DNA of 64,000 bases from a virus: positions 34,579-98,578 of the IMG/VR virus record IMGVR_UViG_3300020202_000063; one strand, given 5' to 3'. A program made the position numbers and the translations under genes. Positions 1 through 64,000 of this stretch are shown piece by piece. Positions within the stretch are counted from its first letter, which is position 1. The number at the start of each line of letters is the position of its first letter. The notes under the pieces were generated by a model, which did not search any database, was not told the origin of the DNA, and saw only the letters and a program-made list of their open reading frames with translations.

Positions 1-1
1 G

Positions 2-1660
2 AATACCATCCAACTCGTCATGCGTGCGTATTCGGGCTTCCCTGTATTTCGCAATGCAATCGAAGTATTAGTAGAATTTACAAATACGCCAATGCACCTT
101 AAAGGTGGTAATGCAAAATCGCGCGAATTCATTCAGGCGTGGTTCCAAAAGGTTGGCATGCAGAAATTGAGTGAGCAGTTCTTCCGTGAATACTATCGCT
201 CTGGTAATGTATTTTTGTATCGATTCGATGGGCGCATGCGCGATGCCGATTTTAAGCAAATGCAGCAGGTTTTCGGCGCCAAATCAAACATTATTCCTAT
301 CCGATATGTTTTGATTAACCCCACCAATGTATTTGTTGAGAACGCAATCATCACCAACAACTATACATATGTAAAACTCCTTTCGCCTTTTGAAGTTCAG
401 CGTTTAAAGCATCCTCAGACCCCAGAGGAGCGGGAAATGTTTGAATCGCTCCCCGATAATGTAAAGCAGCAGATTAAGAACGCCAGTGGTGGAGGGTTGA
501 AGCAGATATATGTTCCCATCGACTTAAATCGCCTTTATTACGTATTTTACAAAAAGCAGGATTATGAACCTCTGGCCACTCCTATGGGTTTCGGGGTTTT
601 AAATGACATTGAATATAAACTTCAGATGAAGCGTATTGATATGGCTCTTACCAAGACCATCGAGCACGCGTTCTTGAAGATTACTATGGGTAATGAGCCT
701 GATAAACATGGTATCAATCAAGCAAATATGCAATCGATGCAGGATATTTTTAAGAATTCCACCATCGGGCGCGTATTAGTAGCGGATTATACTACAAAAG
801 CCGAATGGGTTATTCCAGACTTAAAGAATCTGCTTGGTCCGGAGAAATATCAGGTTGTAAACGACGATATTCGAGAGGGTTTACAGTCCATACTACTCGG
901 CGATGATAAATTTGCAAATGCCGTCATCAAAGCACGCGTTTTCAATGAAAGACTTAAGGAGGGTCGAATGGTGTTCAAGCGTGATTTTCTTGAACCGGAA
1001 ATTCGTCGTATCTGTGCCGAAATGAATTTTAAATCTGCTCCTACTGTAGAATTTGAAGAAATCTTACTAGAAGACGACACAAATCTACAACGTCTTTACA
1101 CTCGTTGGGCTGAACTTGGTATCCTAGCACCTTGGGAACTTATTCGTGCAAAGCAAACGGGTCTTCTCCCAGAAAAGGCCGATAATATCGAGTCTCAGAA
1201 AGAATACAAAGATTTACGCGAAGACGAATTTTACTATCCACTTGTTGGGGCGTCCGCACCTAAAGATGGAGAGGCGTTGGCCGCACCATCAGGTAGACCA
1301 TCGGGTACAAAGTCCAAACAGACGACTAAAAAGGTCAGTCCAATTGGCGGCGGCGTTTCTTCTAAGAAGTTGATGAAAGCAATTTCGTTATCCAATGACC
1401 TTCTTGGTTCTGTACAGAGTGAATTCCGTAAGCGCTTTAATCTCAAAAAATTAGATAGTGCGCAACAAGACTTAACCGCTTCACTGGCAAAAGCCATTAT
1501 GGTAAACGAAGATATTGAGAAGTGGCAGGAGTGTGTTGCGAGCTATATGGATAGCCCAAAAGATATGAATAAAGAACAATGCGCTATAGTGGATGAGATA
1601 CGTATCGCGCATGAAGTAGATGAATGGCAAGCCATACTTCTTAACAAGTGTAAAATCTGA
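2..1660 (+). CDS. Portal protein, 5' end outside window
   Basis: Probable head portal, the ring at the capsid vertex through which DNA is packaged and to which the tail joins. The frame is already open at base 2, so the true start lies upstream; the first internal ATG is at 20. The N-terminal half is rich in aromatic and basic residues as in tailed-phage portals (FREYYRSGNVFLYRFDGR near residue 60, then NPTNVFVENA). A Ser/Thr/Lys/Gly-rich linker at about residues 415-440 separates a last helical segment. It heads an operon continuing with protease/scaffold and capsid genes, and that order supports the call as much as the sequence does. Confidence 0.8.
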   Translation, partial: NTIQLVMRAYSGFPVFRNAIEVLVEFTNTPMHLKGGNAKSREFIQAWFQKVGMQKLSEQFFREYYRSGNVFLYRFDGRMRDADFKQMQQVFGAKSNIIPIRYVLINPTNVFVENAIITNNYTYVKLLSPFEVQRLKHPQTPEEREMFESLPDNVKQQIKNASGGGLKQIYVPIDLNRLYYVFYKKQDYEPLATPMGFGVLNDIEYKLQMKRIDMALTKTIEHAFLKITMGNEPDKHGINQANMQSMQDIFKNSTIGRVLVADYTTKAEWVIPDLKNLLGPEKYQVVNDDIREGLQSILLGDDKFANAVIKARVFNERLKEGRMVFKRDFLEPEIRRICAEMNFKSAPTVEFEEILLEDDTNLQRLYTRWAELGILAPWELIRAKQTGLLPEKADNIESQKEYKDLREDEFYYPLVGASAPKDGEALAAPSGRPSGTKSKQTTKKVSPIGGGVSSKKLMKAISLSNDLLGSVQSEFRKRFNLKKLDSAQQDLTASLAKAIMVNEDIEKWQECVASYMDSPKDMNKEQCAIVDEIRIAHEVDEWQAILLNKCKI

Positions 1661-1711
1661 TATTTATAAGTGTAAATAAACATACCAACCTTTAACTCAT
1701 ATATTGCGCTC

Positions 1712-2206
1712 ATGAAGAGAGAATTGACCCTTACCAACAAACGTTTCGCAGAAGAACTTGTTGCACATCTAAACGAAAAAGAACCTATCGCTAAGTTAGA
1801 GGAAAAGGATAGTAAGTTCATCGTCGCCTATGAGACCACAGCCGCCGATGGGCAATGTGTCGATGAGAAATTGGCGCAAGTTGCGCAATATCTTTTTAGA
1901 GTGGTTGATGACCGCTTCAATTATGTTCTTCGTCAAATTGACCAAATTTGGACTCAGTACGATAAACATACTGTCGGACATTTACCACAACTATCCCCAT
2001 CTGGCTTGGCCAAGCTTATTAAAGCAGCCGGTCAAGAAGATGATTTTGAGGTTCGTCCACGTATGGTTTGGGCATCTCAGGGTGGTATCGAATTTGGCGC
2101 ACAGGAACTCAAAGACGCACTTACAAAAATTAATGAAAGTGCCGAGGCTTCCACCGATAAGGATATCAGCCGCTTGATGGATGTAATTCGCGCCCAAAAG
2201 AAATAA
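1712..2206 (+). CDS. Unknown head-operon protein, 164 aa
   Basis: I do not recognise a family. The protein is soluble and helix-rich with many charged residues. It lies between portal and protease/scaffold; its TAA stop shares its last A with the next ATG (TAATG), so translation is probably coupled. A small head-assembly or head-completion role is an inference from position only. Confidence 0.75.
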   Translation: MKRELTLTNKRFAEELVAHLNEKEPIAKLEEKDSKFIVAYETTAADGQCVDEKLAQVAQYLFRVVDDRFNYVLRQIDQIWTQYDKHTVGHLPQLSPSGLAKLIKAAGQEDDFEVRPRMVWASQGGIEFGAQELKDALTKINESAEASTDKDISRLMDVIRAQKK

Positions 2207-3837
2207 TGGACGGTTTACCGGATATCTTCAAAGATAAGATAGAGATTTTTTCCACTATTAAGGTTATTGAGGAAACTCAGTCGCCTTTTAAGAAGGAAGA
2301 AATCACTGCTTCGTTAGATAAATTAAAGGATATTTTTCCTAAATGGGTAGATGTAGATTCTACTCCCGATATTCTATTTCTTGCCTCTAATCTAGTTGTG
2401 TGCGATGTAATGAATGGCAATCATGTTTGTTTGCCCCTTTCCGTCGCCAAAGAAGTATACAAAGGCTTTATTAATAAGCTTGTTGATATTGAGCATGATA
2501 GAAAGAGAATTGTTGGTTTTATTATAAATTCTGCTTTCACCAAAGTCGACACAGACGAAATTATAGAAGAGAAGGATTTGGATAGCTACGACGGTTTGGT
2601 CCAGATATCTTATGCTGCGGCCATCTGGCGTTTAGCCGCACCAAAATTATCCGCATTTTTACTCAAGGCGTCCAATCCAGAATCTAAAGAATACAATCAG
2701 GTAAGTTCAAGTTTTGAACTCGCAGTTAGTGATTGGGATATTGCAGTGGGTTCCCCTCATGTAAAGAATGCGCGTATCATCAAAAGGGGTGACAAAGATT
2801 TTGATTTGTATGCTGCATATCTCCCCAATAACAAAGGCTCTGGGAAGACTAAACAGGGTGACTTTGTATATCGCGTGATTAAGGGGGAAGTTCTTCCTAC
2901 GGGCGCGGGCTTGGTCGCCAATCCAGCAAGTCAAGTCGAAGGTATCTACACCTTAGTTGGAGAAGAAGATATAGTCGAAAAGGAAGAGGGTAAGGAAAAA
3001 GCTGATATAAGTGTAGTAGAGACTCCAAAAGTCGAGTCTACAGAGGTAACTACGGCAAATATTACGCTTCCTACCAATGAAATTTCTCAACAAAATATCG
3101 AAAATACTAAAATCGAGGGAAAACTAAGTGTAAACTCTAATACAACCCACTCTATGAAAATTACCAAAGTAGAAGATATCGTCGCATCTCTTTTTAAAGA
3201 GGAAACAACTGCAAGCGCCGTTACTGCTTTCATTGCTGCCGAGATTGCTAAGTCCAGTGAACAATATGTCAAGGATTTACAGGCGCAGAAAGACCTAAGT
3301 AAGAAGCTTGAGGAAGCAAAGGCTTCTGCGGAGACAAAGGCACAGGAACTTCAGACGAAGGTAACCGAACTTGCGAACCGCCTTAATGAAATTGAGGCTC
3401 AAAAGGCCGCTCAACAGGCCGAAGCAGATTTCAATCAACGTATGAATGCGTTTGAAGAAGAATATGACCTTGATGAAGAAGACCGCAAGTCTCTCACGGT
3501 TGATATTAAGGCATGCAAGACGAAGGAAGAATTCGAAACTTTCGTGGCTAAGATTAAGCCGCTCATGAAGGAAAAGAGCAAGACTTTCAAAAAGGAAAAA
3601 GCTTCCAAGCTTGAAGAGGCTGTTAAGGCCGCAAAAGCAACTGGCGTTTCTATTGATACCGTTAAGGTTGACCCAAAGACATTGGATTTCGTTGAAATCG
3701 TTGCTTCGGTAAAAGAGACACCAAAACAGGAAAATGTTCCAAACACACCTCCCCCAGCAGGAGAAAAGAGTCTTGTAGAGCGTATGCAGGCTTTCAAAGA
3801 CCAGATTAGCTTTAACGGCAAAGTCGTTAAACAGTAA
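2206..3837 (+). CDS. Prohead protease-scaffold fusion protein
   Basis: Two-part head morphogenesis protein. Residues 1 to about 255 resemble head-maturation proteases: an IEHDRKRIVGF segment near residue 100 (candidate catalytic His) and a SSFELAVSDWDIAVG segment near residue 170 (candidate Ser). Residues about 320-540 are Lys/Glu/Ala-rich coiled coil typical of scaffolding proteins, joined by an acidic, Thr-rich linker. Fusion of protease and scaffold is known in phages. An in-frame ATG at 3154 begins exactly at the coiled-coil part and could give a separate scaffold product, but I see no strong ribosome site there. The gene sits immediately before decoration-like and capsid genes, the usual place. 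The protease assignment is moderate; the scaffold part is firmer. Confidence 0.72.
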   Translation: MDGLPDIFKDKIEIFSTIKVIEETQSPFKKEEITASLDKLKDIFPKWVDVDSTPDILFLASNLVVCDVMNGNHVCLPLSVAKEVYKGFINKLVDIEHDRKRIVGFIINSAFTKVDTDEIIEEKDLDSYDGLVQISYAAAIWRLAAPKLSAFLLKASNPESKEYNQVSSSFELAVSDWDIAVGSPHVKNARIIKRGDKDFDLYAAYLPNNKGSGKTKQGDFVYRVIKGEVLPTGAGLVANPASQVEGIYTLVGEEDIVEKEEGKEKADISVVETPKVESTEVTTANITLPTNEISQQNIENTKIEGKLSVNSNTTHSMKITKVEDIVASLFKEETTASAVTAFIAAEIAKSSEQYVKDLQAQKDLSKKLEEAKASAETKAQELQTKVTELANRLNEIEAQKAAQQAEADFNQRMNAFEEEYDLDEEDRKSLTVDIKACKTKEEFETFVAKIKPLMKEKSKTFKKEKASKLEEAVKAAKATGVSIDTVKVDPKTLDFVEIVASVKETPKQENVPNTPPPAGEKSLVERMQAFKDQISFNGKVVKQ

Positions 3838-3866
3838 CCCCTATAAACTTTAATTTATAAAATAAC

Positions 3867-4508
3867 ATGCCAAATACAACCACATTTGCAAATACTCGTA
3901 TTCACCCAACGAGAGACTATAGTGAACACGAAGTCATTAATATGTTCTCGAAGGACCGTACTGGTGAGGCAGGCGAACTCGTAAGAATCGTTCGTAGCAC
4001 ACCAAGCGAAACCAACAAATTCAGCAATACAACTGTCGGCGCGTCTTTCAGCCGCACGTACAATAAGTTCTACGAAACAACCGACAAGGTTCGCGCTACG
4101 GCGGGCGGTCAGTATGCAGACACGAAGTACAACGTACTCGGTTTGACGCTGAATGCTACCCTTTCGCATGACGAAAACGGTCTTCCACTTTTCAATAACC
4201 CGCAGCGCCGCGAGGAATTGCAGTGCGTTATGTCCGGTGAAACGGTTCCCGTTCTCCGTCGTGGTGTTATTGGTGTTTATAGCAATGGCTATGTTGGCAC
4301 CCCAACAGTCGGCTACGCAGTAGTACCATTCTCCGGTGGTAACGGTATGCTCGCTTTCGTTGACCCAACTAATACAGGCGAACTTGGTGGTATCGGTGGT
4401 TCAGTTCTCCCAACGCCACGTTATCGCGAAAATCAAGTCATTGGTTACTGCCTTAGCTCGTCCGGTGATGAACTTGGAGGCTACGCCCTTATCAGTCTCG
4501 AACTCTAA
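3867..4508 (+). CDS. Decoration/head-stabilisation-like protein
   Basis: A 213-residue protein immediately before the major capsid gene. The C-terminal half is Gly/Val/Thr-rich beta-type sequence of the kind seen in capsid decoration proteins that bind the shell after expansion. No catalytic motif or membrane segment is seen. The role is inferred from its place between scaffold and capsid genes. Confidence 0.6.
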   Translation: MPNTTTFANTRIHPTRDYSEHEVINMFSKDRTGEAGELVRIVRSTPSETNKFSNTTVGASFSRTYNKFYETTDKVRATAGGQYADTKYNVLGLTLNATLSHDENGLPLFNNPQRREELQCVMSGETVPVLRRGVIGVYSNGYVGTPTVGYAVVPFSGGNGMLAFVDPTNTGELGGIGGSVLPTPRYRENQVIGYCLSSSGDELGGYALISLEL

Positions 4509-4539
4509 GTTTTAAACCAACAGAAAGGAAACTTTTTAC

Positions 4540-5649
4540 ATGAAAATTACCATCAATAGAACACCAGAGCAAGTTGAACTTGTGAAGCTTATGGCTAGCA
4601 AGAACAAGTTGAAGGCTATCGAAGCTCAAGAGGCATTCGCTGCTTTCATCGCCCCTGTTATCCAGAACATTCTTCAACAGGCTCCCGTTATCTCCCGCTT
4701 TTATAAGGACATCGCATACGATTCCAATAGCAATCCATCAATTCCTCTCGACCTATATTACGACGTAACCCAGAAGGGTCTCGTTCGCGTATGGTCACAG
4801 ACAATGCCCGGTAGCTTGGCTACAGCCATCACTCAGGGTATCACGGAAATGATTCCTTCTACATACAATCTTACCTCTGCCGTATCGTTCCTCAAGAGCT
4901 ATGCCGCAGCCGGTCGCTTGGATGTAGTTGCAAAGACACTTGAACGCATGGCGCAGGAAGTATTGCTCAAGCAGGAAGTCAATTCCGCTTCGGTTATGCT
5001 CTCCGCTCTCGCTGGCGCGCAGTACGGCAATACAAATGCCTATCAGACAATTCGCTCTACGAACAAGGCAAACTTGGTTCCAAACGACCTCCTTCGTTTG
5101 ATGACATTGGCCGCGCGCGTCAACGCTTCGTGGGTTGGTGGTACTCCTACCAATGCTCCCCGTGGTTTGACCGACCTTATTCTCTCGCCAGAAGCGGTTG
5201 AGAAGGTCAAGGGTTGGGCATATGAGCCACTTAATACACGTGGCGCCGCAATTCCAACTCAGGCTGGTATTGCAGAGCAAATCTATAACACTGCTGGTCT
5301 CCCAAGCATCTACGGTGTTACGCTCAATCAGGTTAACGAATTCGGTGTAGGATACTCCTACAATACGATTTTCGATACCGCCGCAGGTTCTAATTCGTAC
5401 CCAGCATCGCCAACTGGTGGTTCTGCCGCCGCATTCGACGGCACCAGTGAGGAAATCATTGTTGGTCTCGATGCAACACGCGATAATCTTCTCCGTCCAG
5501 TTCTTACCAATGGTAATGAAGGAAGCACGTTTGAGATTAGCGCCGACGACCAATTCTTCGTCCGTTCGGAAAAGATTGGCTTCTACGGTAAACTCCGTGA
5601 AGGTCGCGTTGCAGTCGATACCCGCGCAATGCTCGGCCTCATTATGTAA
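4540..5649 (+). CDS. Major capsid protein (HK97-like)
   Basis: The 369-residue shell protein. A helical N-terminal segment (residues 1-50) is followed by mixed alpha/beta sequence with EMIPSTYNLTSAVSFLKSYA near residue 105 and a C-terminal segment in which the encapsulin/HK97-type terms VRSEKIGFYGKLREGRVAVD appear near residue 345. A clear ribosome site (AAAGGAAA) lies just before the ATG. It is the last gene of the head operon and is followed within 30 bp by a strong terminator, as expected for a highly expressed gene. Its base composition is codon-optimised relative to its neighbours (many C-ending codons). Confidence 0.88.
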   Translation: MKITINRTPEQVELVKLMASKNKLKAIEAQEAFAAFIAPVIQNILQQAPVISRFYKDIAYDSNSNPSIPLDLYYDVTQKGLVRVWSQTMPGSLATAITQGITEMIPSTYNLTSAVSFLKSYAAAGRLDVVAKTLERMAQEVLLKQEVNSASVMLSALAGAQYGNTNAYQTIRSTNKANLVPNDLLRLMTLAARVNASWVGGTPTNAPRGLTDLILSPEAVEKVKGWAYEPLNTRGAAIPTQAGIAEQIYNTAGLPSIYGVTLNQVNEFGVGYSYNTIFDTAAGSNSYPASPTGGSAAAFDGTSEEIIVGLDATRDNLLRPVLTNGNEGSTFEISADDQFFVRSEKIGFYGKLREGRVAVDTRAMLGLIM

Positions 5650-5673
5650 GGTCGATAAAATCGATTCTCGAAG

Positions 5674-5706
5674 CCCCCTTTCTGAAGAAGATTGGGGGTT
5701 TTTTAT
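5674..5706 (+). terminator. Rho-independent terminator after capsid gene
   Basis: CCCCC and GGGGG arms around an A/T-rich loop are followed directly by six T residues. It lies 25 bp past the capsid stop codon and would end head-operon transcripts. Confidence 0.8.
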
Positions 5707-5740
5707 TTCGTTATTGTGGCCTCCCCGCGTATTATCATAC

Positions 5741-6190
5741 ATGGAAAAAGTAAATAACGATAAACAAAGAAAATGTGCCCGATGTAAAAATATATTTCCA
5801 CTAGACTTGTTTCCAATAAATCGTGGTTTAAAACATGGACATGGCTACTATTGTAAGAATTGTAAAAACATAGTTAAACGCGAAAACAGACATCGTTATA
5901 GAGATAGAGAAAAAACTAAGATACAAACAATTAAATATAAGTATGGCCTCTCAGAACAAGAATATATTAATTTACTAGAAAGGTCTGGTCACCAATGCGC
6001 AATTTGTAAACGCTCCGATAAGAGGTTAGTTATAGACCATAATCATCAAACAAAACAAGTTCGTGGTTTACTCTGTGCCACATGCAATACTGGTCTCGGA
6101 CACTTCTATGAAGATGAAGTAATCCTTACTGGCGCTATAAATTATGTAAAAACCCATAAAATATTGCGCATTAATCAAAATCGAACATAG
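5741..6190 (+). CDS. HNH endonuclease, endonuclease VII-like
   Basis: Free-standing homing-type nuclease of the recombination endonuclease VII fold, 149 residues. Zinc-binding pairs are seen as CARC, CKNC, CAIC and CATC; the active-site region is VIDHNHQTKQVRGLLCATCN near residue 105. I chose the ATG at 5741 because the nuclease begins there and the same frame upstream lies antisense-like within the capsid gene. It is A/T-richer than the capsid gene and sits just past its terminator, a common landing place for mobile endonuclease genes. Confidence 0.85.
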   Translation: MEKVNNDKQRKCARCKNIFPLDLFPINRGLKHGHGYYCKNCKNIVKRENRHRYRDREKTKIQTIKYKYGLSEQEYINLLERSGHQCAICKRSDKRLVIDHNHQTKQVRGLLCATCNTGLGHFYEDEVILTGAINYVKTHKILRINQNRT

Positions 6191-6200
6191 AATATGTGTA

Positions 6201-6383
6201 ATGGGTGGCATGCAATCAAAGATTAAAATTACAGAAACTACAATTGAATTCGAAGAAATCAATGGAAAATTAGAAGCCCCCACACTCGACGATTTGGAAG
6301 CTTTTTCTCGGAATTTAACTGACGAGGATAAAGAAGAGATTAAGAAATATTTCGCCAATCGTAAACCCAATACACTTAAATAA
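6201..6383 (+). CDS. Unknown 60-aa acidic protein
   Basis: Small acidic protein, not recognised; a second ATG at 6210 is an equally good start. It ends one base before the next gene, so the two are likely translated together. The pair lies where tail-assembly proteins occur in many phages, but there is no motif to support that. Confidence 0.6.
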   Translation: MGGMQSKIKITETTIEFEEINGKLEAPTLDDLEAFSRNLTDEDKEEIKKYFANRKPNTLK

Positions 6384-6384
6384 T

Positions 6385-6762
6385 ATGCCTAAAAAGAAAA
6401 TTCCATCAACAGAAATTACTGGCGATTTAAAGCCGCGTCTCTCTCTTTATGAAATGGTTGGACTAAATGTCAATCCATATAACCAAAGAACTCTTGAAGA
6501 GTATCAGGCTTACCTAGACACACTCAGTTTTATTGAGTTACATGAGCATGCCGCGCAGGAAGCGGGTGTGGTGCCGATTGACGATAGAGAGAAGCTATTA
6601 GAAAGACTTAGCCGCCAATTCATCGTTGTAAATGGTCAATTAGAAGCGAATGCAATTCAGGTTAAAGAATCGCGGGAACAACTTGAGGCTTCAAAGAAGA
6701 AGTCGAAACTAAGTCCTGAAAAACAGCGCCAACTCAAGGAAATTTTGGCAAGAGGCCGTTAA
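6385..6762 (+). CDS. Unknown 125-aa helical protein
   Basis: Basic start (MPKKKIP), helical middle with a basic, coiled-coil-like C-terminal 40 residues. Not recognised. Coupled to the preceding 60-aa gene by one-base spacing. Confidence 0.7.
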   Translation: MPKKKIPSTEITGDLKPRLSLYEMVGLNVNPYNQRTLEEYQAYLDTLSFIELHEHAAQEAGVVPIDDREKLLERLSRQFIVVNGQLEANAIQVKESREQLEASKKKSKLSPEKQRQLKEILARGR

Positions 6763-6780
6763 TTTAGTGTAACTTATAGA
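6762..6780 (+). promoter_or_regulatory. TTTAGTGTAA motif before virion gene run
   Basis: ATTTAGTGTAACTTATA occurs directly upstream of the virion-protein run. A near copy (TATTTAGTGTAATCTAA) stands before the repeat protein at 12117, and related sequence lies before 1712 and 46449. It may be a late-promoter element; the function is inferred from recurrence only. Confidence 0.35.
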
Positions 6781-6801
6781 TACAAAAACCCTTTTTAAAC
6801 C

Positions 6802-7239
6802 ATGGCTTCTCTAGTCTATAGCAAATTTATCCAAAACGTCTTCAATGGTACGATTTCTCAGGTGGATTTTGATACCAACACCTTCAAGATGTTGTTAGTT
6901 ACATCTTCTTACACACCAGATAGGGATGCACACGATTTTCGTAATGATATAACAAATGAAGTGGCAAACGGTAACGGATATACAACTGGCGGTGCCACTT
7001 TTGGCGCGATTACTGTAACACTTGACACTACCAATGACCGTATTGATATTACATTCCCGACAATTTCTTGGGCGAGTGCAACGTTTACTGCGCGCGCAGG
7101 TGTCATATACAAGGATGCGGGCGGGGCCGCAAGCGACCCCCTTATTGCGTACGTTGATTTTGGTACGGACGTAACCGCTACCGCTGGTACTTTCACAGTC
7201 ACGTTCTCTGGTCCATTACGCTTCTCTAACGCAGCCTAA
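6802..7239 (+). CDS. Virion structural protein, 145 aa
   Basis: Beta-rich protein of a type common among phage tail or fibre genes, with alternating Thr/Ala/Asp strands such as RIDITFPTISWASATF and a C-terminal VTFSGPLRFSNAA. It heads a tight plus-strand run of virion-type genes. Likely a virion surface or baseplate-associated protein; the family name is not known to me. Confidence 0.7.
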   Translation: MASLVYSKFIQNVFNGTISQVDFDTNTFKMLLVTSSYTPDRDAHDFRNDITNEVANGNGYTTGGATFGAITVTLDTTNDRIDITFPTISWASATFTARAGVIYKDAGGAASDPLIAYVDFGTDVTATAGTFTVTFSGPLRFSNAA

Positions 7240-7251
7240 TTAGGATAACAT

Positions 7252-7590
7252 ATGGCTGATGCCCATAAAAATTTCAGTATCAGCGCTGTAACTAATAATC
7301 CGGGAACCGGTGGAACCTCACTCACTATAACGAGCGGCCATACGACCCGATTTCCCGACGCGCCTTTTAATGCTACTGTTTGTCCGGCCAGTACAACTCC
7401 GGACCCAAGCAATTCTGAAATTGTCCGGGTGATAGCCGTAGATGCCGGAACAAATACGTTCACAATTCAGCGCGCCCAAGAAAATACAACGGCCCGAAAT
7501 ATCGTGGCAACCGATTCAATATTTGCGTCGGTTACGGTTAAAACTTTAACCGATGTTGAAACAGTAGCAAATCTAATGTTATTAATCTAA
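7252..7590 (+). CDS. Virion structural protein, 112 aa
   Basis: Beta-rich Thr/Ala/Pro protein with a TNTFTIQRAQENTTARNI segment typical of small phage fibre- or spike-associated domains (a value followed by a QRAQ/GT-type strand). It is spaced 12 bp from the preceding gene and 3 bp from the next. A structural role is inferred. Confidence 0.7.
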   Translation: MADAHKNFSISAVTNNPGTGGTSLTITSGHTTRFPDAPFNATVCPASTTPDPSNSEIVRVIAVDAGTNTFTIQRAQENTTARNIVATDSIFASVTVKTLTDVETVANLMLLI

Positions 7591-7593
7591 TCC

Positions 7594-8016
7594 ATGCCTA
7601 AACAAACTGCACTTTATCTCCCTGCTAACGTCAATAATTCGGGCGTAAATTTTGTCAATTCCGATGGCGTAGCATTCAAGAATCTTTACACTGCCGGAAA
7701 TAATGATTCGGACGTTTATTCTATCATTGCCGCGAGTAATGATTCTTCAGTTCGCGCCTTTCAATTAGCAATTCAACGTTCATCCATAAACTATCCACTT
7801 GGGACCATTTCAATTCCTACTGGTGCGGGCGGCACAAGCGCCGCTGTCCCTTCTGTCGATATGATAAATTCTACTTCCGTGCCGGGTTTACCCGTAAATG
7901 GCGCTGGTAAGCGATATATCTCCCTTCGTTCGGGTGAAAATCTTGTTGTAGCGCCAATGGTGGCATTCACTGCGGGTGCAACTGGTTGGGTATCAGCCTT
8001 TGGTCAAGATTATTAA
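7594..8016 (+). CDS. Virion structural protein, 140 aa
   Basis: Asn/Ser/Thr/Ala-rich beta protein ending VVAPMVAFTAGATGWVSAFGQDY. It has no enzymatic motif. Its composition and place among fibre-region genes suggest a virion component. Confidence 0.68.
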   Translation: MPKQTALYLPANVNNSGVNFVNSDGVAFKNLYTAGNNDSDVYSIIAASNDSSVRAFQLAIQRSSINYPLGTISIPTGAGGTSAAVPSVDMINSTSVPGLPVNGAGKRYISLRSGENLVVAPMVAFTAGATGWVSAFGQDY

Positions 8017-8021
8017 AATTT

Positions 8022-9143
8022 ATGCGCGTTTTAACGTCCCCTCAATTCAGGCCCGCGCCTGTTACTCAAACTGCGTTGGACGATGTACGCAAGTCTTCAC
8101 GTATTAAAATTTCGCAGGCGGCGCATGGTTTAGTCGCAGAAGATGTAGTTTATAGTAATGCTGGTATTTGGGCCAAAGCAAAAGCGGATGCATTAACCAC
8201 ATCTTCGGTTGTTGGAGTTGTTGAGTCTGTTCTCGATATCAATACCGCCATAATCGTTATAAACGGTGAATTTACATTCACTACCGCCAAAACATCCAGC
8301 AGTATTTATTATTTGTCGGATACTACAGCGGGGCTACTTACCCTTACACCGCCAACAGCTACAACTTCATATGTTGTTCAAGTGATAATTACGACGAGTA
8401 CGGGCGCGGCATTTGTACAGGTTGGGGAACCAATGGCGTTGGCAAAATTGGCGATTACCGATATTGACAAGATGGATGCCACAACAGTAAATGGAGACCC
8501 AAATTCTAAAGTCGCTATTGGTTCGCATTTTTTAACGACTGAACCATTTACAACGATAACAGCCAATACAGGTACAGCTACTATTGCTGCGGCAGCGAGC
8601 GCACAAGGTATATTAACATTAAGTACCGAATCTAATTCAGCGGGTACAGCCGGTATTTATATTGGTCAGACTACTGGCACCCTAAATCAAATCGGATTGG
8701 GGCCAATAACAATTAAGGGAAGAATTAATCTTCCTGCGCTTTCAACAGCCAGCGAAGAATACATCTTTCGCTTTGGACTTGGTAACAACGTTACTGCTGC
8801 ACCTACCATCGGTGTATTTTTTGAATATGATAGAGCATCAAATACGCTATGGCGATTGAGGAGTGGTAACGGTTCAGTTACAACGGTAAATGCTAGCGGA
8901 ACTGGTTCAACTGTAGTACAAGCCACTTGGACAAAACTGCGTATTGAAATAAATGCTGCCGGTACAGCCGCAGAATTTTTTGTTAATGATGTTTCGATGG
9001 GTGTCGCAACAGGAACAATGCCAGTAAGCCCCGGTAACACATGCGGTCTTTTCGTTTCTATTATTAAAAGTGCGGGTACAACTGCTCGTACAGCCCAAGT
9101 TGATTATGCTTGGATGAAATTAGATATAACAAATCCAATGTAA
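8022..9143 (+). CDS. Virion protein, probable fibre or spike, 373 aa
   Basis: Ala/Thr-rich beta protein. Residues 1-150 are a short-strand domain; residues about 200-373 look like a jelly-roll/lectin-type fold with a PTIGVFFEYDRASNTLWRLR segment and FFVNDVSMGVATG. I start at 8022, five bases after the previous stop, because the longer frame overlaps that gene. It is probably receptor-facing, by context. Confidence 0.72.
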   Translation: MRVLTSPQFRPAPVTQTALDDVRKSSRIKISQAAHGLVAEDVVYSNAGIWAKAKADALTTSSVVGVVESVLDINTAIIVINGEFTFTTAKTSSSIYYLSDTTAGLLTLTPPTATTSYVVQVIITTSTGAAFVQVGEPMALAKLAITDIDKMDATTVNGDPNSKVAIGSHFLTTEPFTTITANTGTATIAAAASAQGILTLSTESNSAGTAGIYIGQTTGTLNQIGLGPITIKGRINLPALSTASEEYIFRFGLGNNVTAAPTIGVFFEYDRASNTLWRLRSGNGSVTTVNASGTGSTVVQATWTKLRIEINAAGTAAEFFVNDVSMGVATGTMPVSPGNTCGLFVSIIKSAGTTARTAQVDYAWMKLDITNPM

Positions 9144-9149
9144 CATAAT

Positions 9150-9644
9150 ATGATACTACACGTTTGGAAAAATCCTAATTCTCGTTGTTTGGCTGAATGT
9201 ATTCAAATTCAGGACAAACAGCCATATAGTACGATTGACCCTGAAACTGGCACAAAAATATATTTACCAATTCCTGTCGAAGACATTCCTGCTTTACCAT
9301 ATGAAATTATTGGTGATGGGTCTGTAGAGGATTTTGAAGCGTGGAGGGTACAACAAATAGCTACAGGCTGGGTCGCAGCGCCGCCAGAGCCAATAGTCCC
9401 ATCCGCAGTTACTTGTGCAACTTTACGTATAGCTATAAAACGTCTTTATGGAATTACAGAAGAAAATGTTGATGCATTGATTGCTGGAATTTCGGATGTA
9501 AATGCCAAATGGGAAGCCGAAACCCTTTGGAAGAAATCTCCAACAATTAGGAGACGGCATCCTCTTGTATTATCCTTTTCGGCAGCGTTTGGATTAACCT
9601 CTAGTCAAGTAGACCAAGCGTTTATATTAGCTGAGACTTTGTAA
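9150..9644 (+). CDS. Possible fibre-assembly or baseplate protein, 164 aa
   Basis: Unlike its beta-rich neighbours this protein is mixed alpha/beta, with Pro-rich YLPIPVEDIPALP near residue 48 and a helical C-terminal half. Small non-repetitive genes beside fibres are often assembly chaperones, but no family motif was recognised. Confidence 0.6.
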   Translation: MILHVWKNPNSRCLAECIQIQDKQPYSTIDPETGTKIYLPIPVEDIPALPYEIIGDGSVEDFEAWRVQQIATGWVAAPPEPIVPSAVTCATLRIAIKRLYGITEENVDALIAGISDVNAKWEAETLWKKSPTIRRRHPLVLSFSAAFGLTSSQVDQAFILAETL

Positions 9645-9648
9645 TCGA

Positions 9649-11412
9649 ATGGCTAACTATTATTGGGTCGGTGGGACAGCTAATTGGGACACATCAACCG
9701 GAACAAATAGATGGGCTACCACTTCAGCAGGTGGAACATTTCATACAAATCCTCCCGGTGCTGGCGATGACGTATTTTTTGATGCAGGGTCCGGTGTTGT
9801 AAATTGTACAATCTCCGCTAATGCTTTCTGTCGTTCATTAAACTGCTCAAACTTCACTGGTACACTAACACATACAAATGGAGTTACGTTAGCTATTGGT
9901 GATGGGACAGCAGGAACAAGTAATATCGCATTGAAATTTGTTTCTGGAATGACATATAGTCCAAATGCGACAGGTAGTATAATAGATTTCGTGTCAACTT
10001 CCACTACTCTTCAAACTATCGACTTCGGCACAAGGCAGGCGTGCCGGTTGCGGTTCACGGCGGCAGGGAAATGGGCGTTTATATCTGCTTTCACGACGGC
10101 CAATGTTGCCACCCAGATTAATATAATCGGGGGTGCGGAAGTCCACGTTGACGGACTTAGTGATAATTCCGGATTTGACCACACGTGGGGCTATTTATCG
10201 ATGGCTCACGCTTCGGCCAATCTGTACCTCGGTAACGCAACCGTCCGGATTCGTGACACGAGCAATGTGGTTCAAATCAGTGCTGGGACCGTCATTCCGG
10301 GTGCCTCTACTTTCATCATTCAGGGTGGAGGTTCTTCCTCGTTCTGGGGCGGCGGAAAGAATTACTGGAACATTCGGTTTACCTGTACCGGACAGGGGAC
10401 AATCCTAGATAATGGGACGACGTTCAATGACATCTCACACGCGAGCCCATGCACCTCGCTTCGGTTCGGTGAGGATTCAACCTATAATGTCACATCATTT
10501 AGCGTTCGCGGCACGTCAGCCTCAAGGTTTCCCGTTCTATCGAATGGCCGCACGTTCACGCTCAATAAGACGTCTGGTTTAGTTTCCTGTGACTGGCTCA
10601 CGCTCTCCAACTGTAAGACTAGCGGCGGGGCGGTATGGTTCGCTGGCTATAACAGCATCGACGAGGGGCTGAACAGCGGGTGGCTTTTCCGTGGACCGCA
10701 GCCGAGGGTGATTAGACGCCTTGTTGTCGATAATGCCTACCGCTTCAATGGGTCTCAGTACAATCAGTTCACAGGCGGAGGAGCTACAGCAGACCCGACT
10801 GAATACACTTTGGCAGCGTGGGTGAAACTCGACCACGCCGGGTTGGACTTGGGTATTGTCTTTCGCTCGAATGGAAATCCGTCCGCTTCCTATTCCCATG
10901 AGCTTTCTTTTTCAGGTGCACTAAGAAAATTCGTTTCCAAAACGTATGACGGTACTTTGAAAGATTGTGTAGGGACAACTACAGTGGTCAAAGATGTCTG
11001 GTATCACGTTGTTGCCACAGCGAAGAACGGAAGTGCGGTGAGATTGTATGTTAATGGTGTAGCCGAAGGTACTCCGATGGCGATAGGCACGCTTTGGCTT
11101 GATGGTAATGACTGGTGGGTTGGGCGTGGCAATTCAGGTGCTCCCATTACGGGTGGCTCAATCGTCCCGACCCCCTTTCAGGGGTTGATGAGAGATTTGG
11201 TTGTTTGGAAAAAGGAACTAACCGCCAGCGAAATCCTTTCGCTTGCCAACGGCTCAAAGCGCCCCGGTGACATTCAAGCCGCAGACTTAGTTATTTATTG
11301 CCCGATGAATAATACGGGCAACGGTAACAACGTATCTGGAAACTGGACTGAAAGGGTAGGCGGCCTGACTCAGAATCCAACAGGAACGTGCGTCGGAGGA
11401 CTATTTCCATGA
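9649..11412 (+). CDS. Tail fibre with C-terminal LamG-like domain
   Basis: A 587-residue virion protein. It opens with ANYYWVGGTANWDTSTGTN, a short repeat module common in phage surface proteins. Residues about 355-560 form a LamG/concanavalin-like lectin domain: YRFNGSQYNQF, YTLAAWVKLDH, VWYHVVATAKNGSAVRLYVNG and LVVWKKELTASEILSLANG are its standard strands. The DNA changes from A/T-rich to clearly G/C-richer at about 10.02 kb, inside the gene, suggesting that the distal part was acquired by recombination. Likely a glycan-binding, host-recognition protein. Confidence 0.78.
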   Translation: MANYYWVGGTANWDTSTGTNRWATTSAGGTFHTNPPGAGDDVFFDAGSGVVNCTISANAFCRSLNCSNFTGTLTHTNGVTLAIGDGTAGTSNIALKFVSGMTYSPNATGSIIDFVSTSTTLQTIDFGTRQACRLRFTAAGKWAFISAFTTANVATQINIIGGAEVHVDGLSDNSGFDHTWGYLSMAHASANLYLGNATVRIRDTSNVVQISAGTVIPGASTFIIQGGGSSSFWGGGKNYWNIRFTCTGQGTILDNGTTFNDISHASPCTSLRFGEDSTYNVTSFSVRGTSASRFPVLSNGRTFTLNKTSGLVSCDWLTLSNCKTSGGAVWFAGYNSIDEGLNSGWLFRGPQPRVIRRLVVDNAYRFNGSQYNQFTGGGATADPTEYTLAAWVKLDHAGLDLGIVFRSNGNPSASYSHELSFSGALRKFVSKTYDGTLKDCVGTTTVVKDVWYHVVATAKNGSAVRLYVNGVAEGTPMAIGTLWLDGNDWWVGRGNSGAPITGGSIVPTPFQGLMRDLVVWKKELTASEILSLANGSKRPGDIQAADLVIYCPMNNTGNGNNVSGNWTERVGGLTQNPTGTCVGGLFP

Positions 11413-12092
11413 GCGTAATTCGAGCAGGCATCAGCAATACCCTCCTCAACAATCTAGTTGCCTACTGGAAACTAGATGAAGCGAGCGGCAGCCGCGCCGA
11501 CTCGAAGGGGAGTCACACGTTATCAGATATCAACACAGTCACGCAGGCGGCAGGCAAGCACGGCAATGCGGCACAATTCACTGCTGCTAACTTGGAACGG
11601 CTGAATCTTGCTGATGACGCTAACTTTAGAATTAACACGAATGCGCTTACGATAGCTGGGTGGTTTTATTTGGATTCACTTAACGAAAACAGAGCTATTA
11701 TCGCCAAGCGCGCTGAGTGGGTGCTATATGTAGATGGTGCCAACAAACCAACTTTCAACTTTCCGGGCGATGGGACCATTCAGACTCCAACTGCAGTATC
11801 TTCCGGGCAGTGGTACTTTGTTGTAGGTTGGTGGAAAAATGAGAATAATGCCGGACGTGGAGCTTTATACATTCAGGTCAATAACGGCACAATCTACAAT
11901 ACTGGTCTAGTTAACGGATTCGCTAATTGGGACACAGATGTTAATATCGGTGCGTGGGAAGAGGGGGTTAATAGTTATACGTTTTTCTGGAACGGCCGCT
12001 TAGACAGCATCGGAGTGTGGCGGCGTGAGTTGACAGCAGAAGAACGTGCATTACTTTATAATGGTGGTAATGGTAGAAATTATCCTTTTTAA
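11409..12092 (+). CDS. LamG-domain virion protein
   Basis: A single LamG-like domain of 227 residues: LVAYWKLDEASGSRADSKG, NALTIAGWFYLDS, GQWYFVVGWW, and the closing LDSIGVWRRELTAEERALLYNGG motif. The ATG at 11409 overlaps the preceding stop (ATGA) and is preferred to the upstream in-frame ATG. It is probably a second carbohydrate-binding fibre component translated together with the 9649 gene. Confidence 0.78.
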   Translation: MSVIRAGISNTLLNNLVAYWKLDEASGSRADSKGSHTLSDINTVTQAAGKHGNAAQFTAANLERLNLADDANFRINTNALTIAGWFYLDSLNENRAIIAKRAEWVLYVDGANKPTFNFPGDGTIQTPTAVSSGQWYFVVGWWKNENNAGRGALYIQVNNGTIYNTGLVNGFANWDTDVNIGAWEEGVNSYTFFWNGRLDSIGVWRRELTAEERALLYNGGNGRNYPF

Positions 12093-12093
12093 A

Positions 12094-12110
12094 TATTTAG
12101 TGTAATCTAA
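12094..12110 (+). promoter_or_regulatory. Second TTTAGTGTAA motif
   Basis: TATTTAGTGTAATCTAA lies 7 bp before the repeat-protein ATG and matches the element at 6762 over its core. Candidate late promoter, by recurrence. Confidence 0.35.
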
Positions 12111-12116
12111 CGTACA

Positions 12117-13382
12117 ATGTCATTCGGCGCAGCATATTTCGGCCAAGGCTACTTCGGTGGCTATCCTGTTACTACCGGCGGTGGTGGTGGCGACGGAAAT
12201 GCGTCTGGAAGTTTGCCGACAGTTACAGTTATAGCGCCAGTTGCCACAGCTACAGGTAATGCTAACATAAGTGTAACCCCGACAACTATTACCGTAATAG
12301 CACCAACGGTATCGGCAGCGGGTAATGCAGATTGTAGTGGTAATATAGGGACTATTACTCTTTCTGCGCCAGCCGCGACAGCGACAGGCGACGCAAACAC
12401 GTCAGGCGGATTAAATACAATTACTGTTTCCGCTCTCGCAGGTAGCGCCAGCGGCGACGGTGGTGCCAGCGGCAATATAGGGACTGTTACAACTTCCGCG
12501 CCAGCGGCAAGCGGTACTGGTGATGCGAATGCTTCTGGCGGTCTAAATACAATCACTGTAACTGCTCCCGCAGGTTCGGGTGCCGGAAATGGTAATACAA
12601 GTGGCAACATTGGTACTATCACAATTACCGCTCCAACCGCTACTGCTGCTTCGTCGGGCGATGGTAATGCTACAGGTGCGCTGCCAACCGTTACAGTAGT
12701 TGCGCCAACCGCAACAGTAACAGCAGACGCAAATACCAGCGGTAATATAGGTACGGTCACATTGTCTGCCCCAGCGGGTAGCGCAGCGGGTAATGGTGAT
12801 GCGACTGTCACACCAAATACTATCACGGTTACAGCGCCAAACGCAAGCGGAACGGGAACCGCGAATACAAGTGGTGCAATTGGAACTATAACCGTTATCG
12901 CACCACAAGGTACGGCAGCAATATCATCTGATGGTAATGCAACGGGTGCGTTACCAACGATTACCGTTTCTGCGCCCGCCGCTACAGCAACAGGCAACGC
13001 GGGTGCGACGCCTAATTTACCAACAATCACTGTTACAGCCCCAAGTGTTGCGGCAACGGCTGACGCAAATACAAGTGGTAATATATCCACAATCACTCTT
13101 AGTGCGCCAAATGCAACAGCAACAGGCGGCGCTATTGCAAGTGCCAATATTGCAACAATCATTATTTCGGCGCTATCGGGCACGGGCACTGGCATAGCAA
13201 ATACGAGTGGTTCAATCGGCACAATTACGATTACGGCTCCAACTGCCGTCGCGCAGGATTTACAGCCAAACGTAGTCATTTCAGCCATGATTCCGCTCAG
13301 AAACAACCGGGCAAATGGTGTAATTTATAAGGCCAATGTTGGTCAAAGACACCTTAAAGCCAAAGTTTCTCCCAAAACATAA
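12117..13382 (+). CDS. Tandem-repeat virion protein
   Basis: A 421-residue protein. The N-terminus has aromatic-glycine repeats (FGAAYFGQGYFGGYP) found in phage fibre-region proteins. Residues about 25-375 are roughly fifteen degenerate 21-24-residue repeats of the type ANTSGNIGTITVTAP followed by Ala/Thr/Gly. The last 45 residues are basic and non-repetitive. Codons vary between repeats, so the array is old and selected at protein level. Very low aromatic content beyond the N-terminus suggests an extended beta-fibre. It overlaps the next start by one base. Confidence 0.72.
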   Translation: MSFGAAYFGQGYFGGYPVTTGGGGGDGNASGSLPTVTVIAPVATATGNANISVTPTTITVIAPTVSAAGNADCSGNIGTITLSAPAATATGDANTSGGLNTITVSALAGSASGDGGASGNIGTVTTSAPAASGTGDANASGGLNTITVTAPAGSGAGNGNTSGNIGTITITAPTATAASSGDGNATGALPTVTVVAPTATVTADANTSGNIGTVTLSAPAGSAAGNGDATVTPNTITVTAPNASGTGTANTSGAIGTITVIAPQGTAAISSDGNATGALPTITVSAPAATATGNAGATPNLPTITVTAPSVAATADANTSGNISTITLSAPNATATGGAIASANIATIIISALSGTGTGIANTSGSIGTITITAPTAVAQDLQPNVVISAMIPLRNNRANGVIYKANVGQRHLKAKVSPKT

Positions 13383-13708
13383 TGAGTTACGATTTTACAA
13401 TTAAGCAGGGCGCGCGCTTTCCTCAACTAGATGCAGTATTGCAGGATGAGGACGGCAACATAATATCCTTGACGGGAGCTAATTATGCTACCTTCGCCAT
13501 GCGTCCGTTGGCCACTCTTACATCTATAACCGGTTTGGCATCTATCATCGATGCGGCAGGGGGACATGTCCGATATGCTTGGGCGAGCGGCGATACCAAC
13601 ATAGCGGGTCCAGCCGATGCAGAATTTATCGTCAATTTTACAAATGGAGAACTCGTATTCCCGAGTGATGATTATATTCGCATTAATATTGTGGACAATC
13701 TAACATGA
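13382..13708 (+). CDS. BppU-like baseplate protein
   Basis: A 108-residue beta protein with the pattern of the BppU N-terminal domain: FTIKQGARFPQLDAVLQDED, ISLTGANYATFAMR, then GGHVRYAWASGD and AEFIVNF. Such proteins sit at the baseplate or tail tip and attach receptor-binding modules. Its stop overlaps the next ATG (ATGA). Confidence 0.65.
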   Translation: MSYDFTIKQGARFPQLDAVLQDEDGNIISLTGANYATFAMRPLATLTSITGLASIIDAAGGHVRYAWASGDTNIAGPADAEFIVNFTNGELVFPSDDYIRINIVDNLT

Positions 13709-14139
13709 ACCTTTATAATCTAGCTTATAATACTTGGAATGATTTAAATCAACCTGAAGATACGACTGCTAGTTATATTTCAGGCTGGTATCTACATAGC
13801 TCCAATTTAGGTTTACTTAACAACGTTCTTGGTACTTGTTTCAGTGGGGTTGGTGGGGCTATATCTCCAGAATTAGGCAACGAAGAAGCCGCGATTTATA
13901 GCGAAATATTCAAGCAAAATTATTGCAAACGAAAGATTTATTCGAACCTTGGGGCAAGTTCGATTCAATGGACGGAGATAAGAGAAGGTGATGGAGTGAT
14001 TAGGCGCGCAAGCCCAACAGAAGTCGCAAAAGTATTTAAGGATTTACTTAAAGAATCCAATGCGACTTTCAAAGATTTGGTCCAATCTTATAAATCGAAC
14101 TTGTCTTTCCCACGTAGCAACGACTTCTCCGCGCCATAA
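13705..14139 (+). CDS. Unknown tail-region protein, 144 aa
   Basis: Mixed alpha/beta protein, Asn/Tyr/Trp-rich at the N-terminus and Lys/Ser-rich at the C-terminus. It is not recognised. It is coupled to the BppU-like gene and followed by the tail-tube-like gene, so a tail or connector function is plausible. Confidence 0.65.
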   Translation: MNLYNLAYNTWNDLNQPEDTTASYISGWYLHSSNLGLLNNVLGTCFSGVGGAISPELGNEEAAIYSEIFKQNYCKRKIYSNLGASSIQWTEIREGDGVIRRASPTEVAKVFKDLLKESNATFKDLVQSYKSNLSFPRSNDFSAP

Positions 14140-14148
14140 CCTCGTATC

Positions 14149-15369
14149 ATGGAGTTAACGCAATACAACTCGGCGGCGATGTTTGTTGGGCCAAGTGTGG
14201 CGCTTAGTCAACACACCCCCATAAATATTTTGCCGCTTTATGGCATTCAGTCCGCCTCTTTTGATTTTGGCGAACCCCTGACCGATATGGAAAGTGCTGA
14301 AGGTGTATATGAGCGCCTTCATCTTAATCCAAATGAAGTAAATCTTCGTTTTAGTTATCATGTTCGTGATGGCACGAATGAGGAAAATATGGGATTAATG
14401 ATAGATGGCACCGGTTCCGCCTTTGCCTATCTGTGGAATTACGAGCGTAATTACTTTCTCGCTACCCGTAACGATGGGCGCGATATTCTCATTTATTCTG
14501 GATACGATACAACTGTATTTGCGTTTGGACAGGGTTGTATTACATCATATGGTGTCAGAGCGACCGTTGGAGAGCCATTAATGGCTAACGTTTCACTGTC
14601 ATTCTTAAATGTGGGCGTCTCTCTTTCTGGTTTAGATGTACAACTACCGGTTGTTCATAAAACTGACGGAACAACAGTTTATACATATGGATTTGATAAC
14701 AATTTCTATACTGGTTCGGGAGATTCAGTAGATTATACGAGTTCCGTTTCAGACCTATTTACGGGTTCTGGTACGAACAATGCCGAAACTGATAATTCAT
14801 CATATTTTGCAACCGGTACTGGCTGGACTACAGATTGGCAAGCCCTCGACACGACTTATACGTTACCTTCGGTTTATTTTGATAATGCCCCGCTTTATGC
14901 AATTGGACCGGGCGACATCACATTACATATTCCAAATGATGCGACCTTCTCTGATATTATCAGTGGAGAAGATGCCTGTGTGATTCAGAGTTTTGATTTA
15001 CAGGCGGCGCTCATACATTTCGACGACCGTCCAATGGGATATGTTTATCCGCGTAATCGGTTGGTTGACCCGCCGATTGAAGTACGTTTCAATGTTAATG
15101 CGTTTGTGGATAGAAGTAAGGCGGCGTTACTCAACGAACGTCTATGTATGAATTCGGGTCAAGCAATAGAAATTTCCGTAAGGAATCGTTGCAATAATTC
15201 GACCGAAATTATCAAATATCGACTTGAAGGCGCGCGCCTAACCAATACCTCTACCGAACTAAGCATTGGTAATATAATGCAAGTGTCATATAATTGGTCT
15301 GCTCAGATATTTGAGCAAAATGAAACTGGCGTCACACTCGCCAATTTATTAATTACGGCAAACCCGTAA
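14149..15369 (+). CDS. Tail-tube-like structural protein
   Basis: A 406-residue beta-rich protein. Terms such as INILPLYGIQSASFDFGEP near the N-terminus, GCITSYGVRATVGEPLMANV near residue 130 and a C-terminal NTSTELSIGNIMQVSYNWSA are typical of phage tail-tube monomers, which present a lumenal beta-barrel plus an inserted domain (here about residues 165-300). It is the last plus-strand gene before the convergent fibre, with only 4 bp between the stops. Confidence 0.55.
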   Translation: MELTQYNSAAMFVGPSVALSQHTPINILPLYGIQSASFDFGEPLTDMESAEGVYERLHLNPNEVNLRFSYHVRDGTNEENMGLMIDGTGSAFAYLWNYERNYFLATRNDGRDILIYSGYDTTVFAFGQGCITSYGVRATVGEPLMANVSLSFLNVGVSLSGLDVQLPVVHKTDGTTVYTYGFDNNFYTGSGDSVDYTSSVSDLFTGSGTNNAETDNSSYFATGTGWTTDWQALDTTYTLPSVYFDNAPLYAIGPGDITLHIPNDATFSDIISGEDACVIQSFDLQAALIHFDDRPMGYVYPRNRLVDPPIEVRFNVNAFVDRSKAALLNERLCMNSGQAIEISVRNRCNNSTEIIKYRLEGARLTNTSTELSIGNIMQVSYNWSAQIFEQNETGVTLANLLITANP

Positions 15370-15373
15370 TTGA

Positions 15374-18300
15374 TTATACCTTGTTCCAAGTAGCGCCGTC
15401 GTAAATCAAGGTGCAAAAGTCACCCACTGCCATAGTGAAGCTTGCTACGCCACTTGTTGTCCAGATGGTAGTACCGTTGCCAGAAATTGTGATGGCGGAA
15501 CCACTACCCTTGTTCTTAATAACGTAAGTTTGGCCGGTAATTGGAGTAGATGGCAACGTGAGTGTGTGACCACCAGTTCCAGTATATGCGATAAAGTAAT
15601 CGGTGGTGACAAGTGTATATGTGGTCGATTGTGTACTGGTATTCTGTATTTTGCCGCCGCCGACAGCCAATGTACCCGATATACCAACACCACCCGTTAC
15701 GATTATTGTACCTGTAGTATTTGAAGTAGAAGCGACACCAGCAGACGCAACTAGAACGCCGTCACCACGGAAGTTAAATCGTGTAGTACCATTGTAGTTC
15801 TTGAGTTGGAGGATTGTGGTGCCGGAACCCAAGTCACCACCTGTCAGGGCATGCTCGCGAAGTACACTGGTCGTGCCAGCGTTAAGTGCGCCTGCAATGC
15901 CAACACCACCAGATACTACAAGCGCGCCAGTGGTTGAGCTAGTGCTTGCCGTTGTGCTCGCCACCGTCAGCACGGACCCCGCTGAATTGGTGAAGAAAAC
16001 AACGTTGTTACCTTGGTTGTTGATATGAAGCGGCTTGCTAGACCATGACTGTAAGTAGACATTGGTATTGTCGGAGCCAGCAGTAAAATGCGTCGTGCCG
16101 CTATACTGAACCTGCAACGTGTAAGTTCCACCGTTGCCAACGGTGGTGCCTGTCGTGTTCAAGAGCGTTATACTGCTGTTGCGGAGACCAACATTGGTCG
16201 TGGATGCGCCAGATTGCGCATCAATATCAATACCGTAGGCGTTTGCGATGCCAGACGCGCCCTGATTGATGACGTGGACACCTCGCTGCGTCGTAATTGA
16301 TGAACCGCTACCAACGGTCGGCGAGCCTACCAGTACAGCAACGCTGGTGGTCATGGTGAAGGCTGATGCTGCCGTTACCGAGGCAATATAAGCTGCATAT
16401 CCAGCGGTCGTGACGGCACTGCCAAACGTGGGCTCTGAAAGGAAGCCGTATTGCGTTGACCCAGTCAGGTGAGAAGCAGCATTACCTGAGATGGTAAGAA
16501 GCGAGTCAGTGCGGACAGTCGTTCCGCTGATATTGGTACGGGAAAGGATTGTCGTACCCTGATTGCGCAATCCTACATTGGTCGTAGCAGCACCAGATTG
16601 CGCTTCAATATCAACTCCGATGGCGGTAGTCGTCTTGCCGCTGACTCCTTGGTTCGCGATGTATAGACCACGCATGTTCGTGACGGAACCAGAGCCGATT
16701 GTTGGTGGCGCAATGGCAATACCAAAACCGTCTATCATTGTAAACGCCGCTGACGTAATTACGCCAAAGTACCCACTGTAGCCGCTAGTTAGCGCGGAAG
16801 AATTGAAGGTCGGTAGAGATACTATGCCATACTGAGTCGTGCTGGATAGTGCAGAACTCGTGATATTAACGGCTCGGTCTGTTCCAGAGACACCGCCGAT
16901 ACCTACGTTGCCAGTCAGTTGAGTCGTTCCCGCATTGCGCAATCCTATGTTGGTGGTAGCTGCCCCAGATTGTGCAGCGATTTCAATGCCGATAGCATGC
17001 GCAATATCGGTGTCACCACCTTGATTCGCCACGTATATTCCCCGCATGCTGGTGACAATTGAGCCAGCACCAAGCGTTGGGGAGTCGGCATACAGACCGG
17101 TTCCTTCAACCGATGTGAATACCGAAGCTACAGTACGAATGTTGGAATAGAAACCGATGAGACCGGTGGTTGCGCCTGAGGTAAACGTTGGCTGTGAAGC
17201 CACGCCCACTTGGAGGGTACCAGTCAACCCAGTTGACCCGATATAAATCCCCTGTGAAGCGACAGACGCCGCACCAACGCCCATATTACCACCAGACACA
17301 GTAATGTCACCGGTAAATGTCACATCATTTGCGGTGTTCGCGACCGTCATTACGGTGAAGTCTGAATTGTTGGTTCGTCGCACAAACGAGAACTCACTCG
17401 TTGTGGAGGCTACCTTAAAGTAGAACCCGTAAGTGCGCGTGCCGCCTTCGTCCTGAAATAGACCTAATGAAGAATTGTAATCTAAATCTGGTGAACGAAT
17501 GTTGAAGTCCGCAAGGGCGGCTACGGATAGTATTTCCACTCTACCAGTGGCATCGCCCCTGATGATTTTCGTGTTGGAATTGACGAGTGATATGTCGCCG
17601 CCCGACACAGTGAGGTCACCATTCAACGTTACGTTGTCATTGCTGCCGGTCACGGTAATCGGCGTAGTCCCAGACGTGATATTGCCCAGTGTGAAATTGT
17701 CGCCACCAGTCAGCGTAAATGTCTGAGCCGTTGCATTCGTCTTGGCAAAGGAGAGGCTTGCGCTGGCCGCGCCAGTGATAGTCTGATTGCCGCCGACGTA
17801 GAGTGCTCCACTTATGCCGACGCCGCCACTCACCACAAGCGCGCCTGTGGTGGTAGACGTGCTGGTTGTGGTAACCGGGTTAATCGTAACCGTGTTTGCG
17901 TCATTCGCTATGGCAGAACCCGCAGTCTGAGTGGTACTGGTGCCACCAATGACCCAGATGCCGGTGGTGTTTGTGTACTCTAGTTTGCCTGCGTACCGTG
18001 ATGACGCCGAAGCTCTGGCCGTTCCATCATTATACTGGTTTCCCCAAAGGATGGTTTGGTTCGCGTTGCTGGTTAACCACGATGTCGCCGATACGGCCCC
18101 GTTGCCCACTGCAAGGCCCGTGGTTGAGTGAACAAACAGGTTGCCGGCTATACCAGCGCCACCCGACACCACCAATGCACCTGTGGTGGTTGAGGTGCTT
18201 GCAACAGTGCTTGCGACGGTGGTAACAGAAGTCGTCACTGCCCCATCCGTAACAGAAAACAGCGTCGTATTGTCTGTGAAGCGACTGACTCTGAATGAGC

Positions 18301-19201
18301 CGCCGTTTGCTTGAAGCGTTACTGTGCCACTCGCTTGGCTGTTGAAAATGCCGAGGGAGGCAACCGCTCCTTGAAGCGCGTTGGTGGAGGTGGAGACGAA
18401 GCCGTTTGCTGTTGCTGCGCCGCCTGCATAGAATGCCCCAGCAATGCCAACGCCGCCCGACACAACCAATGCGCCTGTAGTGGTGGAGGTGCTGGCGGTA
18501 GTCGGCGCAATCGTCACTGTCCCTGCTGCAAAGTGGGTGTAAGCTGTGGCCCCCGTACCTACTCCGATGCGCAGACCGGGAGAAGCCGGAGCATAGATGA
18601 ACGTTTGATTATTCCCGAGCCAAGCCAACGAACCCGAGTACGCCGTACCAGACATCCCAAAAAAACAACTGTCTGTTCCGGCTGTGTTGGTAATAGAAAG
18701 GGATTGTGTGGAGGCATAGCCGGAGCCAGATAGGGAAAGCGTCGTTCCGGCTTGTGTTATAGTTACGGCCCCCGCAAACGTCGCCGCCAAAGCTGGCGTA
18801 ATCGTCAAGGCCGCCGTGGCTGAGGCTCCAACTGTCAGTTGAAGCGAGGTGGAATTGCTAAAGCGTAGGCCACCGACTTCAGTTCCAGCCTGATAGCAGA
18901 TGACGCCCTGTGTGGTGGAGGCCGTACTATTGAGGAGGAGAAGTGCGTTGGTTGCAGCATTACCACCAATAGTAACCTGAGTGCCTCCAAATGTCGCCGC
19001 TAAAGTAGAAGATGCAAACGTTAATGCGGCGGTTCCAAAAGTTGATGACAATGAAGACGTGGTATTATAAATGGCAAGATTATTCCCACTAAACATACCA
19101 ATACGCCACGCAGAAGAACCTTCCGCGATGCCAAACCTTATATGTGCCAGAGCATCAAGGTCGATTACTCTCTGAACCCGAATATCACGTAAAATTGCCA
19201 T
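15374..19201 (-). CDS. Giant repeat-containing tail fibre, 1275 aa
   Basis: Very long Ser/Thr/Ala/Gly beta-fibre. It has five copies of a TTGALVVSGGVGI(A/S)G-type repeat, at about residues 245, 345 and 455 and twice near the C-terminus. Between residues about 640 and 1000 are three consecutive units of about 105-125 residues ending in AQSGAATTNVGLRN-like sequence (DNA 16.18-17.28 kb). A C-terminal domain (YTLVTTDYFIAYTGTGGHTL) resembles phage fibre tips. It is oriented against the rest of the structural region and is more G/C-rich in parts, suggesting modular acquisition. Probable role: long tail fibre reaching host receptors. Confidence 0.78.
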   Translation of the reverse strand: MAILRDIRVQRVIDLDALAHIRFGIAEGSSAWRIGMFSGNNLAIYNTTSSLSSTFGTAALTFASSTLAATFGGTQVTIGGNAATNALLLLNSTASTTQGVICYQAGTEVGGLRFSNSTSLQLTVGASATAALTITPALAATFAGAVTITQAGTTLSLSGSGYASTQSLSITNTAGTDSCFFGMSGTAYSGSLAWLGNNQTFIYAPASPGLRIGVGTGATAYTHFAAGTVTIAPTTASTSTTTGALVVSGGVGIAGAFYAGGAATANGFVSTSTNALQGAVASLGIFNSQASGTVTLQANGGSFRVSRFTDNTTLFSVTDGAVTTSVTTVASTVASTSTTTGALVVSGGAGIAGNLFVHSTTGLAVGNGAVSATSWLTSNANQTILWGNQYNDGTARASASSRYAGKLEYTNTTGIWVIGGTSTTQTAGSAIANDANTVTINPVTTTSTSTTTGALVVSGGVGISGALYVGGNQTITGAASASLSFAKTNATAQTFTLTGGDNFTLGNITSGTTPITVTGSNDNVTLNGDLTVSGGDISLVNSNTKIIRGDATGRVEILSVAALADFNIRSPDLDYNSSLGLFQDEGGTRTYGFYFKVASTTSEFSFVRRTNNSDFTVMTVANTANDVTFTGDITVSGGNMGVGAASVASQGIYIGSTGLTGTLQVGVASQPTFTSGATTGLIGFYSNIRTVASVFTSVEGTGLYADSPTLGAGSIVTSMRGIYVANQGGDTDIAHAIGIEIAAQSGAATTNIGLRNAGTTQLTGNVGIGGVSGTDRAVNITSSALSSTTQYGIVSLPTFNSSALTSGYSGYFGVITSAAFTMIDGFGIAIAPPTIGSGSVTNMRGLYIANQGVSGKTTTAIGVDIEAQSGAATTNVGLRNQGTTILSRTNISGTTVRTDSLLTISGNAASHLTGSTQYGFLSEPTFGSAVTTAGYAAYIASVTAASAFTMTTSVAVLVGSPTVGSGSSITTQRGVHVINQGASGIANAYGIDIDAQSGASTTNVGLRNSSITLLNTTGTTVGNGGTYTLQVQYSGTTHFTAGSDNTNVYLQSWSSKPLHINNQGNNVVFFTNSAGSVLTVASTTASTSSTTGALVVSGGVGIAGALNAGTTSVLREHALTGGDLGSGTTILQLKNYNGTTRFNFRGDGVLVASAGVASTSNTTGTIIVTGGVGISGTLAVGGGKIQNTSTQSTTYTLVTTDYFIAYTGTGGHTLTLPSTPITGQTYVIKNKGSGSAITISGNGTTIWTTSGVASFTMAVGDFCTLIYDGATWNKV

Positions 19202-19247
19202 ATGTTATGCCGTTCCGTACCCATAAATTACACCTTGGGCCGCAACG

Positions 19248-19256
19248 ATTATAACA
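19248..19256 (-). promoter_or_regulatory. Extended -10 promoter before giant fibre
   Basis: TGTTATAAT, a perfect -10 with the TG extension, lies about 45 bp before the fibre start codon. I see no good -35. The leader contains a conventional 5' UTR length, unlike the early promoters. Confidence 0.5.
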
Positions 19257-19260
19257 TATT

Positions 19261-19677
19261 CTAACTCTCAAAATACTGTTTGCGCCAATATTCTTTAAGT
19301 TCTGGAAGTTCCTCTTCGTCAAGTTCTGGGGGTGAGTATTTAAAACCCAACCCATCCATCATCATTTTGGCAAATTTACCCGCATCTTGTTCAGCCATCA
19401 CTACTTCCTTCATATAAGCAGGATGGTAGCGTTTATAGCCACTCATAAACCGCGCAAACCTTTTATCTCGATTTTGGTGCCAGTGGCGCAATTCATGAAA
19501 TAAGACAGCGCATCCTAGAACAGTACCCTTTAGACATCGTTGTATTGTGATTATATTCGTCTCTGGGTCAAAGTGCCCATTTACATTATTGGCTAAACGT
19601 CTATGTCTAACTTTTATACCTTTCGACCTTATAAAATCGAGTGTTACCTTATATTCCTTAGTCTTGCGCAGGCTCAT
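19261..19677 (-). CDS. HExxH zinc metalloprotease-like protein
   Basis: A 138-residue protein with FHELRHWHQ at about residues 61-69, the HExxH zinc motif, preceded by VLGCAVL. A conserved core of the form HFDPETNIITIQ resembles minimal metallopeptidase-like domains of phage and bacteria. No signal peptide, so it is cytoplasmic. Its ATG overlaps the PhoH stop (ATGA), so it is made with PhoH. The substrate is unknown. Confidence 0.7.
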   Translation of the reverse strand: MSLRKTKEYKVTLDFIRSKGIKVRHRRLANNVNGHFDPETNIITIQRCLKGTVLGCAVLFHELRHWHQNRDKRFARFMSGYKRYHPAYMKEVVMAEQDAGKFAKMMMDGLGFKYSPPELDEEELPELKEYWRKQYFES

Positions 19678-20438
19678 CGTGGCATTGTTTCAATGCGCTC
19701 GACAATGTAGCCAAGCAAACCACTGCGAACAATATCTTCCTTAGTGAAGGCGAAGCAATGAATCCCCTTTTCCTTGCTTGATTCGTCGTTGAACAAATCA
19801 AACATAGGTTGGAAGCCGCTCTTACCATTGATATCTGATTGCATTGGGTCGCCCAAGATGATAAATTTGGAGAATTGTCCAATACGCGTGAGAGCGGTCG
19901 TTAATTCTTTTCGGTCAAGATTTTGCGCTTCATCTACGATGACGCATTTCGCATTGATACTTGCGCCACGCAAATAGTTGATTGGAATACCCTTAAATCG
20001 TTCTTCCTTTGCAAGATGGTCGATATCAGCTTTAGGTAGCAACTCTTCCAACTTGTCATAAAGTGGCATGAGGAAGGGTGCCAATTTTTCATTTTCAGAA
20101 CCCGGTAGGGTGCCGAAAGATTTAGAGGCGCTTTCCGCAATAGAACGAATATAAACTAGGTCTGAGACACGTCTTGTATTCAGTAAGTGCAAAGCGCAAT
20201 ATACGGCAAGAAATGTTTTGCTGGTTCCAGCCGGACCAGAAACGAAAATAAGATTTGTTTTCTTATCTAATACTAACTCGATGAATTTCTTTTGTTTTTC
20301 GGTTAGGTCATTACGCTCTCGTATCTGTAACTGGAAATCAATTTTATCGCGTTGGTATATGTAGGGCGATTTATCTTTTGGCTTTTCATTTTTTTCTGTT
20401 TCCTTTAGTTGTTTTTCCAGTTTCTTTCGTTTTGACAT
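19674..20438 (-). CDS. phoH: PhoH-like P-loop ATPase
   Basis: A 254-residue phage PhoH-family protein with NTPase/helicase-type core. The Walker A region is GPAGTSKT at about residues 68-75: Ser replaces the usual Gly before Lys. Walker B is CVIVDEAQN at about residue 160, and the sensor strand is IILGDPMQSD. The start is MSKRKK at 20438 because the longer frame would run through the terminator at 20494-20520. PhoH is widespread in phages, with RNA-related roles suggested. It forms an operon with the downstream metalloprotease gene. Confidence 0.88.
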   Translation of the reverse strand: MSKRKKLEKQLKETEKNEKPKDKSPYIYQRDKIDFQLQIRERNDLTEKQKKFIELVLDKKTNLIFVSGPAGTSKTFLAVYCALHLLNTRRVSDLVYIRSIAESASKSFGTLPGSENEKLAPFLMPLYDKLEELLPKADIDHLAKEERFKGIPINYLRGASINAKCVIVDEAQNLDRKELTTALTRIGQFSKFIILGDPMQSDINGKSGFQPMFDLFNDESSKEKGIHCFAFTKEDIVRSGLLGYIVERIETMPR

Positions 20439-20493
20439 AAAATGAGTTTGGTTTGACTCGACATAGTTTACACCGAAATTCTCTTGACTGATA

Positions 20494-20520
20494 ATAAAAA
20501 ACTCGGCTATTAAACCGAGT
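20494..20520 (-). terminator. Rho-independent terminator before phoH
   Basis: Minus strand ACTCGG-TTTAATAG-CCGAGT followed by TTTTTT. It lies just past the 20536-21450 gene and separates it from phoH. Confidence 0.85.
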
Positions 20521-20535
20521 TCTTTAGTTGTGTAA

Positions 20536-21450
20536 TTAGCCATTCCAATTGGAAGGAGGGGTCGCGAACCCCGCTGGGAACCCTCGCGGCAATGCAACTT
20601 TAGGCTGTTTAGCAAAGTCGATGCCAATCTCTTCCAACTGTTCCCGAGAATCATAATAAATATCCATTGTTACCATTGGAGTAGTTGAGGCGCGCTCAAA
20701 TTCGACATTTACAACCTTATGTTGAACTTGCTGGCCCCATGTAGAACCAACCGTGAAATCGGGTGCAGCGCTTGCTGTTGGAATACTGTCTAGTGAAGCA
20801 CTACATCCTCTTGCGCCAGAACGTCTCAAAGGACTCTTAGTTTCTTCGCCCGCGTTATATGAGGTCAACCTTGTGCCGCCAGCTAGATTTGAAGCGTTGC
20901 AACTGTAAGTTGTCGTGGTATAATTCTTATCAACTGAATTAACATTATGTGAATCATAAGTTGTATAACTTGGCCATTCCCAAGTAGGATATGGACGATA
21001 TGGGCGCACTAGCCAACTGTCTGTATAGACCGGATGGTAATGATGTACTGTTGTTACAGGTTGCGGTTTTATCTTTTCGCTGAAAACGGCGAGCGAAATA
21101 ACTCCAACATTTTGGGTGGAACCACTCACTTCCTTCGCATAGGATTTCTTTTTCTTCGTAAATTTGAAAGCGCCGACGCTTTCCAAATCTTTTCTGTAAC
21201 CCTTGATATCAACCGAAGAATATGCTTCGATTATATATCCGCTTCCATTGTAAGAAGCCTCTTTTCCACTTATTACATCCACGCCATCGACGGAAACAAC
21301 CGCCAGCACGCGATAGGAGTTATTATTTCGAATGCGCAGGCTATATTCACTACCAACCTTGGCTTCGATAAATGTCTTTCCGGCATGGCCGAATTGACGA
21401 ACAGGACGTTGATTAACGAGCACGTCTAGCTCGATATTTTGTTTATTCAT
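20536..21450 (-). CDS. Unknown 304-aa protein
   Basis: The N-terminal 130 residues are beta-rich with RIRNNNSYRVLAVVSVDGVD and VSGKEASYNGSGYII-like pattern. A Pro/Tyr/His-rich linker (HHYHPVYTDSWLVRPYRPYP) precedes a Ser/Thr-rich middle, and the C-terminal part is alpha/beta. I chose MNKQNIE at 21450; the longer frame gives an implausible leader. I cannot name it; proteins with this N-terminus often occur beside phage structural or chaperone genes. Confidence 0.7.
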   Translation of the reverse strand: MNKQNIELDVLVNQRPVRQFGHAGKTFIEAKVGSEYSLRIRNNNSYRVLAVVSVDGVDVISGKEASYNGSGYIIEAYSSVDIKGYRKDLESVGAFKFTKKKKSYAKEVSGSTQNVGVISLAVFSEKIKPQPVTTVHHYHPVYTDSWLVRPYRPYPTWEWPSYTTYDSHNVNSVDKNYTTTTYSCNASNLAGGTRLTSYNAGEETKSPLRRSGARGCSASLDSIPTASAAPDFTVGSTWGQQVQHKVVNVEFERASTTPMVTMDIYYDSREQLEEIGIDFAKQPKVALPRGFPAGFATPPSNWNG

Positions 21451-21551
21451 GTACTTTTGCGCCTCACAATGAGGACTTTTATGAATGACGTAATTATCAT
21501 TCAGAAGAATATTAGCGCAAAGTTGATGCAACGCGCAACACTTTTAAATGG

Positions 21552-21584
21552 AAAAGGGTGCGCTTTTTAAGGCACACCCTTTTG
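21552..21584 (-). terminator. Bidirectional terminator after hsp20
   Basis: AAAGGGTGYG and its complement around a TTTTTAA loop, with A/T tracts on both sides. It lies 5 bp past the Hsp20 stop. Confidence 0.8.
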
Positions 21585-21588
21585 ACCA

Positions 21589-21957
21589 TCATTTCACCCT
21601 GATTTCTATTGCTTTAGGTTTTGTTTTCTCTTTCTTTTTTAGGGTAAGAGTCAACAGACCGTCTTCCAGTTCCGCCTCAATTTTTTCGGCATCAATCTCA
21701 TCCCAGAGAGGTACCGATTTCGTGATTTTATTGCCCTTCTTTTCAGCCTCAACAGAAAGGACGCCTTCAGCGACCGTTACTTTTACATCTTCGCGTTTAA
21801 ACCCCGGTAGCGCAACGGTAAGAATAACATTATCCTTATTTTCATCTACCTTAAACGGAACGGAATAACTGGCAAACAATTGGTCGAACGCAACGTCCAA
21901 CCGAAATGGGTCGTGATAGAATCGACCTAAACTATAATTATATGGAATCAATGTCAT
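21589..21957 (-). CDS. hsp20: Small heat-shock protein Hsp20
   Basis: A 122-residue alpha-crystallin-domain chaperone that holds unfolded proteins without ATP. The core reads VALPGFKREDVKVTVAEGVL, then the L-x-L-x-L strand LLTLTLKKK, and the C-terminal IEIRV motif. Phage Hsp20s are known, often expressed with structural genes. A good ribosome site (AAAGGAAAAGG) precedes the ATG. Confidence 0.92.
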   Translation of the reverse strand: MTLIPYNYSLGRFYHDPFRLDVAFDQLFASYSVPFKVDENKDNVILTVALPGFKREDVKVTVAEGVLSVEAEKKGNKITKSVPLWDEIDAEKIEAELEDGLLTLTLKKKEKTKPKAIEIRVK

Positions 21958-22102
21958 AACCTTTTCCTTTCGTATGACATATAGCTATCTTGATGCCAAG
22001 CTAGCGCACTTATACAACTCAATACAAAACAACAACTTACATATGTATGCAAGCGGGGAGTGTGTCATAACTGCGTCAAAATGTCCCAATGATTTATTTC
22101 AC

Positions 22103-22131
22103 TTGACCCATCTGCAAAGTTAGTATTTTCT
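22103..22131 (+). promoter_or_regulatory. Promoter candidate for plus-strand accessory operon
   Basis: TTGACC, a 17-bp spacer and TTTTCT lie 13 bp before the ATP-grasp start codon at 22145. The -10 is weak, but it is the only candidate in the divergent gap and starts a ten-gene operon. Confidence 0.45.
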
Positions 22132-22144
22132 ACTAGACGTACAT

Positions 22145-22870
22145 ATGGCAACTCCCCTTCTTTTACTCCCACATCATTATGGGCCGGACACGCAGGATGT
22201 TTGGCGAGAAGCATTAAGGAGGAAATGGCGCATCGAAAGAATTGGTTCCGCCAAGATTGACATTGAGCCGAAGTGTTTGGGGCACAGTCCGATAAAGTAT
22301 TATGGGAATATTTTACATCAGGAGCAGTGCGGCGGCGCACTACCTATCAAATTTTTGCCAATTGATATTACTAATCTTCCTCGGTTAAGAGAGTTTACGG
22401 GACGTTACATAGAACTGTTGCGGGCGCGCGACATTCCCCAGCCTATCCGCGAGACCTTGGTTTTTCTGAAATGTCCGGGAGTGAAGTGGATTGAGAGTCG
22501 AATTTACAAACAGGGAGAATATTTTGATTGCAAGCCCGATGACTTTATTTATCGGCAGGAACCAATCGAAATTATAGATGAGATAAGGTGCTTTGTAGTT
22601 GATGGGGTAATACAAGCCGCGAGTTGGTATCGCATTAATAAAGAATTCATACCCGAAGAATTGATTGATATCGGAATATTTAAACATTTACAAAGTCTTA
22701 CTACTGGTATTTGGGCGGCGGCTAAATGGCCCCGAGGTATTGTATTTGACTTTGGCCGTTTGAGGAACGGGCGCTGGATATTCATCGAATGTAATGAGAG
22801 TTGGGCGTCTGGTTTGTACGGTTGTAATCCTTCGGGGGTTTTTGAAAGTATAATCGCTAGCCAAGAATAA
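22145..22870 (+). CDS. ATP-grasp domain protein
   Basis: A 241-residue ATP-grasp family ligase-like protein. Conserved elements are YRQEPIEIIDEIRCFVVDG, the central sheet of the ATP-binding core, and FIECNESWASGLYG near residue 215, the metal/ATP-binding loop. Such enzymes form amide or peptide bonds; phage versions are often annotated DUF4343. Substrate unknown. It heads the plus-strand accessory operon. Confidence 0.8.
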   Translation: MATPLLLLPHHYGPDTQDVWREALRRKWRIERIGSAKIDIEPKCLGHSPIKYYGNILHQEQCGGALPIKFLPIDITNLPRLREFTGRYIELLRARDIPQPIRETLVFLKCPGVKWIESRIYKQGEYFDCKPDDFIYRQEPIEIIDEIRCFVVDGVIQAASWYRINKEFIPEELIDIGIFKHLQSLTTGIWAAAKWPRGIVFDFGRLRNGRWIFIECNESWASGLYGCNPSGVFESIIASQE

Positions 22871-22871
22871 T

Positions 22872-23117
22872 ATGACTGAACGAGAATTAAAATTTGTGCG
22901 TTGTAAATGGGATGTTAAAGAACAAGAGTCGCGCGTGAAGGAAGCCAAGGCCGCGCTTGACCAAGGATATAAGAAACTTCAGGCTGAGATGGAGCAGGAA
23001 TATTCCAAACTCAAGTGTGAGTATGAGCGAGAATTGATTAAGTTGGAGAAGGAAAAGGCATATCTTAAAGCCGCCGAAGAGGATATGGAAGCAGGATATA
23101 GCAAGAGCGACTCATGA
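22872..23117 (+). CDS. Coiled-coil protein, 81 aa
   Basis: Almost wholly charged, with heptads of Leu/Lys/Glu through residues 12-70. It is spaced 1 bp from the ATP-grasp stop, and its own stop overlaps the next gene (ATGA). Probably an oligomeric structural or adaptor protein, by sequence type only. Confidence 0.7.
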   Translation: MTERELKFVRCKWDVKEQESRVKEAKAALDQGYKKLQAEMEQEYSKLKCEYERELIKLEKEKAYLKAAEEDMEAGYSKSDS

Positions 23118-23209
23118 ACACAGATAGAAACGAAGAGATGAATGATTTTATCGACGCTTTGATAGGCGGGCTTGTCATTTGCGGACTTATTCTGCTTTTA
23201 CTTCCGTGA
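23114..23209 (+). CDS. Single-span membrane minigene, 31 aa
   Basis: Acidic N-terminus followed by a hydrophobic span (LIGGLVICGLILLLL). Its ATG overlaps the preceding TGA (ATGA), which supports translation. Too small for usual gene-calling limits. Function unknown. Confidence 0.6.
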   Translation: MNTDRNEEMNDFIDALIGGLVICGLILLLLP

Positions 23210-23215
23210 TGGTTT

Positions 23216-23716
23216 ATGGCTTCTGAAACACCAAAATATTCAACTAAAATATGTTTGACACCAAACTGCGGCAAACGTTTATGTGCACGTGGGTTTTGTG
23301 TCTCTTGTTATTATAAAAGTTTAAGACGCGGTTCGGTTATTGCTCGTTCCGCTACGAAACGATGGAAACATAGACTAAAAGATATAAATATTGAAAAGAA
23401 GAATGCCATTTGTTTGGTTTGTGGTCCCGTCAAAATAAATTCACGTGGTAATGGTCAATGGCGCTGTGCAATTGATACCAACGAACGCTCTAAACTTTAC
23501 AAACGAGCCTATCGAGAAGAAAAGAGACGATTATTATTAACTTATTGTGAAATTTGTGGATGTAAAGACGTAAAACTTTGCTATGACCACTCACATACAA
23601 CTGGTAAATTTCGTGGAACTCTGTGTGGGAAATGTAATTCTGCCATAGGGCTGTTTGGAGATAATGAAAAAGTGATAGAAAGTGCTAGGCGTTATATATG
23701 TGAAAGGGGAAAATGA
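23216..23716 (+). CDS. HNH endonuclease, endonuclease VII-like
   Basis: A 166-residue zinc HNH nuclease, similar in design to that at 5741. CEICG and CGKCN zinc pairs flank the YDHSHTTGKFRGTLCGKCN active-site region. The N-terminus adds a second Cys-rich part (CLTPNC, CVSCYYKS). It is probably a mobile homing-type nuclease that has become part of the operon, because its stop overlaps the next gene's start. Confidence 0.85.
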   Translation: MASETPKYSTKICLTPNCGKRLCARGFCVSCYYKSLRRGSVIARSATKRWKHRLKDINIEKKNAICLVCGPVKINSRGNGQWRCAIDTNERSKLYKRAYREEKRRLLLTYCEICGCKDVKLCYDHSHTTGKFRGTLCGKCNSAIGLFGDNEKVIESARRYICERGK

Positions 23717-23981
23717 TTGTTCATTGTAAAAAACTAACTTATGATATATATATTGGTAGAAAATGCTATGGATTACCACAATCAAAATGGGGCAACCCGT
23801 TTGTCATTGGGAAAGATGGCACGCGGGAGGAAGTTATAAAAAATATCGAGAGTGGATAAAGACCCAGCCGCAATTACTTGCTGATATTGAGGAACTTAGT
23901 GGTAAGGTATTGGGATGTTGGTGCGCGCCCAATCCATGTCACGGACAAGTGCTGCTTGACATACTTAACAACAAGATATGA
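23713..23981 (+). pseudogene. DUF4326 protein, broken by one-base frame change
   Basis: Reading from the ATG at 23713 gives a DUF4326 N-terminus (VHCKKLTYDIYIGRK, WGNPFVIGKDGTREEVI), which stops at 23859. The -1 frame from 23844 supplies the rest: YREWIKTQPQLL, LSGKVLGCWCAPNPCHGQVL. The join lies at A AAA AAT (23838-23844), either a homopolymer short by one A or a -1 slippery site. The function of DUF4326 is not established; it occurs in phages. The ATG overlaps the preceding stop (ATGA). Confidence 0.75.
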
Positions 23982-23990
23982 AATCGCGGC

Positions 23991-24350
23991 ATGAGACCAA
24001 TAAGATTCAGAGTTTGGAATAAGAAGACGAAAAGTTGGGTGCATGGACCCGGCGACGAATGCAATCTCTTTGGGGAGACAATTTTACTCGGCGGCTTTAT
24101 GCGCGTTCCATTGGAAGAATTAAATGATTGCGTGGCATTACAATATACCGGATTGAAAGACAAGAATGGTAAAGAAATATACGAGGGCCACATTCTAAAA
24201 GATAAATGGGATAAAGTTGGAACAATTGTTTGGGACCATGCCGGTTTTCGCTGGCATAGTAACGCGGTGTTAAATTATATGCCCCTATCAAATAACTGGG
24301 GCGAAGATAAGGAAATTATTGGACATGATTTTGAGAGGAAATACGATTAA
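23991..24350 (+). CDS. YopX-family protein
   Basis: A 119-residue YopX-type phage protein: [16 protein letters not shown] at the start and the diagnostic [20 protein letters not shown] at about residues 50-69, followed by beta strands. Family role unknown; it is common in phage accessory regions. Its stop and the next start share one base. Confidence 0.85.
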
Positions 24351-24670
24351 TGCCCCCACTCCCATCTGATATTAAATTGCGCGCGGCTGTAGATTTGAAA
24401 CGCCGTTCTGACGAATGGCTGGGTTTCAAGCATGTCACGGCGATTACAAAGGAAGATGTGAAATTTGGTCGCGGCGCTGTATTACATATGTCGGCGCGCG
24501 ACTGGTGGGCGGAGGCGAACGGTCAGCAGAAGTCAGAAAAAGTGACTTCGGGCGTGAAGGTCATGTGGATTGGGAAATATAAGGGGAAAACTGCCGAGTG
24601 GATTGAGGAAAATGATTACGGCTATCACAAATGGGCTTTAGAAAATATAAAAGGATACGATAAATTATGA
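24350..24670 (+). CDS. Unknown 106-aa protein
   Basis: Basic, Trp-rich alpha/beta protein. I recognise no family. It is chained to its neighbours by one- and four-base overlaps, so it belongs to the accessory operon. Confidence 0.7.
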   Translation: MPPLPSDIKLRAAVDLKRRSDEWLGFKHVTAITKEDVKFGRGAVLHMSARDWWAEANGQQKSEKVTSGVKVMWIGKYKGKTAEWIEENDYGYHKWALENIKGYDKL

Positions 24671-24765
24671 GTAATTTGATTTCTACAACGACTGATGAGA
24701 TAGCATTTAAGTTGGGTAAATTTGACATGCTCGCCTTCTATTTCAAATATTTAAGAGGGAAGTAA
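24667..24765 (+). CDS. 32-aa minigene
   Basis: MSNLIST followed by a short amphipathic and aromatic segment. Its ATG overlaps the preceding TGA (ATGA), and the next gene starts 2 bp later. This packing is the main reason to accept it. Confidence 0.5.
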   Translation: MSNLISTTTDEIAFKLGKFDMLAFYFKYLRGK

Positions 24766-24767
24766 TT

Positions 24768-25016
24768 ATGAATTATAAGTTGAAAATTAAGGTGGCGCTG
24801 GAAACCGACGATGGTATTGTGGCACCAATCATTCCGGGTGGTATTCCAACTAAAAATGTAAAACTAGATGAGGTTCCATTTTTAAATATTCATGCCGACA
24901 CAAAAGAGATGTTATATGTAAAGGCGGCTATTAATATCGCCACGACAATCCTACACGATAAAATAATGGATGGTGATTTTGGGGAGCAAATACTTAAATT
25001 AATGAATTCGAAATGA
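24768..25016 (+). CDS. Unknown 82-aa protein
   Basis: Mixed alpha/beta, acidic. Ribosome site AGAGGGAAG precedes the ATG. It overlaps the next start (ATGA). Not recognised. Confidence 0.7.
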   Translation: MNYKLKIKVALETDDGIVAPIIPGGIPTKNVKLDEVPFLNIHADTKEMLYVKAAINIATTILHDKIMDGDFGEQILKLMNSK

Positions 25017-25207
25017 AAAATACAAGAATACAAGAGGCGCAGGCCGCAAAAAAAGAATTGGTCACGAATATTTTATCACTCATTCAGGATTATGAACTGG
25101 AGTTCGGAGTGGTAGTTAATAAAATTATCTGGGAGGAAACGGGTCGAATACAAGCTGGGGGCGAGATTATTGTAAAGCGCGATTTCGATATAGAGGTTAT
25201 TATCTAA
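25013..25207 (+). CDS. Unknown 64-aa protein
   Basis: An N-terminal helix (QEAQAAKKELVTNILSLIQD) and a C-terminal beta hairpin. It overlaps both neighbours by four and one bases. Not recognised. Confidence 0.65.
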   Translation: MKNTRIQEAQAAKKELVTNILSLIQDYELEFGVVVNKIIWEETGRIQAGGEIIVKRDFDIEVII

Positions 25208-25533
25208 TGAGCGCCCAAGTCATAGGTTTCGTTCCCAAAGACCATGATATTCTTTTTCTCACAAAAGATAGAAACGACGTTTGGAATTATAATGCCCGAT
25301 TTTTAAAAAGCGAAGATTTGGATAATACGCTCTGTGGAGTGCGCGGAAATGTAATTATTGCGCTGGCGCCCCAAAATGAGGAATTTGTTCAACATATTCT
25401 ACTTCCATTTATTGTGGCTGGAATGGAATCGAGAAAGAATCCTATAACCGGAGAGCGAGAATTTATTAAAGACGAAAGTAAAGTTTGGCGAAATGATTTT
25501 GGTCGAGGTATAGAACCCGAATATTACATATGA
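25207..25533 (+). CDS. Unknown 108-aa protein
   Basis: Alpha/beta sequence with DHDILFLTKDRNDVWNYNAR near the start. It lies in the operon and overlaps the methyltransferase-like start (ATGA). Not recognised. Confidence 0.7.
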   Translation: MSAQVIGFVPKDHDILFLTKDRNDVWNYNARFLKSEDLDNTLCGVRGNVIIALAPQNEEFVQHILLPFIVAGMESRKNPITGEREFIKDESKVWRNDFGRGIEPEYYI

Positions 25534-26135
25534 GGGTGCTTGTAGCCTGTGAATTTAGTGGGAGAGTAAGGGATGAATTTATAAAGCGCGGGCATGATGC
25601 TTGGTCATGTGATATAATACCTTCGGAAAATGGCGGGCCGCATATTCAGGATGACGTGCTAAAACATTTGGATGAGGGCTGGGACATGCTAATTGGCTTT
25701 CCCCCATGTACTTATCTATGTTCCTCGGGCTTGCATTGGAACAAGAGAAGACCGGAGCGCGCCAAATTGACAGAAGAAGCGGTAGAATTCTTTTTGCGGC
25801 TATGGCATGGCCCAATTGACAAGATTGCGATTGAGAATCCAGTTGGGTGCATGTCAACGCGGCTGAGAAAGCCAGATTGCATTTTGCAACCTTGGCAATT
25901 TGGACATCCCGAATCCAAAGCTACCTGTCTCTGGTTGAAGAATTTGCCGCTTTTAAAACCAACCAACATATTAAAGCCGCAAAATTTCACGAATAAGGGG
26001 ACGCCTAGATGGGATAACCAAACACCTTCTGGACAAAATAAACTCGGCCCCTCTGATAAACGCGCTATGGAACGTTCCAAAACCTATATGGGAATTGCCC
26101 AAGCCATGGGGGAGCAATGGTCAGTAATTCAGTAA
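25530..26135 (+). CDS. Cytosine-5 methyltransferase-like protein
   Basis: A 201-residue phage protein related to DNA cytosine methyltransferases. GFPPCTYLCSSG near residue 56 carries the catalytic-type Pro-Pro-Cys, and AIENPVG near residue 98 corresponds to the ENV motif. It is shorter than full methyltransferases (usually above 300 residues), and a target-recognition domain is not evident. It might methylate DNA, or be a derived protein acting with the phage-modification system. Last gene of the plus-strand operon. Confidence 0.75.
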   Translation: MRVLVACEFSGRVRDEFIKRGHDAWSCDIIPSENGGPHIQDDVLKHLDEGWDMLIGFPPCTYLCSSGLHWNKRRPERAKLTEEAVEFFLRLWHGPIDKIAIENPVGCMSTRLRKPDCILQPWQFGHPESKATCLWLKNLPLLKPTNILKPQNFTNKGTPRWDNQTPSGQNKLGPSDKRAMERSKTYMGIAQAMGEQWSVIQ

Positions 26136-26750
26136 AAAACCTATTGGTAAAATAGACCCCGCTATAAATTCGAAAACGCCAGAACGGATTTTTAAAGATT
26201 TTTTGAAAACTTTTTGAAGGGGGTAGGGGGGGGCTGGTGAGTATAATTGAATGGGGAAACCCTAATAGGAAACATAACCCGCCTATAAATCAGAAAACGA
26301 TTAAAAAGTAATCCTATTATTTTTCGTAGAGGTGTAGGGATAGTACCCCCCCGGTCGGCCCAATCGCAAGTCATTTGCAAAAATCCATAAATGGGGTACG
26401 GGGTTCTTTTACATATGTTTTACATAGGGTTGGCATAACGTATGCCCGACAAATATCATGCCAATGCAATCTGACCTTATGCAATTAGGTAATCCACCCT
26501 ATGTGACCCATGATATTGCATAACACGTGCAAATCGTTTCCTAATGTCATTGCGTGCGTTTAAAGGCGATTCGTTTCTGGCCTATAGCAAGGTAGTGGGT
26601 TTTCTATTGCGTTGCGTAACCTCTTGGGGCCTGGGAACTTACGAAAGCATAGGGTGTTTGCCTTTCGTGCGTTTAAACCCAAGCAAACGGGGTCGTTTTT
26701 GCCTATGTTTGGCGATTGCATACGGGGTCGGAATGCGCACAAATGGAAAA
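26136..26750. other. Repeat-rich noncoding segment between convergent units
   Basis: No convincing gene is seen on either strand. It contains an imperfect direct repeat (copy one 26155-26178, ACCCCGCTATAAATTCG-type; copy two 26276-26299), a G-rich run (26218-26236, GGGGG-TA-GGGGGGGG), and nested inverted repeats at 26420-26520 (ACATAGGGT/ACCCTATGT and ATATCATG/CATGATAT, plus GCATA-ACG-TATGC). It could hold a replication origin or a termination/regulatory zone. That is an inference from structure alone. Confidence 0.5.
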
Positions 26751-26774
26751 GGCGCACCCGATGAAAGGTGCGCC
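26751..26774 (-). terminator. Rho-independent terminator
   Basis: GGCGCACC and GGTGCGCC around the loop CGATGAAA, with a T tract on the minus-strand side. It ends the 27663-26800 unit. The same loop recurs at 27772-27795. Confidence 0.8.
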
Positions 26775-26799
26775 CCATGTGTTAACCCTTGGTTTCGCT

Positions 26800-26943
26800 C
26801 TAGGGGAAAGCCTTTGCCCAAAATTCGCGCGCCGATTTGTGGAATGCCTTTGCTTCGTCTGCGGACTGTGCACCAATGAGAGCGAACAAAGCTTGCGACA
26901 TTGCCGCATTAGCGAACGCGTCTTGCGTGACTTGGTTTTTCAT
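26800..26943 (-). CDS. 47-aa helical protein
   Basis: Ala/Phe/Lys-rich helical protein opening MKNQVTQDAFANAA and ending EFWAKAFP. It lies 19 bp past the preceding stop and directly before a terminator, as last gene of its unit. Not recognised. Confidence 0.6.
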   Translation of the reverse strand: MKNQVTQDAFANAAMSQALFALIGAQSADEAKAFHKSAREFWAKAFP

Positions 26944-26962
26944 AGGTGGGAACGTTTGAGGG

Positions 26963-27460
26963 TTAACGAACGCGTTGCAACGTTTGCGCGCGCAACGTAT
27001 AGCAAGTCACGTCCGAAGTTTCCGAAAACTCACTGGCCAGACAAAGCGCTTGCGCGCGTTCGCGCGTGATGCGTTGGCCGTTTTCACGGTACACTACCTT
27101 ACAACGCCTTGGCGACCCATCGGAGCGCAAAACGGGGTAAAGGCGAACGTAAAATCCGCCATTATGGGAAATGACATAAGGGAAGACTTCCCACTGACCC
27201 CATGGCAGACCTGCGTTTGCGCTTGGCAACTCGCCGGACGCTCGCGCGGTTTGAACGCTCGCGCGATTGTCGTATGCCAGACCTACGCGGACAGTGGTCC
27301 TAACTTCCTTGGTGACGATTGCATCGATACCCTTGCGGGTTTTCATGGGGCGAACCCATAGAACGGAAACGAAATGGCCAGCGCGAGCGAAGACCTTGCG
27401 GAGTAGTGGAAACATTCCGCAAAGCGCTTCTGTTTTTCCGGTGGTGTCGGGTGTGTTCAT
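26963..27460 (-). CDS. Unknown 165-aa protein
   Basis: Basic protein with a beta-rich centre (WEVFPYVISHNGGFYVRLYP, then RCKVVYRENGQRITRERAQ). Its ATG overlaps the preceding TGA (ATGA). I recognise no family. Confidence 0.7.
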   Translation of the reverse strand: MNTPDTTGKTEALCGMFPLLRKVFARAGHFVSVLWVRPMKTRKGIDAIVTKEVRTTVRVGLAYDNRASVQTARASGELPSANAGLPWGQWEVFPYVISHNGGFYVRLYPVLRSDGSPRRCKVVYRENGQRITRERAQALCLASEFSETSDVTCYTLRAQTLQRVR

Positions 27461-27663
27461 CGATTCGCCTTTCTGTAGGTAACGGTAACAAAGTAGACGG
27501 TCTGGCCGTTTACAAGGTCAGAGGTGATGCGGTAACGCGTGCGCGACATTTCATCGATTGCGGCGAGGTTTTCGTCATAACGCGCACCACAGCCGAGAAC
27601 GAAAGCATACGCGAGCAACGCGAACGTTGCGACGATTAGAGCGAATCCAACAGGGTTTTTCAT
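27457..27663 (-). CDS. Small membrane or lipoprotein, 68 aa
   Basis: Starts MKNPVGFALIVATFALLAYAFVLGC: a membrane span followed by a possible lipobox (VLGC). The rest is polar. Probably envelope-located; function unknown. Translationally coupled to the next gene. Confidence 0.7.
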   Translation of the reverse strand: MKNPVGFALIVATFALLAYAFVLGCGARYDENLAAIDEMSRTRYRITSDLVNGQTVYFVTVTYRKANR

Positions 27664-27771
27664 TGGTTTTTTTTGTTATGGGTTACGCTAACGAGCGCCA
27701 ATGTCATTGCATACGGCACAAAAGGCAATTTGTTTTTGTGCGGAAACTACGTAGTTGCGACAAATACAAAA

Positions 27772-27795
27772 GGCGCGCCCGATGAAAGGCGCGCC
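27772..27795 (-). terminator. Rho-independent terminator after DUF932 gene
   Basis: GGCGCGCC and its complement around CGATGAAA, a near twin of the hairpin at 26751, lying 18 bp past the DUF932 stop with a short T tract. Confidence 0.75.
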
Positions 27796-27812
27796 CGATT
27801 GCATAAGGCGGT

Positions 27813-29012
27813 TTACTTTGTGGCGTTCGCCTTTGCCGCCTTTTCTTTTTCCACGCGTTCCGCGTCTGCCAACAGTTTTTGGCCATCACAAATCAACTTT
27901 GCGCGTTTCTTTTCGTCTTGTAGGACAGCGAACGCGAAAGCTTTCATTGCGGCGCCGTTTCCGAATTCGGAAGACGCGATTTGCTTAAACGTATCTTCGC
28001 CGCCGGATGATTCGTGCGAATAGTAATCTGTGACAGCCGAGAACACATCCGCAAGGTTTTGTCCGACGTTACCCTTGCCGGTTTGAAACAGCTCGACAAG
28101 ACGCGCGATTTGATTTGCGCGACGTGCCGAGATTATCGCGCGTTCGCTGTCATTTGCCGCTGATTCTTCCTCGTTAGCGTCTTTCGCTGATAGGAAACCG
28201 GTGAAGAAAGCGCGCGCATCGTTTTCTGATATCGCAATCGCCGCAAAGGTTTGCATTGTCGCGACAAATTTTTCGGCGGTAACAAACGCGGCAGCAACGA
28301 TTTCCGGGACATCCGCAAGTGCCGTTTCCATGTTTTTGGTGTGCGCGATACTAATCCGCAAGCGCTTGTCGTTACGGTCCAATAGATTGCAATTAAACGT
28401 GTTATTGCATACAGTGCAAACCGTGGACAAAACAACAGTAAACGGCGCCGACTTGTCATGTGACGAAAGGAAATTCAAATAGAATTGAAACTCCCGATTC
28501 GCCGCATTAAGGGTTAATGTCATCGCCCCATTAACGACGGACAATGCATTGTCGGCAAACGTCTGCGGATTCAACTCGCGCGGAATGGAAAGCGCAACAG
28601 CGATACGTGCACGGTCGCAACAGGACAGAACCGAAGCCACAAACGCGCCGGGAAGCTTTGCGGCGGTGTCTGCGATAATCTTCAGGAATTTCGCGTTCGT
28701 GAGAACCGTATACGTCTGACAGTGGACCGGTTTGCCGATAATAATCTCCGGATTATCCGTGCACGTGAGTTCGCACGTTTCCGTTTCCACGAATTGCTCG
28801 TTCGTGTCCGGAATTTTGATGCCGACGATGGACATCAAAACCGGAATGCGCCGATACAGAACCCGCTTGACGATATCCCACGTCGAAAGAAAGCATGCGG
28901 CCAGAACCGTGGCGACCGGCAAATCTTTCCATTCCGGATGCACTTCCGTTTTGTTATGCCACGCCTGTTCAATGCCTTGGTGTTTGTCGAACTTGCCGAT
29001 TTCGTGACTCAT
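27813..29012 (-). CDS. DUF932 (phage/plasmid-like) protein
   Basis: A 399-residue protein. The centre carries the DUF932 signature: FQFYLNFLSSHDKSAPFTVV and STVCTVCNNTFN at about residues 180-215. The C-terminal 60 residues are Lys/Ala-rich and helical. The family is common in phages and plasmids and has no established activity. A good ribosome site (TAGGAG) stands before the ATG, unlike the early genes further along. The base composition is G/C-richer than average here. Confidence 0.85.
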   Translation of the reverse strand: MSHEIGKFDKHQGIEQAWHNKTEVHPEWKDLPVATVLAACFLSTWDIVKRVLYRRIPVLMSIVGIKIPDTNEQFVETETCELTCTDNPEIIIGKPVHCQTYTVLTNAKFLKIIADTAAKLPGAFVASVLSCCDRARIAVALSIPRELNPQTFADNALSVVNGAMTLTLNAANREFQFYLNFLSSHDKSAPFTVVLSTVCTVCNNTFNCNLLDRNDKRLRISIAHTKNMETALADVPEIVAAAFVTAEKFVATMQTFAAIAISENDARAFFTGFLSAKDANEEESAANDSERAIISARRANQIARLVELFQTGKGNVGQNLADVFSAVTDYYSHESSGGEDTFKQIASSEFGNGAAMKAFAFAVLQDEKKRAKLICDGQKLLADAERVEKEKAAKANATK

Positions 29013-29379
29013 GATATTTGTCTCCTAACTGTTTTTTTTGGGTTTCTGCGGCAATGCGCCGCATTGGTGCCGATAAAAGAGATTGGTTTTTGTTTGTCGA
29101 GATTTTTTCTCGGATTTTTTGTGCGGAGATTGCGTAGGCAATCGTGCGGCCATTACGTAGTGACAATATGTCACACCTGCTGTGGCCAGTCCGTTTGCTA
29201 TTGCACAGCATTTGATTTGCATTGCGCAAGCGCTTGGGCGCCAGGAGTTTGCCAGGCATTTGCAATTGCGCCGCGCGCGTCGCGCTGGCTGGTGGCTGGC
29301 GTTTGCTATTTTATTTTCATTTCATTTAAAAAAAAAAAAAAACAGTTTTTGATTTGGCGAAATAAAAAAAACAAAAAAA
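29013..29379. other. Leader/intergenic region upstream of DUF932 gene
   Basis: I see no convincing gene. It contains a 15-bp perfect inverted repeat GTGACA-ATA-TGTCAC at 29160-29174 about 150 bp before the DUF932 ATG, a run of 15 A residues near 29330, and long C/G-rich palindromic stretches. The short inverted repeat has operator-like form. No good promoter hexamers were found. Confidence 0.45.
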
Positions 29380-29401
29380 GAGCGCGACCCGTGCCGCGCC
29401 C
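29380..29401 (-). terminator. Rho-independent terminator
   Basis: GGGCGCG and CGCGCTC arms (one G-T pair) followed by seven T residues on the minus strand; it would end transcripts from the 29509-29952 gene. Confidence 0.8.
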
Positions 29402-29508
29402 TTTGCCATGAGTCAAAATAAAAAAACTAAACAAAAAATTCTTCCTTTACAATGCCGCGCAGAAAAAAAACCAAGGAAATGATGGATTTCGCTGGCATAA
29501 AAAAAGAA

Positions 29509-29952
29509 TTAGAAATCAATTCGGTTTGAAATCTGCGCGCTCGACATTTGTGGGATTTGCACTTGGCCCAAATAGCGCCGAATCCAATTTTCGAAATGCG
29601 TATGCATGGCCGCAAGCATGTTCGAAAGTTGAGCGGTCGAATAACCGCCGAAATGCGCGCGCCGTTCGCCCCATGTGCTATCAGTCACGAAATCCGAAAA
29701 AATGTACCAAGCACGGTCATCGGGATTAGCGCGACCGTCATTCCAGACGTTGCCAATGCAACCGAAAGTAAGGTGATTAATGGAATAGCGCCGCGCGTAA
29801 AGTTCCATCAATTCGCGAATGGCCCTTTGTGGGTTTTGCGCATCGGAATAGCGCGACATTTCCTGATTCAAAGGCGCGAACGGAAGGTTCCCAAAGCGCC
29901 GCATCGACTCGTGACGTTCTGCCTCAATCTCTTCGTTGGATAGGTTACTCAT
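29509..29952 (-). CDS. Unknown 147-aa protein
   Basis: Helical, Arg/Asn-rich protein (MSNLSNEEIEAERHESMRRF); the second half has SDFVTDSTWGERRAHFGGYS. Not recognised. Its ATG lies 9 nt after the -10 box of the promoter at 29962, so a leaderless mRNA is expected. Confidence 0.7.
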   Translation of the reverse strand: MSNLSNEEIEAERHESMRRFGNLPFAPLNQEMSRYSDAQNPQRAIRELMELYARRYSINHLTFGCIGNVWNDGRANPDDRAWYIFSDFVTDSTWGERRAHFGGYSTAQLSNMLAAMHTHFENWIRRYLGQVQIPQMSSAQISNRIDF

Positions 29953-29961
29953 GGGAACCCC

Positions 29962-29989
29962 ACTATATCACATAATAATCGGAATACAA
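29962..29989 (-). promoter_or_regulatory. Early-type promoter
   Basis: TTGTAT, 16-bp spacer, TATAGT (extended TGA-TATAGT). The -10 ends 9 nt before the ATG of 29509-29952. Confidence 0.75.
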
Positions 29990-30009
29990 TGGGGTATTTC
30001 CCTCAATTG

Positions 30010-30165
30010 TTATGGTTTGTAATCCAATATGCTGCACGAGCCACCGTGACGCTTTACCGAATCGTAACGCGCGAATGCTTCCGTCAACGAATTTGTGTAT
30101 TCGGTTCCTGATATCATCATGCCGCGCTGATGCCGATAGGAATAATGCACGACGTATTTGAACAT
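30010..30165 (-). CDS. Unknown 51-aa protein
   Basis: Basic, Tyr-rich protein starting MFKYVVHYSYRHQRG and ending SCSILDYKP. It lies 20 bp after the preceding stop. The longer frame upstream overlaps that gene and reads unlike protein, so I chose 30165. Confidence 0.6.
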   Translation of the reverse strand: MFKYVVHYSYRHQRGMMISGTEYTNSLTEAFARYDSVKRHGGSCSILDYKP

Positions 30166-30185
30166 GGTAAAAAAAGGATTAGTTT

Positions 30186-30665
30186 TTAATGGTCGCCAGC
30201 GGGACCGGCCCGGTATCCAATCGATTCGATTTTGTAAAGGTCGCCCTGAACATGCGTGATAGTCGATTCGACGGCGCAAAAAAATTGGATTGCGTCTTTT
30301 ATCTTTTCGACTGTTGTGCCAGCAGGCATTTCCGACAATTTCCTATAGCAATAGATTGGCGCTTTCCAATCATCCCGATTGCAAACCGAATCAAAAATTG
30401 GCCTCAATTCCTCGCGCTGTTTTTCCAATTTGTTTTTATAGGAAACGATTTCGATTTCGGGATTGAGCGCATTTTTCAGTTCGCGCATCCGGCTGATAAC
30501 GTCACCAGTCGCAATCCAATCTTTCCGCGACCCATCAGATTCGACGCCCGAAAACTTGGGCGAGTGCAAAAACGCAATAAACAAATCCAATTCGGACTCG
30601 GCATTCTTAAGCGCTTTTGAAAGCGCCGCGACTTCGTTTTCGAGTTGCTTAATATAGTTGCTCAT
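30186..30665 (-). CDS. Unknown 159-aa coiled-coil protein
   Basis: N-terminal coiled coil (residues 1-35), a segment KFSGVESDGSRKDWIATGDV seen in some phage hypothetical proteins, and a helical second half. No catalytic motif. The gene begins 9 nt after a TATAGT -10 box. Confidence 0.72.
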   Translation of the reverse strand: MSNYIKQLENEVAALSKALKNAESELDLFIAFLHSPKFSGVESDGSRKDWIATGDVISRMRELKNALNPEIEIVSYKNKLEKQREELRPIFDSVCNRDDWKAPIYCYRKLSEMPAGTTVEKIKDAIQFFCAVESTITHVQGDLYKIESIGYRAGPAGDH

Positions 30666-30674
30666 GGCGAAAAC

Positions 30675-30703
30675 ACTATATCACAAAGCCGCGAGACTGT
30701 ATA
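30675..30703 (-). promoter_or_regulatory. Early-type promoter
   Basis: TATACA, 17-bp spacer, TATAGT (extended TGA-TATAGT), ending 9 nt before the ATG of 30186-30665. The -35 is the least typical of the set. Confidence 0.6.
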
Positions 30704-30712
30704 TGGGTAGAA

Positions 30713-30919
30713 TTACGTATTGTAAACGGGTTCGAATTTCGTTTTGTCTGGTAGATTTTTCAATGGGCGCAAACCATCGTGAGCGCGCGCATGATTATAA
30801 TCCCAAAGCGCATTTTCCTCTTTTGTTTCAAGTGTGCTTTCACGAGCATTCGTTTTGAATTCGCTCATGTCGCGCGTAGGCGGCACCGTTACTTTCCAAT
30901 ATTTAATTTCGGATTGCAT
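30713..30919 (-). CDS. Unknown 68-aa protein
   Basis: Starts MQSEIKYWKV two bases after the preceding stop; the rest is charged and helical (ALWDYNHARAHDGLRPL). A longer frame overlaps the upstream gene and is rejected. Not recognised. Confidence 0.65.
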   Translation of the reverse strand: MQSEIKYWKVTVPPTRDMSEFKTNARESTLETKEENALWDYNHARAHDGLRPLKNLPDKTKFEPVYNT

Positions 30920-30920
30920 T

Positions 30921-31157
30921 TTAGTCGAGAAATGCGGGAAAGATTTCGCGGTCCGGTTCGCCCGTTTCGGGATAACACATGGCGCGGTCAATCAATTCCT
31001 CTTTTGCCGCTTCAATCTCCACCGGAGTCATCGCCCGATTCGTTTCAAAATTCGAAACAAACGGGATTCCATTTTCGAATGTGACGCGCGCCGAAACGAT
31101 TGCTTCGACAATATTTTCGCGACCGGATTCCAGATAGATTGTTTTGGTGAATTTCAT
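30921..31157 (-). CDS. Unknown 78-aa protein
   Basis: Acidic alpha/beta protein with EAIVSARVTFENGIPFVSNF. First gene of a two-gene unit; its ATG stands exactly 6 nt from the -10 box, predicting an AUG-initiated transcript. Confidence 0.7.
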   Translation of the reverse strand: MKFTKTIYLESGRENIVEAIVSARVTFENGIPFVSNFETNRAMTPVEIEAAKEELIDRAMCYPETGEPDREIFPAFLD

Positions 31158-31163
31158 GGCGGC

Positions 31164-31192
31164 AGAATAACAAAGATTGGAATGGATTACAA
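31164..31192 (-). promoter_or_regulatory. Early-type promoter with inverted repeat
   Basis: TTGTAA, 17-bp spacer, TATTCT, then 6 nt to the ATG at 31157. A perfect 8-bp inverted repeat (AATAGGGT-4 nt-ACCCTATT, 31191-31210) runs into the -35 box. Confidence 0.75.
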
Positions 31193-31205
31193 TAGGGTGT
31201 TGACC

Positions 31206-31352
31206 CTATTTATATGTAATAATGCGCTTTTCTGAGTTGATTCGCGCGCTAAATCCAATCATATTGTCGAAAAACTTGAGCGCGACCCACGCCAGCAGGA
31301 CGCAGATAACGACCCATAAAACGAATTCGTAAAAGGATGGAAATTTGCGCAT
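31206..31352 (-). CDS. Single-span membrane protein, 48 aa
   Basis: MRKFPSFYEF, then a hydrophobic span (VLWVVICVLLAWVALKFF) and a basic tail. An alternative ATG at 31371 lies 9 nt from the -10 box but reads as a less protein-like 40-residue frame. Its stop overlaps the operator-like repeat of the next promoter. Confidence 0.6.
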   Translation of the reverse strand: MRKFPSFYEFVLWVVICVLLAWVALKFFDNMIGFSARINSEKRIITYK

Positions 31353-31380
31353 GGGGAACGATTTGTTTCATGGCGCGACT

Positions 31381-31409
31381 AGAATACAATCTCTCGAATT
31401 GTATTACAA
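31381..31409 (-). promoter_or_regulatory. Early-type promoter
   Basis: TTGTAA, 17-bp spacer, TATTCT. An ATG follows 9 nt after the -10; the membrane-protein ATG is a further 19 bases on. Confidence 0.7.
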
Positions 31410-31422
31410 TAGGGTGAAACCC

Positions 31423-31704
31423 TCAATTTACCAACATATCGACATAAAAACAACGACGATTGAATTCCATTACAGTCGCATCGAACAATGACGCAATCCG
31501 TTCCTGATTTGTCGTTTTCGTTTGAAGATAAACAGTTCCAAAGCCGCGCAGGGCGCTTTCCCGCTTTGACTCATTCGTCATAACGGATTTGTTTCCCATC
31601 GCCTCACGGAAACGCAACAGTTCCTCCATGAAATAACGTTCGGAAAAATCCGTTTCGTTTTGAATTACGCTACTTTGCATTTGGGTTTTGTTCTTGTGCT
31701 CCAT
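31423..31704 (-). CDS. Unknown 93-aa protein
   Basis: Polar helical protein with ETDFSERYFMEELLRFREAM and a Ser/Lys-rich middle. It overlaps the 3' end of the preceding gene by 40 bases and is the last gene of a four-gene unit. Not recognised. Confidence 0.65.
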   Translation of the reverse strand: MEHKNKTQMQSSVIQNETDFSERYFMEELLRFREAMGNKSVMTNESKRESALRGFGTVYLQTKTTNQERIASLFDATVMEFNRRCFYVDMLVN

Positions 31705-31880
31705 CGAGACCCCTTAAGGGAGTCCATTTTGTATTTTTCGATACACTTTGCGCAAATTTCGTGGCTTACCTCATATCCACAAGTCTCGAAATAGTCTGTA
31801 GCCGCTTGCTTATCCGCGCAGTAAAAGCAAACTACCGCCATTTTATCAGGGCGAATCTCGATAGTGGACTTAAAAACCAT
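31665..31880 (-). CDS. Zinc-ribbon-like protein, 71 aa
   Basis: Two Cys pairs, CFYC and CAKC, about 30 residues apart, form a likely zinc site. The start at 31880 is 5 bp after the preceding stop; MAVVCFYC at 31841 is a second possibility. Function unknown. Confidence 0.65.
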   Translation of the reverse strand: MVFKSTIEIRPDKMAVVCFYCADKQAATDYFETCGYEVSHEICAKCIEKYKMDSLKGSRWSTRTKPKCKVA

Positions 31881-31885
31881 TTGGT

Positions 31886-32107
31886 TTATTTGGCGAATTT
31901 GGGATAGGGTTTTCCATCCCAATTTGTTTGATGGGGTAAAGCCGCGCGACCATATCTATTTAGATAATTCCGATTGGCTTTTCTATCCTGTTTGATTTTG
32001 TCTTTGCGGCGCTGTGGTCCACCAAAAGCGCCACAGTTCCCGCGTACCCGTGGTCGCACGAACAAACGAGAATAGGTCCACGGATTTGGGTCGTAAATCA
32101 CAGTCAT
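31886..32107 (-). CDS. Basic 73-aa protein
   Basis: Arg/Asn/Pro-rich with RRKDKIKQDRKANRNYLNRYG, possibly nucleic-acid binding by charge. Its ATG overlaps the preceding TGA (ATGA). Not recognised. Confidence 0.65.
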   Translation of the reverse strand: MTVIYDPNPWTYSRLFVRPRVRGNCGAFGGPQRRKDKIKQDRKANRNYLNRYGRAALPHQTNWDGKPYPKFAK

Positions 32108-32442
32108 GGCAGTAATAAAAGTAGATTGTTTTTCTTCTCAATATCCTGCATGAAACGGTGTGTCGCAACATCGCGCGCCAAACGGCGGCGCTCCATTGCG
32201 TTTAGAAGATGCGATGTGGTGGCGCTCGATTCCATTTCGATTTCTGGCTCAGTAATGGAAGGAGCAACGTCGCGAATCTCTTCGTCAACGATATTCGAAT
32301 CGTCAATTCGCGTACCGATGCGCGAAAGAACGATTTGTTTTTCCTTCTTATTTTCGACCGGACTGATGCGAAGCGCTGAAAGGTCTTTGCCTTGCAGCGC
32401 GGCCCAACGATTGCGAATCAGGGTAGAGGTGACATGAATCAT
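32104..32442 (-). CDS. Unknown 112-aa protein
   Basis: Starts MIHVTSTLIRNRWAALQG; acidic centre and a basic helical C-terminus (AMERRRLARDVATHRFMQ). First gene of a four-gene unit; its ATG is 9 nt from the -10 box. The longer frame upstream would start inside the promoter and is rejected. Confidence 0.7.
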   Translation of the reverse strand: MIHVTSTLIRNRWAALQGKDLSALRISPVENKKEKQIVLSRIGTRIDDSNIVDEEIRDVAPSITEPEIEMESSATTSHLLNAMERRRLARDVATHRFMQDIEKKNNLLLLLP

Positions 32443-32451
32443 GGCGTGCGA

Positions 32452-32480
32452 ACAATAACATACCCCATTGTGCAATACAA
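32452..32480 (-). promoter_or_regulatory. Early-type promoter
   Basis: TTGTAT, 17-bp spacer, TATTGT, then 9 nt to the ATG at 32442. Confidence 0.72.
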
Positions 32481-32498
32481 TAGGGTGTTATACTCATT

Positions 32499-32981
32499 TT
32501 ATACCGCAATGCGCGAATTGGGATATTTCGCTTCAATCCAATCTTTCGCCGATTTCAAATCCCAGCCGGTAATGGTGCGGAACTCCTTGATGGCACCAAG
32601 CTTATTTGTGTATGGATTACCAATGCGACTTTCGATATACCGCCTGATATCGTCCGTCGAAATGGAGACTGATTCCAGCGGCATCGGACCGCGCCGAACG
32701 AGAAAGAGCCGCAAGAGTTGATTGGCGCTCGCATCAGGAGAAGATTGCAAACGCAGCCGTTCACACTCGCGCGACATGCCAAGCAAATCCGCCCGCAGCC
32801 CACGCTCAGTCATTTCCAAATCCGAAATACGCTTGAGCAATTTCTGATTGGCTTCTTGCAAAAGTTCAATTGGAACAGATGCGTTAATCGAAACGGTTTC
32901 ACCCGGTCGAATGTTGTAGAAACGGCCAACGATAATCGCGGCTTCCGAAACGGTCAGAATGATGTTGCGCAGGATTTTCAT
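32499..32981 (-). CDS. Protein with ribosomal L7/L12 C-terminal-like domain
   Basis: A 160-residue protein with a hydrophobic N-terminal segment, a coiled coil at about residues 35-80 (LLQEANQKLLKRISDLEM) and a C-terminal GAIKEFRTITGWDLKSAKDW segment that matches the helix pattern of L7/L12 C-terminal domains, which contact translation factors in ribosomes. Whether it touches the host ribosome is inference. This gene has a leader of about 40 nt, unlike most neighbours. Confidence 0.65.
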   Translation of the reverse strand: MKILRNIILTVSEAAIIVGRFYNIRPGETVSINASVPIELLQEANQKLLKRISDLEMTERGLRADLLGMSRECERLRLQSSPDASANQLLRLFLVRRGPMPLESVSISTDDIRRYIESRIGNPYTNKLGAIKEFRTITGWDLKSAKDWIEAKYPNSRIAV

Positions 32982-33023
32982 AAAATCAGTTAGATTTGGT
33001 TAGAATTGAGTGGAAGAGACGAA

Positions 33024-33051
33024 AATATAACAGATTGGCGCAGAATTACAA
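33024..33051 (-). promoter_or_regulatory. Early-type promoter with long leader
   Basis: TTGTAA, 16-bp spacer, TATATT. The ATG at 32981 is 42 nt from the -10, one of few in the set with room for a 5' UTR. Confidence 0.7.
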
Positions 33052-33060
33052 TAGGGTGAA

Positions 33061-33366
33061 TTACTTAATTTGGTCTGGATTGCACACGAGCGCATTGCCC
33101 GCAATCCAATCGGTCAACATGCCGCCCGCATCATGCAAGAGAGCCGTCGCAGTCTTGTTCATGGGAAGATTTTCCAATTTGCCTTCCTCATGAATGACCA
33201 TGATGCGACCATCCTTCAATTCGATTGTTTGGATAAAGCCGCCCACGGCGCTTTGCATTTCTTCCAAAGAAAAATCAGTTCCATTTGCCGGGACGACGCA
33301 GAGTGAAGATTTCTGATTGGGAAAAATCAGATAGGCGGCGGCACCTTGAGCGGATTTGTTTTTCAT
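33061..33366 (-). CDS. DUF3846-like protein
   Basis: A 101-residue protein with QSAVGGFIQTIELKDGRIMV, then GKLENLPMNKTATALLHDAG and a final DWIAGNALVC strand, the pattern of phage DUF3846 domains (function not established). Its ATG stands 7 nt from a -10 box. Confidence 0.75.
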   Translation of the reverse strand: MKNKSAQGAAAYLIFPNQKSSLCVVPANGTDFSLEEMQSAVGGFIQTIELKDGRIMVIHEEGKLENLPMNKTATALLHDAGGMLTDWIAGNALVCNPDQIK

Positions 33367-33373
33367 GATGTCG

Positions 33374-33402
33374 AATATAACAGATAAAAGATTGAAATGG
33401 AA
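33374..33402 (-). promoter_or_regulatory. Early-type promoter, weak -35
   Basis: TTCCAT, 17-bp spacer, TATATT; 7 nt to the ATG at 33366. The flanking AATAAGT/ACCCTATT half-repeat is present although the -35 has drifted. Confidence 0.55.
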
Positions 33403-33415
33403 TAGGGTGAATTAC

Positions 33416-33616
33416 TTATTTTTCGATTGCTCTCCACCAGATTAGACCATGCGTGCGACCATCAAAGCAGCCACCATCGTGATTTTCGCGCTTGGCTTGT
33501 CGGATGGCATCACGTTTAGTGCGCGCATAATATGAATTGAAATAACTCCAGTCGGCAGTGCGCCTACCAAATTGAGTTTTCACCTCCACGTCGAAAGTTT
33601 TTAAATCTGAATCCAT
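33416..33616 (-). CDS. Unknown 66-aa protein
   Basis: Aromatic and basic (RRTADWSYFNSYYARTKRDA). It starts directly after the stop of the preceding gene (0 bp between). Not recognised. Confidence 0.65.
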   Translation of the reverse strand: MDSDLKTFDVEVKTQFGRRTADWSYFNSYYARTKRDAIRQAKRENHDGGCFDGRTHGLIWWRAIEK

Positions 33617-33802
33617 TTAGTAAATGCGCGTGAGACCGTTGTGTGGAATGAATTCGTATTTCTTTTTCCCGTCGAGTGATTCAAGAGTGTAGATATCGGG
33701 CATGCCATCCTTCACCGCGCGCACGCCCACAACCCGCAGTTGCAGGAAGCCAACCTGAACCGTCTGTCCTACGGACCAGTTTTGTTTGGTGCGAGTAATC
33801 AT
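33617..33802 (-). CDS. Unknown 61-aa beta-rich protein
   Basis: QTVQVGFLQLRVVGVRAVK and IYTLESLDGKKKYEFIP suggest a small beta barrel. First gene of a two-gene unit; 6 nt from the -10. Confidence 0.68.
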   Translation of the reverse strand: MITRTKQNWSVGQTVQVGFLQLRVVGVRAVKDGMPDIYTLESLDGKKKYEFIPHNGLTRIY

Positions 33803-33808
33803 AAGAGA

Positions 33809-33837
33809 ACTATAGCAGATGGCCCGTCGCTATGCAA
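33809..33837 (-). promoter_or_regulatory. Early-type promoter
   Basis: TTGCAT, 17-bp spacer, TATAGT (TGC-TATAGT), 6 nt to the ATG at 33802. Confidence 0.72.
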
Positions 33838-33850
33838 TAGGGTAAATACC

Positions 33851-33952
33851 TCAATTACAATGTTTCCACGATTCCCCTCGGGCAATTCTTCTAACCTGAC
33901 TGGCACCAATTCCAAATCTATTTATTAGGTCGCTTACAGAACCCGGCCCACG
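33851..33952 (-). pseudogene. Homing-endonuclease-type HTH remnant
   Basis: A 33-residue open frame with no start codon reads SVSDLINRFGIGASQVRRIA and then RGESWKHCN. That is the DNA-binding helix-turn-helix found at the C-terminus of many HNH/GIY-YIG homing endonucleases. It overlaps the end of 33934-34860 in another frame and ends next to a promoter. Probably the tail of a lost mobile endonuclease. Confidence 0.55.
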
Positions 33953-34860
33953 CTAGGTTTTCTCACTTTGTAAATTATTGCAATCCCTTTTGGTGGAGGA
34001 ATCGGTGGGATGAATTGCCATTGCCCCTTCATATTGACATACCGCTCATCTTTGTAAAAACGGATTGTTCCTGCGCGGCCCAAAAACTGTCTGGTTTTTC
34101 CTGAGCTATCGTGAGCCACCTCAACCTTCTCGCGATAGACGTGCGGCAGATAACGAACCGAATAGATTTTTTGCGTCGCTTTGATGTGTTTTGGGTGAAG
34201 ACCCGCCTCTTTCTTTTCGGCTTTCGTTGTGAGAAGCTTTGGACCTAGCTGTGGCACGCTCGCAAAAGCGAGAACTTTGACTGCCAGCATGGTCATATAC
34301 CGCATCATTTCAGCTTCGTCATTCTCCATTGTCTGGTCGAATTGAGTGAACGCATTCATATGTTCATTGTACTGCCCTTGAACATATTTCGGCCAAATCG
34401 AATCAGGAATTGAGAGAGTGAGTGTTGCGCCGTCCTTTGCATCAGCCGCAAAAACAACCCCAGCATCAGGCACAACCTCGCCATTTTCCATCAGTTGCCC
34501 TTTATCCACCCGTCCCACAAGCATGGCAGGCAAATCCGGGTCGGCAAAGCGAATCTCCATCGCACGCGCGGGAAATACAATCTTGTTTAATTCGCCCACA
34601 ACCTTCGTGATTTCCAAATCCAAAGACACACGATGGTCCACAATCAGGAGAACATTGCCGCTTAAAATCTGATTGGCTTTGATGTAATTGCCAACAGCGG
34701 TCGGCCCCTTTAAGTGTTCAGTGAGTCGTACCGTCTCCATCAAAACACCAATTGGTGCCTCGCGCAAATCAACCCCCTCATAAACCCAATTGATTTCTCG
34801 CCGCATATGCGGAAGATAGGCGGGGCGTTCAACTGAAACAATTTTGACTTTGTTATCCAT
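33934..34860 (-). CDS. Unknown 308-aa protein
   Basis: One of the longer minus-strand genes. Alpha/beta N-terminus, an acidic middle (QFDQTMENDEAEMMRYM) and a basic C-terminus with QWQFIPPIPPPKGIAIIYKV. I recognise no domain. Its ATG is 9 nt from the -10, so the transcript should be near leaderless. Confidence 0.75.
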   Translation of the reverse strand: MDNKVKIVSVERPAYLPHMRREINWVYEGVDLREAPIGVLMETVRLTEHLKGPTAVGNYIKANQILSGNVLLIVDHRVSLDLEITKVVGELNKIVFPARAMEIRFADPDLPAMLVGRVDKGQLMENGEVVPDAGVVFAADAKDGATLTLSIPDSIWPKYVQGQYNEHMNAFTQFDQTMENDEAEMMRYMTMLAVKVLAFASVPQLGPKLLTTKAEKKEAGLHPKHIKATQKIYSVRYLPHVYREKVEVAHDSSGKTRQFLGRAGTIRFYKDERYVNMKGQWQFIPPIPPPKGIAIIYKVRKPSVGRVL

Positions 34861-34869
34861 TACGCGACT

Positions 34870-34898
34870 AGAATAACAGAATCGACGTTATATTACAA
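34870..34898 (-). promoter_or_regulatory. Early-type promoter
   Basis: TTGTAA, 17-bp spacer, TATTCT, 9 nt to the ATG at 34860. A GAGGT/ACCCT partial repeat overlaps the -35. Confidence 0.72.
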
Positions 34899-34923
34899 TA
34901 GGGTGATTACCTCAAAAACAAAA

Positions 34924-34952
34924 GCCGCCCTAGTTTTTATAACCAGAGCGGC
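34924..34952 (-). terminator. Rho-independent terminator
   Basis: GCCGC and GCGGC arms with further base pairs around an A/T loop, followed by TTTTGTTTTT on the minus strand. Ends the unit of 34988-35464 before the next promoter. Confidence 0.75.
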
Positions 34953-34987
34953 CTTGCCATGTCATCGACCGTTACGCCGAATAATTT

Positions 34988-35464
34988 TTAGCTTGCTGCC
35001 GCGAGTGGTGCCGGGGCGTTTGCCTCGGGCATCGTGGTGACATTGGCAGGCGCAGCAGGTGCTTCCTGCTTTGCCGTGCGAGTGTTGACAAGGCCCGCTT
35101 TCTTCAGCCAATTGTGCAATGTCTGCGGATGGCAACGAAGTTCCGCGATGATTTGTGAACGCTGCTTGGTGCCATTACGAACCGCCTCGATAGCGGCATT
35201 GCGTTCCGCTTCAGAAAACTCCGTGCGCGGGCGCTTGTCGGCAGCGAGTGCGCCAAGCGTGCCCTTTTCGCGTTGGGCAATCAAAGCTCGCACGCCCGCG
35301 AGATTGTCAACGCCGAAAATCTTCGGCAGTTCGTCGATTTTCTTTCCAATCGTTTCATAATGTTCGCGCTCGGTCTTTTCGATTTCGGCGCGAGTCTCTG
35401 TCATTTCACGTTGCAAACGAGCAAGACGCTCGGCGGGGGTCTCTGACTTATTGGTTTTAGACAT
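34988..35464 (-). CDS. Coiled-coil plus helix-turn-helix protein
   Basis: A 158-residue protein: coiled coil (residues 10-50), then a basic helical domain with QRSQIIAELRCHPQTLHNWLKK at about residues 100-122, an HTH, and an Ala/Pro-rich tail. It looks like a DNA-binding regulator or nucleoid-type protein. It shares its layout with 50398-50883; the two may be distant paralogues. Confidence 0.72.
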   Translation of the reverse strand: MSKTNKSETPAERLARLQREMTETRAEIEKTEREHYETIGKKIDELPKIFGVDNLAGVRALIAQREKGTLGALAADKRPRTEFSEAERNAAIEAVRNGTKQRSQIIAELRCHPQTLHNWLKKAGLVNTRTAKQEAPAAPANVTTMPEANAPAPLAAAS

Positions 35465-35508
35465 AATGCTGGTTGAGTTGAAGTTCCTATTTCACTTACA
35501 ACCCTATA

Positions 35509-35670
35509 TTATTGTTTCGGATTGTCGAGTATTTTCTTATAGGGACTATTACCTATAAGCTTATTGATGGACCATTCCAAACGACGAAACTGCCAAGCAA
35601 GTGAGTTGCTATTATACTTGCGCTTCTTTGTCGGGACGCTAACACTCATTCTCTTTTTATTTGCGGCCAT
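35509..35670 (-). CDS. Basic 53-aa protein
   Basis: Lys/Arg/Asn-rich (MAANKKRMSVSVPTKKRKYN), then an amphipathic helix (WQFRRLEWSINKLIG). Nucleic-acid binding is possible by charge. The gene contains a perfect CTTATAGG/CCTATAAG inverted repeat. Confidence 0.6.
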   Translation of the reverse strand: MAANKKRMSVSVPTKKRKYNSNSLAWQFRRLEWSINKLIGNSPYKKILDNPKQ

Positions 35671-35709
35671 ATTATTTATGAGTTAAAACGACAAATGTTT
35701 TAAAAAAAT

Positions 35710-35902
35710 CTAGGGGCCGAATCGCACGGCCCTCACTTTTAATTTAGTACGTTCGCCGCTTGGTAGTGTCACACCCTGCGTATCGAACGGGGTTCTCGTC
35801 TCACTTCTTAATTCCTTGCTGCGTCCAGCCCGGTCAGTTCTAGAAACTAATCCCGCTTTGACGTAAAACCCAATTTCACTTTTCGTTTATATCCGGTAGC
35901 AT
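35710..35902 (-). pseudogene. 63-aa basic protein broken by one extra base
   Basis: ATG at 35902 begins MLPDINE; one A too many in a GAAAAG run moves the frame. The following frame continues EIGFYVKAGLVSRTDRAG, ending RTKLKVRAVRFGP. The ATG follows the preceding TAG directly. The terminator at 35714 overlaps its stop. Confidence 0.5.
35714..35732 (-). terminator. Terminator overlapping a stop codon
   Basis: GGGCCG-7 nt-CGGCCC followed by CTAGATTTTTTT on the minus strand. The hairpin covers the last codons of the gene above. Confidence 0.75.
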
Positions 35903-36049
35903 CTAATTGGAACTTCTCAGCCTAAAACGAAATGGTTTATCACCATCTCGCTCTGGTCCCACTTCAAACGTTTCCGTTTGATTATTGCCGTCAGGCAAAG
36001 GGATTGCGGCTCCATCCCGATTAACCACACCGAAAATTTGAAAGAACAA
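35903..36049 (-). CDS. 48-aa protein with non-ATG start
   Basis: No ATG is available; TTG at 36049, 8 bp after the preceding stop, gives FFQIFGVVNRDGAAIPLPDG and ends KPFRFRLRSSN. GTG (second codon choice) is also possible. The sequence is convincing as protein, and it fills the gap exactly between two basic genes. Confidence 0.45.
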   Translation of the reverse strand: MFFQIFGVVNRDGAAIPLPDGNNQTETFEVGPERDGDKPFRFRLRSSN

Positions 36050-36057
36050 AAATTAAT

Positions 36058-36186
36058 TTAGGCGGCTTTCTTTAGTCCGACATAATCGACATACACCTTG
36101 CCGTCACGCTTTCGAGCGGCGCGGCCCTTAAGCTGATGCCGATTCATTCCAGACTGTTTCCGCATTTTCTTACCAGTTGCATTCAT
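36058..36186 (-). CDS. Basic 42-aa protein
   Basis: Lys/Arg-rich (KKMRKQSGMNRHQLKGRAAR) with a beta C-terminus. Promoter at 36209 with a 22-nt leader. Head of a run of very small basic genes. Probably nucleic-acid binding, by composition only. Confidence 0.65.
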   Translation of the reverse strand: MNATGKKMRKQSGMNRHQLKGRAARKRDGKVYVDYVGLKKAA

Positions 36187-36208
36187 GATGTTTTAAGTTG
36201 AGGTTGGA

Positions 36209-36238
36209 ACTATATCAGAAAGCTCATTCGAAATGCAA
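36209..36238 (-). promoter_or_regulatory. Early-type promoter with leader
   Basis: TTGCAT, 18-bp spacer, TATAGT (TGA-TATAGT). Leader of about 15-22 nt to the ATG at 36186. Confidence 0.65.
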
Positions 36239-36247
36239 TACGTACTA

Positions 36248-36496
36248 TTACGTATTTTCTATCTCCGCCCTATACATTTCGATTGAATTGGGAAAGCGGG
36301 TCGCCAGCCAATTGAGACTGGTGCGGTCCGTCATTTCCCAATTGATTTCAGCTAATGGACATGGAGTGGAGTTATTATAGGAAAATGCCGTGCGATAGAT
36401 TTGGATAATCGTTAGTCGCTGTTCGGCACTTAGACCATTATTCCACCAGTTCAGAATATTTTTATTGCGGATGGCACGAGAGAGGGTCTGGGGCAT
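36248..36496 (-). CDS. Unknown 82-aa protein
   Basis: Asn/Trp-rich helical protein (MPQTLSRAIRNKNILNWWNN). The ATG at 36496 was chosen because it is 9 nt from the -10 at 36506; the longer frame starts inside the promoter. Confidence 0.68.
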   Translation of the reverse strand: MPQTLSRAIRNKNILNWWNNGLSAEQRLTIIQIYRTAFSYNNSTPCPLAEINWEMTDRTSLNWLATRFPNSIEMYRAEIENT

Positions 36497-36505
36497 AGGG
36501 TGTGC

Positions 36506-36535
36506 ACTGTAGGGAAATTTCCCATCCCCCGTCAA
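36506..36535 (-). promoter_or_regulatory. Early-type promoter
   Basis: TTGACG, 18-bp spacer, TACAGT, then 9 nt to the ATG at 36496. Confidence 0.65.
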
Positions 36536-36555
36536 GCAATTTCTGATGCACCCGA

Positions 36556-36795
36556 TTAGAGTTTTACGTAATCGCCACCAACTAGCAATAATTCAATCTG
36601 ATTGCTTTTTAAGTTGCCCCGTCGCACCGTTTTGAACGCGAAAATCTTGCCAGTTTTTTTCCAATCTGGTTGATTGATGGCATCTTGCGCAAGGTACGTG
36701 CGACCCTTGAAAAAAGTGATGGCGCGGCTATCCCCAGTCGTCAGTCCTTGTGCAACTAGACTGCGACACATGCGAATTTTAAAATAACCATTCAT
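36556..36795 (-). CDS. Unknown 79-aa protein
   Basis: Basic, beta-rich (YFKIRMCRSLVAQGLTTG; IELLLVGGDYVKL). Its ATG overlaps the preceding TGA (ATGA). Not recognised. Confidence 0.68.
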   Translation of the reverse strand: MNGYFKIRMCRSLVAQGLTTGDSRAITFFKGRTYLAQDAINQPDWKKTGKIFAFKTVRRGNLKSNQIELLLVGGDYVKL

Positions 36796-37100
36796 GACGT
36801 GACTATATCCTCCGGATGAAGTTTGTTATGATTTTCGGCGCTTGTCCTTGTATGTTTCGCCGCATTTAATAGCTGATTTGCCATACTCTCAGCCTCGTCG
36901 GGTGTCATTTCCAAAACCAATTTTTCATCGGGATGCCCCGTGCGATATGCGTCAATCCACATGGAAACACGCATGCGCAATTTGTCTGTTTCTTGACGGG
37001 TCAGCCACGCGCGGCTGATTCCCCCTCCCACCCTGAAACCACCAATACTATGGACGGGCGCATTGGAACGAGTCGGGTCTCGTGATAGTATGAATCTCAT
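36792..37100 (-). CDS. Unknown 102-aa protein
   Basis: Helical, Arg-rich protein with EMTPDEAESMANQLLNAAKH near the end. Heads a two-gene unit; 7 nt from the -10 box. Not recognised. Confidence 0.7.
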   Translation of the reverse strand: MRFILSRDPTRSNAPVHSIGGFRVGGGISRAWLTRQETDKLRMRVSMWIDAYRTGHPDEKLVLEMTPDEAESMANQLLNAAKHTRTSAENHNKLHPEDIVTS

Positions 37101-37107
37101 AAAAAGG

Positions 37108-37136
37108 AGTATACTCGAATGCGGGCGCTATTACAA
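37108..37136 (-). promoter_or_regulatory. Early-type promoter
   Basis: TTGTAA, 17-bp spacer, TATACT, 7 nt to the ATG at 37100. Confidence 0.72.
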
Positions 37137-37970
37137 TAGGGACATTTCCTCAATTCGCTCGCTGCGGATAATCAAATCTTCTATTTCGTCATCAGTATAT
37201 CCACGGTCTTTCTGGAATTCAGCCTTCCAACTGATATCGCCATCACCATCCCGATAGATGGAAAATTCAATCCCTCTATAATGGTTTGCCTTTTCTTCGG
37301 CAGGATTGCGCTTGCAAAAAGTATTCCAAAAGCGAATGAAATTGTTAAGTACCTGATGATTATTGCAGTTATGCGGTACTAGCCTTTGCGCCATCCGAAA
37401 GCCATAGCGGTGCAAGTCTGCAATACGGCGGAAGGTGCAACTCTGCTTATATTCCAATCCAATTTCACAACTTTCTTTTTCGTGTTTACCGGGTTGGAAA
37501 GCGCGAACCCTTTTTGTGTACTCTTCCACCACCCATTCCAATTCGCAGTCGTCAACGGGCGCTTGCCTTGGAACACTGGAAACTAGGCGGTCGCCAAATT
37601 GCGTATATCCATCTTCAATCGCCTCTTGAACAAAACTGATTGTGGTGCCGATTACATCACTTCCATTCAGGTAATCCCTGATTTGCCGATTAATAATCCG
37701 TTCACGAATTCCCAACACGCTATAATAGTACCACATTGCACCCATCGCGGCCATTTCGCCGCCCACATTCATGGCTGCATCACCCCTGAAATACTTATCG
37801 GTATGTTCGTGGGCGTGCTCAAACACATCGTGGAAGATGCCAACCCCATCCCAAAAGGCATTAAACGAATTATGTTCGTTATAGGTTTCCTTGTGAGTCA
37901 AGCCCCATTCACCGTTGGCGTCATCCTGAAAGAAAACCAGATTGACTTTGCGAACTAGGTTTTTTGGCAT
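37131..37970 (-). CDS. Unknown 279-aa protein
   Basis: His-rich middle (HDVFEHAHEHTDKYFRGD at about residues 47-64) suggests possible metal binding, followed by alpha/beta sequence and an acidic C-terminus. It is one of the better conserved-looking proteins of this region but unrecognised. Strong promoter with 6-nt -10 to ATG distance. Confidence 0.72.
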   Translation of the reverse strand: MPKNLVRKVNLVFFQDDANGEWGLTHKETYNEHNSFNAFWDGVGIFHDVFEHAHEHTDKYFRGDAAMNVGGEMAAMGAMWYYYSVLGIRERIINRQIRDYLNGSDVIGTTISFVQEAIEDGYTQFGDRLVSSVPRQAPVDDCELEWVVEEYTKRVRAFQPGKHEKESCEIGLEYKQSCTFRRIADLHRYGFRMAQRLVPHNCNNHQVLNNFIRFWNTFCKRNPAEEKANHYRGIEFSIYRDGDGDISWKAEFQKDRGYTDDEIEDLIIRSERIEEMSLL

Positions 37971-37976
37971 GGCGCG

Positions 37977-38005
37977 ACTATAACATAACGAGTCGCACTA
38001 TACAA
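37977..38005 (-). promoter_or_regulatory. Early-type promoter
   Basis: TTGTAT, 17-bp spacer, TATAGT (TGT-TATAGT), 6 nt to the ATG at 37970. Among the closest to consensus. Confidence 0.78.
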
Positions 38006-38011
38006 TAGGGA

Positions 38012-38212
38012 CTATTCCTTATTTACGGGTAGAACGGTCGCCGTCTTTTCATCCGTATCGATTTCGATATTGACGTATTCGCCATATTCGAAAAATTTTT
38101 CCAACGTCGCCTCCGCTTGTTTCATTTCCTTTTCATTGAGAGGTGAGCATAGTCCGTCACCGTGATAAACAGATTTATCCGGGTCTTTGAATGTGACGAT
38201 GTATTTTGGCAT
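38012..38212 (-). CDS. Unknown 66-aa acidic protein
   Basis: Starts MPKYIVTFKDPDKSVYHGDG, 5 bp after the preceding stop, and ends ATVLPVNKE. Alpha/beta. The longer frame overlaps the upstream gene and is rejected. Confidence 0.68.
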   Translation of the reverse strand: MPKYIVTFKDPDKSVYHGDGLCSPLNEKEMKQAEATLEKFFEYGEYVNIEIDTDEKTATVLPVNKE

Positions 38213-38217
38213 GGCTG

Positions 38218-38508
38218 TTAAATTTTTTTCCAACCCATCATTGCACATTGATAAGCCGCCGCTTTGACCTCGGGAGCGCCCCAAACCATATCCACGTCAC
38301 CCATTTCGAGGATGATAACAATATCCCCTACCGACATGGAACGAAGATTCTCTTCTCGAATGAATTCGGTCCGGTCAACATGATTGCATTGACGAAAAAC
38401 AAATTCGAGAATATCTTTATCTGATTTGTTTTGCATCTCTTCGGTTAGCGGAAACACAAATAGATTATCCGAACCGAAAGCGAGGTATTGGATGATGACC
38501 TTTTTCAT
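38218..38508 (-). CDS. Unknown 96-aa protein
   Basis: Mixed alpha/beta with VIIQYLAFGSDNLFVFPL at the start. First gene of a two-gene unit; 6 nt from a consensus-like -10. Not recognised. Confidence 0.7.
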   Translation of the reverse strand: MKKVIIQYLAFGSDNLFVFPLTEEMQNKSDKDILEFVFRQCNHVDRTEFIREENLRSMSVGDIVIILEMGDVDMVWGAPEVKAAAYQCAMMGWKKI

Positions 38509-38514
38509 GCCGCT

Positions 38515-38543
38515 ACTATATCAGGTGCGCCATCGCAATACAA
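38515..38543 (-). promoter_or_regulatory. Early-type promoter with inverted repeat
   Basis: TTGTAT, 17-bp spacer, TATAGT (TGA-TATAGT), 6 nt to the ATG at 38508. AATAGG/CCTATT half-sites flank the -35. Confidence 0.78.
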
Positions 38544-38596
38544 TAGGGAGGATTACCTATTTTTAATTGCAGAAAGACTGCATAAGTTATGAACAC

Positions 38597-38619
38597 CTTC
38601 ATAATATGAGATTATGAAG
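38597..38619 (+). promoter_or_regulatory. Hairpin enclosing HNH start codon
   Basis: CTTCATAAT-ATGAG-ATTATGAAG: a perfect 9-bp inverted repeat; the HNH ATG (38614) is in the 3' arm. It would hide the start codon in RNA, a control known for phage homing endonucleases. Confidence 0.6.
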
Positions 38620-39006
38620 TGTGTGAAGTGCAATCAGGATTTAATAGGAAAACAGACTAAGTTTTGTTCCGCTAAATGTAAAGCCAGTCAGCAAAACAAT
38701 TGTTATCCTAAACAGAAGATTCGAGCGTTCAAAAGAAAAGCAGAGGTGGTGACTCGATTAGGTGGAAAGTGCTCCGTTTGTGGTTATAACAAAAATTATG
38801 CCGTTTTAAACTTTCATCATACCGAACCTCAAAATAAACTGTTTAATTTAGACTCGCGCAAGCTATCCAATTCCTCTTGGGATAGGATAGAGTTAGAACT
38901 GCAAAAGGTAATCCTATTATGCGCCAATTGTCATATGGAAATACATCATCCCGATTCAGAAATAGTGGGCGGAGTGGGATTCGAACCCACGGTCCAAGAA
39001 TTATGA
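38614..39006 (+). CDS. HNH homing-type endonuclease
   Basis: A 130-residue nuclease on the strand opposite to all its neighbours. Zinc pairs CVKC, CSAKC, CSVC and CANC; the HNH core is LNFHHTEPQ and CANCHMEIHHPDSE. The last 12 or so residues (VGGVGFEPTVQEL) are encoded antisense to the tRNA at 38966-39039, so the natural end is probably about IHHPDS. Typical mobile gene inserted beside a tRNA. Confidence 0.85.
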   Translation: MKCVKCNQDLIGKQTKFCSAKCKASQQNNCYPKQKIRAFKRKAEVVTRLGGKCSVCGYNKNYAVLNFHHTEPQNKLFNLDSRKLSNSSWDRIELELQKVILLCANCHMEIHHPDSEIVGGVGFEPTVQEL

Positions 39007-39039
39007 GTTCTTCGCTTTGAACCACTAAGCTACCCGCCC
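38966..39039 (-). tRNA. tRNA with CAU anticodon
   Basis: 74 nt with a complete cloverleaf: GGGCGGG/TCCGCCC acceptor, TAGCTTAGTGG D-arm region, AAGAA-CTCATAA-TTCTT anticodon arm and a GTGGG-TTCGAAT-CCCAC T-arm. CAU could be Met or, if modified, Ile. CCA is not encoded. It sits in the minus-strand gene series and is overlapped by the antisense HNH gene. Confidence 0.93.
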
Positions 39040-39045
39040 AAAAGA

Positions 39046-39261
39046 TTAGGTTTTAAGTATACCCACGGTTTTGCGGATGTGCGCTATCGCATATTCCATA
39101 CAATCCAGAATCGATTTTGCGCTTTCTGGTTTCTTGATAAGCGCTTTTCGCAATTGTATTATATCGTAAACGGTAGATGGTAATGAATGACACCCACTGT
39201 AAGTATCCCGTATGCGGATAGCCTCCTCAACTATTTCATTTGCCCGTTCTAAGTGTGTCAT
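39046..39261 (-). CDS. Unknown 71-aa helical protein
   Basis: Entirely helical (LERANEIVEEAIRIRDTYSG; DCMEYAIAHIRKTVGI). It lies 6 bp before the tRNA. Not recognised. Confidence 0.65.
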   Translation of the reverse strand: MTHLERANEIVEEAIRIRDTYSGCHSLPSTVYDIIQLRKALIKKPESAKSILDCMEYAIAHIRKTVGILKT

Positions 39262-39503
39262 TTAAAATTGGTGGGCTGCAAGGGATTCTCACCCCTAACC
39301 TTTCGTTACCACACCAGCCACGGTGGGGGCTTTCGGCCCGATATAACGACTGCTCTGTTTCCGGTTCTGTGGTTTCACTTTCGGCTTTGGCAAAACCTAA
39401 TTGTATTTTCCACATCCGGCCCCTTCTCTACTAAATCGCTTGTATGCGCACTTAATCGCGAAGATTCGAGTTGGGTTTATCTTGAGCTAGCGCGCCCGTA
39501 AAA
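39262..39503 (-). ncRNA. Possible structured RNA with tRNA-like 3' end
   Basis: No good gene fits these 242 bp. On the minus strand it ends TTGCAGCCCACCA after a T-arm-like hairpin (AGGGG-TGAGAAT-CCCTT), and contains hairpins GGGC-CGAAA-GCCC, CCCACC/GGTGTGG and TAAC-GAAAG-GTTA. A 59-codon ATG frame crosses it but reads poorly. No full cloverleaf can be drawn. It may be a decayed long-variable-arm tRNA or another RNA. Confidence 0.35.
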
Positions 39504-39770
39504 TCAAATTGCCTTTTCCAAATCTTCAAACGTGGAACCCAACGTACCCCAATTACAGTAGGTGGCAACCCCAACTTCCGTCTTCTCATCACCACCCATC
39601 GGACCCCAAATCTGCAATATTATAACGCCTTTTGCTCCCGCCCAAAATTCGAATTGGATTTCTGGGGCATTGGGATTCTTATCCTGAACAACCCGAATGA
39701 TTTGATAATTCTTACCCAATAGGATGTCTCGCATCCGAACATAAACACGATTCTTGAATTTATCGTTCAT
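39504..39770 (-). CDS. Unknown 88-aa protein
   Basis: Beta-rich, with IQFEFWAGAKGVIILQIWGP in the middle. Its ATG overlaps the preceding TGA. Not recognised. Confidence 0.68.
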   Translation of the reverse strand: MNDKFKNRVYVRMRDILLGKNYQIIRVVQDKNPNAPEIQFEFWAGAKGVIILQIWGPMGGDEKTEVGVATYCNWGTLGSTFEDLEKAI

Positions 39771-40024
39771 GTTATAAATTCAAACAATTTTGGGCGCGAG
39801 TTGAACTTTGCCACTTGCACCAACTCGCTCCCCGCATCACGAACAATACAACCGCTATTATCGACCTCGGCTGTATCGTCGTTCAGAACGAGATAAAGCA
39901 GATGGGTTTTATCACTACGTGGCACTCGCGGCAATTTGTTCATCGCCTCGACAAATGACACTTTGCTTGATGCCCACTCGCCAGCGGAGACAGCGAGGAA
40001 TGTTTTCTTAATCGGTTTATTCAT
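39767..40024 (-). CDS. Unknown 85-aa protein
   Basis: Starts MNKPIKKTFLAVSAGEWASS; alpha/beta. The ATG at 40024 is 9 nt from the -10; a GTG three codons upstream is possible. Not recognised. Confidence 0.68.
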   Translation of the reverse strand: MNKPIKKTFLAVSAGEWASSKVSFVEAMNKLPRVPRSDKTHLLYLVLNDDTAEVDNSGCIVRDAGSELVQVAKFNSRPKLFEFIT

Positions 40025-40033
40025 GACACCCAC

Positions 40034-40062
40034 GTTATAACATGTGTCGCGCCAGAATACAA
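40034..40062 (-). promoter_or_regulatory. Early-type promoter
   Basis: TTGTAT, 17-bp spacer, TATAAC (TGT-TATAAC), 9 nt to the ATG at 40024. Confidence 0.7.
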
Positions 40063-40080
40063 TAGGGTATATACCTTAAT

Positions 40081-40332
40081 TTAAGCCGCCAAACGCACTG
40101 AATTAGCATCCCATTTTTCCTGCCACATTCCGGGGGCGAGATGATTGAAATTCAGAGCAATATCCATTCTGATATTTTCGGCGCTCTCAAATTTATCCCG
40201 ATGCAGGATTTTCTCAATCACATGCAAAATATTATTCGCCTCAAATTCCCATTCATTCCCATGTATTAAGACTCTACACAAGAACGGTTTGGGTTTGGTG
40301 GGCGACTCACTGAGTGATAGTATTTTGCTCAC
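40081..40332 (-). CDS. Unknown 83-aa protein
   Basis: Alpha/beta, Asn/His-rich (HGNEWEFEANNILHVIEKIL). It overlaps the end of the preceding gene by 26 bases. Not recognised. Confidence 0.65.
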   Translation of the reverse strand: MSKILSLSESPTKPKPFLCRVLIHGNEWEFEANNILHVIEKILHRDKFESAENIRMDIALNFNHLAPGMWQEKWDANSVRLAA

Positions 40333-40609
40333 GCAACACAGTCGATTTCATTGCCGCGCGAACGTCAAGCAAAATCTGCTTTGCATTCTCGTGCGCATCA
40401 GCATGGCCGCTCATGTATTTTGCCTCGGAAACATACCCTTGAGATTCAAAATTATCCGACAAGCGCTGACTACTGCTGCGCCAAATTTCTAATTGTTTGG
40501 TCGCAGCTTCGATGAACAAATCCACTTCGCTTTTCTGAGGGGTCGGCTGAGAAAGCGCAAGAGATGCAAGCACGCAAAAAACCATGAGGTGGAATCGATT
40601 AGTTTTCAT
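40307..40609 (-). CDS. Secreted or periplasmic 100-aa protein
   Basis: A cleavable signal peptide is likely: MKTNRFHLMVFCVLASLALSQ, residues 1-20, then a helical polar domain. No lipobox. Probably acts in the periplasm or cell envelope; specific role unknown. Confidence 0.7.
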   Translation of the reverse strand: MKTNRFHLMVFCVLASLALSQPTPQKSEVDLFIEAATKQLEIWRSSSQRLSDNFESQGYVSEAKYMSGHADAHENAKQILLDVRAAMKSTVLREQNTITQ

Positions 40610-40617
40610 GCGCGCGA

Positions 40618-40646
40618 GGCTAGTCCATTTGTTTGTGGTTTGTCAA
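40618..40646 (-). promoter_or_regulatory. Early-type promoter, weak -10
   Basis: Consensus TTGACA, 17-bp spacer, CTAGCC (poor -10), 8 nt to the ATG at 40609. An AATAGGT/ACCCTATT repeat runs into the -35 exactly as in the better promoters. Confidence 0.5.
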
Positions 40647-40690
40647 TAGGGTCTTATACCTATTTTTGGGGTCGAAAAAAAGATTGGTTT

Positions 40691-40768
40691 TTAAGGTTTG
40701 GGGTCGTTTGTTTTATTCATTAATATGCCGCATAGTATACCGATTATAATCAGGATTAGTATTAGCAT
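40691..40768 (-). CDS. 25-aa single-span membrane minigene
   Basis: MLILILIIIGILCGILMNKT and a short polar tail. Its ATG overlaps the last codons of 40762-41457, suggesting coupled translation. Hydrophobic span is clear; function unknown. Confidence 0.5.
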   Translation of the reverse strand: MLILILIIIGILCGILMNKTNDPKP

Positions 40769-41457
40769 TGTTTGGCTATTTCGTTTACTACTCTATGAGC
40801 CGTTCCATGTGCCGGAAATCCAATTACATATTCACGGTTCGCGCGGGCGCAAAGCCCGCAGACAGAACAATTTACATTTTCGCGCACTGACGCTGGGCAA
40901 ATGACAACCCGTTTGCCATTAGGCGTCAAGCAATTTGTTTTCTGTTCGGTCGGAACTATAGCGACCACTGGCGCTATACCAAGTTCCAATAATTTATCGG
41001 CATGGTTCAGGTTATTAGCCGAAAGATTAATAACGAATCCGTTTTTAACCGCCTCTTTTACAGCCTCGCGGTTTGACTTTACAATTGACGCAGAAGCTTG
41101 ACCATTCAATACCGGTTTGTGAGTGTAGCAGATTGCGCGCTTATTCTTATTGGCGGCTGTCAACTCACGCAATTTCTTTCTATCAATCTTGTTATTGTCA
41201 CCTGCCAAATCACCCGCCTGATTGTGACGCCATAGCTGACCGGCGCGAAGTGATTTGATTTTCGACAAAAAACTATTCCATTCCTCGCCCGTTTTCTTTT
41301 GGGTCAGTCTCATCCAGTGGATATTCAGCGCGCCCGAGGCCGCATAACAACCCGATTTCTTTAGGGGGCAAGCGCTGGGGCAAGTTTCTTTTGGTGAGGT
41401 GGATACGGGAATTGGACCCGTCTTTTTATTCCCAGAAACAGGGGTGAATAAAATCAT
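40762..41457 (-). CDS. Cysteine-rich 231-aa protein
   Basis: N-terminal Cys cluster (PKETCPSACPLKKSGCYA at about residues 22-39) and a C-terminal cluster (CPASVRENVNCSVCGLCARA), seven to nine Cys in all, that could hold zinc or an Fe-S cluster. Related proteins are common in phages as uncharacterised families. No catalytic core is recognised. Strong promoter, 6 nt from the -10. Confidence 0.7.
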   Translation of the reverse strand: MILFTPVSGNKKTGPIPVSTSPKETCPSACPLKKSGCYAASGALNIHWMRLTQKKTGEEWNSFLSKIKSLRAGQLWRHNQAGDLAGDNNKIDRKKLRELTAANKNKRAICYTHKPVLNGQASASIVKSNREAVKEAVKNGFVINLSANNLNHADKLLELGIAPVVAIVPTEQKTNCLTPNGKRVVICPASVRENVNCSVCGLCARANREYVIGFPAHGTAHRVVNEIAKQC

Positions 41458-41463
41458 GTCCCT

Positions 41464-41491
41464 ACCATACCATATGAAATCGAAATGTCAA
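41464..41491 (-). promoter_or_regulatory. Early-type promoter
   Basis: TTGACA, 16-bp spacer, TATGGT, 6 nt to the ATG at 41457. Consensus -35; lacks the CCCTATT arm. Confidence 0.7.
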
Positions 41492-41672
41492 GTACCTATC
41501 GGAGAATTTCTTATGGGGAGTAATACCTATTCCGAAAGGCGAAAAATCTGATTGCTTTTTAGCGCAAAAACTGATTGGATTAGCCGCCAGTTGGGGAATT
41601 TTCCCCACCCCGCTCGGGGCGCACGCGTATATTTTGGGACGCGATTTTAAAAAAAAATATTCTAAAAAAATT

Positions 41673-41888
41673 CTATTTGTGCTTTACAATGCCACCAGCA
41701 GAATTAACAATGTATTCGCTCCCATCATAGCGCACCAAATGTAAATTTGGTCCAGTCATTCTACCTGCCGAAATATGTATAATCTCAAGGGGCTGATTTC
41801 CTTTTGCACCCAATCCAAAAAAAATGACAGCGGCCAATAGCACCACAGTCACTACAGAGTATATTCGGAGTCGTATTTTTGCGTTCAT
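41673..41888 (-). CDS. Membrane-anchored 71-aa protein
   Basis: A membrane span (residues 8-27) and a C-terminal domain LVRYDGSEYIVNSAGGIVKH. The YDG-EY motif is shared with 48500-48721, so the two are probably paralogues. Likely an outward-facing envelope protein. Confidence 0.68.
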   Translation of the reverse strand: MNAKIRLRIYSVVTVVLLAAVIFFGLGAKGNQPLEIIHISAGRMTGPNLHLVRYDGSEYIVNSAGGIVKHK

Positions 41889-42058
41889 ATTTAAAAAAAA
41901 TTGTAATTTTGCGCTCTGAATTGTAAAAAAACGTATCCAAATTTCCTACAATCGATAAGGTTTTACTAGGGGTTTCAACAAAAACGAAATTGTATAAGTA
42001 TTTATTTTGAAGCGCTTTATAAAAAAACGTGCATTTTGCAATACTGTATCCACTTTTA

Positions 42059-42388
42059 CTACAATCGGCGTTTGGCAATCCGCCGCCTATTTTCGACTCT
42101 CGCGAGCAAAAAACAGGTGGTGAGCGCTATAATTCGGGGTGTTGTATCACACGAACGCCACCAATAAGCGCCCCTACAATTTCCCTTTTCTTTATATTTT
42201 GGTTCGAAATGCTTATAAAAAAGTTTCATTTCAGGCTCGTGTTTCGCATCAACAATCCAAGCGTGGTCACACGCCTTGGCTATGGCGCGACAACATCCAT
42301 AGTAGTAAACCTGCTCATCATCAACAACTTCCAAATGTTTAATAGCCCTCAAAAAGACGTTTGGTCTCAAGAGACGTATAGTAGCCAT
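42059..42388 (-). CDS. Unknown basic 109-aa protein
   Basis: Starts MATIRLLRPNVFLRAIKHLE; several Cys and Arg/Lys (CRAIAKACDHAW; ARVENRRRIAKRRL). I chose the ATG at 42388; the longer frame runs through an A/T gap. Not recognised. Confidence 0.65.
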   Translation of the reverse strand: MATIRLLRPNVFLRAIKHLEVVDDEQVYYYGCCRAIAKACDHAWIVDAKHEPEMKLFYKHFEPKYKEKGNCRGAYWWRSCDTTPRIIALTTCFLLARVENRRRIAKRRL

Positions 42389-42490
42389 ATGATGTGAGTT
42401 GTTAATATTGGGGAATTTTACCCAATTTTTGGTGTTGCGTATTTTGGAGAGTAAGGGCGCAGTGCGGTACGTCACCCCAAATCAAATTAA

Positions 42491-42519
42491 CCAACCTTCT
42501 CCAACCTTCTCCAACCTTA
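42491..42519 (+). repeat. 10-bp tandem repeat, three copies
   Basis: CCAACCTTCT twice followed by CCAACCTTA, at the head of a 60-bp pyrimidine-rich stretch in the gap between two minus-strand genes. Purpose unknown; possibly recent slippage. Confidence 0.7.
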
Positions 42520-42545
42520 TCTCTTCCTTATTCTTCCTTCCCTAT

Positions 42546-42812
42546 CTATACTTCCTCTATCTTACTACCGCTATTATTCTCTTCTGTTTCTGGTTCGTTG
42601 GGGGACACATGATTTAACACTCGTATAGTGTTATAAACAGTTAATCCACAGCTAATTACACAAAAGAAAAGCAGGACGAAAAAGCGGGCTGGATTCTCCT
42701 GAGAAACAGTGTGTAACAACCCCATAATGGTCGCTCCAAACATGAGTGAAAAGTACACCGAAAAGAACACATGATTCTCTATTTTATTGGCGCTTGAGAC
42801 AGTTTGACACAT
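42546..42812 (-). CDS. Two-span membrane protein, 88 aa
   Basis: Hydrophobic spans at about residues 15-35 and 42-64, then a polar, acidic tail. No signal-cleavage site. Probably an inner-membrane protein; no family. Confidence 0.68.
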   Translation of the reverse strand: MCQTVSSANKIENHVFFSVYFSLMFGATIMGLLHTVSQENPARFFVLLFFCVISCGLTVYNTIRVLNHVSPNEPETEENNSGSKIEEV

Positions 42813-42896
42813 AATTTTATAATGGTTGGGTTATACTCCCCTATAATTAGGTTTGGGGCGCGTTTTTAATACTTAAAGCGGCGATTCCTCCACCCT

Positions 42897-43130
42897 TTAT
42901 CCTTGTAAATTACTTTCGGCGGCTTTCAAACTATCTAATTTTTGACAGCCCCAATAAAAAATTCCATAATAAATAATCCCCATCACGGCACACATGTAGT
43001 ATTCCCAATCCTTAATCGAGTACAGTTCTGGGAATAAATCCAAAACAACGAACGTAAGGAGGCAGAGGATGACGCCCGCCAGCCCCATATCGCGCACGAA
43101 TCTTACATCCTTTTCGGTGAGAAATTTCAT
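42897..43130 (-). CDS. Membrane protein, 77 aa
   Basis: Two spans (LAGVILCLLTFVVLDLF and AVMGIIYYGIFYWG). Its ATG overlaps the preceding TGA (ATGA). Not recognised. Confidence 0.68.
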   Translation of the reverse strand: MKFLTEKDVRFVRDMGLAGVILCLLTFVVLDLFPELYSIKDWEYYMCAVMGIIYYGIFYWGCQKLDSLKAAESNLQG

Positions 43131-43408
43131 GGGAATTTTTTAAAAAAATCGTCAACCGTCATTTCTTTGCCGCCACAATTATTAACGACTACATCAACCA
43201 CTTCGCCGCAAGAATTCAAGAAAAAAAATACAAATTTGTAATGTTCGCTCAGTTTTCGATATTCTTTTTCTAGTTGTTTTTTACTGATGAACTTATGGAC
43301 CCACCCATAAACTGGTTCGGTACGCGCGCGATACTTATACAAACGGTGCACAATCTCAACGAACAGCGCGGGGATACCGAAAGTATTGACTTTATATTTT
43401 GTGTGCAT
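43127..43408 (-). CDS. Unknown 93-aa protein
   Basis: Basic and Tyr/Phe-rich with HKFISKKQLEKEYRKLSEHY. Coupled to the membrane protein that follows. Not recognised. Confidence 0.65.
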   Translation of the reverse strand: MHTKYKVNTFGIPALFVEIVHRLYKYRARTEPVYGWVHKFISKKQLEKEYRKLSEHYKFVFFFLNSCGEVVDVVVNNCGGKEMTVDDFFKKFP

Positions 43409-43443
43409 AGCCGCGAAAAATTAAAAAACCGGTCTTTTTTTAT

Positions 43444-43707
43444 TTAGATGTTCAAACTATTAAGTTTCCGCATCATACCCAATGTATACTTCATCATTGC
43501 GAAACGTTCATCCACCGGATTCTCATAGAGTTGGTCTTGAGCCTCTTCAATTGTGGTGGCGTAACCTAATACCTCAAAGGCCACCGCTCCATCTTTCAGT
43601 TTCGTATGTTCATCACCGGGTTTGTTACAGGTAATAAACCGATTGTTATGCCTGATTCCGCGCAGCATTACGAACGGCAGGGATGAATCTTGAGAGCGCG
43701 TTTTCAT
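43444..43707 (-). CDS. Unknown 87-aa protein
   Basis: Alpha/beta, starting MKTRSQDSSLPFVMLRGIRH. ATG overlaps the preceding stop (ATGA). Last gene of the ATGA-linked series 45239-43444. Not recognised. Confidence 0.68.
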   Translation of the reverse strand: MKTRSQDSSLPFVMLRGIRHNNRFITCNKPGDEHTKLKDGAVAFEVLGYATTIEEAQDQLYENPVDERFAMMKYTLGMMRKLNSLNI

Positions 43708-44102
43708 GCCGCCGACTTTAGGGATTCGATAGCCGCCGTCAAGTCCAAAGTAACAATATTCTTGCTTTTCTGTTGATTTTCCCTTGCTCGCAGAACCTTC
43801 TCATAGCGCCGTCTCATAAAGGCTATGGCGCATTTCCATTTTTCGGTCTCTTCTGGCCCAATGTAAAATTTAACCAAATTATCCCACTGCCCCCGCAAGT
43901 TATTACATTCATAACAAGTTAAAAAATAACCCGAATTCTTTTTTCGTTCTTCGGGGTAAAGTTGTGAAACCTTATGGTCGAGAGTCGCGGCACGAGTATG
44001 GAGAATGCCGGTCGGTTCGTTTGTTAAATCCGTTTTAACTCCGCACCAATGACAATTTGGGTCTTTATTCCATAGTCTGACTTTAATCTTTCGAAAACTC
44101 AT
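43704..44102 (-). CDS. HNH nuclease-like protein
   Basis: A 132-residue protein with CHWC, ATLDHKVSQL and CYECNNLRGQ, the three parts of an HNH zinc nuclease. Because it lies in frame with the operon on the same strand and its start shares one base with the upstream stop, it may be a working phage nuclease rather than a mobile element. Confidence 0.78.
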   Translation of the reverse strand: MSFRKIKVRLWNKDPNCHWCGVKTDLTNEPTGILHTRAATLDHKVSQLYPEERKKNSGYFLTCYECNNLRGQWDNLVKFYIGPEETEKWKCAIAFMRRRYEKVLRARENQQKSKNIVTLDLTAAIESLKSAA

Positions 44103-44365
44103 TAAATTGTAATCAGTATGTAGGTGTTATGATGCTCACTCTTATTCAATGAATGGAATAGGCGTAAACCCGGAGTTTCGTACTTTCCACTCACATCGTG
44201 TATTTCCAACCGTCGCATGCTCCGACAAATTGAATCGCGCCAAGCTTCCAACCGTTTAACAGTCAATTTCTTCGGCTTGAATAGAATAAGTTGATGCCCA
44301 ATTCCACATTCGACATTCACTGCATACTCACATTCGATAACAAGATTAGGGTTGTGTGGAGCCAT
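44102..44365 (-). CDS. Unknown 87-aa protein
   Basis: Alpha/beta, with IECEYAVNVECGIGHQLILF near the start. It overlaps the preceding gene by 20 bases and shares one base with the next. Not recognised. Confidence 0.65.
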   Translation of the reverse strand: MAPHNPNLVIECEYAVNVECGIGHQLILFKPKKLTVKRLEAWRDSICRSMRRLEIHDVSGKYETPGLRLFHSLNKSEHHNTYILITI

Positions 44366-44585
44366 GTTGTTTGGGTTGTTCTAACTTACGTTGCAAATCA
44401 AAAAGCTGAATGAATTTAACGCGTCGCCCTCGCGTTCTTTCGATTCCATTCTCTTCTTCGGCGGCTTGTTCAGCTTTATGCCGCTTTTCATAACCCATAC
44501 TATAAACAGTTCCGGTCGAAAGATTTAGAATGCGGAATTCCTTTGTGCGACCATCATAAACAACCGTTTCGTAAATATTATCCAT
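44346..44585 (-). CDS. Unknown 79-aa protein
   Basis: Short beta N-terminus (YETVVYDGRTKEFRILNL), then charged helix. Overlaps both neighbours. Not recognised. Confidence 0.65.
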   Translation of the reverse strand: MDNIYETVVYDGRTKEFRILNLSTGTVYSMGYEKRHKAEQAAEEENGIERTRGRRVKFIQLFDLQRKLEQPKQHGSTQP

Positions 44586-44868
44586 TGATTATATCCTTTC
44601 CGTAGGTTGTTACTAGTTGTGAGGCGGCGCGTTTGGCGGCTGACCCAATATCTTTATTGGTAATTCGTCCGTGGTGCCTGATTGTATCTCGGAGAGCGCC
44701 CGCTATTACGCGTTGCAATCTATCAAAACTATCACAACGAACCTCTTTATCTTTATTTTTGATTCGCTTTTCGATGATTAATCCAATTGCCTTTTGTCCC
44801 TCCCTTGTCGAGTGGTGCATACCAGTCAACAGGTAATCAGAAATTTCTTCGGCAATCGTTTTCTTCAT
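44578..44868 (-). CDS. Unknown 96-aa helical protein
   Basis: Helical, Lys/Arg/Ile-rich (AIGLIIEKRIKNKDKEVRCD; DIGSAAKRAASQLVTTYG). ATG overlaps the preceding TGA. Not recognised. Confidence 0.68.
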   Translation of the reverse strand: MKKTIAEEISDYLLTGMHHSTREGQKAIGLIIEKRIKNKDKEVRCDSFDRLQRVIAGALRDTIRHHGRITNKDIGSAAKRAASQLVTTYGKDIING

Positions 44869-45072
44869 GTCGCAATTAAAAATGCTAACGAGGCTATAAA
44901 TAGAAGGGGCCAGAGTAGAAAGAGGGGCTTTATAACAAATTTTCGACCCCGTGCGATTCCTGCCGAATCATTTAGAAAATCAATAACTTGAATTACAAAT
45001 ATAAAAAGTACAAAGGCCCTGATTAAGAGTGTTCCGCATGACACTACTGTAAAAAAAACTAATCCAATTCAT
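44865..45072 (-). pseudogene. Two- or three-span membrane protein broken at a T-run
   Basis: MNWISFF begins at 45072 (ATGA overlap with the preceding stop), then the frame shifts at a run of eight T; with seven it would continue TVVSCGTLLIRAFVLFIFVI, and after a basic loop PLFLLWPLLFIASLAFLIAT, stopping at an ATGA overlap with the next gene. Both boundaries match those of the operon, so the frame break is an error, a mutation or recoding. Confidence 0.6.
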
Positions 45073-45239
45073 ATTTTCTTTGTCTCGACTTTAATATTTT
45101 GATAACCCATCTCCTGAATCATCTTCTTCTTTTCGTCAAGAGTAATTGTATCGTAAGTATGCATCATGAAAATTTGATTATTCGATGCGTTTGGATGCGT
45201 CGCTGTCACTGTATGACGTTCGGTGAATTTGGCGCTCAT
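45069..45239 (-). CDS. Unknown 56-aa protein
   Basis: Begins MSAKFTERHTVTATHPNASN with a ribosome site (AGGAAG) before it; ends with a helix (DEKKKMIQEMGYQNIKVETK). First gene of the ATGA-linked series that continues to 43444. Confidence 0.65.
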   Translation of the reverse strand: MSAKFTERHTVTATHPNASNNQIFMMHTYDTITLDEKKKMIQEMGYQNIKVETKKI

Positions 45240-45317
45240 GGGAAATCTTCCTATGTTGTCGGACAGTGGGCGGACCAATCGTGCGCTGCCCCTAACAACG
45301 GGACTAGATTCGTTCCA

Positions 45318-45485
45318 TCACGCGTGCTTTGCCCACAACAGAGTGAGCGCAAACACGAGGTACGCGGCGCACGCAATCAGCGCGCTCCTTGGACGCAGGT
45401 AGTAACCCGCGACGAGGCCAAGCACGACAAACACGAGATAGCCCCAGCCAAAAAACCAGAGCGCGATGGGTTTGAGTAGGTCCAT
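45318..45485 (-). CDS. Membrane protein, 55 aa
   Basis: Two spans: ALWFFGWGYLVFVVLGLVAG and ALIACAAYLVFALTLLWA with basic residues between. The ATG at 45485 is 8 bp after the preceding stop. Not recognised. Confidence 0.62.
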   Translation of the reverse strand: MDLLKPIALWFFGWGYLVFVVLGLVAGYYLRPRSALIACAAYLVFALTLLWAKHA

Positions 45486-45493
45486 AGGTTCGT

Positions 45494-45649
45494 TTACTCG
45501 TCGGACTCTTCCTCTTCGAGTTCTTCGAGCCGCATTTTCCATTCGTCCGCGACGTTGAGTGCGGCTTCGAGCGCATCCTTTTCCGGGACGCCTTTTGACG
45601 CGCGGGCCATTGCCTCGCGGATTGCTTCTTCGATTTTCTGAGTAGCCAT
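45494..45649 (-). CDS. Acidic 51-aa helical protein
   Basis: MATQKIEEAIREAMARASKG followed by acidic helices, ending ELEEEESDE. A good ribosome site (GAGGAAA) precedes the ATG. Not recognised. Confidence 0.65.
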   Translation of the reverse strand: MATQKIEEAIREAMARASKGVPEKDALEAALNVADEWKMRLEELEEEESDE

Positions 45650-45668
45650 AAAATTTCCTCTGGTTCGT

Positions 45669-45875
45669 TCAACTCTCCGCCGACTCGCGAAAGAGTCGAA
45701 TGTGATTCTGTGCAATTTCAAGGGCGCGGTCGGTCTTCTCTACGTCCGTCATCAGTGGGCCATCGCTACTACCTTTCCGCACTTCAGTGTTGCGCGCATA
45801 ATAACCGGTTGTAGCGGCTGCAATCCACCACAACGCTTGTAACTCACAATGCTTTTGGAATTGGTCCTTGTTCAT
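45669..45875 (-). CDS. Unknown 68-aa protein
   Basis: Helical with a Trp-Trp pair (LQALWWIAAATTGYYARN). Its ATG overlaps the preceding TGA (ATGA). Not recognised. Confidence 0.68.
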   Translation of the reverse strand: MNKDQFQKHCELQALWWIAAATTGYYARNTEVRKGSSDGPLMTDVEKTDRALEIAQNHIRLFRESAES

Positions 45876-46102
45876 AGAGAAATCCTTTTAAGATATATTG
45901 AATCAGGATGTTCTTTTACAACCTGAATGCGGGCCGCACGATATGGATTCTCAATACGAACGTGCCACCATGCACGAAGCCATGCTAGCCAACGCCAACG
46001 ATAAGTGCCAATTGTATATTCGTATCCTTCCCAGAAGGTGCCGGGACCACCAGCACGACCTATGGCGCGAAACTTGGTTGTATTTTTATTACGAATTGTC
46101 AT
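45872..46102 (-). CDS. Unknown 76-aa Trp-rich protein
   Basis: Basic and Trp-rich (YRWRWLAWLRAWWHVRIENP). A membrane-peripheral or RNA-associated role is possible but unproven. It follows the 46110 gene by 7 bp. Confidence 0.65.
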   Translation of the reverse strand: MTIRNKNTTKFRAIGRAGGPGTFWEGYEYTIGTYRWRWLAWLRAWWHVRIENPYRAARIQVVKEHPDSIYLKRISL

Positions 46103-46109
46103 TCATTTG

Positions 46110-46358
46110 TTAATCAGTATAAGGTTCCGTAACTGTATAGCGCCACGTCGTATCGTCAAACTGCTTAAGCGTGCCGTAAGATTCAAACCCAAACGGATAT
46201 CCACCAAGCTTTTCGGCGCGGTTATTAGTCGCATGGACAGTCTGCATATAAGCCCAAACCTGCGCATCGGTTGCGCCCACTTCAGTAGTGACTAGATAAG
46301 TATGCGCGGTGTCGCCATAAGCGCCGAGTTGACCGCCCTGAATACATTTATGAGTCAT
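46110..46358 (-). CDS. Unknown 82-aa protein
   Basis: Starts MTHKCIQGGQLGAYGDTAHT; beta-rich with GTLKQFDDTTWRYTVTEP at the end. First gene of the next minus-strand run. The plus-strand endonuclease lies just behind it. Confidence 0.65.
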   Translation of the reverse strand: MTHKCIQGGQLGAYGDTAHTYLVTTEVGATDAQVWAYMQTVHATNNRAEKLGGYPFGFESYGTLKQFDDTTWRYTVTEPYTD

Positions 46359-46422
46359 GGTGGAAAAGATTGCATATCTGCCGCCCAATATCAAGATTTA
46401 TTTTCGAAAAAGTGCAAAACTA

Positions 46423-46451
46423 CATGTATTATTAGTGTAACTAATTACATG
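46423..46451 (+). promoter_or_regulatory. Hairpin enclosing LAGLIDADG start codon
   Basis: ATTAG-TGTAA-CTAAT is extended by CATGTA/TACATG with a 2-nt bulge; the nuclease ATG (46449) is in the 3' arm. It would hide the start codon in RNA, as at the HNH gene at 38614. The loop also contains TTAGTGTAA, the candidate late motif. Confidence 0.55.
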
Positions 46452-47270
46452 AAGAAAGAATACTTTTATGATACGACAATTTTTAAACAGATTGATTCCC
46501 CAGAAAAAGCTTACTGGCTTGGCTTTCTGTATGCGGATGGAAATTTATTGGGAAGACGGGTGTCAGTTGGCCTTGCAAATTTAGATGCCGAACACGTCGA
46601 AAAATTCAAACGTTTTTTAGGAACAGATAAACCAATTGAGAAATACAAAAATAGTACGCACCTGCAATTCAACTCAAAAGAAATTTCTGATGACTTACGA
46701 GTATTGGGTCTATACGAAAGGAAGAGTTTAACAATACCGTTTCCGACAACAAGTATGGTGCCAGATAAATATTTGAATAGTTTTGTGTTGGGTTATTTTG
46801 ATGGAGATGGAACGATTTACAAATCGCGGCGGGTTCAATATAGTGTTAAGTTTATTGGTAGCAACACGTTTATTGATGGTTTAAAATCTTATCTTACTAC
46901 TAAGGGGTTTTTATTTCATGTTAGACGTATTAAGTCCGTTTCTGAACTTGTCACCACAGACAAAAAAAATATTAGAGAGTTTTATAAACTACTTTACTCA
47001 GATGGGATATATTGTCTACAAAGAAAGAAAGAAAAATTTGAAACTATGTTAACCGAAGTCAATTGGGAAAGAGTTGACCAACCGCGACATTCGCGATATA
47101 AATACGTTACATTAGATAGGCGACGGGGAAAATGGGTGGCAAGTCGCAAAATTAACCGTAAGACAAAATTTATTGGTTATTTCGATTCTGAAATCAACGC
47201 CCATCTCGCTGCCGTAGCTTATCAACCGGAATGTTTAGTATCACAGACCAAAATTCTATCGGAAGTATAA
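46449..47270 (+). CDS. LAGLIDADG homing endonuclease with AP2-type tail
   Basis: A 273-residue homing nuclease, plus strand, against all neighbours. The two LAGLIDADG helices read YWLGFLYADGN (about residue 19) and SFVLGYFDGDGT (about residue 113). A C-terminal AP2-like domain (YKYVTLDRRRGKWVASRKIN) probably adds DNA binding. I chose MKKEYFYD at 46449; the longer frame is antisense to 46110-46358. Its last 77 bases overlap the 3' end of the opposing gene. Confidence 0.88.
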   Translation: MKKEYFYDTTIFKQIDSPEKAYWLGFLYADGNLLGRRVSVGLANLDAEHVEKFKRFLGTDKPIEKYKNSTHLQFNSKEISDDLRVLGLYERKSLTIPFPTTSMVPDKYLNSFVLGYFDGDGTIYKSRRVQYSVKFIGSNTFIDGLKSYLTTKGFLFHVRRIKSVSELVTTDKKNIREFYKLLYSDGIYCLQRKKEKFETMLTEVNWERVDQPRHSRYKYVTLDRRRGKWVASRKINRKTKFIGYFDSEINAHLAAVAYQPECLVSQTKILSEV

Positions 47271-47634
47271 CATTTGATGGAATGGTGCTTCCGAAGAGTG
47301 GAGCAATGTCGCGTGGTGAATAGCCCGCTAAACCCGTTCCTATTTTCGTCACCAAGAATTTTTTATCTGGATGTTGCGCAGCATACCGAAGAAAGCGCGC
47401 AACTTTTATTTGAATTTTATCCAAAGATAAAACTCGTAACTTTCTATCCTTGGTCGAAATGCCATAAGATTGTCCTTGGGGTCCATCGCCAGTGCCCCAT
47501 ACAGCCCCGAATTTGTTGAGTGCGACCTTGGCGGCACCGGCTCCATGAAATCCCGATTCGTTGCTTCCGAAGATAAAGACTTCGTTATTAGCAAGTTGCG
47601 TAATATTATCTGGTGTATATTCAGTTGGATTCAT
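47194..47634 (-). CDS. Macro-domain-like phage protein
   Basis: A 146-residue protein with NNEVFIFGSNESGFHGAGAA, GAVWGTGDGPQGQSYGIST and KFLVTKIGTGLAGYSPRD: a Rossmann/macro-like fold seen in uncharacterised phage proteins, possibly binding ADP-ribose-like ligands. Residues after about IEFW are encoded antisense to the homing endonuclease, so its natural C-terminus may be replaced. Start MNPTEYTPDN at 47634. Confidence 0.68.
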   Translation of the reverse strand: MNPTEYTPDNITQLANNEVFIFGSNESGFHGAGAAKVALNKFGAVWGTGDGPQGQSYGISTKDRKLRVLSLDKIQIKVARFLRYAAQHPDKKFLVTKIGTGLAGYSPRDIAPLFGSTIPSNVILPIEFWSVILNIPVDKLRQRDGR

Positions 47635-47635
47635 A

Positions 47636-48115
47636 TTACAATCCCTCCACATTATGCGGCTTCCAATCTTCATTGGTTGGACTTAACCGTTTTAATTCAG
47701 CTTTCGCTTGTTTAAGTTCAAATTCCAATTCGATATTCTTTCTTATAATTTCGGTAGTCTTATCTTGGTCGTGCTTAGTTGCCTCACTATCATTAACAAA
47801 GAACATCCCATTGGAACACTTCATCCAAGCCATGCCCGAACGTCGCGCCGTCGCTTTAATTTCATCCTCTAATATCGTTCGTAAAGCCTCCTTAACGCCG
47901 AGTGTTTGAGTTGCTAGAATTTCAAAACGGGCGACAATCGCATCCAAATCAAATTCACCCGGTACGCGCTGATTATCGATATGCTTTGTTATCAGTAGTT
48001 CCGCTTCGTCAATTGCCTTCGTAACTTCCGCTTTGTTTTCGGCATGACCCGCTAATTCAACCCCCTTAGCGAGAATAGTGGCGGCTAACTTACGATTGGG
48101 ATTGGTGGGTTGCAT
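47636..48115 (-). CDS. Unknown 159-aa helical protein
   Basis: Helical throughout, with coiled coil at the C-terminus (IIRKNIELEFELKQAKAELK). It lies 1 bp before the start of the macro-like gene. Not recognised. Confidence 0.7.
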   Translation of the reverse strand: MQPTNPNRKLAATILAKGVELAGHAENKAEVTKAIDEAELLITKHIDNQRVPGEFDLDAIVARFEILATQTLGVKEALRTILEDEIKATARRSGMAWMKCSNGMFFVNDSEATKHDQDKTTEIIRKNIELEFELKQAKAELKRLSPTNEDWKPHNVEGL

Positions 48116-48116
48116 A

Positions 48117-48254
48117 TTATTTAGCCGCGAAAGCCAAAAGAATTATACCGATTACAATCAGAACAATGACGCCAAGTATCCAAAGCAACGTTTTAATTGC
48201 ACCAACCGTAATAGCAATGGCGAGTAGAAGAAGGAAGATGAAGAATAGAGTCAT
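48117..48254 (-). CDS. 45-aa two-span membrane protein
   Basis: MTLFFIFLLLLAIAITVGAI and ILGVIVLIVIGIILLAF, two spans with a short basic loop. Tightly packed between neighbours (1 bp each side). Resembles no named family. Confidence 0.65.
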   Translation of the reverse strand: MTLFFIFLLLLAIAITVGAIKTLLWILGVIVLIVIGIILLAFAAK

Positions 48255-48255
48255 G

Positions 48256-48360
48256 TTATTTTGGTCCGGTTGTGTTTTTGTAAAGGGGCGCTGTCAACCA
48301 TGTTAGTAGTATTCCGAAGAATAAACAGAATGCAATCATTTCAATTAGCGAATTAAACAT
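48256..48360 (-). CDS. 34-aa single-span membrane protein
   Basis: MFNSLIEMIAFCLFFGILLT then WLTAPLYKN. It overlaps the preceding small gene by 16 bases and precedes another membrane gene by 1 bp. Function unknown. Confidence 0.6.
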   Translation of the reverse strand: MFNSLIEMIAFCLFFGILLTWLTAPLYKNTTGPK

Positions 48361-48503
48361 ATTTTCAATCGTTTCTTATTAGATTTTGCCCAGCGCCACA
48401 AAAACCATAGGTTGCCGATGCACCACGAAGGCATTTTTAAAGGCGAATAGATTGCTAAATTTTCAACACTTAATTTGAGTTGTAAACAATGCGACCGCTT
48501 CAT
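48345..48503 (-). CDS. Basic 52-aa protein
   Basis: Lys/Arg/Trp-rich (MKRSHCLQLKLSVENL; WRWAKSNKKRLKICLIR). Its ATG overlaps the preceding TGA (ATGA), which supports it. Not recognised. Confidence 0.55.
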   Translation of the reverse strand: MKRSHCLQLKLSVENLAIYSPLKMPSWCIGNLWFLWRWAKSNKKRLKICLIR

Positions 48504-48721
48504 TTCTTTCTGTCGGCGCAATACTTACAATTCCCTTTATGCGTGAAACTATGGGAGAAATTACTTGCCACCCCAACACTATATTCACTTACAACATATT
48601 CACAACCGTCATACTCCAATACTTTGATGGAGTAACCGTCCAACTTAGTTGTTGGATAACTGGCGGCACCCAAACAAAGCAAGATGGCGGCAAACAAAAC
48701 TAAAGCGTGGTTTCTTTTCAT
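48500..48721 (-). CDS. Secreted 73-aa protein with YDG motif
   Basis: Signal peptide (MKRNHALVLFAAILLCLGAA) then IKVLEYDGCEYVVSE and a C-terminal HKGNCKYC, two Cys pairs in all. The YDG-EY stretch matches 41673-41888, so they are likely paralogues. Probably envelope or periplasmic. Start at 48721, after rejecting a longer leader. Confidence 0.68.
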   Translation of the reverse strand: MKRNHALVLFAAILLCLGAASYPTTKLDGYSIKVLEYDGCEYVVSEYSVGVASNFSHSFTHKGNCKYCADRKK

Positions 48722-48725
48722 AGTA

Positions 48726-48947
48726 TTAAGCGCTGCCGTATCTATAGCTCTGGAATGCACCATCAGAAACATGGAACCCAAGTTTTTCCAATTGTTTCTT
48801 ATCTTCGTCGCTTACTCTATCCGCCTCAATACAAACATGCATAACGTCATGTTCACAATGAGTTGGATAGGTAGGGTTGTCATATTTCCGGAAGATTTGT
48901 AGCGCGGCAATCAGCGCATCCAAACCCTTTAAATCGTTGTTGTTCAT
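48726..48947 (-). CDS. Unknown 73-aa protein
   Basis: Helical N-terminus (LKGLDALIAALQIFRKY), then CEHDVMHVCIEADRVS. Its ATG overlaps the preceding TGA. Not recognised. Confidence 0.68.
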   Translation of the reverse strand: MNNNDLKGLDALIAALQIFRKYDNPTYPTHCEHDVMHVCIEADRVSDEDKKQLEKLGFHVSDGAFQSYRYGSA

Positions 48948-49468
48948 TTTGCAGAATCAATAATGGCGGCAATGTATTCGCGGGCTTTCTCCACACCCCA
49001 TGCATGGATATATTTATCGCCCTTAGTCACTTCTTCTTTTGGAAATAGTTCCTGCGCCATCTTTGCCTTCTCAATCGCTTCCCAATCGATATTAATAACG
49101 CGCTTCCTCCAACCAATTGTAATCCGACCAACTATTGTTGTAACTACAAACCAAGGGAGGTGTGCACAACACCAGCTTGAACAATATCCATTTGGAATTT
49201 CTTCGACGAAAATTAGGTTGGGAAATAAGCTTATAATTTGCTCACGTTCCAACGTCCTACGTTTTTGTGCCCTCTCATCCTGCTTAATCGCTTCTATCAT
49301 TAGGGCGCGCTCTAGAATCGAAGACGCCTCATTTGCCGCCCTTTGTATCGCTTCATTCTCTGGGGCGTCAGGGAAATAAGCAGGCGGCGCGATTTCAATC
49401 TTTACGCCCCAACTTCCATATGTACCCATACTTTGATTGCAATACAGAGGTTTAAATTGTAGGTTCAT
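48944..49468 (-). CDS. Unknown 174-aa protein
   Basis: Alpha/beta with EIAPPAYFPDAPENEAIQRA in the first third and a short hydrophobic part (FVVTTIVGRITIGW). It could be membrane-associated. Not recognised. Confidence 0.7.
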   Translation of the reverse strand: MNLQFKPLYCNQSMGTYGSWGVKIEIAPPAYFPDAPENEAIQRAANEASSILERALMIEAIKQDERAQKRRTLEREQIISLFPNLIFVEEIPNGYCSSWCCAHLPWFVVTTIVGRITIGWRKRVINIDWEAIEKAKMAQELFPKEEVTKGDKYIHAWGVEKAREYIAAIIDSAK

Positions 49469-49518
49469 AACGTTATTTTGTGTGTTCTTCCCAAGTCCCT
49501 ATTTTCGAAAAAAACGTT

Positions 49519-49911
49519 TCATTCTAACTGGCCCAGATTCCCCATCACACCCTTTTCGATTGCTGTGTGACAGGTTATTAAAGTCATCGCATCGTAACTA
49601 AGCTTACTTTTGTGGCGCCTATAAGCCTCAGTTAGAAAGTCTTCTACCTCCTTACTGAACGCTTCGGCGGCGGGCGTATAACAATCACTTTTACCCGGCA
49701 AACGAATTTCGCTTTGTGTTGTGGGTTGTTTGTGTGTCCTTACTCCCCCAATCGTATGTAGGAACTTGTCTTTATACTCGGGATGGTCAAGCAATACCTC
49801 ACAATCGCACAATAGCTGCCCCTTGTAAGCTCGAAAACTACAATCCTCCCGATGGTCTTCAACAGGAGCCTTAGCCGAAATCTCCCAAGCCCGTGAAATA
49901 TCGACGCTCAT
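49519..49911 (-). CDS. Unknown 130-aa protein
   Basis: Starts MSVDISRAWEISAKAPVEDH; Cys-rich N-terminus (CSFRAYKGQLLCDCEVLL) and helical C-terminus. The ATG at 49911 overlaps the preceding stop (ATGA) and is preferred. Not recognised. Confidence 0.68.
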   Translation of the reverse strand: MSVDISRAWEISAKAPVEDHREDCSFRAYKGQLLCDCEVLLDHPEYKDKFLHTIGGVRTHKQPTTQSEIRLPGKSDCYTPAAEAFSKEVEDFLTEAYRRHKSKLSYDAMTLITCHTAIEKGVMGNLGQLE

Positions 49912-50108
49912 AGGTCCATATCGATTGAGGTTCGGATGTGACGTGAATCGGTGAGAGTATAGGTCCAAACCTGATTTGCGTCCAACTTATTACCGTCCTT
50001 ATCAACGATAAACTCGATATCGTGTAAATCCCAAATCCGGAGAAAAGCCAATCCTTTTTCCAGACTGGCTTCTCTCGTCCGCCGGAACTCGCAGAGTTGA
50101 ACTTTCAT
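49908..50108 (-). CDS. Unknown 66-aa protein
   Basis: Alpha/beta (RIWDLHDIEFIVDKDGNKLD). Coupled to the following gene by ATGA. Not recognised. Confidence 0.67.
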   Translation of the reverse strand: MKVQLCEFRRTREASLEKGLAFLRIWDLHDIEFIVDKDGNKLDANQVWTYTLTDSRHIRTSIDMDL

Positions 50109-50140
50109 ACGCGTAATACAAAACTACGCGCTATGCAAAG

Positions 50141-50326
50141 TCAAGATTTATTTTCGCTTTTGTAATACCTTTGCAATCTTTTCTCTATGTCATCCGACGA
50201 CACAGAACCTATCTCATCGTAAAATATTGCCCTGAACCAATGGATTAGTTCTTCCAATCCGTATTTGGCTGCCCGCCTCTTAATAAGCCAGTCGTAATCT
50301 CTAATTATAGTGTCAATTTTATCCAT
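50141..50326 (-). CDS. Unknown 61-aa helical protein
   Basis: MDKIDTIIRDYDWLIKRRAA then a helical, charged part ending RLQRYYKSENK. The longer frame runs back through the terminator and is rejected. It follows that terminator by about 13 bp. Confidence 0.6.
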   Translation of the reverse strand: MDKIDTIIRDYDWLIKRRAAKYGLEELIHWFRAIFYDEIGSVSSDDIEKRLQRYYKSENKS

Positions 50327-50338
50327 TATAATGGCAAA

Positions 50339-50370
50339 AGCCACGTTGGGGTTATAACCCAATCGTGGCT
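50339..50370 (-). terminator. Rho-independent terminator
   Basis: AGCCACG and CGTGGCT arms with GGGTTATAACCC between, then TTTTG on the minus strand. Ends the 50398-50883 unit. Confidence 0.78.
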
Positions 50371-50397
50371 CTTGTTGAAGGATTAGAGAAGTCTGGA

Positions 50398-50883
50398 TTA
50401 CTTGCGAGCACGAACAAGGCCCGCACCCTTCTTGATGTTTTGCGCGGTTGGAGCGGAGATATTCCACTTGGCGCAAATGTCGTCTTTAGACAACTTGCCG
50501 CCACGGAAATCTTCCACGATTTTGGCCCGCATCTCGGGTGTGATAGTGACACGAGCCTTGCGGTTGGACCGACGCGCTTGCGCGTTGCGTGCGCCGTTCG
50601 TGCGATTGGTGACGGATGCGCGACCCCGATTATTACCGAGCACATTACCGATTCCGTGAACTTCCACAAAATTGCGGACGAATTCCGAACTATCGGTATA
50701 ACCAAGACGCTGCGGCAGTTCCTTCAATTCCTGCATACGCGCAGCCTGAATTTCCTGCGCCAAGGTCGCCTCACGCTGACGGAGTTGTTCAAATTCTTGA
50801 ACTTTTGCAGCTACAGAATTGAACGAAACGGCGGGCATAGATGCCCCCGTGGGAGTGTTAACATTAGCGGTTGCGGTACTCAT
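50398..50883 (-). CDS. Coiled-coil plus helix-turn-helix protein
   Basis: A 161-residue protein: N-terminal coiled coil (FEQLRQREATLAQEIQAARM), Arg-rich linker with NRTNGARNAQARRSNRKARV, and a C-terminal HTH (IVEDFRGGKLSKDDICAKWN, then SAPTAQNIKKGAGLV). Same layout as 34988-35464. Likely DNA-binding. It has a 64-nt leader with an AAAAGGAC ribosome site, unlike most early genes. Start MSTATAN at 50883. Confidence 0.75.
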   Translation of the reverse strand: MSTATANVNTPTGASMPAVSFNSVAAKVQEFEQLRQREATLAQEIQAARMQELKELPQRLGYTDSSEFVRNFVEVHGIGNVLGNNRGRASVTNRTNGARNAQARRSNRKARVTITPEMRAKIVEDFRGGKLSKDDICAKWNISAPTAQNIKKGAGLVRARK

Positions 50884-50947
50884 TGGGTTTTGTCCTTTTC
50901 TTTTTGGTTGTTTTGTTACGTCCGAATTGAAGCTATCGAACGTGTCT

Positions 50948-50976
50948 ACCTTACCAGTACAGCATTTATTTGACAA
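50948..50976 (-). promoter_or_regulatory. Promoter of HTH gene, leadered type
   Basis: TTGTCA, 17-bp spacer, TAAGGT; 64 nt to the ATG at 50883. ACCTATT abuts the -35 as in the early promoters. Confidence 0.65.
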
Positions 50977-51039
50977 TAGGTAAAAAATTTAAATAGGCAT
51001 CGGGAAAATCCCTAGTAACAAATGTAATATGCACGAAAA

Positions 51040-51276
51040 TCATTCGGTACCATCTTCTACTAGCGCAAATTCACCGACACGTACAATATCTTTAACCCCT
51101 TCATTCTCAACAAATACTGCTTCGCGCGTACACACTAAAACGAACCATGTACCACCGATACAGAAGCGACCGGTAGAATCCCATTCACTGATGTCGAAAT
51201 TTGATTCGTGCACCAGTGTGATTGCTTGCTCTAATGAGAGAGCATCACTTACCCACAGTGGAATTTCCTGATTCAT
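51040..51276 (-). CDS. Unknown 78-aa protein
   Basis: Alpha/beta (SNFDISEWDSTGRFCIGGTW; EGVKDIVRVGEFALVEDG). Ends close to the region upstream of the HTH gene. Not recognised. Confidence 0.68.
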   Translation of the reverse strand: MNQEIPLWVSDALSLEQAITLVHESNFDISEWDSTGRFCIGGTWFVLVCTREAVFVENEGVKDIVRVGEFALVEDGTE

Positions 51277-51451
51277 CGAGTGTGAGAAGCTTGTTAAGTT
51301 CTACTGAACAGGTACTAATGGCGCGAAGCACATCCTCCCTATTCACGATAACAATTCTTACAGCAGTGGTAGGATTCACGCAACATTGTTTTTTAAGGGC
51401 GACCCACAATAATTCCGTAAGAGCCTCATTATCAGTGACGTTGCGTCCCAT
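51245..51451 (-). CDS. Unknown 68-aa protein
   Basis: Alpha/beta with several Cys (LLWVALKKQCCVNPTTAVRI). Overlaps the next gene by 32 and the previous by 20 bases. Not recognised. Confidence 0.62.
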   Translation of the reverse strand: MGRNVTDNEALTELLWVALKKQCCVNPTTAVRIVIVNREDVLRAISTCSVELNKLLTLDESGNSTVGK

Positions 51452-51752
51452 AAATTTTTTCCACGTCTGTCAATAGCTTGGTTATGTTCCGGTAGAGGGA
51501 AAGGAATAAAGGAATCTGTTTTTCTTTTCCACGCGTGTTTTTCACCCGGTCGAAAACCTCCAAACCACCTTCAACCAACGCGCCGCCGTAATGACAGAGC
51601 CAAACGTACTGAAATTGTCCTTGAAATTCGCGGGAGACGTAGACAAGACCATCCACCACAGAGCCGATATCGCGCACTTGGTCAGCATCCTTAAAGCCGC
51701 GCGCGTACAGGTCTGCAACTACTCCTCGTTCTCTTGGTAGGAATCCTTCCAT
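51432..51752 (-). CDS. Unknown 106-aa protein
   Basis: Alpha/beta (GLVYVSREFQGQFQYVWLCH) with a Lys-rich C-terminus. Overlaps both neighbours. Not recognised. Confidence 0.65.
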   Translation of the reverse strand: MEGFLPRERGVVADLYARGFKDADQVRDIGSVVDGLVYVSREFQGQFQYVWLCHYGGALVEGGLEVFDRVKNTRGKEKQIPLFLSLYRNITKLLTDVEKIYGTQRH

Positions 51753-52036
51753 ATGTCATCCGATTTCTTTTGTGATTGTTCGTAACGGTACTCCAATAGG
51801 GGACGGAACTTATGCGCCGACCAAAAACACTCTAGTGGCGCATGCTTCTTTCCTTCGTATTCTACCCGATAAGTGGGCTTACCTACAATCTTGTAGGCAT
51901 AAAGTTTTCCATTATGAAAGATGCGTTCTTCAATAGCGTATACTTGATTGACAATACATGCGCCATTAGGGTTCCAGAAGTTAGAGTCTGAACCACCTTC
52001 AACGCATACAACTCGCTCATTTAGGGCATCATTCAT
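51719..52036 (-). CDS. Unknown 105-aa protein
   Basis: Begins MNDALNERVVCVEGGSDSNF after a GAAGGAAAAACC ribosome site; mixed alpha/beta. The longer frame has an unlikely leader. Not recognised. Confidence 0.68.
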   Translation of the reverse strand: MNDALNERVVCVEGGSDSNFWNPNGACIVNQVYAIEERIFHNGKLYAYKIVGKPTYRVEYEGKKHAPLECFWSAHKFRPLLEYRYEQSQKKSDDIWKDSYQENEE

Positions 52037-52080
52037 GGTTTTTCCTTCGTGTGAAGACTGACATTGCAAAATGCGACCGG

Positions 52081-52551
52081 TCAAGAAAATTCTTTTATAA
52101 CTGCAATATGATGGCGAGCGCGCTCCGGTAACTGGTTAAACCAGAGTGAGTTTTCTAATTCTTTTGCCGCCATTGCGTAATCGCCACGTTCCATTGCGGC
52201 GCGAAATTTTACAAATTTTTCAAATCCTTTGTCGCCTACGTTGTAGGCCAGACTGATAAGAACCAAACGGATTTTCTCCGGGTGGGAATAAAACGATTGG
52301 ATTTTTCGTTGCGCCGCCCGCTTTGCGCGTTCTACATCTGATACGAAAAGCGCCAATACTTCCTCATCAGTATACTCGCGAATAGGTTCTCCAACAACAA
52401 ACTTATGCCCAATTCCAACGTGCCATACACCATTCAATCTATAAGGGGTTGTCTTATAACCCTCGAACCTAACGAGGAAATCGAAACACGTTGTGTTACA
52501 CTGTCCAAATGTCGCTGAGACCAGACAACAAAACAAGAGTAGTTTCTTCAT
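52081..52551 (-). CDS. GH24-type lysozyme (endolysin) with signal peptide
   Basis: A 156-residue lysozyme of the T4/P22 type that cuts peptidoglycan at lysis. MKKLLLFCCLVSATFG is a signal or signal-arrest sequence, so it may be exported by the host. The active-site region reads RFEGYKTTPYRLNGVWHVGI: Glu is kept, but positions usually Asp and Thr are Leu/Asn and His. The C-terminal helices (SLAYNVGDKGFEKF; MAAKELENSLWFNQLPER) match. No holin is obvious beside it. Confidence 0.85.
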   Translation of the reverse strand: MKKLLLFCCLVSATFGQCNTTCFDFLVRFEGYKTTPYRLNGVWHVGIGHKFVVGEPIREYTDEEVLALFVSDVERAKRAAQRKIQSFYSHPEKIRLVLISLAYNVGDKGFEKFVKFRAAMERGDYAMAAKELENSLWFNQLPERARHHIAVIKEFS

Positions 52552-52659
52552 TCAGCGTTTTCGTTTTCGCTTGTTAGTCAACGGGTTACGTTCTTGCCTA
52601 TTCTCCGTGAGAACAAGTAGCTTAGTGCGCTTTATAACTGTTTTTCGCTTCGTTCTCAC
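52552..52659 (-). CDS. Possible 35-aa basic peptide, GTG start
   Basis: Read from GTG at 52659 to TGA at 52552 it gives RTKRKTVIKRTKLLVLTENR and then ...NKRKRKR. It overlaps the hairpin at 52657. The length and lack of ATG make it uncertain. Confidence 0.3.
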   Translation of the reverse strand: MRTKRKTVIKRTKLLVLTENRQERNPLTNKRKRKR

Positions 52660-52676
52660 GTGTATAGTTACACGTG
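52657..52676. promoter_or_regulatory. CACGTGTA-TAGT-TACACGTG inverted repeat
   Basis: A perfect 8-bp inverted repeat with 4-nt loop about 110 bp before the lysozyme ATG. It may be an operator, a transcript hairpin or a terminator without a T tract. It overlaps the possible GTG start. Confidence 0.5.
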
Positions 52677-52688
52677 TGAATCGACTCG

Positions 52689-52811
52689 TTAGACTGTTTT
52701 TGGAATATCGTTATCGTATTCGTTCGTTGTAAGGGTGAGCACAATCGAATAGAAAACAAACAAAAAGAGGTCAGCGATAAATTGGCCGCATTCTTTAATC
52801 TTCGTTTTCAT
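52689..52811 (-). CDS. 40-aa membrane protein
   Basis: Starts MKTKIKECGQFIADLFLFVF, one membrane span, then a polar tail. The ATG overlaps the end of the preceding gene. Such small membrane proteins beside a lysozyme can be holins; this is inference from position only. Confidence 0.6.
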   Translation of the reverse strand: MKTKIKECGQFIADLFLFVFYSIVLTLTTNEYDNDIPKTV

Positions 52812-53214
52812 AAACTTTAACAATGCGGGCGCGACGCCAAACTTCACCCTTCCATCCCATCGCCCAACAAGAAAATCGCCAACCATAATAACCAGCACCT
52901 AAGAACCCAGAAACACGAATTTTTACAATACACAATATCTCCCCATGCCGATGACCCATTTGTTTCAATGCGTGTTTTGCCTTATTCAGTGTAGTAAAGA
53001 CGTGAATACCCCCACCATGGGTAAATACCTCACTCATCTCTTCGGGTTTATAAGCCGGAAAATCCTTGGGTAGTTCCAACTTCTTATCCGTCCATTGTGT
53101 ATTACGATATGGGGAATAGAATTTTGTCTTACCACGGTCCTTATAAATATGGAGAATCTTATAACGGAATGGACTTTTGCTATGTGGTACAGTTTGGGTA
53201 ACAGAAAGACACAT
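52795..53214 (-). CDS. Unknown 139-aa protein
   Basis: Alpha/beta with HKSPFRYKILHIYKD-like start, KPEEMSEVFTHGGGIHVFTT and a Trp-rich C-terminus (GWRFSCWAMGWKGEVWRR). Not recognised. Confidence 0.68.
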   Translation of the reverse strand: MCLSVTQTVPHSKSPFRYKILHIYKDRGKTKFYSPYRNTQWTDKKLELPKDFPAYKPEEMSEVFTHGGGIHVFTTLNKAKHALKQMGHRHGEILCIVKIRVSGFLGAGYYGWRFSCWAMGWKGEVWRRARIVKVYENED

Positions 53215-53218
53215 ATAA

Positions 53219-53389
53219 TTATTCCTTTTTATATTTCGGCTCGCTATCGAATAAATCGGGGTCCAGTTTCATAGCTAACTCGGTAATATCATTAGCTTCC
53301 TTTTCGGCCATGCCCTCAAGAGTTGACTTCACCGCGCGCATTTGACTAAGAAGTTCCTGCGCCTTTGCTAATCGTTGCTCTGGTGTCAT
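53219..53389 (-). CDS. Unknown 56-aa helical protein
   Basis: MTPEQRLAKAQELLSQMRAV followed by further helix and a charged end. Start at 53389, 5 bp after the preceding stop. Not recognised. Confidence 0.67.
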   Translation of the reverse strand: MTPEQRLAKAQELLSQMRAVKSTLEGMAEKEANDITELAMKLDPDLFDSEPKYKKE

Positions 53390-53394
53390 ATTTG

Positions 53395-53652
53395 TTATCT
53401 TTCCGTGAAATACCTGACAAGCGCAACACATGCACTTTTTAATGCTTTTTGCTTATTGTCTTGTGGCTCTCCCCTGATTACAGTGCCAAAAGCTGGCAAA
53501 TCGACAAATATATATAGGTGTTTACCCTGAGCCTCTTGATAAGCGATTGGAATATTAGCCCGTCGTGCTGCCATGCAGACATAGCCGCAAAACTCCATAT
53601 CGGAAAGTTGCCACTCCTGTACTTTGTCTTGCGGCTTTGCTGCTGTTTCCAT
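53395..53652 (-). CDS. Unknown 85-aa protein
   Basis: Alpha/beta (CGYVCMAARRANIPIAYQEA; HLYIFVDLPAFGTV). It shares one base with the preceding stop. Not recognised. Confidence 0.67.
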   Translation of the reverse strand: METAAKPQDKVQEWQLSDMEFCGYVCMAARRANIPIAYQEAQGKHLYIFVDLPAFGTVIRGEPQDNKQKALKSACVALVRYFTER

Positions 53653-53999
53653 TAGATTACACCATCCTTACGAAGACGACCAAGGCAAATACGAATGCCG
53701 AGACGACGGTTAAATGCATCCTTTCGATTACACTGTGCGGCGCGAACCTCAGTCGTACCACCGTTTGGTGCGGTGATTTCAACTTCAGTCAAACCACCCT
53801 TGGCATCGACATAACCATATTTTCTATTGCGCTTATCCTCCTTCGTCAGACGTTCCAACGTGGGAACGGTCGGGGCAACGTGAGTTGCAATCAATTTGGT
53901 CGAAGGAATAGATGGGTTGCGCGAAGCAACGTACCGATAATGATTGATACGGACCTTGTAACCCTGTTTACGCAGTTCGTGAATTGTAGGTAGGTTCAT
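53652..53999 (-). CDS. Unknown basic 115-aa protein
   Basis: Arg/Lys-rich, with IHELRKQGYKVRINHYRYVA and a beta hairpin (GLTEVEITAPNGGTTEVRAA). Possibly nucleic-acid binding. Start and stop abut the neighbours. Not recognised. Confidence 0.7.
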   Translation of the reverse strand: MNLPTIHELRKQGYKVRINHYRYVASRNPSIPSTKLIATHVAPTVPTLERLTKEDKRNRKYGYVDAKGGLTEVEITAPNGGTTEVRAAQCNRKDAFNRRLGIRICLGRLRKDGVI

Positions 54000-54011
54000 T
54001 GTTATTTAGTT

Positions 54012-54590
54012 TTATGCAATAAGGTTGAAAGTGATAGCGAGACCAATGAGAAAGGTTGCCAATGTACTTAGAAATGCATACAATGCTCTCTCGCCAGTAT
54101 AATAATCATTATTTTTTACAATTTCGTATTTATACGTTCGATTCCAGAATGGGCCGCTCCGTTCAGCCACAACTCGGCGCTGAAGAACCATCTTATACAT
54201 AATAGACAGATATACGGAAATGAGAATTGCTAGCAACCCAAGTCCAATCGGAACGCATACTAGCCTATCGACAACATATCGTGTAATATCGAAGGCGTCG
54301 CGTCCTGCCACTTTCCAAGCAATAACTGCCATTGTAAAGCGACCCACATCCGTCTTGGAAAACTTCTCCGCATGGTCGGTGAGAGAAGTAAGACCAGCGT
54401 CCATAGCGGTGCCGACGTTCTTACCAAACTCGACCCATTCATTTGCTTTGGCAACGATGGGTGTGTTGTTAGTTGGCGCGGCAACCGTTTGGACTTTAAC
54501 AAGAACTTCTTGTGGTTGGTTTTGCTGTTGCTGACCGAAAACGGATGTAATAGCCGCGAACGCAAAGATTATAATAAAGATGTATTTCAT
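54012..54590 (-). CDS. Membrane protein with signal peptide, 192 aa
   Basis: Signal sequence MKYIFIIIFAFAAITSVFGQ followed by a Gln/Pro region, then membrane spans at about residues 120-140 and 170-190. The polar middle suggests a periplasmic or extracytoplasmic part between spans. Function unknown. Confidence 0.68.
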   Translation of the reverse strand: MKYIFIIIFAFAAITSVFGQQQQNQPQEVLVKVQTVAAPTNNTPIVAKANEWVEFGKNVGTAMDAGLTSLTDHAEKFSKTDVGRFTMAVIAWKVAGRDAFDITRYVVDRLVCVPIGLGLLAILISVYLSIMYKMVLQRRVVAERSGPFWNRTYKYEIVKNNDYYTGERALYAFLSTLATFLIGLAITFNLIA

Positions 54591-54615
54591 GAACGGAAAC
54601 TGAGGGATAAATTGC

Positions 54616-54945
54616 TTATGTCAAGCCGAAATCAGAATATTTCTTAGCCGCTTCCCGGTAACTTTCCACCGGATTAGGTAAGAGGCCGCGCGAGTGCATT
54701 TTCCGCCAAAATCCGATAGACGATTTAGTGGGCCAATTGATATCATACTCTATGCGATTATCTTTGAGCGCCTTTAAAAAAGCTGTTCCAGCGCCCAACT
54801 TGGGTTTTACCGTTCGAAGCGAAACGATTTCTATCTTACCGGGTTTATTAACAAAGCGCCCGTCGCGCACAGAACTATCAGGCGCAAGCAAACCGTGCTC
54901 AACAAACTGTCGCAATATTGTTCGGGCGAGATTAAGATTTGTCAT
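54616..54945 (-). CDS. Unknown basic 109-aa protein
   Basis: Alpha/beta (ARTILRQFVEHGLLAPDSSV; WRKMHSRGLLPNPVESYREA), probably nucleic-acid associated by charge. Its ATG overlaps the preceding TGA (ATGA). Not recognised. Confidence 0.68.
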   Translation of the reverse strand: MTNLNLARTILRQFVEHGLLAPDSSVRDGRFVNKPGKIEIVSLRTVKPKLGAGTAFLKALKDNRIEYDINWPTKSSIGFWRKMHSRGLLPNPVESYREAAKKYSDFGLT

Positions 54946-55370
54946 CCTACTTTATACAACACTGCCGTCTTGCCACGCTGCCCTTCACTGCGAGCGGCCA
55001 AACCCGCTTCAACACAATGCTCCTTAACCCAATTATAAGCGTAGGGTTGAGGAATTCCATTTACTTCGGCTAATTCCTTAATTGTAAATACATCCCCCGG
55101 AACCTTGATATCGTTCATCTTGGCGGTATAAGTGCCGCGCGATACACGTGGCAATGCAACTACAACATTCGCATCTTTCGATACAATCTCTTCTCGATGG
55201 AGTCGAGCGGGAGAGCGCCCACTTATAACTGTGAAAGGGGTTAGAGTGCCCCCGGTTACAGTCACGCCACAATCGGAAATACGTTCAATTTTAAGGTTTT
55301 GCATTTCTGCAATACCATTAATATCGACTCGTTGACCCTCTTTAAATGTATTTAGGTCTCGGTATTCCAT
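54942..55370 (-). CDS. HTH-containing 142-aa protein
   Basis: Beta N-terminal half (MEYRDLNTFKEGQRVDINGI) and a C-terminal helix-turn-helix-like domain (FTIKELAEVNGIPQPYAYNW, then VKEHCVEAGLAARSEG). Start at 55370; a longer leader is rejected. Probably DNA-binding. A CTGGACTGGCGACCAG palindromic stretch lies just upstream. Confidence 0.68.
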   Translation of the reverse strand: MEYRDLNTFKEGQRVDINGIAEMQNLKIERISDCGVTVTGGTLTPFTVISGRSPARLHREEIVSKDANVVVALPRVSRGTYTAKMNDIKVPGDVFTIKELAEVNGIPQPYAYNWVKEHCVEAGLAARSEGQRGKTAVLYKVG

Positions 55371-55483
55371 GATAAAAAAATGATAATAGGCTGGTCGCCA
55401 GTCCAGCGCGTTAGTTGTTGGTTCGGTAGGAGTTACCAACGAGCAAGCCCTACATCGCAAGCCCACGTGTCCCACGTTCGTTC

Positions 55484-55503
55484 AAATAGGTAATCACCTA
55501 TTT
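55484..55503. promoter_or_regulatory. AAATAGGT-AATC-ACCTATTT inverted repeat
   Basis: Perfect 8-bp repeat matching the operator-like element near the early promoters. It lies 114 bp before the ATG of 54942-55370, but the usual -35/-10 do not follow, so it may be an orphan operator copy. Confidence 0.5.
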
Positions 55504-55566
55504 TCGCACTTAGCTATCATGCTTTACTACTTGCTAGCTTCCACGTCGCTATTATCAAAAATAAAA

Positions 55567-55827
55567 TTACTTCGCCAACGTCAAACCGATGATGTTTTCG
55601 CGAATGCGCAATGCGTCTTCCATTTCTTCGGTATGCGCGGCATTAGCCGCCTGCAATTTCGCAATCACATTATCGTTGTTCGCAATAACACCCTTGTTCT
55701 GATTAACAAGTGCTTCGAGTTCTGACTTCACCTTGGTGAATGCCGAAACGATGTTATTGAGACGAAGCGGTTCGGGCGCGGGCGCAACAGCCTTACGGAA
55801 TGGATTCAGTTTTTTTATGAGGAACAT
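55567..55827 (-). CDS. Coiled-coil protein, 86 aa
   Basis: Basic start (MFLIKKLNPFRKAVAPAPEP) and heptads through residues 25-80 (FTKVKSELEALVNQNKGVIA). Not recognised; possibly an adaptor. Confidence 0.68.
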   Translation of the reverse strand: MFLIKKLNPFRKAVAPAPEPLRLNNIVSAFTKVKSELEALVNQNKGVIANNDNVIAKLQAANAAHTEEMEDALRIRENIIGLTLAK

Positions 55828-55866
55828 ATGGTTTAGAATTTGTATGATTAACTTATCGGGAAAAAC

Positions 55867-55894
55867 ACTATCAAATGGGACGGGGTTTCGTCAA
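55867..55894 (-). promoter_or_regulatory. Promoter candidate for coiled-coil gene
   Basis: TTGACG, 16-bp spacer, GATAGT; about 40 nt to the ATG at 55827. Confidence 0.5.
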
Positions 55895-55903
55895 GTAATT
55901 TTC

Positions 55904-56626
55904 TTAGTTTGTATTGGGTATTTCTACGTATTCCTTTTCCACCCGGAAATTACTTACGTTACTCTTTCGGAAGCAACGGTATCCGTTACGTAAAAAATCG
56001 AACCCACGATAATGAACGGGGTCTTCCTGACGATAATCAAGCGCAACGCGGCGCTTCGTTAGCACTCCCTGTTTTGCATAGTCGAAATAGGCAACATCTC
56101 GACAACGTAGAAAACGTCCATTCTTTCCACGTGGTGGTAGAATAACCCCATCAAAGCGCCCCTTGTTATCACGGGTCGGTTGGGTTAAATCTTTTTTACT
56201 AGCCAAAACATTATCGATAACCTTATCCATGGCCGCATTCACGGGTTTGGGTGTCAAATCATGCTTGCGCACGCCACCCACCACATTTGGGTCGAACGAA
56301 TAGGCGGTGACCTTTGGTTGTACTCGCTGATAGAGACTATTAAAAGTGGGAGGTACATTACCATCTCTATCTACATACGCTTTGTGAGGATTACTCCACT
56401 TATAACCAGCATTTAGTAAACTTTCTTCGGGGTCATCGTTGCTATACCGATTGAAATTATGACTGATACAAATTAGCTTATAGATACCATGCTTATTCTT
56501 TCTATTTACATCAATAAGCGCAACAATCGCTTCAGACGATAGATATCCACCTAAATTGAAAATATGGCCCGCCATCCTTGCGGCATGCAATCGTCCCGAA
56601 ACTGTCTCTGTACTTTGTTCAAGCAT
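55904..56626 (-). CDS. WYL/SH3-fold-like phage protein
   Basis: A 240-residue protein with a helical N-terminal part, a Lys/Pro-rich linker and a C-terminal beta-barrel-like part (VAYFDYAKQGVLTKRRVALD, then HYRGFDFLRNGYRCFRKSNV). The pattern resembles WYL- or SH3-type domains that bind nucleic acid or ligands. Similar proteins are common but uncharacterised. Confidence 0.6.
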   Translation of the reverse strand: MLEQSTETVSGRLHAARMAGHIFNLGGYLSSEAIVALIDVNRKNKHGIYKLICISHNFNRYSNDDPEESLLNAGYKWSNPHKAYVDRDGNVPPTFNSLYQRVQPKVTAYSFDPNVVGGVRKHDLTPKPVNAAMDKVIDNVLASKKDLTQPTRDNKGRFDGVILPPRGKNGRFLRCRDVAYFDYAKQGVLTKRRVALDYRQEDPVHYRGFDFLRNGYRCFRKSNVSNFRVEKEYVEIPNTN

Positions 56627-56636
56627 TAGATTATCC

Positions 56637-56876
56637 TCAATATTTTACACTGTCCGTTGGTGTTTCATTCGTTTCAACCTCGGGTCGAGTATCATTCGAC
56701 CGGCGCTTGCTGAAATCTTCTGTAAGGCGTTCAGCGAAATACTTAATCGATTTTTTTTGTGCGGGAGTTACAATGCCGAGCGGATGCAGGCTTGCTGCGC
56801 GCTCAATCATATTCTTGATTTTCGACCGATATACGGGCGAATAGGATGGATTCGACTTTTTATTTTCCTGATTCAT
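56637..56876 (-). CDS. Unknown 79-aa protein
   Basis: Basic, helical (VYRSKIKNMIERAASLHPLG) with a Thr/Glu/Asp-rich C-terminus. It precedes the WYL-like gene by 10 bp. Not recognised. Confidence 0.67.
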   Translation of the reverse strand: MNQENKKSNPSYSPVYRSKIKNMIERAASLHPLGIVTPAQKKSIKYFAERLTEDFSKRRSNDTRPEVETNETPTDSVKY

Positions 56877-56903
56877 GTAGTGATATTTCTAAGGTAAAAA
56901 ATT

Positions 56904-57674
56904 TTATTGCGCCACGTCAAGCACTTTCTGATATTCCAATTTCAAATAAGGGAAGTAGCAGCGTAGCAAGAGGTTATTCGCTATCTTCTCTGAGAAAGTA
57001 AAAGTGCGAGTGCGGCTTTCATATGCTGCGACAATTTCTGCATCATATTGCTTATAATCCGCTTCAAGCTGTTCGACCGAATAGCGTTCGGGTGTCGCCT
57101 TGATTTTCATCAGGTAATTATATTCGTCCGCCCCAAAATCACGGCAGTTCACAACATATATTTGATGGCGGAAAAAGTGAATACCGGTCCACAACAATCG
57201 AAGAAGGTGCGTGGCATTGCGATAACTATAACCGTAAGTGTTAAGTGATTCTTTGCGTTTGGAACCCAAGACACCGGCGCGCTCACCTTTTGCAAGACGG
57301 AATTCGCTTTGGGCATAGCCGCGCAATACATTGAACAACTTGCGACTATCGATTAGATTATGCGCTTCCGCCCTAAACAGGTTGAATTCGGGCGCGCACA
57401 ACGTAAATGAATCAGAGGATGCGAATAGCATTTCAAATGCCTCTGTATTACCTTGATGGAGTAAACGCACCCAAGCCGACAATTCCTTATAAACAATATC
57501 CTGCTGAATATTTGGATTTTGTTTACGATATTCCTCGTTCTTGGCTGTACCGATGATATGTTTGGCATCGGTGTTCATATACAAGCCGCGCACATCTATA
57601 TCCGAATTGTGTGTATTCAGATGATATAAGTGCGAGCCGCCCTTAAATTCACAAAGCTTCTTAATATTATCCAT
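56904..57674 (-). CDS. Nucleotidyltransferase of polymerase-beta type
   Basis: A 256-residue protein with the active-site motif GGSHLYHLNTHNSDIDVRG near residue 12: Gly-Ser and the Asp-x-Asp pair of the polymerase-beta fold. Length and layout match predicted nucleotidyltransferases in large phages, which may modify RNA or nucleotides. Its substrate is unknown. One base separates it from the preceding HAD-like gene. Confidence 0.8.
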   Translation of the reverse strand: MDNIKKLCEFKGGSHLYHLNTHNSDIDVRGLYMNTDAKHIIGTAKNEEYRKQNPNIQQDIVYKELSAWVRLLHQGNTEAFEMLFASSDSFTLCAPEFNLFRAEAHNLIDSRKLFNVLRGYAQSEFRLAKGERAGVLGSKRKESLNTYGYSYRNATHLLRLLWTGIHFFRHQIYVVNCRDFGADEYNYLMKIKATPERYSVEQLEADYKQYDAEIVAAYESRTRTFTFSEKIANNLLLRCYFPYLKLEYQKVLDVAQ

Positions 57675-57675
57675 A

Positions 57676-58185
57676 TCAAAACATATCCTTTATTTCAATT
57701 TTCACACCCAAAATCTTCTTCGCTTGGAATACCGTTCTAGGGGTAATTCCAACATAAGGGTCAACGTGAATAAAATTGTTCCTTTGTGAATATAGCATGT
57801 CCGAATCATCATCTAAGATGATATAATTTGTATAATTGTAGTAAGGGCAACCAATCGCGGCTGGATTATCTTTCATCCAACAGAGAATTTCATTGCCGCG
57901 CACGATAGAATCGGCATCAGGTCCGCGCCGCAAGTCCTTCGTTTTATCAATTACTTCCCCTATAAAACCCTTACTAAGCAATATATCCTCAAGTTCCTGA
58001 ATAGTCCTATTAAGTCGCCAAGTAGAAGATACGACAACCTTTGCGTCGCTAGCCTGTACAATTTGATTGAGTAAAACAACACTATCTTCGTCTATATCAA
58101 TCAATCCCATCTTTTTACTTTTTGCATAAAAATGGGAGTTTAGCACTCCATCAAAATCCAAAAAAATTATAGGATTACCCTTCAT
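57676..58185 (-). CDS. HAD-like hydrolase
   Basis: A 169-residue haloacid-dehalogenase-fold protein. The catalytic motif is IIFLDFDGVLNSHFY near residue 5 (DxDG), motif II is VVVSSTWRLN near residue 52, and YIILDDDSDM is the acidic motif near residue 125. Such enzymes remove phosphate; polynucleotide or nucleotide 3'/5' phosphate is one possibility beside the nucleotidyltransferase, but there is no direct evidence. Confidence 0.85.
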   Translation of the reverse strand: MKGNPIIFLDFDGVLNSHFYAKSKKMGLIDIDEDSVVLLNQIVQASDAKVVVSSTWRLNRTIQELEDILLSKGFIGEVIDKTKDLRRGPDADSIVRGNEILCWMKDNPAAIGCPYYNYTNYIILDDDSDMLYSQRNNFIHVDPYVGITPRTVFQAKKILGVKIEIKDMF

Positions 58186-58376
58186 TCTTTTTGTTTTGTT
58201 GTCACGTCCGCTTTAACATTCATGGCGCTAAATACAGACCTGATTGCCATATCTACCATGCGACGACAGATTTCATTCAGCACCTTTTCCTTCTCTTCCT
58301 TCCCTATACCATCACAGGTGATAAGCGCGGCTTTCAACTCCTTAATATCTGTCTTTTCTATATCGTCAAATTTCAT
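58182..58376 (-). CDS. Unknown 64-aa helical protein
   Basis: MKFDDIEKTDIKELKAALIT and further helices. The start at 58376 overlaps the preceding stop (ATGA); its own stop overlaps the HAD ATG in the same way. Not recognised. Confidence 0.68.
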   Translation of the reverse strand: MKFDDIEKTDIKELKAALITCDGIGKEEKEKVLNEICRRMVDMAIRSVFSAMNVKADVTTKQKE

Positions 58377-58689
58377 GCGAACCTGCCGTTCCAAAAATTA
58401 CGGACTAAATTAAAAATACGAACAAACAAATTGGGCTTGGCTGGTTCCTCTACCTTATTACGCTTAATCTCAATTTGATAGTTCGGATATTTCTCCTGTA
58501 CCTTCTCATATAGAAAGTCGAGAGAAAGATTATTGGGGTCAATAAGATATTGCCACTCAACCCCACCCCCTTTCCAACCAAACCGTTTGCAGGTCTGATT
58601 GGCTGCGAAATGCGCAACGGCAAGGGCGTCAATTATAAAACTCTTACCCTCGCTCCTGTTAGTATAAATTCCACGTTGATATTATGCAT
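58373..58689 (-). pseudogene. Frame-broken protein of about 105 aa
   Basis: ATG at 58689 gives MHNINVEFILTGAR then shifts; the -1 frame continues KSFIIDALAVAHFAANQTCK, LIDPNNLSLDFLYEKVQEKY, and NLFVRIFNLVRNFW, stopping at an ATGA overlap with the next gene. A G3 run (AGGGTA) is the likely site of a missing base. Start and stop both agree with the operon's overlaps. Not recognised. Confidence 0.6.
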
Positions 58690-58981
58690 GTAAATCTTCC
58701 AGTTTTTGGGTGGCCCGCTTTGTATAGTCGGGCGCGCAAATCGTCATAGTGACAGTCACCAACTCCAATGCAATACCCTCAAGGTCCGTATGTTTTACGG
58801 CTTCGTCGGGACGCACGAAAAAATCCGCCTTACCAAGTAACGGCGTACTATATGGTATATCTGGGCCGTTTAAACGAGAATGCACCCAAAGATACTCGCC
58901 CGCTTTACAAGTGGTGCGAGAACTCTTTAAAATCCGCCAGCAATAATATGTCTGCGCGGTCTCAGTCGTTGGGGTCGTCAT
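58682..58981 (-). CDS. Unknown 99-aa protein
   Basis: Begins MTTPTTETAQTYYCWRILKS; helical-beta mix ending KRATQKLEDLHA. The ATG at 58981 was taken; the longer frame has no protein-like leader. Not recognised. Confidence 0.67.
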   Translation of the reverse strand: MTTPTTETAQTYYCWRILKSSRTTCKAGEYLWVHSRLNGPDIPYSTPLLGKADFFVRPDEAVKHTDLEGIALELVTVTMTICAPDYTKRATQKLEDLHA

Positions 58982-59042
58982 CGCTTGGCTTGGGCCACAG
59001 TCCGAGGACGATTCCAACTAGAATAAGGAGGATTACCAGCAC
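58962..59042 (-). CDS. Possible 26-aa membrane peptide, GTG start
   Basis: From GTG at 59042: LVILLILVGIVLGLW then a polar PKPSDDDPND tail. AAGGAG lies just before the GTG, but the spacing is short. It overlaps the next start by 20 bases. Confidence 0.35.
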   Translation of the reverse strand: MLVILLILVGIVLGLWPKPSDDDPND

Positions 59043-59110
59043 AACTCCTTAGACTCTAGTTGGTTTCGTCGTGTTCGAACTTTTTTCTGTCTTAAGTAAT
59101 TCTGAATCCG

Positions 59111-59995
59111 TTACTTGGATTTGACGAATTTACCATTCGTGCCGCGCACGTTATGGAAGCGCTGACCGCTAGGCTTAAGCCCAAACTGCGAGCGCTTAAC
59201 GAGCGGCTGAGATACCGCCGATTGTAGTGTCTTGTACTCGCCCACGAGTCGCATGCGGCAAGCAACCATCTTGGATGATTCGGCGTGAGCCACATTACAC
59301 ACATCCTGCGGGTCAATCTGAGCGATTAGGAGCCGCCCGCGACCAGTGTAAACGTTGTTCTGGTCGAAATCGCCATTCCAATAGTTCTTGTTGGCGACGT
59401 ACAGTCCAACCGTACCACACTCTTGTTCACCTTCACGAATCTCGTTACGAGGATACGTATATTCATACCCCACTCGGTAGATTTGGGTCTTACAATGCTT
59501 GCCATTACGCGTTTCGAAAAAGTGACCAGTTTTGTTGTACGGCGCTCTACCGTCCTTATCTACCAATTTGAATGCGGTAATGAATCCATCCTCAGTAATC
59601 GCAAGATGATTATGTTCGAGGAAGCTAAACAGCTTCGAACGCACGCCCTCGCTAACGTTCTTATACAGACGGTCCAAGAATCGCGCCAATGGCTCGAATG
59701 GCAATCCCTGCTTCAAAAAATCGAGAATGCGCATAGCGATTACACCATGTACTTCGGTGCCGTTATAGGTAACAGCATTATCGTACACACAAACCGCACC
59801 ATGACTGTAGCGCTGAATTGCACCAACCCGGTCCAGCAAATTAAGCAACCCGTTGTAATCACGCTTGCGATACAATTCAATTGCCTGTGGAAAACGGGGG
59901 TCGGACTTGGTAATGCTAAACTCGCGGTCCGCAATAAGAGTTAAAAAGTTCTGCGTGAGAATGACTGGATAGACTGTGGACTTTTTTGTAGACAT
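59111..59995 (-). CDS. rIIB: rIIB-like protein
   Basis: A 294-residue homologue of T4 rIIB: FSITKSDPRFPQAIELYRKR, MRILDFLKQGLPFEPLARFL, FLEHNHLAITEDGFITAFKL and NNVYTGRGRLLIAQIDPQDV are the typical terms. In T4, rIIA and rIIB affect lysis timing and exclusion by lambda rex, though their biochemical role is unresolved. The start MSTKKST at 59995 was chosen. It follows rIIA by 63 bp on the same strand. Confidence 0.85.
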   Translation of the reverse strand: MSTKKSTVYPVILTQNFLTLIADREFSITKSDPRFPQAIELYRKRDYNGLLNLLDRVGAIQRYSHGAVCVYDNAVTYNGTEVHGVIAMRILDFLKQGLPFEPLARFLDRLYKNVSEGVRSKLFSFLEHNHLAITEDGFITAFKLVDKDGRAPYNKTGHFFETRNGKHCKTQIYRVGYEYTYPRNEIREGEQECGTVGLYVANKNYWNGDFDQNNVYTGRGRLLIAQIDPQDVCNVAHAESSKMVACRMRLVGEYKTLQSAVSQPLVKRSQFGLKPSGQRFHNVRGTNGKFVKSK

Positions 59996-60058
59996 AATTT
60001 TCGTAATTTCGGGAGCTAGCGTTTCAGAACATATTACATATGTCAAGGTTTTATTTTA

Positions 60059-62299
60059 TTATGCTGCGATTATCTGGGTTTGTGTAACTGGCGCTGGGCT
60101 AGCAATTTGTGTTGCTCCACGCAGCGCACGCATCTGATTTGCAAGTTCAACTGTTTCGATATAGTCCCGCACTAACGGAATTTCAGTTCCGCTAATGTAA
60201 GAAAACCGTTCAAGCAGCGGATAAGCGGCAACAACCTTTTTCCATTCATCCACCATCGAATACGTTGGCTTGTTTGGTAGCTCCGCGATTTTCGAAGTCA
60301 AACGTTGTAATGCGTTACGAATTTCGCGGTCCTTCTCAGCCTTTTTTGCGGCTAACTGAATCGTCTTTGCCTTAGTAATATAATCGTTTAGAATTGTACC
60401 AGAAAATGTTACGTTATACATTAATTGGTGCTTCAGATATTGTGCCTGTTCCGAATCAACAATATTCTGCGCAGCAACGGGGCTGAATTTTACATTACTA
60501 CAGGCTTCCTCAATATACTTGTCCAATGTAATCCAGTCTGCCGACGCTTTAATTTCATCTAAAACGGGGGGATTTTTACCCGTTAAAGAACTCTTGATTC
60601 CATATACTTTAGGAATCTGCTTAATAAGATTCAACTTTAACAAATATTCAAGGTTTTGTTGAATCCTCTCATTAGAATGTAAATAGGCGTTGGGCGTGAA
60701 CCCGCGAATAGTCAAATAAACGCCACCTTCATCCACGTCGATTTCAGTGGGTTCCCACCAATCCGAATTCTTATCTCGATAAGCATTTGGTTTCTTTGGA
60801 ACAAACTGGAATAACTTCAACCGGTGCTTTTCATTATGGTCACCGGGTGAAATATCGCTTGCGTCGCGCTGGACAACAATCTCACTGGCTTTTTCAAATA
60901 TGCTATCATCGGTGCCATTAATCTTGTGAAACTCCTTACGTGCCTCATCACTCTTGAAACGAATTGCATGATAGTATGAATCACGCATGGCGGGGTTCTT
61001 ATTTCCATCGGTTTTTAAGCGAAACCCGATGCGATACTTTGCGCCGCGACCACCATCCAAATCATTTATAAAGAATTTGTTGTAATTTGTGGCTTCCAAA
61101 GATGGGTTGCTATCGTACTCTTTAACGCGCCAATTACCACGCATATATGATAAACAAAACGATTTAGCCGAAACACCATCAATCCAAATAGTTTTGTTTT
61201 TGTCGGATGGATTTTTGCGCCCACACCACAAATACTCATCTTCAATTGGAATACCTTTCCAGCTAACTGTTGGGGTATCACCTAACACTTTACCGATTTT
61301 ATGTGCCTGCCCGCCATAGCGAAAATACGACTTATAGAGTTTTTTTGCTTCAAGGATATTGGCGCACTTGTCGAAATCCTTTTGAATTACACTCTTTACT
61401 TCTTTTTCGATTTCATCCAATCGAGTCTTAATTGCCTTCACCGTTTTATCGTCATAATTCAATCCCTGACGATTGGTTTGAGGCGTAATTTCACTTGGAC
61501 CAAAGACGAGTGTAATACCCATATCGGATTCGAGAAAATCCAATTGGGTGTTTGTAAGACCGGGAATATCGCGCGGCTCAATCTTGTACCAATAGATACC
61601 ACCAACGGCAACCGGATAGTCCAACGACTTATCGAGCCACCAATTAGTCCCACTGAGGCTCTTATCGATTGCTTGAAATTGAAAGTTTGGAACTCCCTTT
61701 ATAATGGGGCGTGGATTATAATACTTGAACGCGCGGTGGGTTGCCTCAATAAAGGCGGGTATATCTTTTTCTTGGACTGGAACAGTAACTTCAACCCCAT
61801 TTGGTTCTGCCGAATCTTGGGTGTTGACATGTACAATCTCGGGTAGTCCATCTCCATTCATGAAGACCGAATACGAACGCCGCTTGCCATTATCATAACA
61901 GGCGAGGGTATAAGTATCCGAAAGGGCCAGCGCGATTAGCTTGCCAATACCGTAGCCGCCCGCTTGATTCTCATCGGTATCCTTGGTCGAATCGAACGCC
62001 GTGCAATAGCGTTCCATTACAAACTCATGTGACATGCCAATACCGGTATCACGAATCACCAATTGTGGCTCCAATTTGGATGGAAGCCGAACGGTGAACG
62101 GTTCATTGGCTTTTCCCGCCAACTTCATCGAATCAAAACAATTCTGACCCAATTCCTGTAGCGTACCCAAAATCGGGTTAGAATACAGATTCTTCGTCAG
62201 AATTGCAAACAGTTTACCATCGGCCTTGATACCAAAGGCATTCCGCTGCGATTTCTTGATATTGGTTTCGACCGTAACGGGATTCTGATTGATAATCAT
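60059..62299 (-). CDS. rIIA: rIIA-like GHKL ATPase
   Basis: A 746-residue homologue of T4 rIIA. The GHKL ATP-binding parts are clear: N-box ELGQNCFDS near residue 46, G1 box DTGIGM near residue 82, and G2 box GGYGIGK near residue 115. The remainder is the large middle region and a helical C-terminus. It precedes rIIB as in T4-like phages. The promoter at 62306 puts its ATG 6 nt after the -10, so the mRNA should be leaderless. Confidence 0.88.
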   Translation of the reverse strand: MIINQNPVTVETNIKKSQRNAFGIKADGKLFAILTKNLYSNPILGTLQELGQNCFDSMKLAGKANEPFTVRLPSKLEPQLVIRDTGIGMSHEFVMERYCTAFDSTKDTDENQAGGYGIGKLIALALSDTYTLACYDNGKRRSYSVFMNGDGLPEIVHVNTQDSAEPNGVEVTVPVQEKDIPAFIEATHRAFKYYNPRPIIKGVPNFQFQAIDKSLSGTNWWLDKSLDYPVAVGGIYWYKIEPRDIPGLTNTQLDFLESDMGITLVFGPSEITPQTNRQGLNYDDKTVKAIKTRLDEIEKEVKSVIQKDFDKCANILEAKKLYKSYFRYGGQAHKIGKVLGDTPTVSWKGIPIEDEYLWCGRKNPSDKNKTIWIDGVSAKSFCLSYMRGNWRVKEYDSNPSLEATNYNKFFINDLDGGRGAKYRIGFRLKTDGNKNPAMRDSYYHAIRFKSDEARKEFHKINGTDDSIFEKASEIVVQRDASDISPGDHNEKHRLKLFQFVPKKPNAYRDKNSDWWEPTEIDVDEGGVYLTIRGFTPNAYLHSNERIQQNLEYLLKLNLIKQIPKVYGIKSSLTGKNPPVLDEIKASADWITLDKYIEEACSNVKFSPVAAQNIVDSEQAQYLKHQLMYNVTFSGTILNDYITKAKTIQLAAKKAEKDREIRNALQRLTSKIAELPNKPTYSMVDEWKKVVAAYPLLERFSYISGTEIPLVRDYIETVELANQMRALRGATQIASPAPVTQTQIIAA

Positions 62300-62305
62300 G
62301 GCGAA

Positions 62306-62334
62306 ACTGTGGACGCGAAAATTGCATCCGTCAA
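62306..62334 (-). promoter_or_regulatory. Early-type promoter of rIIA
   Basis: TTGACG, 17-bp spacer, CACAGT, 6 nt to the ATG at 62299. It lacks the CCCTATT arm. Confidence 0.65.
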
Positions 62335-62355
62335 GATTTTTTTTGAAAAATTGTA

Positions 62356-62805
62356 TTACGCTGCGGTACGGTATTCGGCCAAACCCACCTTATCGATGCC
62401 GTACATGAAATTGATTCGCGATACCTTATCCATAAAAGATTGGACTAATTCTGCCGCTTTTGATTCAACCGCACACTCGTCCCTAATGGGAAGTTTAATG
62501 TCTTCAACATGTTCGTAGGTAAACGGCTCAACGAGATTATTTATAATTACCTGCGCCCTATAGTAGTCCGTTAGTGCTTTCGTAAGGTTTTCTGCTGTCG
62601 TGCACACATAATAAATGCTGCCCAACCCCAAACTAGATAACTTCGTTCTCTTCGAAAGTCCAAAATTCCTAACAAGATTTTGGCATCGTCTTATAAAATC
62701 GTAATCTCCTTTAAAACCGAGGGCAATCCCTTTCCCGTAGGAACTAATTAGAAATTCGCCTGTTTCTTCTTCAAGTTTAATATATTTGACATTATTTTCA
62801 GTCAT
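62356..62805 (-). CDS. Unknown 149-aa protein
   Basis: Alpha/beta with MTENNVKYIKLEEETGEFLI and a helical C-terminal half. The ATG at 62805 is chosen as more protein-like; 62838 is an alternative with neither having a good ribosome site. Not recognised. Confidence 0.67.
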   Translation of the reverse strand: MTENNVKYIKLEEETGEFLISSYGKGIALGFKGDYDFIRRCQNLVRNFGLSKRTKLSSLGLGSIYYVCTTAENLTKALTDYYRAQVIINNLVEPFTYEHVEDIKLPIRDECAVESKAAELVQSFMDKVSRINFMYGIDKVGLAEYRTAA

Positions 62806-62847
62806 ATGTGAGTCGCATGAACTGGTCGGTCCATACAACCGATTTAA

Positions 62848-63105
62848 TCAGGCAACCCTATAACATTTTAAAGCCCTTTCGAAAGCTTTAAAATTGGTAT
62901 CAGGGTCCAATGGGTGCTCCAACAGGTGTTCTTCTCCCGTTACATCCTTAAACTTATCCCTGAACTCGATTTCAAGTTTATCGGGCATCTTTTCACCCTC
63001 TGGCTCAAGTATATACCCGAAAAAATTGCTGGCTAGATTGGCCCACAAATCAACTTCTGGTGTTTGAGTCAGAGTATAATCACTTATTTTATATACCTTA
63101 ATCAT
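62848..63105 (-). CDS. Unknown 85-aa acidic protein
   Basis: Alpha/beta, acidic (MIKVYKISDYTLTQTPEVDL; EPEGEKMPDKLEIEFRDK). It lies 6 bp past the preceding stop. Not recognised. Confidence 0.68.
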   Translation of the reverse strand: MIKVYKISDYTLTQTPEVDLWANLASNFFGYILEPEGEKMPDKLEIEFRDKFKDVTGEEHLLEHPLDPDTNFKAFERALKCYRVA

Positions 63106-63111
63106 TTGTTT

Positions 63112-63324
63112 TTAACCGGCGGTATCGTGTAGCAACTTTTTCAAGTTTGCAATACGTTTTTTAGAACCGAAAAGTAGATTGGCGGTTTCCACCGACAAAC
63201 CCTCGTCATTATATACGTGGCCGTTAGTAACGGCCCAATTTAACCACTTACCAAGAAGAATGATAGATGAACTGTCATTCCTCTGAACCTTCCGCGCTTT
63301 CTTGATATCCGATTGTTTTTCCAT
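63112..63324 (-). CDS. Unknown basic 70-aa protein
   Basis: Starts MEKQSDIKKARKVQRNDSSS; basic, helical (FGSKKRIANLKKLLHDTA). Overlaps the preceding gene by 50 bases. Not recognised. Confidence 0.63.
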   Translation of the reverse strand: MEKQSDIKKARKVQRNDSSSIILLGKWLNWAVTNGHVYNDEGLSVETANLLFGSKKRIANLKKLLHDTAG

Positions 63325-63502
63325 GTTTGTCGAGATTGTAATTTATTCTAGCGCGTATCTCGGCAATTTTCTTACGTGTTTTCTGTCGCAGACTTGTGAG
63401 TTCTTTTGATTCACGTTTTAGACGCTTCAATATGAATTTTTCCCGTAGTAGCTCTTGCGAGAGAAATTCCAGTGTATCGATAACGTCTTTCTTTTGGTCC
63501 AC
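63275..63502 (-). CDS. Basic 75-aa coiled-coil protein
   Basis: Heptad-like Lys/Arg/Leu/Glu repeats through residues 10-55 (LEFLSQELLREKFILKRLKR). Overlaps the next gene. Not recognised. Confidence 0.66.
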   Translation of the reverse strand: MDQKKDVIDTLEFLSQELLREKFILKRLKRESKELTSLRQKTRKKIAEIRARINYNLDKHGKTIGYQESAEGSEE

Positions 63503-63520
63503 GTATTATATTACACGTAA

Positions 63521-63742
63521 TTATGCCGACTTTTTTGGTGCACGTAGCGGTTGATATGCATCATTCTCTGCATACTGTGCGAAAATTTCGCCGCCGAAGC
63601 GCCCCGCATTTTGGCGCGCATAAAAAAGCGCTAAATCGCAACCCCACCGGTCTGGGCCGGGAGAAGTATTATATGAGGCACTGTAACCAAAATCGGTTTG
63701 CCCCGGATTAATCACAATGTAACGAATAGGTTTGTTGTTCAT
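63521..63742 (-). CDS. Unknown 73-aa protein
   Basis: Beta-rich start (PIRYIVINPGQTDFGYSASY), then WGCDLALFYARQNAGRFG. Not recognised; lies 15 bp past the preceding stop. Confidence 0.66.
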   Translation of the reverse strand: MNNKPIRYIVINPGQTDFGYSASYNTSPGPDRWGCDLALFYARQNAGRFGGEIFAQYAENDAYQPLRAPKKSA

Positions 63743-63757
63743 GAGTATGAAATTGTA

Positions 63758-63991
63758 TTACTTTGATTCGATATATTGCTTCATCCATTCGACTTCGGCA
63801 ATAGCATCGGGTTCATGATATGCTACCAAATAGTAATCAGGAAAACGGTCGTCCGGTCTCCACAATTCGCCATAAAAAATCTCAACGTTTGTGCGGCGCT
63901 TAAATGTAGCAAGGAATTCCTTATACAAATCTTCAAGTGCTTCGAATGCATCGTTACGACGCCTAAAATTTGAAATTAGAGTTCGATTCAT
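63758..63991 (-). CDS. Unknown 77-aa protein
   Basis: Helical N-terminus (RRRNDAFEALEDLYKEFLAT), then beta (VEIFYGELWRPDDRFPDYYL). The minus-strand series continues beyond the window. Not recognised. Confidence 0.65.
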   Translation of the reverse strand: MNRTLISNFRRRNDAFEALEDLYKEFLATFKRRTNVEIFYGELWRPDDRFPDYYLVAYHEPDAIAEVEWMKQYIESK

Positions 63992-64000
63992 TGTATTTTA

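Follow-up and report, generated by a model that had tools for sequence, protein, structure and literature searches.

We identified, in a window of 64,000 nucleotides that forms a section of the 98.6-kb record of an uncultivated tailed phage, an array of promoters that we interpret, with a probability of about 0.85, as an operator-controlled regulon of short genes with leaderless or near-leaderless predicted mRNAs. A promoter unit of about 55 bp is present in 15 copies on the minus strand between 29.9 and 40.7 kb. It contains a 20-bp dyad operator (of the type AATAGGGT-N4-ACCCTATT) overlapping a TTGTAW -35 box, followed by an extended -10 element (TGnTATAGT type). Each short gene would possess its own sigma70-type extended -10 promoter, transcription would start at the ATG or at most 3 nt before it, and translation would proceed by recognition of the 5'-terminal AUG and not by a Shine-Dalgarno (SD) sequence. 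The operator would couple these promoters to one regulator, of presumed identity and sign of action. The initial annotation had overlooked the dyad and had described a minus-strand array spanning 29952-62334; its promoters are real, but the coherent array is limited to 29.9-40.7 kb and the sites located further right are a few different promoters of the TTGAC type.

There are 11 minus-strand occurrences, between 29.9 and 40.1 kb, of the CCCTATTGTA box followed by a -10 of the TATAGT/TATTCT type. A scan with a PWM built from the operator, the box and the -10 recovered 12 strong sites (35-44 bits), followed by 36243 (24.8 bits) and 40651 (18.5 bits), below which there is noise. The 15th unit (ATG 30665) displays an identical operator spacing. 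The features are listed below (-35, spacer length and -10, then the distance from the end of the -10 to the ATG).

29950..30007 (-), operator ATTGAGGGAAATACCCCATT and TTGTAT-16-TATAGT; ATG 29952 at 9 nt
30663..30721 (-), diverged operator AATACGTAATTCTACCCATA and extended -10 TGATATAGT; ATG 30665 at 9 nt, operator-to-ATG spacing as at the other 9-nt sites
31155..31210 (-), perfect dyad operator AATAGGGTCAACACCCTATT and TTGTAA-17-TATTCT; ATG 31157 at 6 nt
31369..31427 (-), operator and TTGTAA-17-TATTCT; ATG 31371 at 9 nt, 40-aa ORF
32440..32498 (-), operator and TTGTAT-17-TATTGT; ATG 32442 at 9 nt
32979..33069 (-), operator and TTGTAA-16-TATATT; ATG 32981 at 42 nt, long-leader exception without SD
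33364..33420 (-), operator and TTCCAT-17-TATATT; ATG 33366 at 7 nt, DUF3846 gene
33800..33855 (-), operator and TTGCAT-17-TATAGT; ATG 33802 at 6 nt
34858..34916 (-), operator and TTGTAA-17-TATTCT; ATG 34860 at 9 nt
34988..35464 (-), gene of a 158-aa coiled-coil and helix-turn-helix (HTH) protein, candidate operator regulator
35538..35557 (-), palindrome TATAGGTAATAGTCCCTATA resembling the operator, located upstream of the HTH gene
36184..36256 (-), operator with both arms altered (AATACGTAATAGTACGTATT) and extended -10 TATAGT; ATG 36186 at 22 nt, without SD
36494..36535 (-), operator-less promoter TTGACG-18-TACAGT; ATG 36496 at 9 nt
37098..37154 (-), operator and TTGTAA-17-TATACT; ATG 37100 at 7 nt
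37968..38023 (-), operator and TTGTAT-17-TATAGT; ATG 37970 at 6 nt
38506..38561 (-), operator and TTGTAT-17-TATAGT; ATG 38508 at 6 nt
40022..40080 (-), operator and TTGTAT-17-TATAAC; ATG 40024 at 9 nt, alignment of the G001 homologue begins at residue 5
40607..40664 (-), operator and TTGACA-18-TAGCCT (weak -10); ATG 40609 at 7 nt
41455..41531 (-), operator-like site at 41531-41512 (centre -64.5) and TTGACA-16-TATGGT; ATG 41457 at 6 nt, DUF7227 gene
62297..62334 (-), TTGACG-17-CACAGT; rIIA ATG 62299 at 6 nt

In the operator, 78 of 126 pairs are complementary, versus 32 +/- 4.7 with random left arms, and both arms of the site at 36243 have changed together. The regulator that binds this dyad is most likely a dimeric phage-encoded HTH protein, the product of 35464 being the sole candidate seen. 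The structure model of this protein displays a coiled coil and a three-helix bundle (mean pLDDT 74). Its HTH matches in Pfam are below the gathering thresholds and Foldseek found no significant match with the model. The label "early" that we give to these genes is inferred from the sigma70-like promoters and from the small non-structural genes that they precede. It is quite conceivable, if somewhat short of an even bet, that the dyad is instead an activator site and that the promoters are middle promoters switched on by a phage protein. The operator is centred at about -43.5, near the position of class II activators, and the -35 boxes are mostly weak (TTGTAW). Moreover, 41457, which has the consensus TTGACA, displays an operator-like site exactly 21 bp (two helical turns) further upstream than the regulon position, as seen with class I/class II activators. 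However, this site at -64.5 is one isolated match of moderate strength (16 bits), the extended -10 elements could work with the host sigma70 alone and an operator overlapping the -35 suits a repressor too. This alternative bears only on the sign of the regulation, and the mRNAs could be leaderless in either case.

The position of the start codon is the second characteristic of the regulon. The ATG lies 6, 7 or 9 nt past the end of the -10 in 13 of the 15 promoters: at 6 nt for 38508, 37970, 33802 and 31157, at 7 nt for 37100, 33366 and 40609, and at 9 nt for 40024, 34860, 32442, 31371, 29952 and 30665. The non-regulon promoters of 41457 and 62299 (6 nt) and of 36496 (9 nt) share this geometry with other sequences, and the counts of the initial annotation (six sites at 6 nt, seven at 9 nt) are thus recovered. 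No values other than 6, 7, 9 or more than 20 nt were found. With an ATG density of 0.0188 per position, 12 or more of the 14 promoters counted would have an ATG at 6-9 nt with a probability of 1.8e-12; no ATG-spacing peak is seen on the plus strand of this region. A -10 located 6-8 nt before the start is the arrangement of TANNNT-type leaderless genes, to which the 9-nt sites correspond only as near-leaderless; within the regulon, the six promoters with the 9-nt distance more probably give a leader of 2-3 nt than a strictly leaderless message. The two remaining regulon promoters, those of 36186 and 32981, have predicted leaders of about 15 and 35 nt. Both had been singled out as exceptions, together with 50883, which proved to be a weaker promoter.

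Two distant relatives (144 kb and 219 kb), found through the terminase and represented by G001 and G005, display the same promoter-start geometry with unrelated promoter sequences. In G001, 22 of 41 cases have a TTGAC at 33-38 nt upstream of the start, against 4.1 expected (P 4e-12). In G005, 43 genes have a TAnnnT whose end lies 6-7 nt ahead of the start, against 5.0 expected, and TTGAC is present in 24 of 60 (6.0 expected). In G000, the excess of TAnnnT at 6-7 nt over the whole genome is modest (10 vs 5) because a single region is involved. The start-adjacent -10 excess that characterises phiYS40 is strong in G005, visible by the -35 test in G001 and regional in G000. The phage phiYS40, used as positive control, gave the same signature (17 vs 4.5, and 9 of 21), while T4, P23-45, PAK_P2 and random IMG/VR contigs displayed no peak. 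No leaderless peak was observed in G004, G006, G007 and G008, several of which are short fragments. Phage records contained no near match to the window, and the exact promoter pattern recovered 30 single matches in IMG/VR, one per contig, which is about chance level by our own estimate. Searches with rIIA and with the early proteins 37970 and 34860 detected no relative, nor did genome scans for the host with the terminase and glycosyltransferase alignments.

It is improbable that transcription starts further upstream, from another promoter or by read-through, the genes being leadered or in operons and the ATG-adjacent TATAGT secondary to otherwise real promoters. Several genes are tightly packed, so that co-transcription is possible, and most -35 boxes are weak, but the operator, -35, spacer and extended -10 are kept as a unit at every gene, a strong terminator (34955-34921) precedes at least one member, and the geometry recurs in the relatives with the consensus TTGACA.

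The annotated ATG is probably the true start in most genes, as judged from family alignments and from the few alternative codons, the ORFans falling outside this test. The alignments of the DUF7227 (41457) and rIIA (62299) families begin at residues 1-4, and the reading frames are closed just upstream of the ATGs. Still less probable is that leaderless transcripts are translated from an internal codon, the annotated ATG being untranslated or minor. A few genes have an in-frame ATG, GTG or TTG within 20-35 codons; however, downstream starts led by an SD are almost absent (an SD-like internal start in only 3 of 16 genes), and 5 of 16 genes have no other ATG, GTG or TTG within the first 40 codons. 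Some regulon genes are very short ORFans (40 aa) that may not be real. The initial annotation had stressed that there is no room for a ribosome site. A predicted leader of 0-3 nt indeed cannot accommodate an SD, but such sites are scarce across the whole phage, so their lack alone is not diagnostic of leaderless genes. The folding of 5' ends did not differ significantly between leaderless and other genes, and an Rfam scan of 28-64 kb found nothing above gathering except the tRNA.

Finally, the spacing as a chance outcome of scanning many weak hexamers can be discarded: generic sigma70 scan matches are near the level of shuffled sequences and uninformative, but the specific motif scores 20 bits more than the noise, the ATG spacing has a P of about 2e-12, and relatives and controls agree. 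Leaderless mRNAs, with predicted leaders of 0-3 nt as initially proposed, are the best reading, a prediction well supported by the fixed geometry, its chance probability, the relatives, the match with phiYS40, the flat controls and the starts of DUF7227 and rIIA.

If this is true, an uncultivated phage lineage expresses its presumed takeover genes via leaderless mRNAs under one operator-controlled switch. Near-identical promoters with leaders of 0, 1, 3, about 15 and about 35 nt would offer a clean set for relating leader length to translation. The geometry would also serve as a practical guide when gene starts are assigned in these phages, and it may be a pointer to hosts that are good at leaderless translation. 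The product of 32981 contains a motif resembling the C-terminus of ribosomal L7/L12, and its structure prediction was too poor in quality. A wider scheme, which we regard as doubtful, is a lineage with genomes of 37-59% G+C where leaderless mRNAs are the default for host-takeover genes, with an own operator in each phage and an early protein (e.g. the 32981 product) biasing initiation towards them.

Among known systems, an ordinary SD-led early promoter of T4 type (tens of nt upstream, SD in the leader) does not correspond to the regulon, the T4 control differing in SD use and -10 position. The start-associated sequences (SAS/ESAS) of Cluster K mycobacteriophages are also repeated elements at a fixed short distance from the start codon of many small non-structural genes, about half with inverted repeats. 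However, a role in translation is assumed for the SAS, which includes AGGAG (PMC3203893), whereas here the elements are promoter elements and there is no SD; identity with the GGGATAGGAGCCC element, which has AGGAG where a ribosome site would lie, was rejected since the leaders lack AGGAG. In Cluster O mycobacteriophages (Corndog), PL1, PR2 and PL2 are predicted leaderless (PMC4351075) and the genome also contains a dyad repeat, but such promoters are few and most repeats lie off promoters, whereas the operator is present at a fixed spacing in each of the 15 promoters described here. Bacterial leaderless genes display a TANNNT some 12 nt ahead of the start codon (PMC3160421; Deinococcus-Thermus PMC12340547), with the same -10 position and SD absence; those genes are host chromosomal, unlike the phage genes of one regulon with extended -10 and operator described here. 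In Lactococcus, measured leader lengths are bimodal with none between 4 and 14 nt (PMC10986495), a distribution that our predicted leaders of 0-3, then about 15 and 35 nt, fit. The Thermus phage phiYS40 also shows a likeness: in many of its genes the -10 hexamer stops 6-7 nt short of the start codon. According to Sevostyanova et al. 2007, as summarised in PMC3594737, the leaderless transcripts of phiYS40 are middle/late in a Thermus host, which qualifies the earlier statement that leaderless initiation is rarely the rule for a whole phage region; the phiYS40 strategy also includes a shift of IF2/IF3 levels during infection. Here, by contrast, the block is presumed early and its promoters share a dyad operator, and the late genes are SD-poor with a separate upstream motif and a longer spacing. 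Phages that make leaderless mRNAs have been described before; what had gone unreported is, in this lineage of phages, a leaderless regulon whose members are co-regulated and controlled through an operator.

The window covers positions 34579-98578 of a virus record 98,578 bp long. Its genes were predicted with a simple in-house caller; the plus strand holds most of its structural genes (terminase, gpJ-like tail tip), and its right part is composed of small minus-strand genes. A search of phage records for near matches to the window detected no close relative. The motif CCCTATTGTA is present in 11 minus-strand copies between 29.9 and 40.1 kb (one mismatch allowed), each followed after 17-18 nt by a TATAGT/TATTCT-type hexamer. 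The whole genome was scanned with a weight matrix covering the extended -10 together with the 30-bp element upstream of it. Twelve sites scored 35-44 bits; 36243 (24.8) and 40651 (18.5) followed, below which the scores were at the level of Markov sequence. An operator-only scan added a diverged copy at the 30665 gene, with unchanged spacing. The regulon totals 15 promoters, all on the minus strand and within 29.9-40.7 kb. Its members (named by ATG coordinate) and the similar promoters outside it are as follows.

38508, 37970, 33802, 31157, minus strand: regulon, ATG 6 nt after the -10
37100, 33366, 40609, minus strand: regulon, ATG 7 nt after the -10
40024, 34860, 32442, 31371, 29952, 30665, minus strand: regulon, ATG 9 nt after the -10
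36186 and 32981, minus strand: regulon exceptions, ATG 22 nt and 42 nt after the -10, respectively
41457 and 62299, minus strand: outside the regulon, TTGAC-type -35, ATG 6 nt after the -10
36496, minus strand: outside the regulon, TTGAC-type -35, ATG 9 nt after the -10
60059-62299, minus strand: rIIA gene, by family match

A chance artefact of hexamer scanning was ruled out by the motif scores, which exceed the Markov level, and by the spacing (P = 1.8e-12 for at least 12 of 14 promoters having an ATG at 6-9 nt). The initial annotation had placed many -10 hexamers 6-9 nt before an ATG, which is found in 13 of the 15 regulon promoters and in 41457, 62299 and 36496, and had rightly singled out 32981 and 36186 as longer-leader exceptions. 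It had also extended the array over 29952-62334; the start-adjacent geometry does reach 62299, but the coherent regulon covers only 29.9-40.7 kb.

Transcription from sigma70 promoters usually starts 7-8 nt after the -10. Since the start was taken at this distance, the 6- and 7-nt sites are predicted to be leaderless and the 9-nt sites to carry leaders of 2-3 nt. Direct reading reveals a G at position 7 after the -10 in five of the six regulon 9-nt sites. The predicted leaders of the regulon (0-3 nt, then about 15 and 35 nt) agree with the bimodal lengths measured in Lactococcus, none of which falls between 4 and 14 nt (PMC10986495). The absence of a Shine-Dalgarno (SD) sequence is by itself weak evidence, because the whole phage is SD-poor (21% of genes) and no SD was found in the long leaders of 36186 and 32981.

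In all regulon genes the reading frame closes at most 54 nt upstream of the ATG, and only 3/16 leaderless candidates offer an internal start that has an SD-like motif. The match of the 41457 product to DUF7227 begins at residue 3 (E 2e-89), and alignments with its phage homologues begin at residues 1-7; the rIIA family match begins at residue 1, and the 40024 product aligns from residue 5 with its homologue in the relative G001. An A directly follows the ATG in 13 of 16 leaderless candidates vs 38 of 86 other genes (Fisher P 0.012).

Upstream of every regulon promoter lies a 20-bp element with dyad symmetry, centred at about -43.5 relative to the predicted start. Of 126 arm pairs, 78 are complementary (random left arms give 32 +/- 4.7), and in the 36243 copy both arms are altered in concert (AATACGT...ACGTATT). 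At the 41457 promoter, whose -35 is a consensus TTGACA, an operator-like site lies 21 bp further upstream, with its centre at -64.5. This position hints at an activator, though the operator-binding protein may equally be a repressor. A further operator copy precedes the 35464 gene, whose product is a candidate regulator of the operator: its predicted structure (mean pLDDT 74) combines a long coiled coil with a three-helix HTH, and its Pfam HTH matches are weak and sub-threshold. Confirmation of this role, including by Foldseek of the HTH model, was sought and none was found. Other observations concern the operator and the regulon block.

26484-26503, plus strand: operator-like site ATTAGGTAATCCACCCTATG, upstream of the 26544 ORF, outside the promoter block
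42407-42426: operator-like palindrome ATTGGGTAAAATTCCCCAAT, outside the promoter block
32499-32981, minus strand: 160-aa protein with a sub-threshold Pfam match between its C-terminus (KLGAIKEFRTITGWDLKSAKD) and the C-terminal motif of ribosomal L7/L12; its gene is driven by the long-leader regulon promoter
35670-36058: stretch of about 390 bp largely free of assigned genes, in which a strong hairpin leads into a T run (35732-35714); Rfam gave no match, and the stretch may encode a small RNA

We infer that the regulon genes are early. A GTGTAA(T/C)TTATA-like motif, probably a late promoter separate from that of the early array, recurs at plus-strand virion genes, many of which have a motif of GTGTAA(T/C) type, and at 15374-19201 (minus strand). 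It commonly lies 30-45 nt ahead of the start, and therefore promoters adjacent to the start seem to characterise the regulon, not every gene of the phage. Elsewhere, an RlaP-type RNA repair polymerase (56904-57674, minus strand), a HAD_SAK RNA-repair domain in an unassigned protein of the alignment A2 set (21-63 kb) and an R2K ATP-grasp protein (22145-22870, plus strand) may represent RNA repair against a host tRNA-cleaving defence.

A terminase search recovered the relatives G001 (144 kb, 54% identity) and G005 (219 kb, 41%), plus fragments. The promoters seen in both are TTGAC-type, without the CCCTATTG box. In G001, TTGAC lies 33-38 nt ahead of the start in 22/41 cases (4.1 expected, P 4e-12); in G005, 43 genes have a TAnnnT that ends 6-7 nt ahead of the start, against 5.0 expected, and TTGAC is present in 24/60. 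No such peak was found in G004 and G006-G008, several of which are short fragments. As unrelated promoter sequences display the same geometry, it is a property of several group members and not of one repeated box. At G005 loci L068-L078, the leaderless promoters share a TTCAAC element within the spacer (TTGACA-N6-GTTCAAC-N-TAnnnT), which may be another operator with no relation to the first.

Under the identical test, Thermus phage phiYS40 was positive (17 vs 4.5; 9/21), and T4, P23-45 (first 50 kb), PAK_P2 and random IMG/VR contigs were negative. The arrangement is not of the T4 type. It also differs from the start-associated sequences of Cluster K (PMC3203893), which contain an SD. Leaderless phage genes are already known: phiYS40 is reported to produce leaderless middle/late mRNAs (PMC3594737), and a few Cluster O promoters are predicted leaderless (PMC4351075). 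Given these precedents, the novelty would lie in a single operator-controlled regulon of predicted leaderless genes, and not in leaderless phage genes as such.
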